Shown here: positions 1-64,000 of the stretch, piece by piece | How positions within the stretch are numbered: position 1 is the stretch's first letter | Layout of the letters: every line of letters begins with the position of its first letter | Program-made: the position numbers and the translations under genes | NCBI GenBank assembly: GCA_963920765.1 | Contig: OY987244.1 | Coordinates: 16,162,358-16,226,357 of the forward strand | Reading direction: 5' to 3' | From: Ulota crispa | Taxonomy: Eukaryota > Streptophyta > Bryopsida > Orthotrichales > Orthotrichaceae | DNA: 64,000 nt | Notes under the pieces: generated by a model | What the model saw: only the letters and a program-made list of their open reading frames with translations | Told to the model about the DNA's origin: nothing | Database searches by the model: none

Positions 1-601
1 CAAAGCACCCTCTGTTGTCATTTCAGTTACGGTCAATGACGTATCTTGAGCAATGTTCTCGCCTAAGCCTTTTATCTAAACCGCTCTGATTTGATCAAAC
101 CGGCTTCACCTACTTGACGAAGCTTACCTGTTGCGACCTGCTCCTTTACGCTAAGCAAAGTTGCAACCGCTCTGTTCAGCTGAAGCTGCGCGCTCTGGTT
201 CGCAGGATACTTACTCTAAATCTGCCCTGCTCGGTTTACTCCAGCGTGGCGTTCCCCCTGCCAAGGATGGAACTTGCTCAGGGTCTTCCCCATAAAAGAA
301 AGGCCACACGTCATTTTCTCGTTCCAAAAGAAACCTCTCTAAAGATATACATGCAAAAGAAGTACATCACCCGTATAACTCCAAGCTTTGTACGCATGCA
401 TGATACATTCACTATAAAAACAGCCCAGTCACCACCTTAAACACTTGAAAATGATATGAATGAGAGGAGCACTATGCAATGGAGACATCCGTACGGTCAG
501 ATCTGTAAACCCGAATTCCCCATTTTGTGAAAGTCGAAGTCAAATCTGAGACCCTAAACAGCCCAGCCCCCCCCAAATCGACCCGGTCGTTAAAGGGTTA
601 A
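1..601. mobile_element. Right end of a TTAA-flanked element; rest outside the window
   Basis: The stretch ends in GGTCGTTAAAGGG followed by TTAA (598-601). The last ~120 bases, with a run of C and 'ATCGACC..GGTCGTTAAAGGGTTAA', resemble the right end of the element at 11406-12368. Its left end is not seen and probably lies before base 1. Short open frames here (such as 114-440) have no recognisable protein features. Confidence 0.5.
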
Positions 602-996
602 GCATTCTTTAAAATAAGAGTATCACATGACGTTTTCTCTCATGTTTAGATGCCTGCCAAAAGGAAAGGAGCCCAAGAACCATTGTCGAATTTGTATATA
701 TATAAATCTGACTAAGCTAGGAGCACTCACAAGCGTCAGTCTAAGGGTTTTGAACATGATGATCATCGATATACAGTTAGCAAATTATCCTATCCTATTA
801 GAAACAAAAAAATAATTGGATACTGTGAGAATAAGTTGTGAATTTTTAAAGAGCAAACTGCCATTGCAACCATAACCACTTTTAAGGTTTCATATTCACA
901 TGTTGTACATCCTTGTAATTACATCTATTCCTTTCCAAGGTGCTGGGAACCATTTCACTCCCGGTACCTTGAAAGTGGAGCAGTACACCAAATATT
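602..996 (-). repeat. Truncated copy of the GGTAGCAACACC MITE
   Basis: Between about 690 and 950 the minus strand resembles the MITE copies at 10978-11290 and 34771-35082. Shared stretches, read on the minus strand, are 'TACAAGGATGTACAACATGTG', 'TCACAACTTATTCTCACAGT' and 'CATGTTCAAAACCCTTA'. The conserved terminal GGTAGCAACACC is missing, so this copy is broken. Nothing coding is seen. Confidence 0.6.
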
Positions 997-1324
997 ACAT
1001 TTAGATTGCCCCATACTAATTACTCAACACTTCACACTATTTAAAAATTCAACAAGACTACAATAACTTTTGTCATCAATTACTATGATAAACAAGGGAG
1101 GAAGCAAGCAAAGGTTGGGCACAACAAGCGCCAAAGATAGAGAGTAAGGGAGCTGAAAGTTTAGACCAAACTAAGAATTATTATAACATAAAGAGAGTTG
1201 CTTGCGCATCCAGGTGGCACATGGTAAGTAATGAGATAACTTTGCCAAGGCAAGGCAATCAAATTGTCAAAAGGCAAGATAATTGTCCAAGGCAACATAA
1301 TTGTTAAGGCAACCTAAATGCACT
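997..1324 (+). mobile_element. MITE of the ACATTTAGATTGCCCC family
   Basis: It begins ACATTTAGATTGCCCCATAC and ends GGCAACCTAAATGCACTA, giving imperfect inverted ends of about 17 bases. The interior shares words such as GGGCACAACAAGCGCC with the opposite strand at 4640-4885. It sits just beyond the stop codon of the eS21 gene, on its 3' side. Related units form an array at 4640-5540. Confidence 0.6.
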
Positions 1325-1516
1325 ATTTAGTGTAGATTAAAACCAAACACGTCATCAAGTCTGATAAACAGAGAAACATCCCAAATATAGTGCTGGTCAA
1401 ACACGAAAGAAGCTAATTGCAAAAATGTTTGATCTTCAGCGAATGACCAGAAAACTGATCACGGAAAACATCAGATGACTGACACACTACTACGTACTGC
1501 GCCCTACTGAACACAG

Positions 1517-3323
1517 TTACTGCCCAATTTCAGCTTTCGTCTTGGCCCACAACCTGTCGAGAGCGCTGTCAGCATCCCCCTGCATAACACAATGCATAAC
1601 ACAAAGCCCAGCATGAGAACTAAGTCGGCAAAACTTGACATAATACAGCTCCAGAGTGAAAGTAGGCAGAACATACATACAGGCTCACCGGAAAAAAAAC
1701 AACCAAAACAACCATCAGGAAGAATAAGGGCCGCTTCACACTATGGCCAACCAAGTCGAGAGGCCATCAGATTGATTGTGGTCAAACTTTGTTAAATATT
1801 AAAATTGACAGCATCTCAATCATAGTTTGGGTCTCCATTTTTGCTAGACCCAAACTTTCCTTTGAGAGGCCATCATTTTGGATGATAAAGTGCTGCCATG
1901 TAGGCAGTTTGGTGGATGACAGACTTTGGACTCTAGTGCGAAGGGTCAAGAGGTCAAACTCTTGATTTCTTGCAATTTGATTTATGGAAACTGACGGCCT
2001 CTCGACCTTTCGCCATGGCCATAGTGTGAAGTGGCCCTAAGGTTATGTACGTATGATAGTACCAGTGTCGGACCCAAGCAAAGGGAGCACATGAATGAAT
2101 AAAACTCACGAGCACGGAGACAACGATAGAGAGGAGAGAGGAGACAACTATGTCGAATAATAACATACCTGAGCTCGAACAAATCCGCACAAAGCATACG
2201 TGGTGAACTGCCCTGTGTAAACGCCATTCTCATCGATGTGACCGACGTTCAACTGAACGGATGAAACATCCTTAGATGTGATCAACCTGTTGGTCGAAGA
2301 ACTGCAAAACACACAAGTATTTTTAAATTCATGCTTCCCCTAAAACGTCAAACACAAGTATCATGGTGCGTTATAACACATTATTATTCTGGAACTTCTT
2401 GTAGAATAATACTCCCTCTGTCCCTCTAAAAAGTTCCAAATCACACACATTTCTTGTACCACTAAAAAGCTCCCTTTTGCTGATCTTAAACGATGAGAAA
2501 GCATTTGTTATGGTCAATGATCTCATGGGGCCAAATTAAGTGATTAGAGAGCATTCCTCTCCTAGCAAGCTTAGCTTTGCCCATATGAGGTATAATTGGT
2601 GCTATTAATCTTTAAATCATTGATAATGAGGAGCTAGCAACATGCACAAATATGGTACTTTTTGCATGGAATTTAGGTGCCTGAAAGGCGACATCAAAGC
2701 TGGAGATTTTGCATACATTTGGTAGATGGTATATAGATTCTAGAATGCATGTGTCACTAGCACAAAGACTAAAAAACATAGTTAATCCTTTGCAAGGAAG
2801 CTTTTTGGACGTTTTTGGAGGGACAGAGGGAGTAATTTAGTGTGATAACGAGAGTACTCCAAACCCTACTGTTTTCAGAGAAACATATAGGATACGATGT
2901 TACAGAAGCATATACATTGAGTAGGTCTGCATGCACATATATACACCTGTAGCCTCCGGTCGTACAGAAAACCAACTCCGAGAGGAGAAAAACAAACAAA
3001 CAAATAAATAAAAAAACCTCAAGAAAACTATACCAGCTAATTTGTTTTTCCATCTAGAGTTGTCAACATCATCGTCTACCATATGCGAAGTTCGTTAGCA
3101 CAATTGCAAAAACACGCGAAAACATGGCATAGAGAACGAGAATACGGAGTGTTTGTTTGAAGCCCTAGAGCCATCTCACAGCGGAAGGCTTCGACAAAAA
3201 AAAAAAACAAAACCCCCGCTAAAACGCCTGACAGAACCTCAAGACACACGAAAAAGATGAAAATGAAGCGTACCACTTCCTGGGAATGTAGAGATCGACA
3301 TTGTCTCCTTCCTCGTTCTGCAT
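1517..3323 (-). CDS. RPS21: Small ribosomal subunit protein eS21 (RPS21)
   Basis: This is a structural protein of the cytosolic 40S ribosomal subunit. Three coding exons on the minus strand join cleanly: 3323-3274, 2301-2169 and 1579-1517. Donors are GTACGC and GTATGT; acceptors are TTTGCAG and TATGCAG. The product is 81 residues, the usual plant eS21 length of about 82. It starts [16 protein letters not shown] and continues with the family hallmarks [34 protein letters not shown] (split here only for description) and ends [20 protein letters not shown]. The ATG at 3321-3323 is the conserved family start. Both introns carry a MITE (2412-2832 and 1728-2037). The frame is unbroken and every splice phase fits, so the gene is probably functional. 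Confidence 0.95.
1728..2037. mobile_element. Tourist-like (PIF/Harbinger) MITE in eS21 intron 2
   Basis: The element is about 310 bp. It starts GGGCCGCTTCACACTATGG and ends CCATAGTGTGAAGTGGCCC, so the inverted ends match except for one base. TAA stands directly on both sides (1725-1727 and 2038-2040). A TAA/TTA 3-bp duplication with GGGCC ends is the known signature of Tourist elements. No transposase is encoded. Confidence 0.85.
2412..2832. mobile_element. Stowaway-like (Tc1/mariner) MITE in eS21 intron 1
   Basis: It starts CTCCCTCTGTCCCTCTAAAA and ends with the complement of CTCCCTCTGTCCCTCCAAAA. It is flanked by TA on each side (2410-2411 and 2833-2834). CTCCCTCYGT ends with a TA target duplication define Stowaway MITEs in plants. 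Its ~420 bp length is on the long side for the class. No coding capacity is seen. Confidence 0.85.
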
Positions 3324-3894
3324 GGTGGCGTTGTTGACAGCGTGCGAGAATCGTAAAGACCGCACGGGAGGAATCAAAGCGCTGGTGGATAGCGACGACG
3401 ACGTTGAGAGTTGAGACGGAGAAGAAGACCCGAAGAGCTCTGCAGCACCGAAATTAGGGTTTCTTCTTCCTCGTGTAGGGTTTCATGTTCCACTGACGTT
3501 CTCTTAGGGAGTCATGGGAACTCTCTTTGAGCGTCGCTTGAACCACGTTCGCCTCACTCTTATCAACCCATATTCGGGGGCTGTTCACCAGGGCTATTTT
3601 TTTTTGGCTTTCTGGTGCCAGATTGCACCCAAAAAAATAGTCTGGCTAAAAAGATGTCAAAAAATTGCCAAAAAACTTGGATGAAATCGAAAAGCTTCAA
3701 ATTTTAAAAAAACTGGATGAAATTGTCAAATTGTGGATGAAAACCAAATTATAGACATGTAATATGTATGAATGTGATATTTTCTATTCAATATGTGAAT
3801 GAATGTTGAAATTTGGAGCACCACTATAACATTTTAAATCACCACGTTCACACTTTTTTTTTAAATGAAAAGAAAAACCCTATTGTTCACATAT
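3324..3894 (-). promoter_or_regulatory. eS21 5' region, then repeat sequence
   Basis: Bases 3324-3560 are richer in G+C and lie directly upstream of the eS21 start on the minus strand. They should hold its 5' UTR and promoter; no core element could be placed with confidence. From about 3690 to 3870 the sequence is repetitive: its complement recurs at about 50850-51000 (shared words around TGTGATATTTTCTATTCAATATG). Confidence 0.4.
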
Positions 3895-4260
3895 AAGAGC
3901 ATCTCTTGCAGCATGTGAAAACAACCTTTTGCGTTCAACCTATAATGACTTCTCCGATTTGAGTCTCCAATAGCACTGTACTTGTCAATGTGCAAGAGCG
4001 GGGCCTTTCAGGCTTGGCCACTTTCACATCAAATTTGAGTTTTCTCCATGCCCCCTTCACGGTCCCTGTCAAGCACTGTTCACGCGTTGTTCACGCTGCA
4101 ATGCCAGATGTACCCTTGTGATTTGTTGCAACAGAGGCCCAGGCCCTCAAACTCTCTGGATTGCAAGGGAACTTCAAGCCATGTTGCACTACTTGCTGCT
4201 CCTGTCCCCTCCAAACCTAGTTTCCAGGTGCTTCTTTAAATGTGCTGCACAAGATGCTTT
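3895..4260. mobile_element. AAGAGCATCTC-type MITE, first of a tandem pair
   Basis: It starts AAGAGCATCTCTTGCAGCAT and ends with the complement of AAAGCATCTTGTGCAGCAC, an imperfect inverted repeat. It abuts the next element at 4260/4261. Elements starting (A)GAGCATCTC are a widespread non-autonomous type in plants. Superfamily not resolved because no clear target duplication was found. Confidence 0.55.
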
Positions 4261-4605
4261 AAGAGCATCTCTTGTAACCCTGCAAGGCTGCAAATGTCCC
4301 CTCCCCTCTAATTTTTGAATGATAAGCAATCAATTTTAGTGTGTGTCAACCTCTACATTTACCTTCCCCCTTCAATAAGCCATATTTGAAGGGGGCCTCT
4401 AAACCCTCTATATGCTATATTTTCTCTTGGAATAGCAAGTTGTCATAGCTTACTTTATTGCTTTTGGAAGTTCCTTGACTTGTGGTTGGTTAGCACTATA
4501 TTTAATGGCTTGCACTATTGGGGATACAAGTGGCCATCCCCTTTTAAATGGACATGGGACTTGCAAGGACCTCCCAGTGATTGCAGGGTTGCAAGAGATG
4601 TTCTT
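4261..4605. mobile_element. AAGAGCATCTC-type MITE, second of a tandem pair
   Basis: Its left end AAGAGCATCTCTTGTAACCC and the complement of its right end, AAGAACATCTCTTGCAACCC, agree at all but two of 20 positions, and the match goes on into CTGCAA. The short open frames at 4048-4318 fall across this and the preceding element and are not considered genes. Confidence 0.65.
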
Positions 4606-4639
4606 AACAATTGGGTTATCCTACCTTGACTAAGTTACC

Positions 4640-5540
4640 TCATGACTCACCTTTGGCCACCTGGAGAGGCGTGCTACTCTCTTGATGTTAAAGTAATTCT
4701 TTGTTATGTGTAAAGTTTTAGCTTCCTTGTTCCTTGGCTTTGACGCTTGTTGTTGCGCCCAAAATTTGCTTGCTTCCTTCGTTGTTCACCACAATAATTA
4801 TAGACAAAAGTTACTATAACCTTAATAAATGTTTAAATAGTGTGAAATGTTGAGAAATTAGTATGGGGCAATCTAAATGCACTATTTGGTGTACACTAAA
4901 ATAGAGCATTTAGGTTGCCCCATACTAATTTTTCAACATATTACATTACATAAATACTTACTAGTGTTTTAGTAATTTTCATCAAGAATCTTTGCAATAA
5001 ATAATTTCTTAAAGGGCTTGGAGATAACAATGAAGATTTGAAAAAAATTGATTCACAGCATGTACGTCATAAACTAGGTAAATTCCTAACATATAAAGAA
5101 TTGCATGTGCCTCCAACTGGCTAAGCAATGATTTACAAGGTAATTTTCCAAGATAAGGCAACCTAATTGTCAAGGCAATCTAAATGCACTATTTAATGAA
5201 CACTTAATAGTGCATTTAGATTGCCCCACACTAATTTCTCAACATTTTACACTACATAAGTACTTATTGATATTACAATAATTTTCATCAATAATTGCTA
5301 CAATAAAAAATAAAAATAAAAAACTATAATAAGGATTTGGCAATAGCGGCAACATTGCAGAAAAAAAACTAGCAATGTCAAGACCCTAAATCATGTGAAA
5401 TCCTATTATTTAGAGAGTTGCATGCACCTTCAAGTGGCCAAAAAATGAGTTGTGAGACAACTTTTTAGGATAAGGCAACCTAGTTGTTAAGACAACCTAG
5501 TTGTTAAGGCAACCAATTTGTATTATTTAGTGTAGTGACC
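4640..5540. repeat. Head-to-head and tandem array of TTTAGATTGCCCC MITEs
   Basis: Three partly degenerate units lie together. One is inverted and ends near 4885 in GGGGCAATCTAAATGCAC. A second runs about 4905-5191. A third runs about 5211-5537. Units begin GCATTTAGRTTGCCCCA and end GGCAAYCTAAATGCAC. The first two meet head to head across 4869-4920. A single related copy is at 997-1324. Confidence 0.6.
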
Positions 5541-8500
5541 GAGGGTTGACTAAAGTATTTAGAGCATTGTGATTGGAGGAGAAGGTGATGGTTCAAGTTC
5601 ACTTTACACTAGCCTCAAAATTGAAAAATGTCAAAGGTTAATAATGGATGATAAAATGACATGGAATCCTACATGTCATAAAATGAGTAAGGTTTCATGA
5701 TTACTTGGATCTTGTGTTCATATACTTTCAAGAGATTATGTGACTAGATTTTCAAGGTAACCAGGCCATCTAATTTTTTCTTGATTTTTTAATCTTTATC
5801 AAGCTTTAATTATTTTAACTATTAAGAGTCATGTTTTACCACTACAAGAATAACTGTCCAAATTGACTAAATGTGTCCAAAATGACAAAAAATTGTCCAT
5901 ATTGATAAAAAAATGTATGAACCAACACATCCAAATCTACAAAAATGTCCAAATTGACACTATTCCCTTGTAGTGTAATATTGTTTTATTGCTATGTTCA
6001 TGAGTTTTTTTTGTGTGCTATAAACATGATATTCATTATTTGAGATGTTGTTTTATTAGACAAAATGCAATTTGGTTGCTAGAATTTTTGATATATAACA
6101 CATTATTCAAAATGTACGGAAGTGTATATTGTAACAAGTGAATTTTATTTAATATCATGTTTTCATACAACTAACTCCATTGTAAAATCACACCAAAACA
6201 ATACTACTACTAAAATCACAAGGCCTTCTTCAATATCACATCTTCCCCTCTCTAATACCACATCTATAGTCTTTGTGATATTATCACATAAATATGATTT
6301 GAAGAATAACTAATTTTTTGATTGCATTCTATCTAACATACAAAAATCCTATTAAAATTCTAATGGTGAATGCGTAGCTAAGCAAGCGCCAACTACTAGT
6401 TCCATTATAAAAAGACATCTAAACAACAAAATGATTGTTATTTTGTATTTTTCACTTTGTACTATTGGCTAAATTTTTAATAATAAAATTTTATACTCTT
6501 CTTTGTCACAAGTCTCCTCTTTTGTTTCTTAGCATCCAATTTCTTAAAATTGTCCTAAAAGATGAAACAAAAGGAAAGAGGAGAGAGTAAAATAGAGATA
6601 ACCAAGAAAAGAGAAGAATAATGGTCAAATTTCTAAGGACCAATTTGACTTCACTTTACACTATTGGATGTGATCAATGGATGAGAAAATTGGTTCTTGG
6701 TCACTACTCAAGAGCCATGACCAATAAATATACTTGGATTGGCTCTTAGTCATTAGTGTAAAGAGGCCCTTAGTAATACAATAAACTCTATTATACCAAC
6801 TCAATCACTATTTGGTGTTGATCAAATTTTCAAATTTAGTTTTTCTTTATTGACCAAATATTTAAGGTCCAAACTCTATCATATATTAGAATTGAATAAT
6901 ACTGGTATAAGACAAGATTAGCAAAACATTAAAAGTTCTTTGGCATATAGTATTTGAAGGACGTGCAAATTAAACTTTGGAACACATGAGTTCCCTTTAA
7001 TGGACACAAAATCTCAATGGTTGACTTGGGATTTTTCTTTGCATTCTTACAAATCTTTGCTACCTTTGAAAGTGAGTGTTTTGGACTATTTGTTGGGCTT
7101 TTTTATTTATAGGATTTGAACTTTTTGGCTTTTAAGTTGCACCTTTGCATTTCTAGTTTGTATCTAGAGCCTGGAAGAACTCAAACACCCTTGGACAGCT
7201 TAGCAAGTTCTTCTCAATATTCACATCCATTTACTTTTCAACACTTGTATACATTTAACAAACTTCATTCAAATTTGAAACATTAGGCAAGATTTGGTTG
7301 CTTTTCATAACTTTTTGATTGTAAATGGTGTGAAGCTCCAGTATCTTAAGGAAAAATGCAATAATAAGTTCAAAGCCAATCTTAGTGGACTTCATGAAAT
7401 GGTTATAAGTTTATACATTTGGTGTAAACTACACGATTCAATTCTTAGTTGTAAGTTTATATTCAAATTCTCAGTGTCTCTATTTTATGTATAAATTATT
7501 TAAGTGATACTAGAACATCTTGTTTTTTGAAAAACCTTGTACTATGCCTGAGATAGAAACGATAAATTGCTGAATTTATGACATTTCAATTATACAACTA
7601 CTTTGGGGTTGTTCTAGTTTGTCATGTTTAAAAGGGACCAAAACTTGTTGTAAGTCCTTTTGAATTCTTGCAATTTGATTATATTTCATGGCTAGTGATT
7701 GTTACAAATATCCCAATAAATCTCGTGCTATAAACAAGGCATTTTTCTTATGAATTTTTTCATATATTTTTAAATTTAGAAATTGGGATTGAATATATGT
7801 ATACTTTTCTGATGTAATTTACCTTAGTATTGATCGATTCATTCAAAGTCTTCACAAAATCTTTTTCTGCATACAATAAGGATGGAAAGGAACCATTGGA
7901 TTAGATTTAGTGAAGGGCTTAAAGAAAATTAAAAATTTGAAAATTGGGCAATTTTGACGAACTTACTAAAAAAAAGCTGCAACATGCCAAATATCTTTAA
8001 TGTTGGAAAGAATTCTTACATTTCAAAGACTATAGAGATGTTCAGCATTTCAAGGATCAACCATTAAAAATTCAAAATCTTGCCCTTCAAGAATAACCCC
8101 AAAATTTATTGAGGTTTTTCTGATTAAGAAGGGATAATTTCATAAACGCAAATTCTTTGTTACCCAATCCGAGCTTCACAAGTTGTTGATAAAAAAAATT
8201 CTATGAAGACTTTGAAGTAATTGCAACAAAAATTTAATTGATCAAAGAAAATCAACTCAAATATTTGAGTTAATTTATCTTTTTAATGTCTTTAAATAAG
8301 TGGATTTTTTTTATAGAAAAAACAAATAAATCCTTTATATTAAACACTCAAATTCTAGGGGACAAATAAATCCATATACATTTCATATACATAGATTTTT
8401 TCTCATCCATTCAAATGTCTTATAGTATTTGTATTAGTTTGTTACAATGATAAAAGAAGAATTTCAGATATTCTTTCCTACAAATATCATAATGCACCTT

Positions 8501-9997
8501 TAAATTTTAGAACAAAGAACCACCTTCGGATCTTGTACAATAAAGAATCTTTGTTATGGTGTACATATGGCATTAATCATTAAAAGAAATTTGAGCAACT
8601 ATCTTGCAACATCATTGAGAAGTTTGGCATGGCTTTCATTTTTAATTTCTAATGATGATGATTGTGAACAATGTAAAAAGTTTCTTGCTAATTTTCAATT
8701 ACACTTTTTTTTTTACTCCAAGTGCTTTAGGAGTAAAGATTTAGTATAGGTGTATTTTGACAAGATTAGATAGTTTTCTAGCTTATAAGTTAATCAACCT
8801 ATAAGAATTTTAAATGTTTACAAAGTCTAAATTTAGACTTAAAAATAGTGTCCAAATTGATAGGCCCTAAATTGATCAAAAAATGTCCAAATTGACAATA
8901 TTCCCTTGTAATGATAGGAAAAAACATGTACTAAAAGAATTTTGAGCAAAATTTCATGCTTGATTAGAAGTAATTGCATTGACCAATTGTTTTTGAAATC
9001 AAAATTTTTGAAGACCCAGAATTCTTGTGCTTCTTGCAAAACAATTGTCAAAACACCATTTTAATTTTTGATTTTGTTGTTTTTTAGTACACTCCTATGC
9101 AAGACTTCTTAACCTCAATTGTCAATTTCTCAACTCTATTGGTCCTTACAAGCATAGAAGTTTGCTTTAAAGCAATAGAAATTATGAAACTTGCAAATAA
9201 CAAACAACATTGTAATAGAAACTTGTTTAAGTCTTCCAATCATAAACCCTACATGAAAGTTCATTTTAGAACCCTACTTTTTCATGGCTTATACCAAAAC
9301 TACCCAGTAAGAAAGTAGAACACGGGCATAAGGTAAGTGTCCACTTGGGGTATCACTTTTTGGACATACTAATTAGGTTATTTTTGTTTAAAACTTCCAA
9401 AGTTTGTCTAATTTGTTCATTTTGATCAAGTAAAAAGACCCTAAAATGGGAAAAAATAAACTGTGCGCCTCAATGGAATCAAGATGTATATGTCTAGAGA
9501 ATTTTATTAAATTCTTTAAGTCTTTTGGATCCATTCATAGGTGTCAAAAAAAATCTTGAATTTTGGGATTTGCAAGCATTGGAGAGCACAATTTATTAAT
9601 TTTTTTATTGACAAAATAAATTATTTTGTACTCTACACAATTAAATGTAGGTCATATTCAAAAATGAGATTAAAATAAAATTATTTGATATTCCAAATGC
9701 TTGTTTTTGGGGATTTTAGGTAAGTAAGATAGAGCTTAGTTTTTCAACTAAAAAACCAAATAAAATTACTTAAAAATATTTGGTTGTAATCAAACTTTTT
9801 TTCTTGATACACTATAAGTGTAGAGAACTAAAACCACATTTGGTGAAGTCTTATTTTATTCTAATTAATAACTAGATGTGTTTGACACACCAACACATAG
9901 TGAAATTGTAGGTAAGATAGCTTTTTTGGGTACCCCAATTGGACCCTCACCACATAGGAAACAAGGACATAAGCAAAGCTCCCATACTATAAAATAA
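5541..9997. other. AT-rich spacer with small MITE remnants, no gene seen
   Basis: Apart from the CACTA-like MITE at 5840-5975 and its relic near 8838-8925, this stretch shows no protein-like frame. A possible Tourist-type end (AGTGTAAAGAGGCCCTTA) is near 6755-6775. Open frames here are short, AT-driven and without recognisable motifs. Confidence 0.5.
5840..5975. mobile_element. 136-bp CACTA-like mini-element
   Basis: It starts CACTACAAGAATAACTGTCC and ends with the complement of CACTACAAGGGAATAGTGTC. CACTACAAG is the canonical end of plant En/Spm (CACTA) elements. The body is made of repeats of GTCCAAATTGAC-like words. The flanks TAC and TAA agree at two of three bases, so the target duplication has decayed or is chance. 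A fragment with the same words is at about 8838-8925. Confidence 0.65.
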
Positions 9998-10317
9998 AGA
10001 AAAAAACTCCATGGATACCCCTCAAGTTTGTAGTATTTATAAAAATGCCCCTAGTTTTTCAGAAATTGCACAAATGCCTTCAAATTGTAATTTTCAAATG
10101 TTTTTTCTATTGTGCACATTACATCCTTCTCCCTTTGGGCACACGTCTCTTTTTTCCTACATTTGTGCATTTTGGGAGAAGGAAATATAGTGCACAATAG
10201 AACTAATGCCTAAAAATTACAATCCAAGGATATTTGTGCATTTAAAAAAAAAAAAAAAAAACCACAGACACCTATACAAATATCACAAACTTTGAGGGTA
10301 TTTGTCAAATTTTCCCT
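9998..10317. mobile_element. Foldback MITE, 'GGATACCCCTGAAGTTTG' family, copy 1
   Basis: The left part carries ATGGATACCCCTCAAGTTTG and the right part the complement-like CAAACTTTGAGGGTATTTG, ending in AAATTTTCCCT. Most of the ~320 bp is a degenerate inverted repeat around a centre near 10160. It contains a run of about 18 A at 10243-10260. Confidence 0.65.
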
Positions 10318-10430
10318 AAAATAAAATGTGAACAAAGCTACCATACAAAAACCCTTGAATGCCCAAGACAGAAGAATTTGATGTTTTTAACATTGAAATT
10401 TGATATTGTGGGCATTTGGGGATAAAATAA

Positions 10431-10753
10431 AGAGAAAATTTCATGGATACCCTTGAAGTTTGCAGTATTTACAAAGATACCCTTGCTTTTCCAAAAATTG
10501 CACAAATATCCTTGGTTCAAAAACTTTAGACATTTGTTTTGTTGTACACGCCACTTCCCTCCTTCCTTTGTGCGCACATTGTTTGCATTTGTTTCATTAC
10601 ATTCCCTTTATCAACATTGGTCATGAAAGAAATATAAGCACAACAAATAAATGCCTAAAATTTATGGACTCAAGGTATTTGTGCAATTTTTGAAAAAGCA
10701 GGGGTATCTATGGAAATACTGCAAACTTCAATGGTATCCATAATATTTTCTCT
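10431..10753. mobile_element. Foldback MITE, 'GGATACCCCTGAAGTTTG' family, copy 2
   Basis: It begins AGAGAAAATTTCATGGATAC and ends GTATCCATAATATTTTCTCT. The arms pair over most of the ~323 bp, for example CAAAGATACCCTTGC against GCAGGGGTATCTATGG. The open frames 10338-10577 and 10460-10693 are products of this palindrome, not genes. Confidence 0.75.
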
Positions 10754-10762
10754 AAATAAATG

Positions 10763-10862
10763 CTTGAAAATTAAAATATGAGGATATTTGTGTGTTTAAA
10801 AAAAAGCCACAGACATCTATACAAATATCACAAACTTCAAGGGTATCTATCAAATTTTCCTA
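10763..10862. repeat. Half copy of the 'GGATACCCC' foldback MITE
   Basis: About 100 bp match the right half of copy 1 (9998-10317): ATATGAGGATATTTGTG, an A-run, CCACAGACATCTATACAAAT and ATCAAATTTTCC. The left half is missing. Confidence 0.6.
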
Positions 10863-10977
10863 AAAATAAAACGTGAACAAAGCTACCATACAAAAACCCC
10901 TAAATTGCTCAAGACACCAAAATTTGATGTTTTTAACCCTAAAATTTGATACCATGGGCACTTATGAGATAGACTAA

Positions 10978-11290
10978 GGTAGCAACACCCATAACCATCA
11001 TTTGTACCCATAACCATCACCTCTAAAATCTTGGAAAATTTGTGGAAGTGAATAGATGTAATTACAAGGATATACAACATGTGAACATGAAACCTTATTG
11101 TTGGTTATGGGTGCAATTGCAGTCAACTCTTTAAAAATTCACAACTTATTCTCACAGTATCCAAATAATACATTTGAAAGTGCAAATTCATCATGTTTCT
11201 CTTGCTAATAGGATCTTATAATTTGCTAGATGTTTATCAATAACCATCATGTTCAAAACCCTTAATTTGACGGTTATGGGTGTTGCTACC
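10978..11290. mobile_element. GGTAGCAACACC MITE, copy 1
   Basis: It starts GGTAGCAACACCCATAACC and ends with its complement GGTTATGGGTGTTGCTACC. It is closely matched by the copy at 34771-35082. Flanks are TAA on the left and TTA on the right, so a target duplication is not clear. Confidence 0.75.
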
Positions 11291-11405
11291 TTAAAAGGTG
11301 CACAAAGCAACCATTCAAGAAAGTAAAACCGTAAAAAAGGGTCGCCTCTCTTTCTAGACCCGCATTTGCAATAAATGCAAAAAGAAAATGCAAAAAAAGG
11401 TAGTA

Positions 11406-12368
11406 TTAACCCATTAAGGACTAGTCGACCAGTTCTTGGTCGAGTTTGACTCTTTTTAGTTTGTAGAGAGAGCATGTTAAGGAATTTGATGATGTGGCAA
11501 AGGGGATGGGTCTGGGGAATTGGAAAGTGAAGAGTTTAGGACAATAACCATGCCAATCTGAGGTGGCATGTGGCTAGAGGGTTAAAAAAACTAAAAGAGT
11601 ACCTGCTGAAAATACACCAATAAATGCAAAAATATGGCCATAACAACTAAAGAGTGAGCATAATTCATGATGCATAACACTAAATAGGGGGTTTTAAATA
11701 TGTTGTTCACATGCAATTTTGTTCACATGAATGAAATTGGTGAACAAGTTAGTCAAGCCACCGTTCATGTCTTCGCGATCACCCATTCAAATATCCAAAT
11801 TATAGTGAACTACTCACCACCCTTTCAACTCTGTCCACAATCACTAATTCCGTACGGATCCCTTAAACTCCACATCATTGCTTCTAATCTAGAACCCTTC
11901 GTTTCCACAATTGTCCGCTTCTAATCAAGATCTCTTCAGCTATACCATTGTAGCTTCTCGCGCATCGCGATTCCTTGAATGACCTTGACTTGGCAATCAA
12001 TTGTGCATCCAAATTGTCTAAAGGCCCGGAGCAAGAGCCGAGAGGCAAGCAATAACACAAATAGGCTGAGCGACAGGAACACAATCGAAGTTAACGAGAA
12101 AGGCAAGGAGGGAGAGGCTTCACGTCGTTCATACGTGAACAAGCTATGAGGACCTCTTGAAGGTCCTCATGGCTTGTTCATGTTTGTGACTTCACATTCA
12201 CCATGAACAAAAACTTGTACACGACCATTTGTTCATTATTTTTTTGAGATATCTGAAACTTCCATCTGTACAGTCACATCTGTAATAGACATCTGTAAAA
12301 TGTCCCCCTAAATGGAAATACAGAAGATTGCCCACCCCCAGAATCGACCACGGTCGTTAAAGGGTTAA
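11406..12368. mobile_element. TTAA-flanked (piggyBac-like) element with a nested MITE
   Basis: TTAA stands at 11406-11409 and 12365-12368. The left end is CCCATTAAGGACTAGTCGAC; the complement of the right end is CCCTTTAACGACCGTGGTCG. The internal stretch about 11686-12260 has its own ends (AGGGGGTTTTAAATATG, and the complement of TTTGAGATATCTGAAAC) like those at 51853-52036, so it may be nested. An alternative right end at 11582-11585 (GAGGGTTAA) would give a 180-bp element. The right end resembles that at 480-601. Confidence 0.55.
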
Positions 12369-12716
12369 GCTTATATGAGAAAGCGAGGTAGAATATTATT
12401 TATCTCCTTCTGTCCCCCCCGAACGATGATTGTCGGCACTTCCGGTAACGAAATAGAAAGCTTCATTTGTTCGGGGATCTGTCGTCGTGCGTGCTTTTCA
12501 TTTGTTCGCATTTTTGCAGCTCTTTTGTTGCTCCTCCGCTCTCTCTCGCCCTTGCAATCGTTGTCGGAGTTCGGCATAACTTATGCTTAATCATACCGTT
12601 GCGGACGTTTCGTGTGGAGTACTTTTTGTGGTGTAGTAACTTAGCGGCAGCAAGGGTTTTGGACGATTTTTTTTTTGCTTTTTGGCTCCGGGATTTGGTC
12701 TGCATCCGTCGCGTAA
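12369..12716 (+). promoter_or_regulatory. Promoter / 5' UTR region of cyclin L
   Basis: About 350 bp lie between the TTAA-flanked element and the cyclin L start codon. It is more G+C rich than the spacer upstream and includes pyrimidine-rich stretches (CTCTCTCTCGCCC near 12540). No TATA box was assigned. Open frames on both strands here are short and lack features. Confidence 0.4.
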
Positions 12717-15700
12717 ATGATCTATACTGCTCTCGACTCCTTTTATTTGACGGAAGAGCAGCTTGCGAACTCGCCGTCCCGGAAAGATGGCATTGATGAG
12801 AGTACGGAGTGCACGCTACGGCGGTTTGGTTGCGACCTAGTGCAGGAGAGCGGCATCCTCTTGAGATTGTACGTGCTCGCGTTTTCTCTCTTTTCGTTGT
12901 CTTTGAATTAGATTAAATTGGATCATCATACTCATGCCTTTTTTTTTCCTTTTTCTTAAGGTGCAGTATTGGGTCTTTAGGGTTTCATCGAGTTTTCAGC
13001 TTATTAGGGTTTCGTTGGTGTCGTTAAGTAAGTCGCGTTGTTGTTGTGGTTTATGCATTTGTTCGTGATTAGCAGCCTGATGTTTGTAATCACATTATTC
13101 ACAGGCCTCAAGCGGTGATGGCGACGGGGCAGGTTCTATTTCATCGATTTTACTGCAAAAAGTCCTTCGCACGGTTCTTTGTGAAGGTGAGCGGAGATTT
13201 TTTATTTATTTATACTTTTGAATTAATTTTGTTATATGATTTGATAGACTGTGCCAGGGCCGTTGTGAAATTGAATTCTTAGGTTCAAGTGTTGCGAAAG
13301 CGTGCTCTTGAATAGTCTTTGTCATGTGAGGTGTATTGTATCCTTATGATTTGTTGATTAAAATGGTTGTATCATTACGGTTGCTTGATTAGGTTAAATT
13401 GGACGATTCTCCACCAAATTCAATGTTTGCAATGATTTAGTGAGCTAATATTGTGGGCGTTTGAGTTGGATGTTTAACTGCGACTGATTATTCTTTTCTG
13501 CGTCCTATCTTACCGGTGTTTTTAATTGCAGAGGGTGGCAGCCAGTTGTGTATGGCTAGCAGCTAAACTCGAAGAAAGCCCTCGCAAAATTCATGAAGTG
13601 TTGCAAGTGTTCAATCGTATGGAGCAGAGACGAGAAAAACTTCCCCTTGAGTTCTTGGAGATTTCATCACAGGTGATTCTCTACTCTTTTTTTCGCCTTA
13701 CCTCTGTTGCCTCATGCTTCATTTTTGTTACTTTCCAGTGAATAGGCGAGAGACTTGACTTTGTTGGTATTAACGGATACCTTTGAAACTGCAGAAGTAC
13801 GAGGAAATGAAAGTCGACTTGATCAGGACAGAGCGACATCTTCTAAAGGAGATGGGATTTATCTGTCACATCGAACATCCTCACAAGTTTATCATAAACT
13901 ATTTGGAGGTACTTGCTGCTCCTTCAGAGCTGATGCAAGTGGCGTGGAGCCTTGCGAATGACAGGTATCTGAAAGTTACAGCATTGATTGTAGCACATTA
14001 TGCTTCCTTCAGATTTTTGTGATTGTTATGCTGTAGCATATATATTTTTTGCATTCAAGGAGTTTGAAATATTTGTAATGTTTCCAGTTCAATTTGTTAG
14101 TTGAGGTTCTTACTTCTGGCTTTGGTTGTAGTTGTTAGGGCTGACAATTATTCATTGTGTGTGTTGCAGTTTACCATCAATGCTTTGAGACGGTGTCAGG
14201 TTGCCTTTCACTTGAGATGTTCATGCAAGAGCTGATGTAACTTGTTTTGTTCGATGCAGCTTACGCACCACACTCTGCGTGCGGTTCAGGAGCGAGGTTG
14301 TTGCATGTGGAGTTGTTTATGCAGCGGCTCGGAAATTTAAGGTGCCGTTGCCTGACAGGTGGTGGGAAGTTTTTGATGCCAAGTGGAGTGATGTTGAAAT
14401 AGTCTGTAAGGTTCTTGCAGAATTGTATAGGCAACCGAAAGGGCATCACGTTGAAGTCGAAAGGGGCAACAAGTCATTTGTGTTGACCAGCAAAGCGTGG
14501 GATTTTCCTACTGAAGGACAGGTATGTTCTTCCTCATCGACCTTTTCTATCCTGGATGCGCCCGTCGTCTTAGCTAGATTGCAATACTGGTTTCTATACT
14601 GACGTATCCTTGTAAAATGGGCCTTTTTATTGCAGGAAGGATTGATCAAGACTATGGGGAATGGAGCCACTTCTGAGCAGGTACCGACTGCAACAAGTTC
14701 AGATGCTGGCATACAGAAGGAACCAGCTTTGAAAACGCCTGTAGATAACTTGAAATCTGCAGCAATTAAGGATAGGAGTCAGGATATTGACGAAGTCCAA
14801 AACTCAAATGCTAATGGTGAGTTGAGGGGTGACCCTGGTGTAGGAAAGGAAAAAACTGTCCATCATAGGGAAGATGAAGCAGGGGATAAGATTAGGGATA
14901 AGGACTCGTACAGACAAAGACCTCATGAGTCTCGTGACAGTGGGCGGGGTCACGATGCTGAACGAGAAAGGGCACGAGGTAGGAATCGTGACAGGGAAAG
15001 GAGAGACAGGGAACGAGAACGCGAAGAGCGAGAGAACACGAAGAACAGGGACTATCGCCGAAAGGAAAGAAGCAGGGATCCAGGTGCGAGGGAAATTCGT
15101 AGACCACTTCCTTGTCATTCTAGAGTATATTGAAGCTGTGCTTCTTCCTTGGATCAAATTATATTTGGAAGACCTATGTTACCTTGATGCGTTTGACGAT
15201 TGTTTAATGCATCTGTCAATACTTTTATTAACCACAGATGTGATTATAGTTTTACTTGTAAACTTTTCTCTGTTGCCGATGTTTGAAAATCTTCATGCGG
15301 GTCTGCTGTCATACATGCCCAATCTCTTCGCTACCTTACCTTTTTGTTTAAGTCATCAGCATTCAGTAATGATTGTCGGACGTTGTCTTGAGTTTCAATA
15401 CTTACAGCAGTTATCGAGAAGTTGACATTGGTTTCACCTTATGTGCCTCACAGTTCTTTCCGCCAATCAGCAGCTGTTGAATGGCCTTTGCAATCCGTGC
15501 AAGAGCTCCATATGCTTGCTTTTGCAGGCATCTTGAAATGCTGATGTGTTGGATGATGCATTCAAGGCTATCTGTCTACATGGATAATGTGAGGCCGTTC
15601 AACAGCTGTTCTGGTAGGGAATATTGAATCGCTGTTTGCTTGGCTAATATTAATCTTGCCTTAAAGGTTAGTGCGTATTTCGGCTTGAAATGTTTTTTTG

Positions 15701-16119
15701 GCAGAATTTTGATTGCCAGTACTAGACGCTAATGTATAATTTTACATGCTCAAGACTTATTTTAATCTGCATTTGTGTGTTTTTTTTTGTTTTGTTTTCA
15801 GGTCATGCAGAGAAGATTCGGCGTAGTGCAATTTCTCGAGGTGAGGAGTCAATGTCCTTAATGCTCATCAGCGGTACTGCAGTGTGATTTCAATTTGATT
15901 CGGAAGAAGGCGTTTTGATTTGCAAATGGTCAGCAGCTACTAGAGGACCGATTTTATTTTTCCGGTGGTATTCATCTATTTATAAAAATTATGTGGTTTT
16001 CTTCGGACCATGGAATCACATTGCATACGTCGTGGTGTTGACTGTTTTTTTCAGAGCGGGAGTTTCAAGTGGTCAGAGAAAATGATCGGCATCAGCACCA
16101 TCGTCGGCAAAATGTTTGA
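12717..16119 (+). CDS. CYCL1: Cyclin L (arginine-rich cyclin), 8 coding exons
   Basis: L-type cyclins are nuclear partners of CDK11/CDKG kinases and act in transcription and pre-mRNA splicing. Exons that join in frame: 12717-12868, 13105-13186, 13532-13672, 13795-13964, 14260-14521, 14636-15083, 15802-15840, 16055-16119. All introns are GT-AG and all phases fit, giving 452 residues (plant CYCL1 is usually 400-450). The start MIYTALDSFYLTEEQL and the words SPSRKDGID, LIQESGILLRL-like LVQESGILLRL, HRFYCKKSFARF, AASCVWLAAKLEESPRK, LIRTERHLLKEMGFICH and VACGVVYAAARKF are typical of both cyclin folds (about residues 30-240). Residues ~350-418 are rich in RD/RE dipeptides (RS-like tail). The last two exons are short and inferred from phase and the RENDRHQHHRRQNV ending. 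Reading on past 15083 instead gives an alternative stop at 15131-15133. Confidence 0.92.
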
Positions 16120-18641
16120 GAAGAACCTCATGGGAACAATTCTCTGGATTATGTATTAGTAGAAGAATTTTGTGTCTTCCATTCAAGTAAGGCATGCATG
16201 CATGCTGTTTTCATAATCGTAGCATAGGTTCCTGTATTGATGGCTAGCGGCTTAAGATTTCCAGCTGTACCTTATGTTTCATCTCCATAAATGTTGCTGT
16301 TTTGGACGGACTGATTTTCAGCAGCTTCAATTGGCAGAAACAGCCTGACACAGAACAAGGAACATGGGGAGAGGAGTTCTTGCTACAAGCAAAATTGGAA
16401 TGGCTCTGTCGACAATTTCACGGTCGGTTCCTGGACTCACGTTCAGTATTAGTGGAGGACTAGTATGGGGTGCTTGGTAGGAGTTTGTGGGGCTCGTAGA
16501 TCTGTAGTCAAATTGGAACTGTTTGGCAATGAATTGTGGTAGGTTTATAGTAATAAGAAAATTTTAAAATCCATACAGCTGCATGACTAGGCTTGGTGAA
16601 GTTTTTATTTTCTGTGTACATGTAATTGTATTTCACATGTGAACATGTCGTTTGCTACTTCTAAGTAGTCTATGACAGTGATGGATAGGCAAATCCAGTT
16701 CACACCGCACACAAGCTTCTTTTTTTTGTCTAGTGAATGGTCTCAATATATATAACTGTTTTTTGGAGGCGTTTTTTTACTAATCCAAGGGTCTCTAGGA
16801 CATTTTGGATCTCTTTTTATTCGCCATTACTTGTTGTGTATGGGGACGGAGCACTTAATTTACTAATCGGATGTGCATGCATTTGCACTTACTGTAGCAG
16901 CCCCTCATCCCAGCAAGAAGCACCCTGTTTACTTACGGGAGACAACGCGGCGTGTGTCTGTTCTTGACTTGCTGGTGGTAAGTGCGAGCTAGAGATCAGT
17001 TCATGCTGCATTTGACAGCTGCAGCAGGTATTTCAACAGACCTCAAGCACAAGCTCTGGAGAAGGATGTCTTTTTACCAAAGTTTTCCAGTCACTAAAGA
17101 TGGTTTGGGAATGTTTATCAACTCTGAGGGGCAATGAATCCGGTTAACCCTACTTTATCAATATCTATGTTTTTTTTTTTTTTATGGTAGTTCATGTGTT
17201 TCTACTCTGCTCTTCCATTGTCACCTGGTGTTGTGATTGCCGAATTTGATTTTATCTCTTTAACTAACGTAGTTGACTATGTTTTTGTTCTTTTTTACAT
17301 GTTCTGACTTCATGGGTAAAATCCTTCAAGAGACTTTCTAGTTGGTGTTGATGACTTTGATTCAGGGATTCTCTAGTGTGGCTAAAGGGGGTTCGTGGTG
17401 GCGATATGCAAAGGAGACACTGGGCCTGCAACACAGAGTTCCTCAATCTACAAGCAAGTCAATTTGTGTCTGATTTAACTTTCATATTATGTCCTGCAGT
17501 TCTGTTGTCAACTATTTCTTAGCGTTGGTCATGTTTACTAAGATCTTCAGACTACTTTCAGGCACCAGATGGTTTCTATTGTTTTGTTCGATGTTCCAAA
17601 ATATTATTTCAGCGTCTGCTCTAGGTTTACTAAGAATATTAGACTTGTAAATTGTTTATTTAAATGGAAATCTTTGTGTACGATAGGAATTGCAGTTATA
17701 ACAAATCATATATCTGTGTTCAGGTACTTGGTACTTATTTCCCTTGTATACTGTCTCGGTATTCTCTTGAGCTCACTTGACTTCTATTTGCTGAATGTTA
17801 GCATTACGTATTCAAGTTTAGGTGGCGAAGTAAATTGGATAGTGACTTTTAGATTCGGTATGTGCACCCAAAACCGCCCCTGCCCAATAACTTCTAGGCT
17901 CAAATGAAGATTGTTATGTGAGTATCTAGGTTATCTGAACAGCAGAGCCTAGGTTCGATCGATGCTCAGTATATGTTCAATTTCTTTAAATTTGTAACCT
18001 TTCCACGCAGTGACCAATTATTGCTTGCTAAATTATGGTGGAATACCCTTTCATTGCTAATATGACCCTGTATAATAATTTTGATCCAGGAACTATGCTT
18101 GGTTGTTTGGAAAGGGCGTCTTTGGATGGAAGGTAGGTAATTTACGATTATCCAAAACTGAGTGTGTTCCCAAAAACTGGCACTAATAAATCTAGGGGAA
18201 ATTGAAATAGGAGTTTGAGTTTAAAAAATCTTCTTGTGATGTGGCATATGATAATATCCTTGATTAAAAGTGCTACAAGATACGTTATAAGTCATTTTGG
18301 CAAGACAAAGTGTTAAATTTGCTATGTACTTTAAAAGCACTCAATTTCCCTACTTACATTTCACTGAAGTTTAAGTGATTTATATAAGTGTGTGAAAAAA
18401 TCAATATCATAAACACATAATTAAATCTAGAATCCAGATTATGGCGCAGCAACGTTGGGGTTCTGCACCTTTGTAGCATAGTCAACATGAGTTACAAATT
18501 AATTGATCCATTATAAATATTGACGCTATGCAATATATTTGTTGCTCTAATCCATTTTATAAACAATAAACAGAGGTAGTTTTATCCCTTGGTCTCTAAC
18601 TAATGCATTTTTCATTGATCAATAGTTTCTTCATTCTTGTA
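16120..18641. other. Cyclin L 3' region and spacer
   Basis: The first few hundred bases after the cyclin L stop should be its 3' UTR; no certain polyadenylation site was identified. The stretch to about 17900 is less AT-rich than typical spacer and holds open frames (for example 17569-17907) without recognisable domains. From 17900 on it is ordinary AT-rich spacer. Confidence 0.35.
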
Positions 18642-19134
18642 TTAACCCTTACAAGACCGAGCTACTATAATACATAATATGTACATTACTATATAATTGG
18701 CATTTGCTACCAACAAAAAGTTTTAATTTGGGATCTTGACTACGTCATGAGGACAACATTGATCTATATTCTAACTTCTTTGTTGATCTCAAATAACACC
18801 ATATTCGTTAAATTGGGAAAAAGAGTCCATTTTGGGACTTTGAGGTGATCACCTCAAACCAAGGTCGCATTGTTTGTTTGGTACACGTGCCCTCACTTGA
18901 AAGGAGGAATTTTTGAGGGAAAAAATCTTAGTGGCTAGACTAAATCTGATACCTTCAAATTTGGTTTAAAGTAACATTTTGGGTTTGAGGTGGAGTACAA
19001 AATGGTACCTCCGTTTTTCCCAATTTAACAAATATGGTGTTAAATGTAATAAACATGTGGATGCATTCCAAATACAAGAAAAATACCCCATATTGTATTG
19101 GTCGCAAAGGGTTGCTTGGTCCTTTAAGGGTTAA
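18642..19134. mobile_element. TTAA-flanked (piggyBac-like) element carrying a nested MITE
   Basis: TTAA at 18642-18645 is followed by CCCTTACAAGACCG; the right end is GGTCCTTTAAGGG followed by TTAA (19131-19134). Without its insert the element is about 242 bp and is the reverse complement of the 240-bp copy at 34184-34423 over nearly its whole length (shared words CTTCTTTGTTGATCTCAAA, GTGGATGCATTCCAAATACA, TTTGGGATCTTGACTA). The insert at 18795-19041 is described separately. Confidence 0.85.
18795..19041. mobile_element. Nested 247-bp MITE with AAAT target duplication
   Basis: It starts AACACCATATTCGTTAAATT and ends with the complement of AACACCATATTTGTTAAATT. AAAT stands on both sides (18791-18794, 19042-19045). 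The sister copy at 34184-34423 has the uninterrupted site with a single AAAT (34272-34275 on the other strand). A second copy of this MITE lies at 39226-39492. Confidence 0.85.
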
Positions 19135-20597
19135 TTGAGTATCACCTAGATGTTGCAAAATTATAACTATTTTCTATTAATATTTTATAAATTCATCATC
19201 AAGAACATTTCAAATTTGAAAGAATGTCCTTTGTAACTCAAAAGGCTACCGATCAAGTTTCATAGATAATTTTTCAATTTATTTAATAATCAATTGTATT
19301 CAAGGTTTTAAACTTACAAAATTGTTATTAGTGTTTGGAATGTGAATAGAAACGGATATTGGAAACAATCCCCAGATATAAGTGGTAGAAATTTAAATAA
19401 TTTGACCTTACAATTGTAATTCACAATTCAAAATCAAAAGTTTATTCTTTAAAAATATCACTACCAAATTATTTCTTTTTAAGTTGTGAATTACAATGCA
19501 TCTTCAAGAAACTTCACATCATAAAGATTACGCAAGGGATTAGGGACTTAATGTAATAATGTAGTAGCAACAAAATATAATTGTTTAAACTTTGGAAAGT
19601 TCTTCCCATTTAACACAAATTGTTATTCTTTGACAAGCCCTCTTTTATATTCTAGCCTTTTTTGTTTTTGAGAAGCTAGTATTACTTATTGGGGTTTCTC
19701 AATAGCCATTGAGGTTGGCGTCAAGATGGTCAATTTTTGTGAATTGCAAAGAAGTTGGATATGAGGTAGGATGAGCTATGATTGTATTCAAGTAAGCTTT
19801 GAGTTTTTGATACACATAGCCATTTACAAATCAAATTAGAAGAAATTTAATAATGCATGTTAGAATATTGTTCAATGATTTTATAAAGGCTCAAAGTTTG
19901 TTGCTAGATGATTACACTTTTACTTTTAATTTAGCGTTTTAATATTGGATGTTTTACAAGTACCTATCTACTATTTTGATTTATTATGGTATGTTTTAGG
20001 GGAAATTTTCAAAAATAGTTGATCCTACTTTTTGTTTTCTTGTTGACTGAAGGTACGAGTGCTTGCAAACTAGGACCACAAGGGTGAGTTTGTTGTGGTA
20101 CTCAAACACCTTCTAAATTTGTGTTTATTTATAAATAAATCAAAGGCTAGTTTTTCAAATTTAGATTTACTTGTACAATCTTATTTCAAATGTTGAACAA
20201 AGTGCAAATTGTTCAAAGTTGGCTATTTGTATTAATATATGCTTTTTACAATGATCCATTCATTTTATGAGGTAATTAAACCTTATCTCTTGCACCTTAT
20301 ATTGACATATTATGGTGCAAGGAAAAGTGTACAATCAAGCCCTTAGGACTAGTAGTTTTTATTTTACCCCTAAATCTAACACAAATTACATGTCAATGTG
20401 TAAATACCTATATATGTAATAACTATTTAAGATTATATTGTATTGAACTTCAAAATATATACAATAAAATCATTTGAGGTTTCATAGTTTAATGACTTGA
20501 TACAAACATGAGTTTTGATGTTGAGGAGGTGTAAATGTCAAAAACAATATGGACTGGTTCTAGAAGAGTTTAGAATGTTGCTTTTAGGTAGATGTCA
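19135..20597. other. AT-rich spacer, nothing recognised
   Basis: No protein-like frame, clear repeat boundary or RNA gene was seen between the TTAA-flanked element and the CACTA element. Confidence 0.4.
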
Positions 20598-20600
20598 CAT

Positions 20601-23600
20601 CACTAGAAGAAAAATGGGATTTATCAATTGCATTTCGCCAACTACAATACAACTAAGCCGTGAAACCACTGCAAAATAATTGCAAAATCACATAGCAACT
20701 CACTAAAGTAGTTGAGCAACAAAGGAGGAACCCTAACAACAACCCAGTTGTAATGTAGTTGTACACACAACTACAAAAAACATCTATACAACTATTGAGG
20801 ATAGGAAAATCCTGTCATCATCAATTTACAATTTAGTCATGGTTGCTTTCTATTCATATGGACTCCAATAACCATTTAAGTACCACCGCAGTTGTTTTGA
20901 GTGGTTTAAGCAATTGTTATACTACTAAAAAACAACTCCATTGCAACTAATGCAGTTGTTTTTTCGACTGCGTTTTTAATCTGCTCCATTAACATTTGAG
21001 GTTGCCCTTCTTTTGCTTTGGGCATCTATTTTGTTCAAATACTTTTGGTTGGGTTTTAGTGTGAATGCATATTGTAGTTGTTGTTGTGTGGCAGTTGCAA
21101 GCTAGTTGTTTCTAGGATTACGTATTACTACAAATCAACAGAAAAACAACTACACTTGCTATATATTTATTTTTAATTTGTTCTTGAATTTCCATCATTA
21201 CACCCGTTCCTTGAGATCCCTTGTTGAGCCTTGGGGATTGTCAGGTTTAGAAATTATTTTCAAAGTTCATTGTGTGAATATGGCCACTTTTTTATAGTTG
21301 AAATGCAATTGCATTACAGTTGTTTTTGGGTTGGGAACGACTGTTGTACTACTATATATCGACTGAAAAACAACTCACTCCTTCTTTTCTTTCCATATGA
21401 TTTGTTTCTTTAAGACCTAACATGCGGTTCCCTTCTTTTACTCTCTCATTTCACTTGATCTGTTGCTACTATCCCTCATAGTCTTGCTATCAATTCATTT
21501 AGCTATTGCAGTTGTGCTGTTGTTGAGAAGTAGTTGATTGTAGTCAGCCTTGAGTCGTTAGTGGGTTTAATGTTTAGGTTGTTTTATAGTCGCATGCTAG
21601 TTACTTCTATTAAATAAACAACTTATTAGCTACTGCATATCCCTGCAGTTGCATTTTCAATGTTCAATTGTTTTTTTAGGATACAACTACCTACAACTGC
21701 AGTCAACTTATTTATGACAACGAGCAAGAGTTAAACTTTATTTGTGCAATGCAAGTTGATAGTTCAAAGTTCAAAAATGATTGCAGTTTGTGATTTGTGC
21801 AAAACAAAAAAAAAATCTTAGAATATCATTCTGCTGCATTGATACACAATGATACCAAAAGAATCTTGTACAATCTACTTTGACCTCCGTCAATACAATA
21901 GGTCTTTGTAATAGTTCTTCCCAATCATTGTTGGAGGCGTCTCATTCATCTAATCCCCTCCAAACCTTAAATTTGAGTTCTTTACCGTGATCACTCGATT
22001 GCTTTTTCACAGTTCTCAATAGGCACTTCCTCCTCCCTTTGCACACACAACAAGGTTAGTGGAAGTGCTATGTGTGAAAGAGCAATGCTCTTTTGATTTT
22101 GCTAGTCCATTGCATTAATTTTGTCCCTTAAGCATACCCTATGCATGTTAAGAATGGGCAGCTCATTGACTTTTTTGTTCTACTTTCACATAGAAATAAA
22201 CCAACAATTATTAAATTTGTATTCAATTTAGACTTAGAGTGTTGTTGGCTTTTATATGTAGAATACAACAGTAGTGTGACTATAAAACAACTCATACATC
22301 ACTACAATATGACATGTCAAATATAACTAACTGCGTAACATTTGACATACAACTACTATACAATTGACAAATTAATGGCAATAGTAAAAATGATTGTTAT
22401 ACAACTCAAGAAGTCAATTGTTCTTGAACTTTGGATATCTGAGATATCTTACTTGTTTATATATTTTTTTCCCTACTACTAAACAAATTTGCGTGAACAG
22501 TAGCAACATAATTCTAAATATGTGTCTCTCTCTTCTTTGGTTCCTCCACTATTTGTACTCTTTTTTTGGTGGAATCTGCATGCTCATTCTTGCTTGTATC
22601 AAATGAAGGATCTAGATTTAGTCTCTACACTTGCAATCAATCTAGCAATTGAAAACTACAAGCACAATAGAGAAGGAGAGAACATACTTACAAATTATTC
22701 AAGAATGCAAGAGTTGTTGAGCTTGCTTCTAAATTCGTGCCATTGCAAGTCGTAAGTGGGGAATTGTAACCAATTTTGTTCTTTTTTAATGTAGTTCATG
22801 TCACAATCCTTGTTGCCATGCACTAACTAAGAAATAAATACTAAAGTGCTAGACAACATCAATTGTATTTGAGTCACGTAGTTGTTTTTTAGTTATTTTT
22901 TAGTGATATTTTAGTCGTTTTTTGTTGCCACCATGCAATACCTAAGCAATAAATGCTATAGCATTGCTACATGACTTTAGTTGTATCTTAGTGGGGTAGT
23001 CGTTTTTTAGTTGTTCTTAAGTGGTGATTCAATTGTTTTTTAGTTAGATTGTAGTTGTATTACAGTTGTATTAGTCAACGTCCAAACCTTGACTTTATTC
23101 AAGGCGGCGTAGTCCATATCTCATTTTGCACTTGGTCCACAAGAGCTATGGTATTTGGAAATTCTTAGAGAGAGGTTGAATTGCATCATTGAAGTTAGGT
23201 TGTTTGGTAGTGAGCTTTGGTGTTCATTTGTGGTGTGTATGAGTGCTTAGAAGGGATTGATTTGCATCATTGAACTTAGGTTACTTGGCATTGAACTTTG
23301 GTTTCAACTTGTGGTGTGTAAGAAGGTTTAGAGAAGGCTAATTTGCATCAGTGAAGTTAGTTTGTTTAACATTGAGCTTTGGTACTGATTTAATGGTGAT
23401 TAGAGGAGTTTAGAAGGGCCAATTTGCTTCATTGAAGGTAAGTTGCTTGTCATTGAGCTTTGATATTGATATTAGGGTTTTTAGAGGAGTGTAGAAGAGC
23501 TGATTTTTATAATAGAAGTTAGGTTGTTTTGCATTGAGCTTTGTTGTTGCTATTATGGTGTTTAGAGGAGTTCAAAAGAGCCAATTTAGCCTCATTGAAG

Positions 23601-24934
23601 GTAAGTTGCTCGCCATTGAGCTTTGATGTTGATATTAAGGTGTTTAGAGGTGTTTAGAAAGACTCATTTCTGTAGTTGAAGTTAGGTTGTTTAACATTGA
23701 GATTTAGTGTTCCTTTTATGGTGTTTCGAGGAGTTTAGAAGGACTTATATGTATCATTGAAGTTAGGTTGCTTGTCATTGATTTTTTATGTTTAGATATG
23801 ATTTCTGTAGCGGTTTAGGAGTGAAGACCAACACTTATTAGAAGGTGAAGCACGCAAAGATTGGCCGCATACCGTGTATTGCCCTAAATTGTACTATAAT
23901 GTAATCATGTAGTAATAGAGAAGCCGAATGTGCAACTACATTGCAATTGGCCCTTGTATTAGGTATTTTGCCCTATTCATGTATAACTGAATGTCTGAAT
24001 CCCTATTGCATTGTACTATTCAATCACTAATGTGCGATTGATGTACAACTTCTTTGCCACTACTATACAATTAGATTACAACTTTGTGACAAGTGCATTA
24101 TAACTCAATGATGACTAGAATGAGTCGTGTTTATGACTAGCTTGTAACTCTATTGCAATTAGAATACAACTAAGTTACAACAAGAATGCAACTAAAATAC
24201 AACTTTGTCCCTACTAAGTGAGAATTGCGGTGCAACTGATCAGTGATAACAGAGTCACTGAAGCCACTGAGATACAATTGTCTTGCAATTGCATAGATGG
24301 CAACTTGGCATGTAAATTGTGAGGTCAACTTAGTTACAACTAAATTACAACTATCACTGTCAATCTATTGTACATTGCACTTGTACTATAGTACCAAAAA
24401 AGAGTGAAGAGTCACTTATGTCCTGAACTTGACTATAAATCGATTGTATGACAATTGAAAAACGACTAATGTACAACCGAATTTATAGGTGAACCATTTT
24501 TCTACTAAAATAATATAAGCAACTACAAAGTGACTACTTATCACTAAATTACAACTGCTTTATGACTGCAAGGGATACGTGTCATTGTGGATTATCAATT
24601 TCACATTTCATGAAATTGCCTAAATTTGACTAGAACCTCTATAAATATGACAAGTGGCACGTGGTCATTTGTGTGTCAGATGTGCATTAGTGGAGACATT
24701 GGGATTGGAGAGAAAGATGTCTTCTAACAAAAAAGAAAGAAGGGCAGAGGGGGCAAGTTATTACCAAAATTTAGGAGGGGCAATGGATGAATAACTTGCA
24801 ATTGTTTTTGAGTAGATGGCAAATGTGACAGGTTCACTATCACTAGCATGCAATTGTGGTCGACTAAAATACAACTGCAGCCCATCTAGTTGTATGTGAG
24901 TAGTTTCATGCCATAAACCACTTTTTTACTAGTG
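20601..24934. mobile_element. 4.3-kb non-autonomous CACTA (En/Spm-like) element
   Basis: The left end is CACTAGAAGAAAAATGGG; the complement of the right end is CACTAGTAAAAAAGTGG. CAT stands on both sides (20598-20600 and 24935-24937), the 3-bp duplication expected for CACTA elements. The terminal 1-1.5 kb on each side are packed with variants of CAACTACAACT/AGTTGTAGTTG in both orientations, as the subterminal transposase-binding repeats of CACTA elements are. No transposase frame is present. A set of ~82-bp tandem repeats occupies 23188-23815. Confidence 0.85.
23188..23815 (+). repeat. About 7.5 tandem copies of an ~82-bp unit
   Basis: Each unit starts like ATTGAAGTTAGGTTGTTTG, continues with CATTGAGCTTTGGT and GTGTTTAGAGGAGTTTAGAA and ends near TTTGCATC. 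Units are 79-83 bp and differ at many positions. They lie inside the CACTA element. No long open frame is maintained, so a coding repeat is unlikely. Confidence 0.8.
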
Positions 24935-24937
24935 CAT

Positions 24938-26089
24938 CTAAATAAAAGACAATTCCCTCAAGTTTGGGATGATAAAAAATAGACATGACATTGCAAAATT
25001 TGTGTTCTAAAACTAAGATTTGTGTGGTAGCTAATAAATAAATAAATAAAACTACCTACACATTTTGAGAACCTACAAGCAGAACTTTAATAGAAAGAAT
25101 ATATGTTGAAAGCATTTGACAAGTCTTTTTTTAATGTATATTAGGATCCTTTTAGAGAATGAAAAATATTTGCAAATTTTCTTCTTCATGTGGAGTGGTG
25201 ATAAGAAAAACTGAACAAATTGAAGTTATTAGAATGGAATCATCATTTTAGGGCTAAAATTTAGAGAAGAAAATTTAATTCAAATATGCAATGAACATTC
25301 ATTTCCAGATTTGTTCTATGTACTATATTGAACATCCAAATGCAAACACTTTCTTGGTTATTTTAACATAAAGCAATGTTGATTCTTGAACCATATGGTT
25401 CTTTTATTTTTGAAGATATGGTGAGACACATTACAAGACGTATCATGGGGGAATATTTTGAAGTTGATGTGCAAATAGGAGTTTTAGATTTTGAAGCTTA
25501 ACTTCCACCCATATGATTTTATAACACCAATATTAACACTAGTACACCGGTATAAAATTTGAAACTCAAATTGAAAATTTGTTCTAAATTTCATTACAAA
25601 CAACATATTCAGTAAAATGGGAGATTAGGCACCTCCAAAATAATTAAAGGAGACATAATTTTTTTCAAATTTAGGTTAGTTTTGAAAGATTTTATTGCAA
25701 TTTAGGTTAACTCGACCTAAATTGCAATAAAACCTTCTAATTTTAAGTTAATTTTGAAAAGTTTTATGTCAATTTAGCTTAAATTGAGTTGAATTGACAT
25801 AAAACCTTTTGTTGACTTTCCTTTACATTACCTCTCATTTCAATGGAAAACTCCCATTTTAATGGATATGAGGTTTACAAACACAAAGTGCTCATAGTTT
25901 TGAAGTGAAAAATGTTGAAATGGGTTTAAATTTTGATATATTCCTTGTGGTAACTAAAAATAAAATAAAATAATGTTTCTTTTGACTTCAAGCTCATTCA
26001 CACAAGCTTTGGAACAAAGAGTCAATCTAAGAACATTTTCAAGACTATTTTTTTTCATACATAAAACAAAATACATGCTTTTATCAATA
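24938..26089. other. AT-rich spacer with two small hairpins
   Basis: Two inverted repeats stand side by side. One has arms 25690-25706 and 25716-25732 (TTTTATTGCAATTTAGG). The other has arms 25761-25774 and 25792-25805 (GTTTTATGTCAATT). Their outer sequences are also alike, suggesting duplication of one hairpin. No gene is seen. Confidence 0.55.
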
Positions 26090-26455
26090 TTAACCCTTAA
26101 ACATCAAAGCAAATGTTTTTTGTCTGCTTGCTTCTAAAAAATGCTTTGTAGCACAAAATTCAAGAATTTTTCATCTGATTTTTTTACATAAGTGATCATA
26201 AACACATGGACCATCATAGATGGTGAAAAACAACCTCACCAAATACACTCATATTTAGGTAGCAAAACTGTGAGAAGATTCAGAGACACGGTGTTAGGTT
26301 TCATGCTACCCTTCTTACAATTTTTGTGAGGGGACCATGCACTATTGACATTTGCAACTTTAAGGAGCAATTTTACAAAGTCGGCACTGTCACTGTACTA
26401 TAGCAATACTAGAGCCAGGCTGGTCACGGTGACCAGCTTGGCGTTTAAGGGTTAA
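26090..26455. mobile_element. TTAA-flanked element, type B
   Basis: TTAA is followed by CCCTTAAACATC; the right end is GGCGTTTAAGGG followed by TTAA (26452-26455). About 366 bp. The interior (GAGAAGATTCAGAGACACGGTGTTAGG, described as a match at 26273-26303) recurs in diverged form at about 32390-32700, inverted at 35106-35463, and near 50510-50809. Confidence 0.75.
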
Positions 26456-26651
26456 ATCAAGTTGTTAGTACCAAACTACTTCCAAAGAACAATCACACTA
26501 AATAAATGCTTTTAATTGGAAATAACAAAGGTTGAACAAACATTCCAATGAAAATTTGAGCAAAAAAATTGCATAAACATTCAAGCAAAATTCATAAATG
26601 CAAGGTCAAACAAAAATTCAAGCATAAATTTGGAAGAAACATGAGAAAAAA

Positions 26652-26966
26652 AGGGAAAATTTTGCAGATACCCCTGAAGTTTGCAATATTATCATAGACA
26701 CCCTTGCTTTTTCAGAAATATCACAAATACCCTTGGATAAAAAATAATTAGGCATTTGTTTTGTTATGCATGTCACTCCCTTTTCCCTTTGTGTGCACAC
26801 TACTTCATTCTTGTTATGCATGCACACAAAGGAAGAAGGGAAGTGACATGCACAACAAAACAAACGCCTAAATTTTTTGGTCCAAGGATATTTGTGATAT
26901 TTCTGAAAAAGCAGGGGTATCTATGATAATATTGCAAACTTCAGGGATATCCATGAAACTTTCCCT
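26652..26966. mobile_element. Foldback MITE, 'GGATACCCCTGAAGTTTG' family, copy 3
   Basis: It runs from AGGGAAAATTTTGCAGATAC to GGATATCCATGAAACTTTCC and folds back along most of its ~315 bp. Examples of paired words are TGCATGTCACTCCC and GGGAAGTGACATGCA. The frame at 26618-26863 is part of the palindrome, not a gene. Confidence 0.75.
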
Positions 26967-28371
26967 AGAAAAAAAAGGTTGAATGAAAATTTGAACATAA
27001 AATTGAAATCATCTATCAATCCAAATCGGGTTGGTTGAGCTTTTTAAGGGAGTTGAGTGTCCGCAAACGAGATCTGACTTTTCAACTAGTAACCTCAAGT
27101 AGAACCTCGAGCTAACACCTCGCTATTTCAGCGCTCACTTTCTTGCGCCCCCAAACGAGATCCGATTGCCAACTCGTAACCTCAATCAAGATCTCGTAAT
27201 GTCACCTCACTGTCTCCCCGCTCATTTCCTCACGTCCCATCGCCTTCACCAAGCTCTGTGAGCCTTTGCGCGCTCAAGATTCAATTGCAATTGCTGCTGC
27301 TCTCTCTCTCGATCGCCTTCATTCCTCACATCGCCGCTCTCTCTCTCTTCTTCACTTCCCGTCTCGCATTCCCTTCTCTATTCTACTCTTCGTCGTCTTC
27401 ATTTCCTTAATTGCATTGTGCCATAGCTGAGTACGTTTCTTGCGCAGTATTGCATTGTATCTCACCAATTTTCTCTTAATTGCACCTGCTTGCTGTCATC
27501 GGCATCAGACATCGGGCGTCGCTTCCTTACGCGGAGTCTCATCATCTGTCTCAGCATCGTTTTGGATCTTCACGTCGAGGTAACTGGTTAATTCTTGCTG
27601 CTTCGCTGGATGTTGTAGTACTCTTCCGATTGTGCAGTGGCAGAGATTAGAAAGCGTCGGGGAATTAAGAAACTTAACTAAGGAATGATCTCGTTATGTT
27701 GATATGTATATACATTGATGTTCTCATGAGGAACAAGTGCTTTGAGATCCTTAGACTTTTTTGATATTTTAGAGCAGGTGAATTCTTGATTGATGGATAC
27801 AAGTCTTGATTGATTTATTGATTAGGAGGATGATTGCGTGTTTGTTGTGAAATATGCCGCTAAATTAAGAATGTGAGAAGTCATGCGTTGGAGATTAGTA
27901 GTATTGAGTCTAGGAAATGATCTTGATCGAGTCCTGGGCGAAGAAATGCGTAATAATAGTTGCCTGGATCGGTTTAGGTGCATCAGAATGGCCATCAGTG
28001 TACGTTCTTAGTCGCAGGTTCAGTTGAAATGACTTGTCTGCGCACCTTCGCATGATTTGCATGCCTTCTTGAATCTTTTGTATTTTGCTCGCTTAGAATG
28101 CGTGCTGACAGTTCTTTGCGTCTGAGAGTGATTGCTAATTTGAAGTCGTTCTTTGCGTCCGAGAGTGATTGCTACTTTGAAGTCGTCCAGGGATGCTACA
28201 TTTCGATTTAGTGGCATTCAATTTGTTTTGCCTGCACTTTTTGTTGCAAGAATGTACGACTTAATCCTAAGTGACGCGCTGATGAATAACTTTACGCTAC
28301 TGGTCGCGTTTACCGAGTGCTCACTGATAATGTACTGTGGCAGGAAAAGTTCGACAAGCATATATTTCGTG
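26967..28371 (+). promoter_or_regulatory. 5' region of the FAS1 gene with probable 5' UTR intron
   Basis: From about 27050 the sequence becomes pyrimidine- and G+C-rich (CTCTCTCTCTC stretches at 27300-27350), typical of a plant promoter and leader. A good donor GAG|GTAACTGG at 27579/27580 and an acceptor GTGGCAG at 28343 could bound a 5' UTR intron just before the start codon; this is inference. A 37-bp direct duplication lies at 28111-28147 and 28148-28184. Confidence 0.45.
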
Positions 28372-29250
28372 ATGGCTCAGAGAATTGAGACAAGAATTAC
28401 TGCTGCAGTACTTGTGGCGCTGGTGCTTCTCTGCTGCGAGAATAATGCGTCCACCGTGCCCGCTGCATCGACAAAACGAGAATTCGAAACGAAAGGCGCG
28501 GCAGCAGGAAAGTACAATGCAAACCATGCACCCGTGATGAGTCCAGGACACCACGACGTTGTGCAAGCTTTGCGAGGCGATGCGAATTATACAACATTCG
28601 CGGCATTGCTGGACAACATGACAGAGTCGGTTATCCGTTCGGGAATAACAGTCTTCGCTCCCACGAACAACGCACTGTCCGACTTTCAAAATATGAAGAC
28701 AGAAGCTCAGCTGCAGGACGTTATCAGATTCCATGTCGTTCCGGTCGCTATGCCTTTCTCCAACCTCCTCCAATTGAACGTGGGAAGCACACTGCTGACG
28801 GAAATGTCAAATATTACGATTCAAGTCACTAATACGACTCCAGGTGCTTACCAAGTGGACGATGCAGTGATTGTTAAGCCCGACCTTTACACGGACGCCA
28901 GCGTTGCAGTACATGGCATCAATGCTGTGTTCAATGTCTCGAAAATCAGCGAAGGTGAGGAAGACACAGAGCCGACTGCAGGTGGAGGCTCTCCGGGTCG
29001 AGGTCCCGGTCGAGGTCGACCTGGCCCAAGTCCACCCCGACCAGCAAGTCCACCTCGATCTTCGGAATCATCACCGGAAGGACCACCTTTCGATCTTCCA
29101 CCCCAACCTACCCCATCTCCTCGAACCAACCACGCTCCGATCAGGCATAATTTCAAATTTCCCATACTGGTGAAGGATGTTTCAGCATACCAAATCCTCA
29201 TGTCCGTTATTGTCCTATGCTTGCTGAAGCTAACTTTGTCGGTGGTCTGA
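28372..29250 (+). CDS. Fasciclin-like (FAS1) cell-surface protein, GPI-anchor type
   Basis: The 292-residue frame has no intron. I start it at the ATG at 28372 because a signal peptide follows at once (ITAAVLVALVLLCC), although the frame stays open upstream to about 28153. Residues ~58-195 form one FAS1 domain: DVVQALRGDANYTTFAALLD (H-like start), the ITVFAPTNNALSDF motif, DVIRFHVVP and the closing VAVHGINAVF. Several NxS/T sites are visible. A linker rich in G, P, S and R follows (SPGRGPGRGRPGPSPPRP), with SP/TP pairs of the kind that carry arabinogalactan. A C-terminal hydrophobic tail (ILMSVIVLCLLKLTLSVV) suits a GPI-anchor signal. Such proteins act at the plasma membrane/cell wall in adhesion. 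The specific role is unknown. Confidence 0.88.
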   Translation: MAQRIETRITAAVLVALVLLCCENNASTVPAASTKREFETKGAAAGKYNANHAPVMSPGHHDVVQALRGDANYTTFAALLDNMTESVIRSGITVFAPTNNALSDFQNMKTEAQLQDVIRFHVVPVAMPFSNLLQLNVGSTLLTEMSNITIQVTNTTPGAYQVDDAVIVKPDLYTDASVAVHGINAVFNVSKISEGEEDTEPTAGGGSPGRGPGRGRPGPSPPRPASPPRSSESSPEGPPFDLPPQPTPSPRTNHAPIRHNFKFPILVKDVSAYQILMSVIVLCLLKLTLSVV

Positions 29251-31727
29251 TCATGCCATGGCTAGCGCTATCTCGTCACCAACCACCACATCCTCATCCA
29301 ACCCCGCAAAACCAGATGATTCAGTGACCGAAACTGATCAGCTTCGCCCTTCTGTTTGGACGGATTGTCAAATTTTAATTAGTTCTCTTCTGCTCCATAG
29401 CTAGCCGAATGCCCAGCTTACCTGTGGAGAGAGACGAAACATTTTTTTCGTACTGCTAAAGACTTTCAGGTAACACAAACGCATCATGTTGACAGAATGC
29501 ATTGGGTATCGTTTTCCTAAACGTGGACTTTCAGTGCATGCTGCTATTCTGAATTCTTTCAGTTGCTGTTAAATAGTACACATTTTGCTGTTTCTAGAAA
29601 GGTTTCCGACATCATTTTTTTATGAATATGATTGTTATGAGCCAGATGCTAGCTAAACTAGTCGTTAATTAAAACGGTCGATAAATTCTCTTGTAAGGAG
29701 GTTTATTACATGTATGTTCGTACCAATATTTACGAACATGAAATAGAACAACCTACGTGAGAACACCCCGGTAGGTATAGAGTATAAGTACATCGACTGG
29801 TTCGTTATATTAACAAATGCGTAGGCTTGCACACGAGAAATAGTTTAAAAAGTAACTCATGAACCCTTACATGCAGAAGTCTTAATCCCGGTCTTAATTT
29901 TTTTCAACGCCACAATGGAGTTGTCGCCAGCGTTCTCTAAACTGGTTAAAGTTCGCCAGATTGCTAACAAAAGTTTCATTCAGCTAAAATAAATGTAAAT
30001 TTTCCAGTGTTTTAGCTTTTTAGCAGTACTGTTTTTAGCCACTTGTCCTAAAAGTGAAAGTCATATTTGGGATCACTGCTCGTCACCTTATCGAGGATGC
30101 CATTGTTTACCAGCAACTGGGATCAATCATTTAACTCGCAACACGAGTATTGTTAAAGTTCAGTGATTTTAGTCCCACCTCGTGAAATGTACCCCACATA
30201 ATTGCCGCAGTAGTTGATTTTAGGCCTCTTTTCTAATTAAGGCTACGAGCTTCGATTTCGATACAATGGCGTAATCCATTGGACGTTCAACTAACTTACT
30301 GCACAGTGTTTTAAGAACTAGGACTTGTGGAGATTTATGTTTGTGGGCGAGTGAGTTCCTTGCAAAAGTGCTAATGGGCTGAATTTTCGAAATTGCCCTT
30401 GAGCATACTTATTGCTCGTCTCGCTGGAGGAGATGTGGACGCATTATTGCTCACCTTCTACAAAATGTCGAATAGTGATCACAACTATTTGTCACCAAGA
30501 AGTCAAGAACGGTCGAAAATTCCATTTTTGGATTTTTTTACTGTCAGTCTACTCTTTTTTCACTCGCTCGCTAGTTATGTGTTTTTTTCGGAGTATATAT
30601 ATATATTTTTTGTCTTAACAAGATCTGTATTACTGAGCTCCAATCCCCTTGACTTAGGTTATGTTTGCACTTGATGTTAGAATGTGAGAAGGGGTATTAG
30701 CAATATGAATGTAGTCTAAAGGTGTGTTTAAATGCATTTAATTTTTCTTTGTTATTACAGCTCTTAACACCGTGTGAACATACCCTAAATGGGCTCATTT
30801 CCAATTCAATAGTCACTTCACAACAACAAAAAATACCATTTTTTTGCAATACACATCATTTTTTGAACTTCACTTTGATGCATTAATTTTGATAGACGCA
30901 TTAAAAACTCTTCCATTTGTTTAAACATGTGAAAATAAAATAAGGTAGAGTATGCTAAGTTTTGAACCTCAATCCATTGTAGTGTTTAAGTTGCATATCT
31001 ATTCTAGTTCGTTCATTTCTTGGGATTTTGATGGACTCTTATCTTTTGAGTTCTTACTTTGTAACAAATGGTTTTGGAGAATCTTTGGACACCAAATGTA
31101 AACTACTAACTAAGTTCTGACATATAAAATAAAAAACCAAAAAGTCTGCAAAAACATGAAAAATTCAAATAAAACAAGAGCACAAGAACACATACACGCA
31201 ACAAATTCATTGAGAACTCGTAATATTGAAATTCACTGAGATCCAACAGAGTATCAAGTTTTAAGTTGTAAGGTTATCCTATTATTATATCTTTTTACAA
31301 ATGCTAATCAACACTGCAAAGTCATGACACATACCATTTTTGGCCTCACAAGGCCAAGCCAAGTAGCAATTAGCCCACTGGGGCGTTCAGAGCATCTCCA
31401 CCTGTCCGGACTCTTTAATTTTAAAGTTTTTCATCTGATTGAGGTGTCCTTCCAGCTCCTTGATCTTCACCTAAGCTCTTCAAAAAGGTGGCCTTGCACT
31501 TCAACATGTCCCATAAGTAGTTATTTGATCACTTATCAAGGAAAGTAGAGGATAAAGTTCACTAAACTTAAAATGAATAGTGGTGAATGCAAAAATTCAA
31601 CCGTGACTATCCTATTGTCCCCAAAGTGAGTGGCACAAGTCTTGCACCACACAAAAGCCTAAAGTATTAATGTAGATGCCTTACATATTTACGGAGTGGC
31701 CCACCGTGCCCCTAAACAGATTCTCTT
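29251..31727. other. FAS1 3' region and spacer
   Basis: The first hundreds of bases should contain the 3' UTR of the FAS1 gene. Beyond it nothing coding was recognised. A short (TA)n run is at about 30595-30606. From 31389 (AGAGCATCTCCACCTGTC) to about 31727 there seems to be one more AGAGCATCTCC-type MITE, whose right end is unclear. Confidence 0.4.
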
Positions 31728-32189
31728 AGAGCTTCTCCACCCTTGCATTGGCCAGGTCTAACACACTCCAAGCACGGATGATAAATGCTCAAGGCCCCTC
31801 AAAATCCTCTAATGGCACTCTATTCTAGAGTGTCAAAGCATGCACGGTATGCACCCTTCAAAACACAATTCATCTTAACTTTAGTGAGCTTTATCCTATA
31901 TTCCCTTTGGTGCATGGTCAAATCACTATTTATCAGTGTTTTTTTTTTTCTGGCAACAAGATGTCAATTCTGACTACTGGTACATCTTCCCTCCACATAT
32001 GCTCCAATGAGGTGGGCAGAATTAACAGCTTGACGCCAGAAAAAAAAACACTTCTATTTATGGGGCATGCTTGGAGTGTGGCCATATTTGAAGTGCATGA
32101 CTAGGGCACAAGAATTTTGAGGGCCCTTCAAAAATAGATATAATCTCTTTTGGCGTGCACAGTGTGGGGACCAAGGGTGGAGCTGCTCT
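31728..32189. mobile_element. AGAGCWTCTCCACCC-type MITE
   Basis: Its left end AGAGCTTCTCCACCCTTG and the complement of its right end AGAGCAGCTCCACCCTTGG match with one difference over 18 bases. Interior mostly unique. The frames 31785-31973 and 31907-32104 lie inside and show no domain. Confidence 0.65.
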
Positions 32190-34183
32190 TGTCATTGTGG
32201 TATTCACGTTTTCTAAAGCAATAAGTTTTTTTAGGTAGGTTTGGTATAATTAGCCACAGTTGATTACTTTGGATGATTAATGTTCAAAATATGTCCACAT
32301 TTGGCAAAAGCACACATTCTTTAGTAGCTACAAAACTGTGAGTACTATCAAAGTGTTCAATAATACGTTCCTAAACTTCAACTCTTAAACGCTGATGGGC
32401 ACGTTTTTTTTGTCTGATGGATGATAAAAAGTATATTATGTAGGATGCTTTTTTGAAATTTTCATCCAATTTTCAGAAGTGATCATGGAGATGTGGTCCA
32501 TCATGTAAGGTACAAAATAGTCTCATTGAATGCACTCATATTATCAAGTAATTCAAATTATGAGGAGATTCACAAACATAATGTTAGATCCCATGTTATC
32601 TCTTTTGCAATTTTTGGAAGGGCAACATTACATGTTGGCTTATGCAACTTTTGACAATATTACTTAATTCTTTGAGCTTTTTGCTAAACTATTGTAGTAG
32701 GGTAGTTGCAAGAAAGACCAACCGGTTTTGTTGCAAAGAGCCATAGTATAGGTAGTACTAGGGAGTGCTATGAGCTTTTGAAATAATCTTTTTTAAATAA
32801 AATAAAATACGGAAAATTTGTAAAGTACTTAAAGTCGCACACTTGTGAAAATTCAAACCTAGAAAAAATTTATTCTAAAAATTATGCACAAAAATAGAGG
32901 GATAGAAATTACCAATAAAAAGACAATTTCCTTTTTGCTTTTTGGAAAATAGTAAAAAAGTTCAAAAAAATAAAATAAAAATAAATTATTTTTGCTCTAT
33001 TTGAGACACTTGAACTAATGAAATCATTTTTTTGAGAAAGTTTGTTCTCTTTCTCCAATGCTTGACCAAAGGATGCCCACTTTGAGAGCCTGTGGAAGGC
33101 AGAGAATTTACAATTTCCTAAAATCCTTCTATTCATCCATGTAATGCTCTATGATGAGCAACTTCCCTAATTTGTGGCATGAGATTTGCTTTTTTGTACC
33201 CAAAATCGTACTAAACACCCCCAAAATGGCCAAGATAGACACCTATTTGGGGCTATTTAAAAATAGTAAAATAATTTTAAAAAAACTGCAAAAATAAGTG
33301 AAGGTCAATAACTATGACGTTTACTTACATTTGAAATTTCAGCTCAAAAGAACTTGCTAAGCAAAAGTTACAAGTCAAAAAACACCTACAAGAGGTGAAG
33401 GGGACATCAAATAGTACTAGTGTTTCTTGCAATCACCCAGTACCATTCTTGCAAGCAACTATGATGACAAGCCCAATATTTAAGACTAGAAATTTTTTTT
33501 TCCCTCTAACAAGAGCCAATGATGAATATCACATTAAGATGTTTCTTTTTTCTTTGCAAATAAATTTCCATTTTGAGCCACAAAGGAAAAAAGAAAAAGA
33601 AACTGACATGGATGACTCTGGTAAATGAGGCATCATTTCTTGGTGAAGTCGTGGTAGGCTTTGCATAGGTGGCAACACTCCATGCAGGTGGTGCTGCAGT
33701 ATGGAAAATATTCCACAATGTGATCAAAAATAGTGAAGCACGTGCACTTATAAAGGAAGCATTTGTAGATGACTAGTAACCTTACCTTTGTACTAAAAAC
33801 AACGGGATATGTCACTGCACAGTGTCGACAACATTTGTGGAAGAAAAATATTTCAAGAAATTTCACCTCCCCAAAATTTAGTTTCAGCCCTTACATGCTC
33901 CATTCGTGAGTCATGAGTCTCCTATCTTATCACAACCTTTCATGTATCCATCTAATTTTCCTCCCAATGCTTGTAGATTTGTGAGGAAAGCTCTTCCAAT
34001 ACAAGAATCCAACTTTTGTACATGTACTTCTAAAAGGATAGATTATTTTGCAAAAATGTACATATTAGGATTAAGTTGTACTTTACAAATTCTAACCTAC
34101 ATGTTTGTACACAAAGTCAAGCTAACAACCAAAATTTGTGAGAACAAATATTGTTCAATGCGTAGCGCAAAGAATTTCCAGGC
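32190..34183. repeat. AT-rich spacer with a diverged type-B copy
   Basis: About 32390-32700 is a diverged relative of the type-B TTAA element (shared words such as GAGGAGATTCACAAACATAATG and GATCCCATGTTATC). Its ends have decayed (CTTAAACG near 32388). The remainder shows nothing recognisable. Confidence 0.45.
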
Positions 34184-34423
34184 TTAACCCTTAAAGGACG
34201 AAGGAGCCCTTTGCGGCCAATACAGTATTTAGTATTTTCTTGTATTTGGAATGCATCCACACCTTTACTACATTTGAGATCAACAAAGAAGTTAGAATAT
34301 AGATCAATGCGGTTCTAGTGAGCTAGTCAAGATCCCAAACTAAAACTTTTTAATTGTAGCAAATGCCAGTTATACGGCAACGTATTTACTATGTAATACG
34401 TAGAGTGGTCCTTTAAGGGTTAA
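34184..34423. mobile_element. TTAA-flanked (piggyBac-like) element, 240 bp, uninterrupted copy
   Basis: TTAA, then CCCTTAAAGGACG; right end GTGGTCCTTTAAGGG, then TTAA. The inverted ends agree over CCCTTAAAGGAC exactly. It is the reverse-complement sister of 18642-19134 and shows that copy's pre-insertion state. Confidence 0.88.
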
Positions 34424-34770
34424 GGTAGAACCACCCATTCCCAACCATGGATCCAAACCCAACTAGTCTAGGGTGTGCTATTTCCAATACCTTTTTCCAA
34501 GCCTTGGAATGCATATTTTTTCCCTTTTCAAGATTAAGACACATGAGGTCATGACATGTGTCCCAAAAGAAAGTAGGAAGTAGTGAGCAAGAAGTGTTTT
34601 GGCTATGATTGGATTAGGGGAGTCTAGTGATTGTGTATGGGTTCAAAACACATTATGCATTTCACAATTTGTATATAGTTCAATCTTGCTTGAAAAATTC
34701 TGAAAAAATTGTATTGCAATATTTTGTATGAAACCACCAAAGAAAAATTTGTGCCGCATTGTTGCTCTGA

Positions 34771-35082
34771 GGTAGCAACACCCATAACCATCACTATACC
34801 CATAACTAGCACTTCTAAAATCTTAGAAAATCTCTGGAAGTGAATAGATGTATGTACAAGGATGTACAACATTTGAACATGAAACCTTACTATTGGTATT
34901 AGGTGCAATTGCAATTGGCTCTTTAAAAATTCATAACTTATTCTCACATTATCCAAATTAAACATTTGAAAGTGCAAACTCACCATATTTCTCTTGCTTA
35001 TAGAATCCTATAATTTGCCAAATGTTTGTTAATAAACATCATATTCAAAACCCTTAATTTGACAATTATGGGTGCTGCTACC
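34771..35082. mobile_element. GGTAGCAACACC MITE, copy 2
   Basis: It starts GGTAGCAACACCCATAACC and ends ATTATGGGTGCTGCTACC. Sequence is alike to 10978-11290 along its whole length, for example ACAAGGATGTACAACATTTG and CATTTGAAAGTGCAAACTCA. Confidence 0.75.
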
Positions 35083-35105
35083 TTAATGTGATGTCCTATA
35101 GGAGC

Positions 35106-35463
35106 TTAACCCTTGAATGTCGAGCTCATCCTCATGGCCAACCCGCTACACTGACTTCTACAATGTTTTTCAAAGATTCAGAACTATGATTGGTGTAACA
35201 AGTGCCCAGCTAGCTGTAAAAGTGAACAGTACAGGCTGCCCTCACATAAATTGTAGGAAGGGCAGTATGGACCTTCACACAATTTGAATTGTCTAAAAAT
35301 ATGAGTGTATTTGATGAAGTTATTTTTTGCCTTCCATGATGGAGCATGTGTTTATGATCACTTTTGGGAAAAAATCAGACAAAAATCTACTTTTTTCTAC
35401 CATACAGAATGTTTTTTCAGAGGCAAAGGATGAAAAACGTCCTTCTGGACGATTAGGGGTTAA
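35106..35463. mobile_element. TTAA-flanked element, type B, inverted copy
   Basis: TTAA (35106-35109) then CCCTTGAATGTCGAGC; right end CTGGACGATTAGGGG then TTAA (35460-35463). The interior is a diverged reverse complement of 26090-26455 (for example AATATGAGTGTATTTGATGA). Confidence 0.65.
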
Positions 35464-36483
35464 ATGATCGGGAATGGGTGGTTCAATCTTAGAGGCAAAC
35501 CAGGTGATCAGCATCTGTCAATAGCCAAGCTCTAGAGACGAAAACGAAAGAAGCTGGCTTGTCGCTCCGGGCGCGAACTTCCGGGCGAAGAGATAACACG
35601 GCGCGGGCGCCACGCCGTTGTGCTCACAAGCAAACGTCATGTTCTGAAACGCCGTGTCGTGGCGCTCCGCATCCGAATCCCAGCTCAGCTCCTGCAGTTC
35701 CTTCAACACGCTCACGCTCGACCTCAAGAGTCTCGGAGATCCTCGTGGGGCTGCGTCCAATTCACATACGTCACCGTTCGCTTCGCAATCCCACGCGCGT
35801 CCTGCAAATGCAACAAAGTCTGCACATACTCTTCATCCCACGTGCACATCCGCGGCGGCGTGCACTTCGCAAGGAACGCACCGTAAATCTCCCGGTCACG
35901 AATCACCACGCCGGCGTGGTGGCGTCGCAGGGCCATCCAGAGCTCCCCTTTCCGGAGCTCCGTCTTGTTGAACTCGGGCAAAGTCTAGCTCGCTACGGGG
36001 TAAAAGCTCTCCACCAGAGCTGTCTTGTCGGACAGGTTTTGGTGTTTGGTAGTCGTGTTGTTTGTTTGACGTCTAATGCCGTGCAAGACAAATGTTAAGT
36101 ATGAGTGACAATTTTGTCTAATGAGGCCCTATTTAATAACTGAGATTATTTGAAAATCTACTTTAAATATGACTCAAAATGTAGAATCTAATAAGTGTAT
36201 ATTGAATTGAGATACTTTAATAAAATGAAACATTAATATGTCAAAATTGGAAAAAGAAGGTGCTTTATTTAAAAGTCAATTTTAAAACTGACCCTACTAG
36301 ACGGACGGAGGGTCTCTTGTCCATCTTGTGACGTCAAGTTTGTCGAATTATTGCCATGTTGTGGAAGACAACCATGCTCTCCACATAGCTGACGACGCTC
36401 GTTGTGAGGTACTGGTACATGAATGCGAAAGCTGCAAATGGGGATGGCAAACTCACACACGTTGACAAACCAGGTGTTGTATG

Positions 36484-36904
36484 CACTACAACACAATGCA
36501 ACGTTTGCAACAATTTTTGCAATAGTTTTGCAATGTCCACAAAATATATTTCAACTGTTTTGCAATGGTTTAGATATAGTTTTGCACTGTGATTGAATTG
36601 GTACTACAATTATAAAGTTAGACTAGCATTTGCAATAGTTTTGTTACAATATTGCATTTTATTTGCACTAAAATAGTAATGATTTTGAAATTACTTTGCA
36701 ATTGTAAATCAACAGATTTGTAATAGTTTTGAAACACAATAGCATGGATTCACTAGTCAACACTTTTGCATTTGATCAACAATACTTTTGCAATGCATTG
36801 GTAATATAGTGAGGTCCAAACCAAGTTTTGTTCCACATCAATGCATTGCAAAACCATTGCAAAAGTGTTTTTCTTCTCTTGCAATGGATGCCTTTTGTAG
36901 TAGT
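36484..36904 (+). mobile_element. CACTA-like element, left member of an inverted pair
   Basis: It starts CACTACAACACAATGCAACG and ends GGATGCCTTTTGTAGTAGT, the complement of ACTACTACAAAAGGCATCC. Bases 36489-36904 recur as reverse complement at 36974-37389. It is filled with TTTTGCAATG-like words (subterminal-type repeats). It has no coding capacity and sits within the GT14 relic. Confidence 0.65.
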
Positions 36905-36973
36905 ATCCTGCGACATCGTCAACGCGTTGCGGCGCTTACTGGCGCATGTGTTGCTGGACCCACTGTACTACAC
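36905..36973 (-). pseudogene. 69-bp G+C-rich piece between the inverted copies, possible GT14 fragment
   Basis: Unlike the AT-rich arms, this loop is G+C-rich like the flanking gene relic. On the minus strand it can be read GSSNTCASKRRNALTMSQD in one frame and VQWVQQHMRQ in another. The family has V-x-WG-x4-M-x3-ER-x5-AL-x-D just before the N-x-WFV/RFV motif, which is where this piece lies. The similarity is short and needs a frameshift, so it is only suggestive. Confidence 0.35.
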
Positions 36974-37389
36974 ACTACTACAAAAGGCATCCATTGCAAG
37001 AGAAGAAAAACACTTTTGCAATGGTTTTGCAATGCATTGATGTGGAACAAAACTTGGTTTGGACCTCACTATATTACCAATGCATTGCAAAAGTATTGTT
37101 GATCAAATGCAAAAGTGTTGACTAGTGAATCCATGCTATTGTGTTTCAAAACTATTACAAATCTGTTAATTTACAATTGCAAAGTAATTTCAAAATCATT
37201 ACTATTTTAGTGCAAATAAAATGCAATATTGTAACAAAACTATTGCAAATGCTAGTCTAGCTTTATAATTGTAGTACCAATTCAATCACAGTGCAAAACT
37301 ATATCTAAACCATTGCAAAACAGTTGAAATATATTTTGTGGACATTGCAAAACTATTGCAAAAATTGTTGCAAACGTTGCATTGTGTTG
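36974..37389 (-). mobile_element. CACTA-like element, right member of an inverted pair
   Basis: It starts ACTACTACAAAAGGCATCC and ends CGTTGCATTGTGTTG. Comparing the arms by eye I found only two differences in 416 bases (near 36619 against 37261, and near 36711 against 37170). Its outer end lacks the full CACTA seen in the left member. Confidence 0.65.
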
Positions 37390-37538
37390 CATTGTCAGAT
37401 CTCTTGCAACAAAAGCGAATCGAAGGTGGGAGAGGTGGAGTCGATATTTAACACTGAGGTGACAATGATTCCTGTTACCATCGTTGTCAGGAGACAAGGC
37501 AGTAGCCATTTGGAGATGCTGAACTTAGCCCGCGCCAT

Positions 37539-38630
37539 GGGTCCAGCTCCAGCACGCACGCCAGCTTTCACATTTGCTGGCTGCCTGACGTCCTATCCTT
37601 TGATACTACAAACCGGTCAGTCGATCCTAGCCAGCTCTCTCCCTGCGTCAAATTTAGCTTCATCCACACTCTTTCACACTCTTCCCTAACTAAGGCTTTA
37701 TTGGATGAAAGAGGAAGACATGTGATATCTCTTGGAATCAATATAATGGAAAGGATAAGAGCACCAACTGCTTGATATGTTTGCACTTGAGCTTATGATC
37801 ATGCACTTTGAGCTTATAATCATGCGCTTGGAACTTATAATCATGCATTTGGGCTTGTAATTATGCCCTTGATTTATGATCATACATTTGGGCTTGTGTT
37901 ATGCTTTTGGGCTTATAATCATACTTTTGACCTTTACAATTGAAGAGAATTTCTATTTCAATATAAATTACACTTATCAAGTACAAATTGGTTTAATGGG
38001 CAGCCAGGAAAGAGCTTCATTTCTTCTTGATCTCAAGATTAAAACTTGCAAATAGTTTTGGCTTTGTTGATACACCGTGCTTTAGGATGAGCATGAAGCC
38101 TCCAAAATACACCCCATAGATAGTCAATTTTATGGTCGCACAGGTGTTTCATTGGTTACATTGGAGACAAGGTCAACACAAGGAATGCTACACCGTGAGG
38201 AGCTGTAAGCCTAGTTTTTTCGTTAAAATACTAAAATTCACTTATATTCGTGTACATAGAACCTCATAATTTTTCATTTTAAGCTTTCATCTCTTCAAAA
38301 ACTTGTCATTTTTTTTTAGTTTTCCATAAAATTTGAGCTCAAAATTGGTTCCCGCCCATAGAATCTTGGCTCATGGCTCATATCTCATCATGTTATGCTC
38401 ACAAAATAGAGTAATCCAAGCGAACACAAACCCCATTATGGACACAATTGCTAGTTTGACATGTTAAACTAAAATATAAGATGTGAAATATATACAACAA
38501 GTCTTTCTTACCCGTCATATTGATGGGTTTATGCCTCCTATGAACTCCATGACCTCATGATTAAGGTTTATTTCTTGGCTAAATTTTACCTAAATCTTAC
38601 CTCAACTCAAACTCATGTTGGTTACCATTA
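37539..38630. other. Spacer upstream of the GT14 relic, with minisatellite
   Basis: Contains the tandem repeat at 37785-37932. Bases 38205-38420 resemble 63710-63900 (shared words GTGTACATAGAA and AATCTTGGCTCA), so they belong to a dispersed repeat. No gene is seen. Confidence 0.45.
37785..37932 (+). repeat. Minisatellite, about 6 copies of a ~22-24-bp unit
   Basis: The unit is close to GCTTATAATCATGCACTTGG, with variants GCTTGTAATTATGCCCTTG and GCTTATAATCATACTTTTG. Copies lie head to tail. The frame at 37698-37883 with repeated ISSK words is produced by it. Confidence 0.75.
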
Positions 38631-39225
38631 CACTACAAAATTTGGGTGAAAATGTGGATGAAATTGCCAACTCCCTCCTCACGCAAACACCCAAGTTATT
38701 CTTCTGGCATGATATTTTTCCGGGATGTGGACACGATGCGGGATGCGGCTGCTGGGTGCTACTGCTTATGAGCAACTTACTTCACTTGAGGAATGAGGCC
38801 ACATTGTTCTGTCATGAAACTTTTCCGGGATGTGGACACGTTGCGGAAATGGTAGTATTAGGCAGGTCATCGTGTTTCATGTAGTCACGAATGCTTTGAA
38901 CGAAGGCGCAATGAAAGCATCTCGTGTTTCATGTAGTCAAGAATATTGCTGTGAACGAAGGCTCAATGAAAGCATGGTTTGCTGTGAGATTTTTCAAATG
39001 TCGACATGTAGAGATCTTCACTTGGTTGAACGCCTCTTATGTTCCTGTGCTCAAGCCACTTCGATCAGGGCGATCGAGATCCGACGTACATGTGGATAGC
39101 TTCACTTGATTGAATGCTCAAGCAACTTCAGGATGCAGAGACCCAAACTTACTACGTCTAGTCCAACAGGCAAGGTGCCGGGGATTATCAAAAGAAGGAT
39201 CTAAAGTTACGGAACCCAAAGTATC
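38631..39225. repeat. Imperfect tandem duplications
   Basis: Two overlapping duplications are visible. TTTTTCCGGGATGTGGACAC at ~38715 recurs as CTTTTCCGGGATGTGGACAC at ~38820. TGTTTCATGTAGTCACGAAT at ~38874 recurs as TGTTTCATGTAGTCAAGAAT at ~38926, each followed by GAACGAAGGC(G/T)CAATGAAAGCAT. Open frames here (38615-38884, 38830-39099) show no known domain. Confidence 0.6.
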
Positions 39226-39492
39226 AAATACCATATTCGTTAATTTGGGAAAAACAGTAGATTTTGGGACTTTCAAATTTTGATATGAAAGTTGTAGGTG
39301 GCCTCCTAAAATTGAGCTCAATTGTTTTTTGTACACGTGTCTTCACCTGAGAGGAGAAATTTGTAAGGGAAAAAATCTTAGTGGTTCAAGCTAAATCTGA
39401 TATCTTTGAATTTGATTTAAGGTAACTTTTTGAGTTTAAGGTGGAGTACAAAGTGAGACACCTATTTTTCCCAAATTAACAAATATGATGTT
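39226..39492. mobile_element. Second copy of the ACCATATTCGTTAATTTGGG MITE
   Basis: It starts AAATACCATATTCGTTAATT and ends with the complement of AACATCATATTTGTTAATTT. The interior shares GTACACGTG and GGTGGAGTACAAA with 18795-19041. Its target duplication is ambiguous (ATC on both sides). Confidence 0.7.
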
Positions 39493-40190
39493 ATCTGTGT
39501 ATGCTGAATCATCTCCGCTTTCACATTCCCAAAGTTTATTGTGCGCTGGAGAAGGCAGTTTGTTGAAGACGATTATTTGCTCACCCATGAGTACATAAAC
39601 TCGACTCTGCTTGCATCTCACCCTTTGTTACAGCAATTTCACTTCTTGCACACCACCGGTGTTTTTGAATTGCTTTCACAGGACTACTGCACGTATTTCA
39701 ATCTCCCTTCAGCATTGAAATACTTCTCAGCAGCAATCCGAAACTACTAAACTTATGATCAAATGCATCATCAACATATTAATCTCTCTTCAGAATTGAA
39801 AGACTTCTCAACTTCACACTCTTGCGCACACTCGCAGCCAAGGATTCCGTTACAGCTGCACGCTGTTGCGCACACGCGCTGCCAAGCCAGCCGGTTACAA
39901 AAAAATTCAGGTGAACAAAAGTCTGTTACAAAGAATTCAGTTACAAAAATGGCCATTGTAAATTTTCATCCAAGAATTTTTCATCCTCATCTGACTGATC
40001 ACCACGGACATAATTTAAAACTGCATTCTATTATATATATAGATAGCAAGAAGAACCCATTCAAAGAATGGATAAGATGAAATTCATATTGAATGTGCAT
40101 TAAAGCATTTTTTTTAAATTGTGATAGTGTTAAAGCTCATGTGACCTTATGGAGGACATTGGGTGGCTTATCATTGTCATAAAAGTACCT
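39493..40190. other. Spacer, no gene recognised
   Basis: Moderately G+C-rich frames (39541-39750, 39763-40080) look more protein-like than their AT-rich surroundings but show no motif I recognise and no splice context. A gene fragment cannot be excluded. Confidence 0.3.
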
Positions 40191-41119
40191 TTAACCCCTA
40201 AAGTCCTAAACACTCTTTTTTGGCAACATAGCAATTTTGGGTACCTCACTACCAATGGGTTTTTTTTTTTTTTTTTTTCCTTGACGTTTTCACAAATGAT
40301 GTGTCCAAGGAGTAGCTTTGAGATCCAAAAATATTCATAAATTTTGAATTCATGGTTCAAAAGTTATGGCATGATATGTTGTTTTCTTTGCTCGGAGTGC
40401 AGAAATAAAATTTCTTTAAAATTTCTTTTAAAACCTTTTTTTTATAAATTGGTTCTTTAGACTTCTATATACATAGGAAGCTTTGAATCATTCAGTTTTG
40501 ATCAATGGGATGAAAGTTATGAGGAGATTTTATTTGCAGGTAGTTACGGATTCTCTACTCTAAAATAAACTTTGAAGTCCTTTATTTTACTCAATTTTCA
40601 ATATTTTGGAAAAAAAACAAAACCATATGATGTAAAGTTTTTGTAACAACACTGCAACCATTAGGATTGGAACTTTTCATTTCCATAATTGAGTTCTTAA
40701 CAATAGAGTGTTTTGAATCATTCTCTATTTCTTTTTACTTACTATTTTTTTCCCATATGTCCAAATAATTTGAAAACTTTCAAGTGTGTACGCAACTTGC
40801 TTTGATGATCAAATCCAAGAAACTACAACCATTTTGGAAAAAAATTCTTACAAATATGACCTTGTGAAGTGTAGCTGCCCGGATTTTTGCAAGGACAAAA
40901 GATGGCTTTTTGTCAATTCAAACTCAAATATCTTACAAATCTACATGATGAAATTTTTTGATATTTTTTTCAAACCTTTAGATACTAGTGTAGTACAAGA
41001 TCTTATAAATACATGTATTAGAAAATATTCTTTTTCTAAACTATTTGGTACTTGTACTAGAAATGGCACTTTTGGAGCAATTTTGGTGAAAAGCTTACGT
41101 TTAGGACTTTAGAGGTTAA
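40191..41119. mobile_element. TTAA-flanked (piggyBac-like) element, 929 bp
   Basis: TTAA (40191-40194) then CCCCTAAAGTCCTAAAC; the right end is GTTTAGGACTTTAGAGG then TTAA (41116-41119). The inverted ends differ at one base in 17. A run of about 19 T lies at 40260-40278. It contains a 108-residue frame (40786-41112) with a C-x-C-PDF-C cluster but nothing I recognise as a transposase; the frame may be chance. Confidence 0.8.
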
Positions 41120-41479
41120 TGTTTATGAATGCCCCATAATAGACACTACCAATGTCCATTATTGACCTTACTAAGAACTTGACTTGGGTGCTTTGTTTGT
41201 TCATTGTGGCCGAGTGGAAATCCTTTTATGGAGGTCACATTAGCCCAAAGTAACCATACCAACCTAGTAACAATGATGCCCGTTTAAAACATAAAATTTC
41301 CTACAATGCAGCAATTATGAGTCTCTAAATGAGCTCTAAATGATCAAAATGACTCTCATACTAAATAAAGCATGTTGAAAATTTTATGCCAATTTTTCTT
41401 ATACAAAATTGACTAAAATAGAAACTATGAGTTCACATCGACCACAATGGAAGAAATGTCTACAAAGGGATAGTTTACC

Positions 41480-42375
41480 TTAACCCCTAAAGGACCAAAG
41501 TCCCCTTGGGGGACTTTTAGGATTTTGGATAGGCTCATGTGACCTCAAATTTTTACATGATTTTTTGAAACTTTTTATGAGGTGTGTAGGAATGTATAAG
41601 GTTTGTGGGATGTAAAAAATCATGTGATTATGTCACATGGTTCATAAGTTATGGGATTTTTTTGGCCAAAAGCAATTTGAGGGGCAGCTTGGGCAAGGGA
41701 GAAATATTAACTTTGGAGGGGGGAGCAAGGAGGGGTTGCCACATGTTGCTTTGGTGGTCCCCATTATTTCATCATTGCCTCCCTTTCATTTCCAATTAGG
41801 AGGTCAGATTAGGCTTTGGGAGCTCCTAAATTTTAAAGATTTTAAGTTTCTTAAGTTTTTTTCCTCTAACATCTAAAGTACATGTATATCTTCATACACA
41901 CCATTTGGATTTTCCATATCTAAAAGCATGTGGTGGAAAACTTCACTCAAAAATGTCATAGTATATTGGCAAAACTTGTTATGCAATGACATTGCAATTT
42001 TTTTTAGGATGTGTTCTGGGTCTTTAATTGCCTTGAAAATTGGTAGACATATGTCTGACTTGATTACCTATAAGATGAAATTATAACTTCAAGGTCTATA
42101 GTGCAAAAAAGTCCGCAAAGGGCAGTCAAAGCCATCTGAAATTTTTGGGCACCATGGAAAAAAAAAAACTTTTCTCTTCAGATGCCCATAACTTTCAATC
42201 CATAGAGTCAAATGTCACAAAATTTTCAACACTTCTTCTCTTGCAAATGCATTACAAGATCCTATGGTTATATTTTCAAGAAAATCATTCTATTGTAATT
42301 TTTGATGAACCCAGCAATAGGGGCAGGTTTGAGTGGTTTTTAGCAAAAAAATGGCCTTGGTAGTTTAGGGGTTAA
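41480..42375. mobile_element. TTAA-flanked (piggyBac-like) element, 896 bp
   Basis: TTAA then CCCCTAAAGGACCAAAG; the complement of the right end is CCCCTAAACTACCAAGG, then TTAA (42372-42375). A frame at 41637-41876 lies inside without a recognisable domain. Confidence 0.75.
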
Positions 42376-43307
42376 GCTAATCATGCACCCAATCCCCACT
42401 TGAATAAACAGAACAAAAAACAATTTCAAAGATTTTTTGTGTGGGAATTTGGCATCAAATGTAAGGAATAACCAGCCAATTTTTTTTTTTTACTTTTCTA
42501 GAAATCACATGTGTTTGCAAACAAAATTTTAGTGCACTTGGCGAAGTGCAAAACAGTGACTTGTATGTCAATTGTTGGTAAACATTTGTGCCTTGATAAG
42601 TAGATCATTATTCCAAGCATATGCTTTAAAGATGGTTGGATACTCACCATGTGACGTGAAACAGAACAAGACATACCAAGGTAGCCTGCTCATAGACCAT
42701 CCATCTTAAGGCTAAAACAGAATTTTGGGGAGGTGAAACTTCTTTAACTATTTTTCAGTAAATTTTCCTTGAAAGATAAGAAGAACTAACATCTAACTCA
42801 AGTTATTTCATATTTTGTGGAGTTTTGTAGAATTAGGTATGAAATTTTGAAATGGAAAGGTCATAGGTCTCTAAAACCGCCCACCTCCTCAAATGTACAC
42901 TTCTTATACATTTTAAAAACCTATGAAAAAAGCATGTACTTGAACAAGGGATCATTTAAGAAGGTGGGCGGTTTTAATGCTTGGACGGTTTTTGAGCAGA
43001 CCTTACATAAAATTCGAATGGTGATTATGAACCATCTGGCTCCTCATCTCAAAACTCCGAGCCATGGGAAACGTTTCCATGTCCACATACATGCGATAGA
43101 GAACCCTCTTCGAGCACTCTCCAATTGAAGTGCATATAGAAATTAAGTTAACCTCATTGGCTCATGCTCACAAACATGGTTTTCAAAAGTGTAAGATTAG
43201 TGTAAAGGGGCAAACAACAAGCACAAATATGAAAAATAGTGGCAAGATATTGTTTATCGTAACTTCAACATAGCTTAAACAAAACAGTAGCTAGAATTCT
43301 CATGGCT
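42376..43307. repeat. Spacer with dispersed repeat shared with 61.6 kb
   Basis: About 42710-42910 is strongly similar to about 61588-61790. Shared words are TTTTCCTTGAAAGA, AACTCAAGTTATTT and TCTAAAACCGCCCAC. The same GGCGGTTTTA word appears inverted at 42964-42976, so this may be the end of another element. Confidence 0.5.
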
Positions 43308-43551
43308 TTAGCCCCTGAAGGGCCCTTGGGCTCTAGAGATACAGTACCAAATATGGTCACAATTAATATTCAGAAGTTTGAATTAGTTGGAAAGTAAGTG
43401 TTACAACCATACATACATATTGAAGGGTTGTACGATGATGAGTGTATAATTTTTTTTGGAAAGCCCTCAAAACAACTCAAATATAGCAGTATATACTGCC
43501 GTACATACGGCCAGAGATGGCCGATTGGCCGATGGGCCGTTCAGGGGTTAG
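43308..43551. mobile_element. Element with TTAG duplication, piggyBac-like ends
   Basis: TTAG (43308-43311) then CCCCTGAAGGGCCC; right end GGGCCGTTCAGGGG then TTAG (43548-43551). The 4-bp duplication is not palindromic, so it cannot be an extension of the inverted ends. About 236 bp between the duplications. Right part carries GGCCGATTGGCCGATGGGCC. Confidence 0.75.
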
Positions 43552-44101
43552 TCTAACCGAAAACCGGCAGGCAGCTTTCAATGCAGAATGGCTCACTCAC
43601 AGAGAACTAAATTTTGCACAAGCTATGTAACCCTAAGCGAACGACACAACAAGGATACATGATATACACAAAGAACAGCATGAATCATACCTATTGAGGA
43701 CCGTAGGTGTCCATTGTATGTACACAAATACCTCTCAATACAATTAAGAGGACTAGACAGAAAACCGTCCAGTATAATCAAGAAGGCCATGATACATAGG
43801 TGACGACCCAAACCAAAGGTTCCCTAGCAATTTTTTTGACACTAATTAAAACAACAAGGAAACTACCTCGCCAGCAGAATGCCTTTATACCCATTTTGAC
43901 CACCATCTACGGCCTCCATTAGTCCTCACCAATTACTGAGATGCAACATCAGCCTGCCCAACTCAGATATCAATTCTGATCACCGACCTTTGCCCATCCA
44001 CAAATTACATACTGTTACAGCACTATCCAACAGAGTAACAACTTTCTAATAGCATTATCACAGCAGCAGCAGCATTCGTAGAACCTCCCGTGGGCTGATA
44101 T
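43552..44101 (-). other. 3' region of the WNK gene
   Basis: About 550 bp beyond the WNK stop codon on the minus strand. It probably contains the 3' UTR, but no polyadenylation site was assigned. A frame at 43623-43811 has no features. Confidence 0.4.
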
Positions 44102-47100
44102 TTACCGCCCGCCACTGCCCTCACCGTTGGTAATACCGGATTTCAACAAACGGTAAGGTCTGCCATGACTGCTACCTTCAGCATCACCTTGGAATGGGGT
44201 AGTCCGACCAGAGCCCTTGTCCAGCAAGGACGACGCGGGAACAACATGGCCCTGCAAGTTGTGCCCCAACCCATGAGCCTTGGGCGCATCCACAAATCTC
44301 ACATCCGCATTGATTTCCGCTGGCCGGGCGGCCATCTCGCCAGCCTCCTCAACCTGCAACTTGCCCTTGCGGCCAGCAACGTCAAGCTTCCTCTGAGAAT
44401 CACTACTTGAAACCAGTTTGGAGCTTGGCCGACCAGTCAAAGCGTTCCTCGTCTCTGCCTGATGAAAAAACACGTCGTTGGAAGAATCGGTCTGCTGAGA
44501 GCCGGGTGAAATTGGCTGCTGCCCGACTTCGCCATACGAGGCACCTTTCATCCTGCGTCGGCTCTGCAGGCTCAGCATAGCTTGCTCATGCCTCCGGTGC
44601 ATCTCCCGCAACTCCTGCTCCTGCTTCTGCGCCAAATACTCCAGCTCCCTGGAAATCACATCGTCGTCATCATCCGCCACTGAGTGTGGCATTTCATCCT
44701 GAATGCTGCTGTCCAGCCTCTCCTGGTTTTGATGCAGAACTTCCCATGGTTCATGAGAGTACGCGGAGGTGCCCATGTTCCTCCGGATCTCTACTAACTC
44801 GTTGAAACCCCCACTCCAACGACTCCCCCCACCCTCCTGTTTTGAGCTCGACGCAGGTGAGCCTCCCTCTGGTGACGCCCCATACTTGGACCCCTGGTCT
44901 TCCGTGTCATCTCGCTCCTCTGACGACTCACTAGTGAAGATAGGTTCTGAACCACGTCGAGAATTGGCTCGAGCAGGATACGTCACTTCTTCGAAACGCC
45001 CATGCATTGTACCCTCCACCATCCTCGGAGGGGACGCAGCAACAAGGTGGCTGATTCTGCCATCAGAAAAAACAGAGAATTGCAAAAAATATGGAAGAAA
45101 ATTAACCTTTTGCTTGCTTGGGTTCCATCATTATTCAAACCCATTATCTCTCAGGACCATGCATAACAACGATTGTGTTCGTATCAAGAGCCATACCTCG
45201 GAGACATGGAGCGAGCCTTCCAACTAGACGAAGGCAGATCTTCAGGCGCAGAGTCATCTGAACCCACTACCTCCGACCCATCCGCTGCAGTTGTGTATGC
45301 AGCGTCCGGGTCCTGCCCTGCATCATCCACGGCAACCCCAGGTCGCCATTCCGGAACTAACGCCAATATCTCTGCATCAATCATCTCAGCAATGGTCGTT
45401 ACATCTTGGTCCGACAAGTCCAGCTCCGCCACCATCTCACTAGCAACGCACATTGCAGTATCGCCCTCGATGTCGAAAGGGAAGTGGATGTTGCGGCTAT
45501 GACCTGCACAATAGAGGTAATGGTTACATGGTTACCTTTCATTAAAAATACCACTTCCTTCACCATACCACACTGTCACCCAATTAGGATATCTTCAAAT
45601 ACTCACCATCATGGTCAGCAATTCGTAGTCTCAAAAATATAGTAACATCGTCTTTCCTTTTTCCCTTCACTCGAAAGTCCCGGCTGCTCCTCCGGACACG
45701 GTCTTTGGAGTATCGAGTGCTCCCGGACGGGTCATCTTCATCATCAGATCGTCTTCCGGAAGACAATGCTAGCAGCCTTCTCGAACCGCTTTGTGATCTG
45801 TCATCCTCGCGGCTTTTTCTCTCATTCCTATCATTGTCTGACTTCAGGCTATTATATAATTCTCCAGCCTTGAGGCTTGATATACGATCCTCACAAATCA
45901 CCCCAAGCTCCTCAAAATCATCAGTCCGAGTTTTTGATAGGGTGATGGTTGGAAGACATTCTACAGCTTCACGATCTCCATCCGACTGCAGAAATGGATC
46001 CATCAAGAGTTCTCTTGCAGGGAGCCTCCTCGATGCAGTGGCGAGGCATTTCTCCACAAAAGCCCGGACTTCAGGGTCCTTGACCTTCTGAAGTGCTGCA
46101 GGTTTCTTCCCCTATACACAGTTACCATGTACAGGATCACCATCAGATTTGACAAGGATAAAAAAAAAGGTGTGGTAATTAATTCAATTATCAACACGTC
46201 CCTGCATTAGAGACCAATAAATTCGACACTCCAGGTTCTGATTTAAATCAATACTACCAACACGGAAAGTCATATAATTTCCAGCTATTTTTTCCTAAGC
46301 CTTAAGCAGAGCGCAACAGACCGAAATCTTGTTGAGCTACTGTTACGATCAGAATAGATGCAATACAAAAGAGGTGAGGACCTTACCGACGAGACTTTTT
46401 TGTAGATCTGAGCAGCGTTAGTACATTCACTGTACGGGTATTCAAAAGTCACCATCTCCAGCAAGCACATTCCAAATGAGTATATGTCAACCAACTCATT
46501 GTATTCTTCTTCATACAGCTCAGGAGCCATGAACTCTGGTGTACCTGAAAAATAAGTGTACTAATAGGAATCAGCTGCACAAATATTGTCACTGATTCCC
46601 AACAGCTACACCAAATCAACGTACCGGTCAGTTAATATTAAATATCAGCGCACTTCCATTGTAGTAGACTCGAAAATCAACCAAATCCATGTGTACAGCA
46701 GGATGAAGCTTGACATCCCAATGGTAACACCAAATACGTGCTCAGAACACACACAAGATATCAACAACATCAATACAAAAAGTTGACATGCAACATGCTC
46801 GATACAGAACGAGCCGTCTTTACGATTGCACACACACACACACAGATTAGATTAATAATACAGAGTAACACTCACCAATAACACTGTGTGCCGCATGCGC
46901 TTGACGAAGAATTGCCGCAAGCCCCAGATCTCCAATCTTCACCTCCCCTTGATTGCCGTTCACAAATATGTTGTCGCACTTCAAGTCACGATGGATGATA
47001 GGAGGATCATGGCTATGAAGATAGAGCAGACCGCGCAGTATCTGCCTAGACCAATTCTTCACCGCTTTGATGTCCACATGCTTGTGCTTCTTGCGGTACC

Positions 47101-48349
47101 TGGCACCCATTCAAGTTCAACAATTATGATATAATGATGGACGCAACACCCACCTTTCCGATCTGTAGCCAAGAGCCTTGTACACAGGAATTAAATATGT
47201 CCACATCCATCAACTGCAAGCAACGAAAATGTCAGCATGTGACTGAGTCAGAGCACGCACTGTCTCAAAGTGCCTGAAGTGAAAATCTCGGTAATGAAAT
47301 TCACATTCTTCGTCTTTGTATCAACCCATGAATTATAGAGCTTGATGATGTTCTTGTGTTTTAAAGTCTTCAACAGATGCACCTCAGAGTAAAGCCGCTC
47401 CAAGTCCTCGGGGCTCTGCAGAACATCTTGTACTCTCACCTGGTTCCAAGCTACCTCGATACCCTCGACTTCATCAAATGCTCTGTAACTGTTTTAAAAA
47501 ACACACAACAGAACGATACACATAACAAAGAAGTCTCAGCCCATCTAGACGGTGACCAAATGCTACATATGTCGTAGTTAATGAACCCCTAAAGGCTGGC
47601 GTGTATCAAAATATCCATTTCTAGAAACTGTCAAAATTCACCACCTCGGACGCTCCCGACAAAACTAGTGGACTATATGTTAGTTGAACGTAAATTATTA
47701 CACGCAACACAATGACCTATAACAAATACAGTGCTACCAAAGATCAGCAGCCTCATGAAATCTTACCCCAAGTCAGAGAAACGCATGGAAAACCTAGTGT
47801 TTCGAGAAAATCATGGGAGTACTCACTTTCGTACATACAAACAGGACTAGAGAATCTCGATCCCAACTGACAGAAAGAAAGATCTAACTTTGTAAAACCA
47901 TTTCAAATTAAAAAAAACCTGGACTTACACTGTCTTGAAGGCCCCTTTGCCCAACACTTCCGCATACTGAAACATCCAAACCGGAGATTCACAAATCAAT
48001 GAATAAAAAGAGATATTTAATACCTCAAACATTGCACATTAAGAAAATCATTATCTTATCCGTTGATCGTCTGTTCAAAAACAAACTTGACTTTATCCCA
48101 CAACTCGCAATACGCCAGCTGTTCCAAAGGATGATGACAAGGTTGGAATCATGTTAACAACGTAATACTTCACAAGTTACTCCCAACTGAAATCACAAAA
48201 CCTACCCGTCCATAGCGAAGGGTTGGGTCAACTTCAACAAATTCGACGTCATCCCCGTCCTTATCGTCAGGGGGGTCAACTGAGCTCATGGCGTCACTCT
48301 CACCACCTCCGATTCCATTCCCCACCTGCGCTCTTTTTGTCACATCCAT
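44102..48349 (-). CDS. WNK: WNK (with-no-lysine) serine/threonine kinase, 8 coding exons
   Basis: Plant WNKs act in ion/osmotic responses, the clock and flowering. Minus-strand exons join in frame: 48349-48206, 47966-47929, 47488-47261, 47099-46876, 46544-46387, 46111-45607, 45503-45197, 45056-44102. All introns are GT-AG. Product 852 residues, or 832 if the ATG at 48287-48289 ([12 protein letters not shown]) is used; the latter resembles known N-termini. Kinase domain ~residues 46-300: glycine loop GKGAFKTV with the displaced catalytic lysine (K59), VAWNQV with N76 where other kinases have lysine, [14 protein letters not shown] in place of [19 protein letters not shown]. Residues ~418-480 ([13 protein letters not shown] to LVPEWR) match the OSR1-C-like/PF2 domain. 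The long tail has an acidic, Q/E-rich coiled-coil-like part ([20 protein letters not shown]). (CA)8 lies in an intron. Confidence 0.95.
46829..46844. repeat. (CA)8 microsatellite in a WNK intron
   Basis: Eight CA units in the intron between the exon ending at 46876 and the exon starting at 46544 (minus strand). Probably length-variable between individuals. Confidence 0.9.
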
Positions 48350-49555
48350 GCATGCCAAAAGCACTAGACGGCTCGATTCCACGCCAATATGCAACCCCCC
48401 TGGAGACCTAACCCAGTAGATGTTTCAATACCCTAACCTCAATTCAGGAAAGACAGAATCACACCTTCATTTCTCGATCCCTCACTATTCGAAATAAAAT
48501 TGTGTCCAACTTCAAAAAAAGGAATTTATGTATAAAAAAGAACTGATACGAAGAAACAGAGCGTTCTACAGAATCTGGAGGTCACCTCCTCCGGCGCTCA
48601 GATTCCGACACAGCCTGCATGTAGTAGAATATGTTTTTCCAATTCATTCATCGGGAAACCACGAAACGTGGCGTTTTGGCAACGACTCTCTCTCATACCA
48701 CATTGGCTTCAGCTCGAATATAAAAAAGCAAAAAGAAAAGAAAAAGAATGCAGGAAAAAAAACACAGCCACACGCAGGGCATTGCATATTTTTTAACACG
48801 TCAAGAAGGAAGACTATCCACTAATAGAAATTTCTCAAACGGAGCATACCCCTCCTAAATTGAACGTACAAATGCAGCAATGCCACCCAAAAACAAGCGC
48901 ATGCATGATTTTGACCTAGTCTCCAAACCGACAAATACTTACCAGTGATCGAGCGCCGATGCCACTGCCGCGTTTCCTCCAGCAACCTAACCCTAAAAGC
49001 AGTTACTAAACCCAATCTGGCCCCCGGGGTCATTCCTCGTCATCGCATCGCCGGCCCGCAACCACCAGCATTCTTGTGTCCGATCACGCAAGCTCGACAA
49101 CTTCTCTCTCTCTGCTTCTTCTTCTTCTTCCACACATCGCTGCTGCCTCGCGTCTTCGCCTTGTCGCAACCCTCCTACAAAATACAAACAATACACTAGC
49201 AACAAACTACTTCTTTCGCCACCGAATCACGCGGCCGAAAGCGGAGAGAGTTCGGTAGAAGCAAGGCAAAGGCGGGCCGGCAAGGTCTAGGCGTCGGGGC
49301 TTCAGTGAGTCGTCAGCGATGCAGCCATGCGGGGGGGGGGAGAGGGGAGGGAGGAGGGCTCCGAAAGGAAATGCCTTGCGATCCCCTCTAGGTCTAGGGC
49401 GACGACAACGACGACGACGGAGTCAGCTTGCTCCAACGGGGTTGCTCCGAGATAGGGTCCCTCCTTGCAACCGCGCTGCCCACCGTGCGCGAAACCAGGT
49501 CCGCCTCCAATGCCGAGATTCCGAGACGGATTCTTCGGGCTCTAACTCGCACCTA
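48350..49555 (-). promoter_or_regulatory. Promoter and 5' UTR region of the WNK gene
   Basis: A G+C-rich tract at about 48940-49550, with CTTCTTCTTCTTC and GACGACAACGACGACGACGG, lies upstream of the WNK start on the minus strand. It probably holds the leader (perhaps with a 5' UTR intron) and the promoter. A G-run of about 10 is at 49329-49339. The frame at 49319-49615 is not convincing as a gene because it runs into the next mobile element. Confidence 0.4.
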
Positions 49556-50089
49556 ACCCCTAAAGGACCAAGCCCCTTTGGGACAAATGGGATATCGGGC
49601 GTGTACTATGGTTAACATGATTTTTTGAAAATTTTATGTATGATGGGGAATTCAAATATCTACATGGGAATTTAAATTTTCTTTATTAAAGAAGTTAAAA
49701 GTGAATTTCCAAAAAAGGGTAAGATAGGTATGATTTTCATACCTATCCACAAACTATAACTTCTCATAATTTTCATCTCATTAATGAAAATTAAATGATT
49801 CAAAGCTCCCTATGTATATAAGTCTAAAGAATCTATCTCATATTATTATTATTTTAAATGCAAATTTTAAAAAAGTTTTTGGGCTGCCCGATCTCTCTTG
49901 TTTTTGGAAATTCATTTTTAACTTCTTCAATAAATGTCAAAATGAATAAAAAATTAAATGCCCATATAGATATTTGAATTCTACATTTTCAATAAAAGTT
50001 TCAGAAAACCACAAAAAGTAAATTAGCTGTAGGTACATGCCCAAAATCCATTTGTCTCTTAAGAGGACAGTTGGTCCTTTAGGGGCTAA
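49555..50089. mobile_element. Foldback element with CTAA duplication, piggyBac-like ends
   Basis: CTAA (49555-49558) then CCCCTAAAGGACCAAGCC; the right end is TTGGTCCTTTAGGGG then CTAA (50086-50089). The arms go on pairing for well over 100 bp (for example GGGGAATTCAAATATCTACA against the complement of TATAGATATTTGAATTCTAC). The direct, non-palindromic CTAA repeat is direct evidence for a 4-bp target duplication. It lies at the edge of the WNK promoter region. Confidence 0.85.
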
Positions 50090-50809
50090 GGTAACCACAC
50101 CCATACCTAAGCGTTTAAGGGTTTGGGGTACTTCAGAGCCTCTAAAAATTCAGGAAATTTTTTGCAAGGTTAGCCTTTCAACAAGCTATCATGGAACGTA
50201 ATTTTTGTGGGAAAAGTATTTTAGATTATTTTATATTAAAGGGCAAAGTGCAGCTTATAGGGTCCCTATTAGCAACTCTAAACTACCCTTGATACTGCTT
50301 TGATGTGTTCCTATACATGTGCTTGAAGGTCCCAATCTCAACCATCTCACAGCCACTTAGCAATTGACATGTGGCAAGATTTTCTTGTGCAAGTAACATT
50401 CACTGCTTCACTTTGGGTTCACAGTGAGTGGTGAATACCTCAAAAGTAGGGGCTCCACTTTAGGGACTGCTCACGTATGGGTGTTGCTACCTTATTGCAA
50501 AGGAAAGTACTTTCTCACCTTTTTTTGTAGAAGTGACCATAGATACATGGTGCACCATGGGAAGCAAAAATTAACCTCAGCTAAGGCATTCATATTTTTT
50601 GATAATCCAAATTGTGAGAAGATTTAGAGCCATGGTGTTAGGTCCCATGCTATCCTTTTCACAATTTTCATGAGGGCACCAATCACACCATGCACTATTG
50701 ACTTTTACAACTTTAAGAAACAATATTTTATTGGTGGGCACCTGCCACAATACTGTAGATGCCACTATAGAGGGCAGGCACGACCACCCAGCCGACGTTC
50801 AAGGGTTAA
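50090..50809. repeat. GGTAACCACACC-type MITE joined to a type-B TTAA element end
   Basis: GGTAACCACACCCATAC at ~50091 and GTATGGGTGTTGCTACC at ~50475-50491 look like inverted ends of a GGTAGCAACACC-type MITE. From about 50510 the sequence is like the type-B element (GTGAGAAGATTTAGAGCCAT, GGTGTTAGGTCCCATGCTAT) and ends TTCAAGGG then TTAA (50806-50809), which abuts CCCTTGAGCATAG as if a second element began there. Confidence 0.55.
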
Positions 50810-51059
50810 CCCTTGAGCATAGTTTTTTTTTCATTCCTTAAGTAATGCCAAAGTGGCGATTTAAAATGTTATAGTGGTGCTCCATATTTCAACATTCATC
50901 CACATATTGGATAGAAAATATCACATTAGCACATATTACATGTCTATAATTTGGTTTCCATCCACAATTTGACACTTTCATCCAAGTAATCATGTTTTTT
51001 TTCTATAGGCTTGGTACCAATCAAAAAAAAAAATTGGTGCAATTTTGCCCCAAATTGCA
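50810..51059. repeat. Dispersed repeat, complement of 3690-3870
   Basis: The words TAGAAAATATCACATTA, ATGTCTATAATTTGGTTTCCAT and CCACAATTTGACA match the complement of 3700-3860. The right part holds simple A-runs. Confidence 0.55.
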
Positions 51060-51800
51060 AGAAAAAGAAACCTTGCCCTGGAGCGCCCAACCCGATTTCA
51101 CCAAAATCAGGGTGTTTGGAGACCAGCAACTTTGATGCATTGTATCTTGGTAAATTGCATGATTTACAAAAAGTGACCATTGAACATAGTAGAATACTTA
51201 TTTAGAAGAAGGCTTGCAAATTTTAGGAACAATTCATCGCAAGAGATGGGAGGTTATAACGTTTGATAAAACAACATGTGATGACAAAACCTCATTTTTT
51301 GGTAGGTAGTTGCTATTTGATGTTTTTCACAAAATTCTGTAAGCCCCTTATTCATCTAAAATTTTGTGAGCAGCAAGATTAGATGTGAATGCACACACTT
51401 GTAAATTACCAAAGATTGCACTTCTTTTTATGTCAAGTTTTAGGTCTTCAAATGGCTATTGCACAGAAACAATGACTAGCACAATTGGTGACAATTGCCA
51501 TGATAAGGATCTAGAACATGGGTGAACCCTTGCCAACAACTTTCCCGCTACCACAAAGCTTACACAAGGAAACTTGCAACGGATATTGACCGGTTGCAGC
51601 TTGTAAAACGCTACTTGCCACCACATCCTTGTTGCCTCGTACGATGTTTCACCAAATCAAATCTCTTGCAGCGTTTGTATAACAATTTGGCTTTTCTGAC
51701 CATTACTCCATTGACATGGACAATTTGAATGCCTCAGTAATTGTAGTTTGTAGCAAGACCAAAAAGTTAGATCTAGTGCCTCAAAACAAGGCTTTAAAAT
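51060..51800 (+). repeat. 740-bp dispersed direct repeat, copy 1
   Basis: Similar along its length to 59915-60660 in the same orientation. Shared words are TTTGATGCATTGTATCT, TTTTTGGTAGGTAGTTGCTA, GCAAGATTAGATGTGAAT and CCATTGACATGGACAA (TCATTGACATGGACAA in copy 2). Neither copy keeps a long frame, so it is probably an old transposon or a duplicated spacer. Confidence 0.75.
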
Positions 51801-51852
51801 AGGAGAGGTGATATATGGGACGTTGGAACGCTCATGGGTTAATATCTTGGGG

Positions 51853-52036
51853 TTTCAAATATCTCAAAAAAACGGTGAAGGAATGGTCGTGAATGAGTTT
51901 TTGTTCAATAGTGAATATGTTGTCACGACCTGAGGAGGTTGTCATGGCTCGTCCACAAAGTAATTGAGCCGGGCTATTCACCAATTTCATTCACATGAAC
52001 AAAATTGGTGGTGAACGGCATATTTGAAACCCCCTA
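51853..52036. mobile_element. GGGGTTTCAAATAT MITE
   Basis: Left end GGGGTTTCAAATATCTC and right end GCATATTTGAAACCCCC. The interior CACCAATTTCATTCACATGAA recurs inverted at about 11715-11740 in the nested part of 11406-12368. Confidence 0.6.
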
Positions 52037-52037
52037 A

Positions 52038-52373
52038 TAGGGGCTTCAAACATTAATTTTTTTAGGTGACTCATGTTGCCATTCACGTTGGTGAATTCCC
52101 CCTAGTGGGCAGCAAGGTGAGTCACCCCTAGAATTCACTCCTAACATGATTCATGTTAAGAGTGAATTTCAGAAACTCAGTTTTGCACAGCTCATCATCA
52201 CAAGTGTCTTAGACGCTCAAACCCTTGACTTGTGCACCAAACCCTAATTGCAAACTAACGGGGATCTCAAACTTTGGGCATGGAAGTGAACAAAAATAAT
52301 TTACTAGTGAGCTGGATCATGTGAAGTGAAAAACTTATAGACCAAATTTATTTATGAAGCCCCCTAAATTAGT
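52038..52373. mobile_element. Adjacent GGGGCTTCA MITE
   Basis: It starts AGGGGCTTCAAACATTAA and ends with the complement of AGGGGGCTTCATAAATAAA. Related to but distinct from the preceding element, which it touches. Confidence 0.5.
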
Positions 52374-54192
52374 GTTTTTTTTATGATTTTGCTAAGGTAA
52401 AGCAACTTGCACCCTAGAAAGCATGTAGGTAAGGAAAACTTGGCTATTATTGGAAGGAATGAATGATGTGTGCACATTCATCCAAAAAATTTACTAATTT
52501 AAGCTACTTTTATCGAAAGGTTGGCAAACCGTATGTTTGCTCAAGGAGATATGTAGCGATTTCATCCACTATTTGAGCGTAATTTCTTAGTGTAGTGGTA
52601 GCCACAAGGATTTTGAGTTAAGATTTAAGCAAAAATTTGCCAATAAAAAAAATGTTGCCTTTAATGTCTATTGCTCTAGTATTTGTAATTTTTCTGTTTT
52701 TTTTTTATTTTCTAAAAAAACTCAATTTTGCAAAATTGTTAATTGATAATTTGCCAAATATGACTGTCCAAGAGTTTATTTTTATTTTTGAAGAGCCCTC
52801 TAAACTCTTGCTCCCCACCTTTGTTGGTTAAAGCTGTCCTACAATAGTTCATTGACTAATCACCTAGTGGAACATAGAATTGCATTTCATTGAACAAATA
52901 ATGATTTGAACTATCATTACTTGATTTGCTAGAATTGCATGCCATGAAAACTCTTTGAGGGACCACAAACAATTGTCATACATTTTTGGGGCATAGGCTA
53001 ATGTTGTGGCATTCAAAAGCAAATGGTAAAATTATTTTGAAATAATTGTTATGGTGTTGTTATAGATAAATTTGGAAGGTGATTGAATTGTGTAATTATG
53101 TTTTTTGTCAAATCTTCATATCACTTATTAGTAATTGACAAATTTCAAGTTGTCTTATTGTGTTATATCTACTCATTCCATGGTAAGGCTCTTTGAGCAC
53201 ACATGTAATGTACAACTTCAAATTTGGTTTAGATTGCTTCAATATAAACAACAAAACATTTTTATTATTTACTAAAGCATTCTTACCATTAGTTTTAGAG
53301 TCCTTCAATTTTCTTGAAGTTGTTGTTATTATTGTCTTTTTTATCAAGAAGTAGCATTTTCTACTTTCTTAATTTTTCAAAGATGAACAAAGATCTTTTT
53401 AGCTATAATTTGAACCCATTTTTCAATATATTTGCAAAACTCACTAGTTCTAGATATATGCATTTGTTTTTAGATATGTTAAAAGACAAAATTTGTAATT
53501 GGAAAGGGCAAAAAAATGCTTTTGAAAATTTAGACACATTAATTGAACCTACAAATGGTAGCAATTTTCACACCTTAAATTTTGGGAGGATATACTTGCA
53601 TGAAGTAACTAAAAATTCTTGTACTTGGGTTTGTTGATGATTAAATTTGATAAAATTTTAGCTTTGCTTTAGGTACAAGTATTTTGAAGCAATATCAGAC
53701 TTCAAAACATTACACTTAATTAGTAAATAACCAAACAATGATGAATTTTTGTTCTTCGTAAAGCTACAACTAAGTTTAAAGTCATTATTTAAGATTTAAA
53801 CAACCTCCATTGTGGTTCTAGACTAAATCAAGGTCTCTAAATCGAAATTCAAATTTGAACTTTCCAATTTTAGTTTGTTGATGGTAAATATCTAAACTTT
53901 ACCCCTCTCCTTGTGTGCATATATCAAACCCTCAGTGTGCTCGTATCAATTCCCATATATAAACATGGACAAAATTTTGGTCACCTTAGTTGCAAGGCCT
54001 AGTTTTTATATATGATGAGGGGGTCTGAGAAGAACCAACATCTAGTTCAAAGATTGTCAATTGACATGAGAAAAAACCGTTTGCAATTTGTAAACATTGG
54101 TTGAAAAACCGGTTGAAAATCTACTTTTTCAATGTTAATAATAAGATATAGAGAAAATAATGAAAAGGTTCCTTGACTAATCGGTTCAAGAT
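52374..54192. other. AT-rich spacer, no gene recognised
   Basis: A frame at 53314-53637 (107 residues) lacks recognisable motifs. About 53795-53960 resembles one arm of the foldback at 58921-59337 (GGTTCTAGACTAAATCAAGG, GATGGTAAATATCTAAA) and may be a half copy. Confidence 0.4.
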
Positions 54193-54830
54193 TTAACCCC
54201 TAAAAGACCAACTATCCCCTGAGGGGACAAATGGATTTTGGTCATGTACCTACATCTAATCTAATTTTTGTGATTTTTTGAAACTTTTATTAAAGGTGGG
54301 GAATTCAAAGATCTATGTAGACATCTAAATTTTTCTTCATTCCAGCATTTATTAAATAAGTTATACATGAATTATTGAAAAAGGGTGAGGGCGGGGTAGC
54401 CCAAAAAAAAATCAAATTTACATTTTTTTTGAAAAAATATCTGAAATTGGTTCTTTAGATTTATACAAATTTGGGAATTTTTAAATCATTCAATTTTGAT
54501 TGATGAGATGAAAGTAATGAGAAGTTTTAGTTTGCAAGTAGGTATGGGACTCCCAAGCCTCCATTCTTTTTGCTTCTTGTAAAATTTGTTGCTTTCCTTT
54601 TCTGAGCTCTTCGTGTTTTTTTTTTTTTACTTTTTCTTTTTCCAAGTTGTAGTAGACTAAGATTCTTTGGTTTTCACCATTTGGATCAAAGTAATTCACA
54701 TTTTTCACTTTTCTATAAATCCTCCAATTTTGCCTAGTGTAATAAAGAGTGAGATTTGCATATAATAGATGATCTGAAGATGTCGATAATGTTGTAGAAT
54801 CCAATTATACGGTCTCTATTGTGATTGGAC
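54193..54830. repeat. Left end of a TTAA-type element, partner end not found
   Basis: TTAA then CCCCTAAAAGACCAACTATC; the first ~130 bases resemble the arms of 49555-50089 (GGACAAATGGATTTTGG, GGGGAATTCAAAGATCTA). No matching right end was found, so it is truncated or interrupted. The frame 54490-54804 (minus) is not recognised. Confidence 0.5.
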
Positions 54831-54859
54831 TTTGTTATTTTTTTGTTAAATGTTGGTAC

Positions 54860-55245
54860 TATAAAGTTGTGAAGCTTGTTGCTGTTTTTTAAAACAATCG
54901 CTAACTTTATGTCTTTCTTTTCTATAGTAAAGACATAATCCTCCTTTGCATTGGTACTTCTTCTTTTATTCTATAAAGGTTTGGATAAAACTGCATCAAT
55001 TTGCAAGTCTTCAGCTTCAGATTGATTTTTTGAACTTGGAGTTTAAGAAGTGGCAAGATAGCCAATGTAAGGCCACGGCGTGGTCCATACTCGTTTATCT
55101 TGTTACCGCTCAAATAGCCTATTGTCACACTTGTCGCTTGACTAATAGCCTCGTTTAATGTTGCAGGGTCTGGCAACAAAAGTAGTAAGTTTTTCTTTTC
55201 GTTATGTAACCCATAATAAAATTGATTTATCAAAGCTTATTCGCT
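54860..55245 (-). pseudogene. Relic of a retrotransposon gag gene
   Basis: On the minus strand residues such as QFYYGLHNEKKN and PATLNEAISQATSVTIG (about 55233-55120) resemble the conserved end of the capsid part of Ty3/Gypsy-type gag, where 'F..GL' is followed by 'tL.eA...A'. After a frameshift, 54950-54893 reads LCLYYRKERHKVSDC, a CCHC zinc knuckle (C-x2-C-x4-H-x4-C) in which the second cysteine has become tyrosine. The frame is broken and no LTRs were found, so only a fragment remains. The stretch 55320-56090 upstream may hold more decayed gag, but I cannot confirm it. Confidence 0.55.
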
Positions 55246-58020
55246 CTAATTGATATTGCATGCAAGTTGATAAAAATCTAAAACACAGACTGATGCTAAA
55301 CATTTTCCTTGTTATAAGCTTCAGCTCTTTGTTGTCGCAGAGCGTATTTTGTCATGCTCAACAAATGTTTATCCAAAAGTGTCTAGAAACACTTTAATTT
55401 TTTGAGCATTGGAGAGTCCTTCTCAAAAAGCGTTGCAAATCAAAAAAGTGTTTTTCCAGATAATAAAGTTTTCACCATCCAATGCAAACTGCATCTATCA
55501 AATACCGTTGGAATTAAAGGAGCGTAATGAGTCGAATTTGATTAACAAAACCTCGAAATTTAAAACGTGAACCGTCAAATTTCCCTAGATTGCTGGCTCT
55601 AGGTTCTTTGTTCTCGCTAGAATTTAAAGCCTACTGCACGGAACTTGATAGATTATTGGCTTGAATAGTTGGTGCGGGTGTTGCAATATGTTTCCGCTCC
55701 ATAAGTTGTTGCAGCTTTGCTCCGAGACCAAAGAGCACTAAGTTGAATTTTTTGGTCTGCTTGAACATCTATTGTTGCTCTAGATTCATATTTGTAATCG
55801 CGGATATAGTAGCATCAAACTTTGAATTGTCTATAACAACTTTGTTTCATTTTATTATGATGATAACGTAGTATTCTAGTAATATATGTTGATATAAACA
55901 ACAAGATTGCAAACGCTTGGAAAGTTAAACAGAGTAAGCTGTGACAATAACGCTTTGAAACTAGCTTCGCCAAACTCTTGTACAACTTTCTCTCTAAGTT
56001 CTTGTTTAAATCTGCTAATAATACGGATTTCAAGATTGGAATTGAATTCACGGACATGACGTTTATTCAGGTCCATAAATTTCAACAATAGAAAAAATCC
56101 ATAGTGAAAATAGACAACACCATCAACTTAAAAATGGGTAATCCGCAACTTTTAAAACACCTTGCAGGTTTCAAATAGAGAGATAATTCATGCCCTACTC
56201 AAAACCAGAAAGTTTTGATGATGTTGAAGTCAATCTTGACAAACAATTAGGGATGGACTCAGAGGCAACAATACAGCAGAAGAAACGTAGAATCAAGACA
56301 AGAACTCAGAAGTGTACTTAGAACCAAGGCTAGAGAAGTATATTAGATGGTAATAATACTAGGCAAAGCAAATGCTTGAAGGCCAAAGATTAAGGTGGCA
56401 AGACGAGTTGTCAAGATTGAGGAACATCTCAGTTTCAACTTTTTTATATACTCGAAACCGAAGCTTGTCTGTCAAGCTTTGGAAGTTGTTTGAAAAGTTT
56501 TCTCCAACTTGGATGGCAAGCTTGGAAGTTGCTTGAGAACTTTTTCCAGCTTGAACGATACTCTAGCTACTTCAATAAAGTAAGAAGTTTCTTGAGAAGC
56601 TTCCAACCTTCTAGAACCTTCTAAGACTTCCTAATCTTCTAGAACCTTTTAATTGATTCAATGAGCTTTTATTATTGGTTAATTGGTTATGTCCGTAACA
56701 CTTTTTAGTGTATGGATCGGAGAAAGATACTATCTTCATCTTCATTTATTGATGCTTTGGCTCCAAATGCAACTTAGTATAATTGGATGTTGTATAGTAT
56801 ATTGACACTAATATTTTATAATCATCTTTTTCAATAAAAAGTGTCTGTTCGTTTATTTAGGTTGAGAGAAAAATGCTTTATTTACACCAACTTCTATCTT
56901 GTGGATGTTCAAAATGTGTATAAGAGGGAGGAGCATTGAGAATAGCTATCACAATTAAAAAGCATATGATGTTATACGGTTCTCACGAAAATATCATGTA
57001 AGAATCTTCAGTTTTTATTAACATCATTGTAACGTGTTGCACAATTTAGTAATTTAAAAATGCTTTGACAATGCATATTTCCTTTCATTGTGTATATTAC
57101 ATTCAGACTTAGTGATAATTGTGTTTTTGTAGTATTGTGCAATTTTCTATATTGAACAAAAAATCTTCTTAAGGAGTTTTTTTTTTGTTATGATTTTTTT
57201 AAAATGGTCCATTGTTTTATATGAACTAAATAGTTAATGATCAAAATTTGTTATAATATCAATTGAAATTTGTGAAGGTTGAACACGTATATATATTTTT
57301 ATGCTCAAGCATGAATTTCCATTGATGTTGCACTTTTGCAAAGTTACTGAACTTTTAATTTATATATTTTACTATGTCAGTTTTATTGTTTCAAATTCTA
57401 AGCACTAAATTTTTGAATAAAGATCTTCGTTTGAATTTTTAGCTAGAAATAAGTCCAAGAGATGGACCTACTAATGTCTTTTGTTGTGAAAAAGAAACTC
57501 AATCAAGTATCAATTATCCTTATTTACAACAAGGTTATGCATTTGGATTTGCCAACATGGCAAATGTTATCAAATCTTCTTTAAAAAGACTTATTAAATT
57601 ATTAAAAAAACTTGTACAATGTTATTGATGAGATATTTAACAATACTAGAAACATAGAAAATGATTTACGTGAAGGTTCAAATCTATACAAGAGCTGTAA
57701 GATGAAACCATTATTTTTTATCTTTTTATTCCAAAATACTAAAACAATATTGTGCTAATAGAAAGATGCAAACATCAACGTGTTGCTATGGTATCCATCC
57801 TTCTCTATAATATTAATTATTTATGCATTCTAAAAAATTTGGAATAATATCAATAGTATCAACATCTTTGCAAAAGCACACATTCTTTGCATGTTAGATT
57901 GTCAATACCAACTTTCCGTGCATAGAATGGCTAGAGTTGAACTTGCATTGAACATTATTTTTAGGGCAACCTAAAATATAATTATAGCACTTTCATATTT
58001 TGCTGATACAATTTTTATTT
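55246..58020. other. AT-rich spacer, possible decayed transposon remains
   Basis: Frames at 55815-56088 (minus) begin MDLNKRHVREFNSNLEIR and look protein-like but unassigned; they may be the decayed upstream part of the gag relic. A frame without ATG at about 57444-57630 (plus; ...NYPYLQQGYAFGFANMANVIK) might belong to the same remnant as 58034-58261. Near 56455-56640 CTTGGAAGTTGCTTGAGAA-type words are repeated several times. Confidence 0.35.
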
Positions 58021-58033
58021 CATATGCAAATTC

Positions 58034-58261
58034 TTGAAAGAAAATGTGCTTCTAGAAAAGAATAATGCGCTTGCATCAATGTGGGAGATGAAAAAAATAG
58101 TATTTGAATTATGGCTCAAAATAGAAAACATTGACGCATGCATTAGAGGTTGCAATTTGTTTTGCGGAATAAACTATGCAAATTCAAATTTGTGTCTCAA
58201 ATGCAACAAACCTCAATATTGTAGAGCCTTGCTAAGATTTCATATTCCTCAAAAGGTTTAA
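58034..58261 (+). pseudogene. Possible fragment of a CACTA (Tnp2-like) transposase
   Basis: The 75-residue frame contains IDACIRGCNLFCGI, YANSNLCLKCNKPQY and, near the end, FHIPQKV. The spacing D-x-C-x3-C-x-LF ... C-x2-C-x3-x-Y ... IP-x-KV resembles the zinc-binding start of plant Tnp2-type transposases, which continue with a YFPL-type motif. That continuation is missing here. The similarity rests on few residues and remains tentative. Confidence 0.35.
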
Positions 58262-58913
58262 ATATTTATTTATTTTTTAATGAAAAATATCTCCATCAAT
58301 CTATTTTTTTATATTAAAACATTTATTTCAAATTTTAATGTATTAGCTTATTTTTCCACATGATAGATACTTTGATATCTATCATTATCTCCAAGGATTG
58401 CTAACATATTTGCAACCCTAACTATTGCAACACCAATGAATTTTTATATGAAAAATAAAAACAAAATAGGACTGAAATATAATAATAATTCCAAAATTTG
58501 AAAACATCAGAGGAAAATTTGGACTTGCAGCCTTATAATGTTTGATTGAGAATGTGTATTGATCATGTCAATCCATTCTCACTATTGAATACATGTTAAT
58601 AAATGTTGAGAGTGTCAAATTTTAAGGGTCTTGTGGAAGGTTCAAAATTTTGCTAATGTGACCCCGGAAAGGACACGTGTTGAAAACCGTAGTTGAAATG
58701 TGGCCAAATACCCATGATTCTAGATGGGTACCAGCCATCTTTACTTTTTTTAGAAGGATTTTTTGGTGAGCGAGCAACAAGTAACCGTGCACATAACCTA
58801 ATAGTGCTTGCAGGCAAGTAGAAAATGGGTAGAAACATCTATATGATGCACGTTTTTGCTTATTACCAACTATCTTTAATTACTTTCATTCAAATGTTGA
58901 CAAACCCCATAAT
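58262..58913. other. AT-rich spacer, nothing recognised
   Basis: No convincing coding frame, RNA gene or repeat boundary was seen. The frame at 58653-58838 (minus) has no recognisable motif. Confidence 0.4.
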
Positions 58914-58920
58914 ATATTTT

Positions 58921-59337
58921 AGGGGATTGATATGTGAACCACACCCTTTCAACTATTCTACCACACCCCTGAGGTAAATTTTAGATTTTAACCATCAAAA
59001 AGCTGAATTTGAGAATTTGGAATTCAAATTTGGACTTAGAGACCTCAATTTTGTCTAGAACCATAAAAAGGTTGTAATTGGACAATACCCAATGAAAAAG
59101 CTTATCTTTTATAATAAACAAAAGTAAAAGTAATATTTTTCCCCCAAACTAAGCTTTTTCATTGGGTGTTGTTCAATTACAACCTTTTTTTATGGTTCTA
59201 GATAAAGTCAAGGTTTGTAAATCCAAATTTGAATTCCAAATTCTCAAATTCAACTTTTTGATGGTAGAAATCTAAAATTTATCCCAGGGGTGTAGTAAAA
59301 TAGTTGAAAGGGTGTGTGATAGACATATCAATCCCCT
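58921..59337. mobile_element. 417-bp foldback MITE with 7-bp ATATTTT duplication
   Basis: Left end AGGGGATTGATATGTGAACC; the complement of the right end begins AGGGGATTGATATGTCTATC. The arms pair for about 185 bp each, to AACCCAATGAAAAAGCTTA-like sequence at the centre, with scattered differences. ATATTTT stands on both sides (58914-58920 and 59338-59344). Confidence 0.85.
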
Positions 59338-59344
59338 ATATTTT

Positions 59345-59914
59345 ATTTTTGAAAGGAGTTTGGCAATTACAGTGAAACCTCTCTTATTACAAATTTCCTA
59401 TTTGCATAATTATCTATACTTCTCAAATTGCATACTTCCTATGTGCATAAAGTTTGTTCCTTTTTGGAGTTATTCCTGTGAGTAGGACCACTAGTCTAGT
59501 CTACATTCCCATGACTCTTGTTAGCAAGTAAGGAAAGCCAGAAAAATAACCGTGCTTCCCGAGCCTTGAGCCACTTGTTCATCAATTGAAAGCCGCAATA
59601 AATCACTTATGTAATAAAACCTCCTTGTGTGCATACTCTTTAAATACATCCCTACCATTCCCATGCAATAAGGGAGGTTTCTCTGGACATCAATTCTTGA
59701 TTTAATTTTTATTTGAATTGAAGATAGCTAATGTTCAAATGAGGTGAAGTTTTGATGAAATTCGATAAAAAAAATAAACCAGTTAATTATACTTTTTCAT
59801 AATTAGCTCAGTTTAGTAGAAAAGACTACTTTGTTATTATAAAATATTCTACAATATTTTTTTCCACAAAAGTGACGCCCCATGATTGCTTGTTGAAAGG
59901 TTTTCTTGAAGTTT
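59345..59914. other. AT-rich spacer, nothing recognised
   Basis: No gene or repeat boundary was seen. CTCTTATTACAAATTTCCTATTTGCA-type words (59384-59415) recur loosely near 59600 but not clearly enough to call. Confidence 0.35.
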
Positions 59915-60660
59915 TCCAAGACCTTGCGGTACCCCAAACCCTTAATCCTTGAGAGCCTAGGCCATTTTCATCAAAATCAAGGTTTTGGAATATCTACAAC
60001 TTTGATGCATTGTATCTCAATTAATTGGATGATCCACAATAATTGACCATTGAAAATAGTGAAACACCTACTTAGAAAACAACTTACAGATTTTAGGACC
60101 AATTGATGGTGGGAGATGGGAGAATATAACAATTGATCGAACAACATGTGATGGCAAAATCTCAATTTTTGGTAGGTAGTTGCTATTTGATGATTTTTAC
60201 AAAATTCTCTAAGCCCTTAGTTCATCTCAATGTTTGTGAGTAGCAAGATTAGATGTGAATACACACTTGCAAATTATTGAGGATTGTGCTTCTTTTTATT
60301 AAAAGTTTTAGGGCTTCAAATTGCTATCGAATGGAAAATGATGATTGGCATAATTGGTGAAGGTTGCCATAGTAAGGGTTTAGAACATGCTTGGATCCTC
60401 GCCAAGAAATTTCTTGCTACCACAAAGCACACACAAGGAAGGTTGCAAGGGAGATTGACCAGTTGTAGCTTGTAAAATGCTACTTGCCATCACATACCAT
60501 ATGGTGTTTCACCCAATCAAATCTCTTGTGACACTTGTACAACTTTTGGCTTTCCTCCCCATTACTTCATTGACATGGACAACTTAAATGCTTTTAGAGT
60601 TGTAATTTATAGCTAGATCAAGAAATAGATCCAATGCCTCAAACAAGCCTTTGAAATCAC
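59915..60660 (+). repeat. 740-bp dispersed direct repeat, copy 2
   Basis: Partner of 51060-51800, same orientation, colinear. Substitutions and small gaps are spread along it, so the duplication is not recent. Confidence 0.75.
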
Positions 60661-60696
60661 GCAAGAACACTTTTGGTCCTATGGGAAGTTCTGGAG

Positions 60697-61919
60697 TTAA
60701 CTCCTAAATGCCCAAGGGTGTTTTTCTTGTTTTCAGAAGGCAGTTTTGAAGTTTTTGAATTGTCCTTGTAAGATCATTATTAAACATCAAAACAAAATTG
60801 TAACCGTTGAATCTTGAACTTCAAGGCTTCTAGATGGCACTATCCAAGAAAAATCCAAAATGGCCATGCGGCCTTCAAGATATTTGTGATCAAATGATGA
60901 TGATTATAGAATTTTTTGCCTTTTTTGAGCTGCCCAAAGCTTCCAATGCAAATTGATAGCTTTTGGATACAAAATTGGGAAGTAACCACATAGGATGCTT
61001 TAGTGTTTATTGTTGTTACTTCAACACTAATGGCCCCCCTTCCAAATCCATGACCATAGTTTCACAAATGAGCCTGCAATGCAATAGTCAAAGTGCAAAC
61101 ACCTAATACTAAGAAATTTTTTAGCTTTGATTATTGACCTAAAATCAATTTGAATGAAAGCAAATTCAATGGTGAATGAATCCTAATTTCTATAACAAAG
61201 TCATTCTAATTAAAACTAGTCCAAAAGCACTTCTAGATTTTGTTAAATGTTAAAATTTCAATAAAAGAGCCCTTATTGCCCAAGGGAAATCTTCACCTTT
61301 TTCTCAACTTGATGCTCGTTGTTTCAATGTGGCAACTTGTCATAGGCTCTGTGACACTATTCACAACATTATTCATGACACATAACACATGCTTGTAGTT
61401 AACCTTCCACCAAAAATAATTGAAATAAGACATGGAGGAAGTTGAACTTGAACAATGAAGCTAACTTCAGAGCACAAGTTTTCCAAAAAAAGACCTAAAA
61501 AAATAAAATATGAGCCTTCAACAAGGTTTCAAAGTTTCATGAAGTTTGTAGCTCTAAGATAAGAGGCTTATAAACGGACCATCTAAGAGCTGAAACTGAA
61601 TTTTGGAGAGGTGAAACTTCTTGAAATATTTTTTACTAAATTTTCCTTGAAAGACAAGAGGAATCGGCATTTAACTCAAGTTATTTTGTATTTTTTAGAG
61701 CAATATGGAATTAGTTACAAAATTTTGAAGTGGAAAGGTCATAGGGCTCTAAAACCGCCCACTTGCTCAAATGTACCATCACTATACATTTCTGAAAGGC
61801 AATGAATAAGGACATGTATCGACAAAGTTCATTTGGGGAGGTGAGCGATTTTAGTACCCTATCAAAGTTTGAACCTCCTACCTTAACAAAATCTGGTGCC
61901 TTGGATATTTAAGGGTTAA
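60697..61919. mobile_element. TTAA-flanked (piggyBac-like) element, about 1.2 kb
   Basis: TTAA (60697-60700) then CTCCTAAATGCCCAAGG; the complement of the right end is CCCTTAAATATCCAAGG, then TTAA (61916-61919). The right third (61588-61860) is shared with 42710-42990. No transposase frame is seen. Confidence 0.7.
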
Positions 61920-63120
61920 ACGCTCGAGCATGGGTCTGTACAACGTAAATTTTCTTGGCAAATAGTCACCTAAATCTTACCTTGAAACCGGCTTGGCAAA
62001 CACAACACTAAAAAAAATCTCTAGAAAAATGGATGAATTTGCCAAACGCCTCCTAAGGTTTGCAGCAGATTTGCTAGATTTTGGATGAAAGTTACTAAAA
62101 TTAGTAGATTTACGGATGAACAAACAGACGTCGATGAATCTGTCAAAATTTTCCTTACCTGCTCGCATGTGGGGTGCGTGTCGCTCTACCTAGCGAAAAT
62201 ATAAAAAAAACGCTGGGTCTATCTACCTTACCGGTTCTCCCAGGATATTGGTGCCGACCGTTTTCGCAAATTCTATCTACAAAACTGCCTATGGCTATGA
62301 CGAGTCCAGTGACTTCAGTCCAGGGACGAGACCCCTTCTAGCCCACAAGACCTCTTCTAGCTCACAAGACCTGGTCATTACCTGCCACCTGGCCGTATAG
62401 CGCCAGCCCCGCAGCGCATTTGCCGTTCCCGGTTTCCGTTGCGGTCCACTTGGCAGCTACTCAAGAGAAGACATCTCATAGCCAGCCCGCGCAATATTCG
62501 ACGACACCAGCTCCTTTCAACTCCACCAGCACTCGATCGCCACGCAGCAACCGCATGCCTGTTTCCCGTTTCGATGTTGCTGCCGATCGAGGCTAGCTTT
62601 CGACCGGTCTAATCTAAGTTACTACGAGCAGTGGATCCCACCTAGCTTTGCAACCGAAGCCAAATCCTACACTATTTACGGGGTGTACGTGTCCATGTAC
62701 CGTGTACGGTCCGAGCTTGGGCACCGAACAATGCGGCGAAGTCCACCACCGTTGCGACTTATTCAGCGAGCACAAAGCTCGGCGACGCAGACATTGAACT
62801 CCGACTCCAGGCGTGCTGAGCTAGCTATGCATTCGACGTGGAGCCAGCCAGCGTTTTAATTAAGCTTTTACTGGAATCGGAATGATTGCCAGCTATGGGA
62901 GAGCTAAGTAACCTTTCTAATGAACGTCGTTGCGATCGCCACACTGACACCATCCATTGTCATGGGATTGTGAGATGACTGAATCGATCGAGATATGACC
63001 GACGATGTGTGTGGAGTTGGGTATGGATCGATGTCGACTACTGCGACAGCACTTCCTTGTCGCTAGCTGGGATCTCGTTCATGGCTACGTTTGATTGCAA
63101 GCTTATTGAATGGTCTTAGA
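61920..63120. promoter_or_regulatory. Spacer, then upstream region of the membrane-protein gene
   Basis: From about 62160 the sequence becomes G+C-rich (CACCTGGCCGTATAGCGCCAGCCCCGC region), as upstream of other genes in this window. It probably contains the promoter and leader of the gene starting at 63121. The frame at 61977-62168 (minus) has no recognisable motif. Confidence 0.35.
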
Positions 63121-63649
63121 ATGACAGGCCGGCGTGGAATGTTTCGAGTTATGGGGTTGCAATACTGTCAACTGACGATCTTGGCAGCAGCAGTAGTAGC
63201 GTTGGGTTCAGTAGCAACGGCCACAGCAGCCTCTTCTCGTGGAGAAGTTTTTGGGTCATCTGAGAGAGTTCTGGCGGCTCAGACCACAGTATTGTCCGGC
63301 GGTGAATTCGACCCATTATTTCGTGGTGCAGTTGCTCACCTCACCTTGAAAGTAGTTACTTGCTAGCCCATTTTGAAAGGAATTCGTCGTGTCGGCAGAC
63401 TATTGCAGTGGGTGGTAGTAGCTGTGTAAGCAACACCACCGAGTTCGTTCGGGGTACCGATTTTTTAATGATATCTGAGTGAGTGGTGCAGGATTGGAGT
63501 ATCATGAGAGTACTATAAGACGGCAGCTGGCGGTGTCCGGGCTGTTCACGAGCAGGCCGCTGGCCGTGAAGAGTGACCGACGTGATCCCACTAACAAGTT
63601 CCGGCGCTACCGCAATGGTTTTGACGTGACGAGCAAACATTACTGGGCG
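63121..63649 (+). CDS. 5' part of a plant multi-spanning membrane protein gene (At2g12400/At2g25270-like)
   Basis: Exon 1 runs 63121-63301 and exon 2 63492-63649; donors GTGAAT and GTGCGT, acceptor GGTGCAG, phases fit. The joined product starts MTGRRGMFRVMGLQYCQLTI with a hydrophobic signal segment (LTILAAAVVALGSVATATA); ATGs at 63139 and 63154 are alternative starts. After ~80 residues comes SDRRDPTNKFRRYRNGFDVT and SKHYWA. In the plant family this matches the pattern RTRRKDPL-x-F-x-Y-x-GG-x-(N/D)I-x-(N/D)-x-HYWAS that precedes the first internal membrane helix. The rest of the gene lies beyond the window. Family function is not established. The region after 63649 is intron with a dispersed repeat. 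Confidence 0.65.
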
Positions 63650-64000
63650 GTGCGTGGCATTGGGTTCTCTCTTTCTCTGGGAAATGCTATATCTTGGGCG
63701 GGGATTTGTGAGCCATGAGCCTAGATTTTTTTTTGTCAAAATACTCAATTTCACCTTAAACCGTGTACATAGAATCCTACAATTGTGCATTTTATACTTT
63801 TCTCTCTTGACTTTTTTAAAGTTTTTTCATTGATTTTGAGCACCTGCTCACCAAATCTTGGCTCACCGCTCACAGGCTCACCATTTTATGCTGTTGTCCC
63901 TCTCTCTCAAATTTTCTCGCTTCAGGCTGGCTATGGCTGGCTATATCTACAGAAACCCATGGATGTTTTGTGGGTCTCGACATGACTGTGTGTGCTTATT
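63650..64000. repeat. Intron sequence with dispersed repeat shared with 38.2 kb
   Basis: About 63710-63900 resembles 38205-38420 in the same orientation: GAGCCTAG/AAGCCTAG, AAAATACT, GTGTACATAGAA, AAATCTTGGCTCA and TTTTATGCT/GTTATGCT. Probably a mobile element in the first long intron of the membrane-protein gene. Confidence 0.5.

Follow-up and report, generated by a model that had tools for sequence, protein, structure and literature searches.

Which transposon superfamily has populated a 64,000-nucleotide stretch of DNA (hereafter, the window) with segments that begin with C, end with G, and mostly lie between two copies of TTAA? The initial annotation, made from the sequence alone, ascribed ten such segments to piggyBac-like elements in a plant genome. 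The host is indeed a plant, the moss Ulota crispa, and the plastid PsaB of the assembly likewise points to a moss; piggyBac has been studied mainly in animals. We conclude, with a probability of about 0.96, that the window segments belong to the piggyBac superfamily and are non-autonomous members of it in this moss.

Elements, ends, and target duplications in the window

All ten segments proved to be real, with CCC...GGG-type ends within 4-bp direct duplications. Nine of the annotated coordinates were exact, but the segment placed at 49555 starts at 49553, its left CTAA occupying 49553-49556. Members beyond the ten include two copies (51072-51842 and 59942-60700, of one type and 77% alike) and three single ends (601, 50809, and 54193). 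The elements, with their target-site duplications (TSDs), are as follows:

1..601, + strand: right (3') end of a piggyBac element with a transposase; TTAA at both ends of the whole element; interior aligns with the L013 element
11406..12368, unstranded: non-autonomous piggyBac element, TTAA TSD; last 38 bp 87% like the L013 right end
18642..19134, - strand: type B MITE, TTAA TSD; homology with 34184-34423 ends at TTAA on both sides
26090..26455, + strand: type A MITE, TTAA TSD
32359..32669, + strand: degenerate type A copy, no clear right end
34184..34423, + strand: type B MITE, TTAA TSD; full-length relative at L028 8205-8438
35106..35463, - strand: type A MITE, TTAA TSD
40191..41119, + strand: non-autonomous element, TTAA TSD; left 360 bp are type C
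41480..42375, + strand: non-autonomous element, TTAA TSD; compared with a C8 paralogue
43308..43551, unstranded: MITE, TTAG TSD; paralogous insert-free site with a single TTAG
49553..50089, unstranded: type C fold-back MITE, CTAA TSD; located at a family-2 element's left end
50495..50809, + strand: type A copy without left end; right end CGTTCAAGGG-TTAA
51072..51842, + strand: type D element, decayed; CTTG instead of TTAA on the left, TTAA on the right
54193..54741, + strand: left part of a type C element, with left end TTAACCCCTAAAAGACC
59942..60700, + strand: type D element, TTAA on both sides; TTAA 60697-60700 common to the next element
60697..61919, - strand: internally deleted derivative of an L012/L022-type transposase element; carries a later nested insert

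The whole left-edge element spans C3:16157501-16162958 (5458 bp), has ends of the form TTAA-CCCTTTAACGAC..., and matches in its interior the L013 element, including the transposase and upstream domain of the latter. In 60697-61919, the first 597 bp are 83% like the L012 left end, and 601-847 matches the L012 right-end side. A nested insert of ~253 bp, related to 39227-39498, lies inside 18642-19134. The interiors had been described as several unrelated types, which is partly right: several types do occur, yet certain segments are related as copies (34184 with 18642; 26090 with 35106 and 50495; 49553 with 54193 and the left portion of 40191). Two candidates were discarded: a left end at 50806, where TTAACCC directly follows the GGGTTAA of 50809 and the similarity among relatives begins 16 bases further in, and 51842/60700 as a filled/empty pair, both being copies of one element type. 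Abundant too in the window, but separate from the CCC-ended elements, is a family whose ends resemble GG...CC.

The TSD is TTAA/TTAA in eight of the ten segments, CTAA/CTAA in 49553-50089, and TTAG/TTAG in 43308-43551, the latter two being direct rather than inverted repeats, as had been claimed. The end formula CCC(C/T)TAAAG does not fit all ends, as seen at 11406 (CCCATTAAGG), 35106 (CCCTTGAATG), 43308 (CCCCTGAAGG), and 60697 (CTCCTAAATG). Ends starting with CCC (CC...GG) are the rule, with one exceptional end each in 60697 (CTC; the element starts with CT on one side) and 40191 (CCT), and C comes first and G last in all ten. The first 14 bp of both ends agree at 11-14 positions in seven segments; an automatic end-pair search did not recover 11406, 35106, and 60697, whose ends are less alike.

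We surveyed end pairs over 262 kb, sorting them by the match of their 14-bp ends and by TSD length. At an end match of at least 12/14, 15 pairs had a 4-bp TSD (10 TTAA, 1 CTAA, 1 TTAG, and 3 other), 3, 1, 3, and 1 pairs had TSDs of 3, 5, 6, and 8 bp, respectively, and 24 pairs had a 2-bp TSD (13 TA and 6 AT). At a match of at least 11/14, where some pairs are cross-pairings between neighbouring ends (e.g., 40191-42375), 25 pairs had a 4-bp TSD (14 TTAA) versus a mean of 4.3 in three shuffles. A duplication of another length was also sought at empty sites, and those read show a 4-bp target: a paralogue of the 43308-43551 site has a single TTAG and lacks the insert, and another insert-free site has a single TTAA, the latter known from one copy, with four of the five homologous copies read having no TTAA there. 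Precise excision, rather than a site never hit, could also account for such insert-free sites. On C8, the TTAA paralogous to the 41480-42375 target holds another element, of type B. The search for an empty site of 49553 gave none: its C8 paralogue is without the family-2 element, and a further TTAA-CCCC end lies close by.

Genome-wide ends and piggyBac transposases

Extraction of ends from the 275 Mb assembly, which the initial annotation had proposed, yielded thousands of one type: the 19-mer end TTAACCCYTAAAGGACCAA occurs 4847 times, and a control 19-mer 0 times. TTAA precedes CCCYTAAAGGACCAA at 4847 of the 5684 HNNN+CCCYTAAAGGACCAA sites (first-place G was left out of the search). Between CCCYTAAAGGACCAA ends, the commonest end type, no transposase was seen among the transposase loci read.

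The piggyBac transposase domain PF13843 has at least 120 matches in the assembly (best E 1.3e-73; 116 of 528 candidates scored) and none in 14 control genomes; most copies among the matches listed hold internal stop codons. In seven of the 24 loci read and in the left-edge element, TTAA-CCC-type ends spaced 5.0-6.0 kb enclose a transposase. TTAA stands on both sides in L009, L010, L012, L013, and L014, the flanks of L022 are TTAA/TTGA, and L039 was the one such case in four further loci read; the other 17 of the 24 have no end pair passing the threshold. End pairs around the transposase scored at least 17 in 6 of 20 loci and at least 18 in 4 of 20, compared with 22 and 0, respectively, of 400 control placements, which overlap and come from the window, so that a cut of 17 is weak by itself.

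At E values up to 0.001, the transposase pieces matched only piggyBat (9c0f) and piggyBac (6x67) in the PDB; the E values against the piggyBac and piggyBat structures were 3e-13 and 1.8e-16 for L012 and 7.6e-20 and 2.6e-24 for L019. The aspartates of the DDD triad, taken from alignments and pieces of two copies, align (VDE and DN), with VD..DQ in the next piece of L012. An apparent Cys-rich tail is visible in the second piece of L012, the one copy inspected for it. In two pairs, elements that share an end type also have similar transposases: L012/L022 (74% transposase identity) and L013/left-edge element (70% over 213 codons). By their ends, the partner transposase types are L012/L022 for 60697 and L013 for 1-601 and 11406. 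Similarity of the other transposase loci to two query copies is 28-48%. The search yielded a piggyBac-type DDD transposase within the same kind of ends, and a Harbinger, hAT, or other transposase was not found in the elements examined. That none of the elements is autonomous holds within the window; the body of the 1-601 transposase element lies just outside.

Could the segments be something else? Chance TTAACCC motifs in AT-rich DNA would suit the mild enrichment of TTAACCC/GGGTTAA alone, which at 22 versus 6.2 expected (maximum 14) is only three- to fourfold. By contrast, TTAACCCYTAAAG or its complement occurs 5 times in the window among the matches listed, versus 0.01 expected per 64 kb, and the longer ends, the paired TSDs, the copies that stop at TTAA, and the genome-wide 19-mer counts reduce the probability of chance to practically nil. 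If the segments were PIF/Harbinger (Tourist-like) MITEs, the duplication would be a 3-bp TAA/TTA, as in angiosperm Tourist MITEs (a passage of PMC10004981), and the fourth base would be part of the end; every TTAA flank does contain TTA/TAA. However, a 3-bp reading would leave the two ends asymmetric, CTAA/CTAA and TTAG/TTAG are direct 4-mer repeats, the insert-free site retains TTAG once, none of the three pairs found with a 3-bp TSD had TAA/TTA, and the transposases between such ends are PF13843. The PIF/Harbinger reading is contradicted for the tested copies, and we consider it very improbable. Kolobok elements likewise duplicate TTAA, but their ends are 5'-RR and YY-3' (passages of PMC9587614) rather than CC...GG, and the partners here match piggyBac transposases, which makes this origin similarly hard to credit. 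Taken together, the 4-bp TSDs, the CCC...GGG ends, and the PF13843 transposases between the same kind of ends bear out the piggyBac reading proposed initially, and membership in that superfamily is secure.

The conserved domain upstream of the transposase

Many transposase domains are preceded by a conserved domain with 113 matches in the genome. Near a listed transposase we found 55 of these matches, all upstream and on the same strand, with a domain-to-transposase distance of 1.5-2.1 kb in 32 of the 55. The domain is often in another frame than the transposase, and several frames have a methionine before it. Neither Pfam (five models each matching 1 of 14 members, best E 0.0058) nor the PDB (best E 0.55 and 0.41) gave a convincing match to the domain, and a link to the KolX/P2X7-type domain was dropped on these results.

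Comparison of two diverged copies revealed a one-frame codon pattern at ~691-1050 that is gone until ~1230 and returns in another frame, patchy at 1231-2130 and strong at 2131-3570, including the catalytic domain; this exon-like pattern comes from one pair of copies, and its middle part is weak. Third-position excess was absent in two of six upstream-domain pairs (L009/L018 and L023/L024), and the transposase pair L012/L022 had its excess at another codon position, probably because the slice was out of frame; none of these counts is taken as support here. As far as codon patterns go, the comparison suggests, short of proof, that the upstream domain is the first exon of the transposase gene, and the moss gene is probably long and split, with this extra conserved exon at its start. 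The domain might instead be a second, separate protein of the element, in keeping with the spacing, frames, and methionines described above and with the few piggyBac families reported to have an additional protein resembling part of KolX (a passage of PMC9587614); given the exon-intron-exon look of the frame pattern, we regard a separate protein as rather unlikely.

Comparison with known systems and meaning for land plants

The moss elements resemble piggyBac of Trichoplusia ni (PDB 6x67 and 6x68) and piggyBat (9c0f) in TTAA duplication, CCC ends, and a DDD transposase, with an apparently Cys-rich C-terminus in the copy inspected, but their gene looks split, often with the conserved domain upstream. 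At 5.0-6.0 kb, the transposase-bearing elements are longer than T. ni piggyBac (2472 bp) and the beetle and bee elements (~2.1-3.5 kb) described in passages of PMC10140906 and PMC12732532. In T. ni piggyBac, the CRD binds subterminal internal repeats that are asymmetric (PMC7351741, in part). The piggyBac families with a KolX-like protein (PMC9587614, in part) likewise have a further coding part beside the transposase, but neither the PDB nor Pfam matched the moss domain to a protein of that kind. Bacterial IS1380, set beside the moss elements by its description in PMC10045372 (in part), shares the 4-bp TSD and 5'-CC..GG-3' termini but is prokaryotic.

In plants, passages of the literature list PiggyBac as one of seven superfamilies of angiosperm MITEs (PMC10004981), record it at 1230 copies (122 kb) for the fern Ceratopteris (PMC6890710), make general statements on its occurrence (PMC10140906 and PMC8086355), or, in a 2025 study of beetles, call it "occasional" in plant genomes, name red algae, and describe plant studies as limited (PMC12732532). 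A TSD test, an empty site, and a transposase partner, all presented here for a moss, are absent from these passages. Two further papers were set aside on the parts consulted: that on the moss Niphotrichum japonicum (PMC10619864) has "piggybacking" only, and the two places in PMC3078864 considered as a source for CTAA target sites are a primer and a reference.

Mechanistically, a piggyBac transposase from a large element would bind the ends and cut at CCC, and the element would insert into TTAA, sometimes CTAA or TTAG, with duplication of those 4 bp; copies whose interiors are deleted or unrelated may be mobilised in trans.

Two things are surprising: how abundant piggyBac is in a moss, and the extra domain. 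Thousands of ends together with many diverged transposase genes indicate that piggyBac has flourished in this land plant. We lean, if only slightly, towards a broader reading in which mosses harbour a long-lived, highly diverse piggyBac lineage with a long spliced transposase carrying an undescribed N-terminal domain, MITEs with thousands of ends, and CTAA and TTAG among its targets. The abundance raises the question of whether other land plants lost the superfamily, whether it reached mosses by transfer, or whether it was overlooked, and the extra conserved domain would be a new, testable component of a transposase with relatives in wide use as genetic tools. If the broader reading is true, piggyBac would have been a major force in the genome of at least one land plant.

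Ends, duplications and borders of the window elements

The initial annotation described ten segments in the window with CCC...GGG ends and 4-bp direct duplications, all of which were borne out by a base-by-base check. TTAA lies on both sides of eight of the ten; 43308-43551 is flanked left and right by TTAG, and 49553-50089 (start previously placed at 49555) by CTAA. Over the first 14 bp, the two ends share 11-14 matches in seven of the ten segments. Copy comparison showed that 34184-34423 is the same element type as the reverse of 18642-19134, which holds a later insert of ~253 bp. Because the likeness of this pair starts and ends at TTAA and the flanks are unrelated, it proves that the element borders lie at TTAA. 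Further features are as follows.

Further elements, single ends and a second repeat family in the window
51072-51842: further element type, copy 1; left flank CTTG; 77% alike to copy 2
59942-60700: same type, copy 2; its right TTAA is common with the left TTAA of 60697-61919
601, 50809, 54193: single clear ends
706-937, 10974-11294, 34767-35086, 50087-50494: second abundant inverted-repeat family, ends TAAGGTAGCAACACCC...GGGTGTTGCTACCTTA

Two piggyBac elements adjoin the left end of this second family or of a variant (34420, 50086). The window also holds a 421-bp inverted repeat that looks recent (36484-37394; 99% complementary, 69-base spacer, no piggyBac end noted), a minisatellite of 81/162-bp units (23169-23792), an open frame with a fasciclin domain (28144-29250; E 1.9e-13), and minus-strand frames resembling, by eye, a Gypsy-type gag (54493-55236), which adjoin the cut-off element at 54193.

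The duplication length was also approached by an end-pair search over 262 kb in which the duplication sequence was left free. At an end match of ≥12/14, duplications of 4 bp flanked 15 pairs (10 TTAA, 1 CTAA, 1 TTAG, and 3 other), and those of 3, 5, 6, and 8 bp flanked 3, 1, 3, and 1 pairs. The 24 pairs with 2-bp duplications, mainly TA/AT, we interpret as noise from short words or as a different family. At a looser cut-off (≥11/14), the four-base pairs numbered 25, including 14 with TTAA and some cross-pairings between neighbouring ends, versus a mean of 4.3 in three shuffled controls.

The window spans C3:16162358-16226357 of the assembly. Across this assembly (274.8 Mb, 157 contigs), the exact end TTAACCCYTAAAGGACCAA occurs 2467 + 2380 times and its reversed control 0 times; as one end type with zero mismatches, this count is a lower bound for all piggyBac ends. 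HNNN precedes the same end at 5684 sites, a count that excludes G as first base, and comparison with the 2467 + 2380 exact occurrences gives a TTAA share of 85%. Among 100 such sites listed, TTAA is present at 83; the remaining 17 include 12 that are one base off it, among them CTAA (3), ATAA (2), and TTAG (2).

Insert-free sites

A 4-bp target had been expected at empty sites, and this is what we observed in those read. The joined flanks of 43308-43551 match C8:6501302-6501442, on another contig, at 91%, with a single TTAG. Those of the element at transposase locus L017 match a dispersed repeat, with 38 of 41 rows aligning across the junction, one of these 38 only from base 82; among five repeat copies read at this site, the one at locus L009 has a single TTAA, three have TCAA, and one has lost these bases. 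A query of joined flanks, with the second family's left end as its right half, had 1315 first-look candidates, and 37 of the 40 scored were other places matching that half.

The region 41380-49556 is paralogous to C8:6500453-6589031 on another chromosome; the two are 89-92% alike in the flanks tested and differ in transposon insertions. There, the target of 41480-42375 is occupied by a 238-bp element of the 34184-34423 type, TTAA to TTAA. Most simply, these elements moved once the region had been duplicated, the two copies now differing by ~8-11% in the flanks compared; the same pattern would result if an element had been precisely excised from one copy.

Transposase partners and an upstream domain

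The initial annotation called for a piggyBac-type transposase between like ends, and such genes are present. The piggyBac transposase domain (PF13843) has at least 120 matches listed in the assembly (116 scored out of 528 candidates; best E 1.3e-73), some loci being in two pieces, and none in 14 control genomes. Two transposase pieces searched against the PDB matched only piggyBat and piggyBac at E ≤0.001. When 20 loci were taken at ~9.9 kb, six had an end pair around the transposase at a score of ≥17, spaced 5.0-6.0 kb, with TTAA on both sides in five and TTAA/TTGA at L022. Overlapping control placements in the window reached 17 in 22/400 cases and 18 in 0/400, the latter score being attained by 4/20 transposase loci. 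One (L039) of four more loci taken at 6.5 kb had such a pair.

Two window sequences belong with these partners. For 597 bp, element 60697-61919 is 83% alike to the left end of the L012 element; past a deletion, it matches the right-end side of that element. Window 1-601 belongs to a 5458-bp element (C3:16157501-16162958) that extends beyond the left edge of the window and has both ends, transposase, and upstream domain; the window holds its right end. Likeness is 74% between L012 and L022, which have a common end sequence, and 70% over 213 codons between L013 and this left-edge element, whose ends are also alike. For the remaining loci it is 28-41% with L012 and 31-48% with L019. End sequence and enzyme thus go together in the two pairs, and the piggyBac population is both old and diverse. 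The transposase-domain pieces at C1:1180709-1181995 and C8:19570986-19572215, outside the window, have no internal stops and could be younger copies or piggyBac-derived host genes.

Comparison of seven large elements revealed a conserved stretch 5' of the transposase. Iterative searches with profiles made from the transposase loci detected it in 17 of the 24 and gave no match on the opposite strand. Four upstream frames matched nothing in Pfam at E ≤1, a member-by-member Pfam search returned only single, unrelated matches, and the best PDB hit had an E of only 0.41. Two genome queries, the second a hybrid of two loci, gave 70 + 43 = 113 matches. In 55 of these, a listed transposase shares the strand and lies no more than 12 kb away, always 3' of the match (random placing: mean 0.6, maximum 4), at 1.5-2.1 kb in 32/55; an opposite-strand one lies within 12 kb in 0/113. 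The other 58 have no transposase among the matches listed, which are part of the existing PF13843 loci. Conversely, 56 of the 120 PF13843 rows listed have an upstream-domain match 0.5-8 kb 5'.

Third codon positions are the most divergent in three of six upstream-domain pairs (0.51-0.56 vs 0.14-0.28); the excess is weak in a fourth (0.67 vs 0.40-0.49) and absent in two. Comparison of L013 with the left-edge element shows a codon pattern that occupies one frame at ~691-1050, is lacking until ~1230, and returns in a different frame, where it is patchy as far as 2130 and strong at 2131-3570. We read this as a putative exon, intron, and exon of one transposase gene.

A piggyBac population in a moss

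The assembly carries psaA and psaB on contig C157. Among PDB chains, the best scores with its PsaB protein are those of 8htu, 6l35, and 7ksq (1714-1710 bits; next 1676). We take these three to be photosystem I from a moss, Physcomitrium patens, and the host is therefore a moss. Plastid psaA/psaB fragments also occur in the large contigs C1-C10 (46 of 48 matches listed), as plastid DNA in the nucleus.

Among the open-access papers listed by the literature searches, we found no account of piggyBac in mosses. Passages elsewhere mention angiosperm piggyBac as MITEs (PMC10004981), fern piggyBac in one table row (PMC6890710), and piggyBac in plants in general terms (PMC10140906, PMC8086355) or as occasional (PMC12732532).

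Membership of the piggyBac superfamily is shown by the 4-bp duplication and the ends, by the sites that lack an insert, and by the partner genes. The piggyBac population of this moss is real, and the surprise lies in its abundance, its diversity, and the upstream domain.
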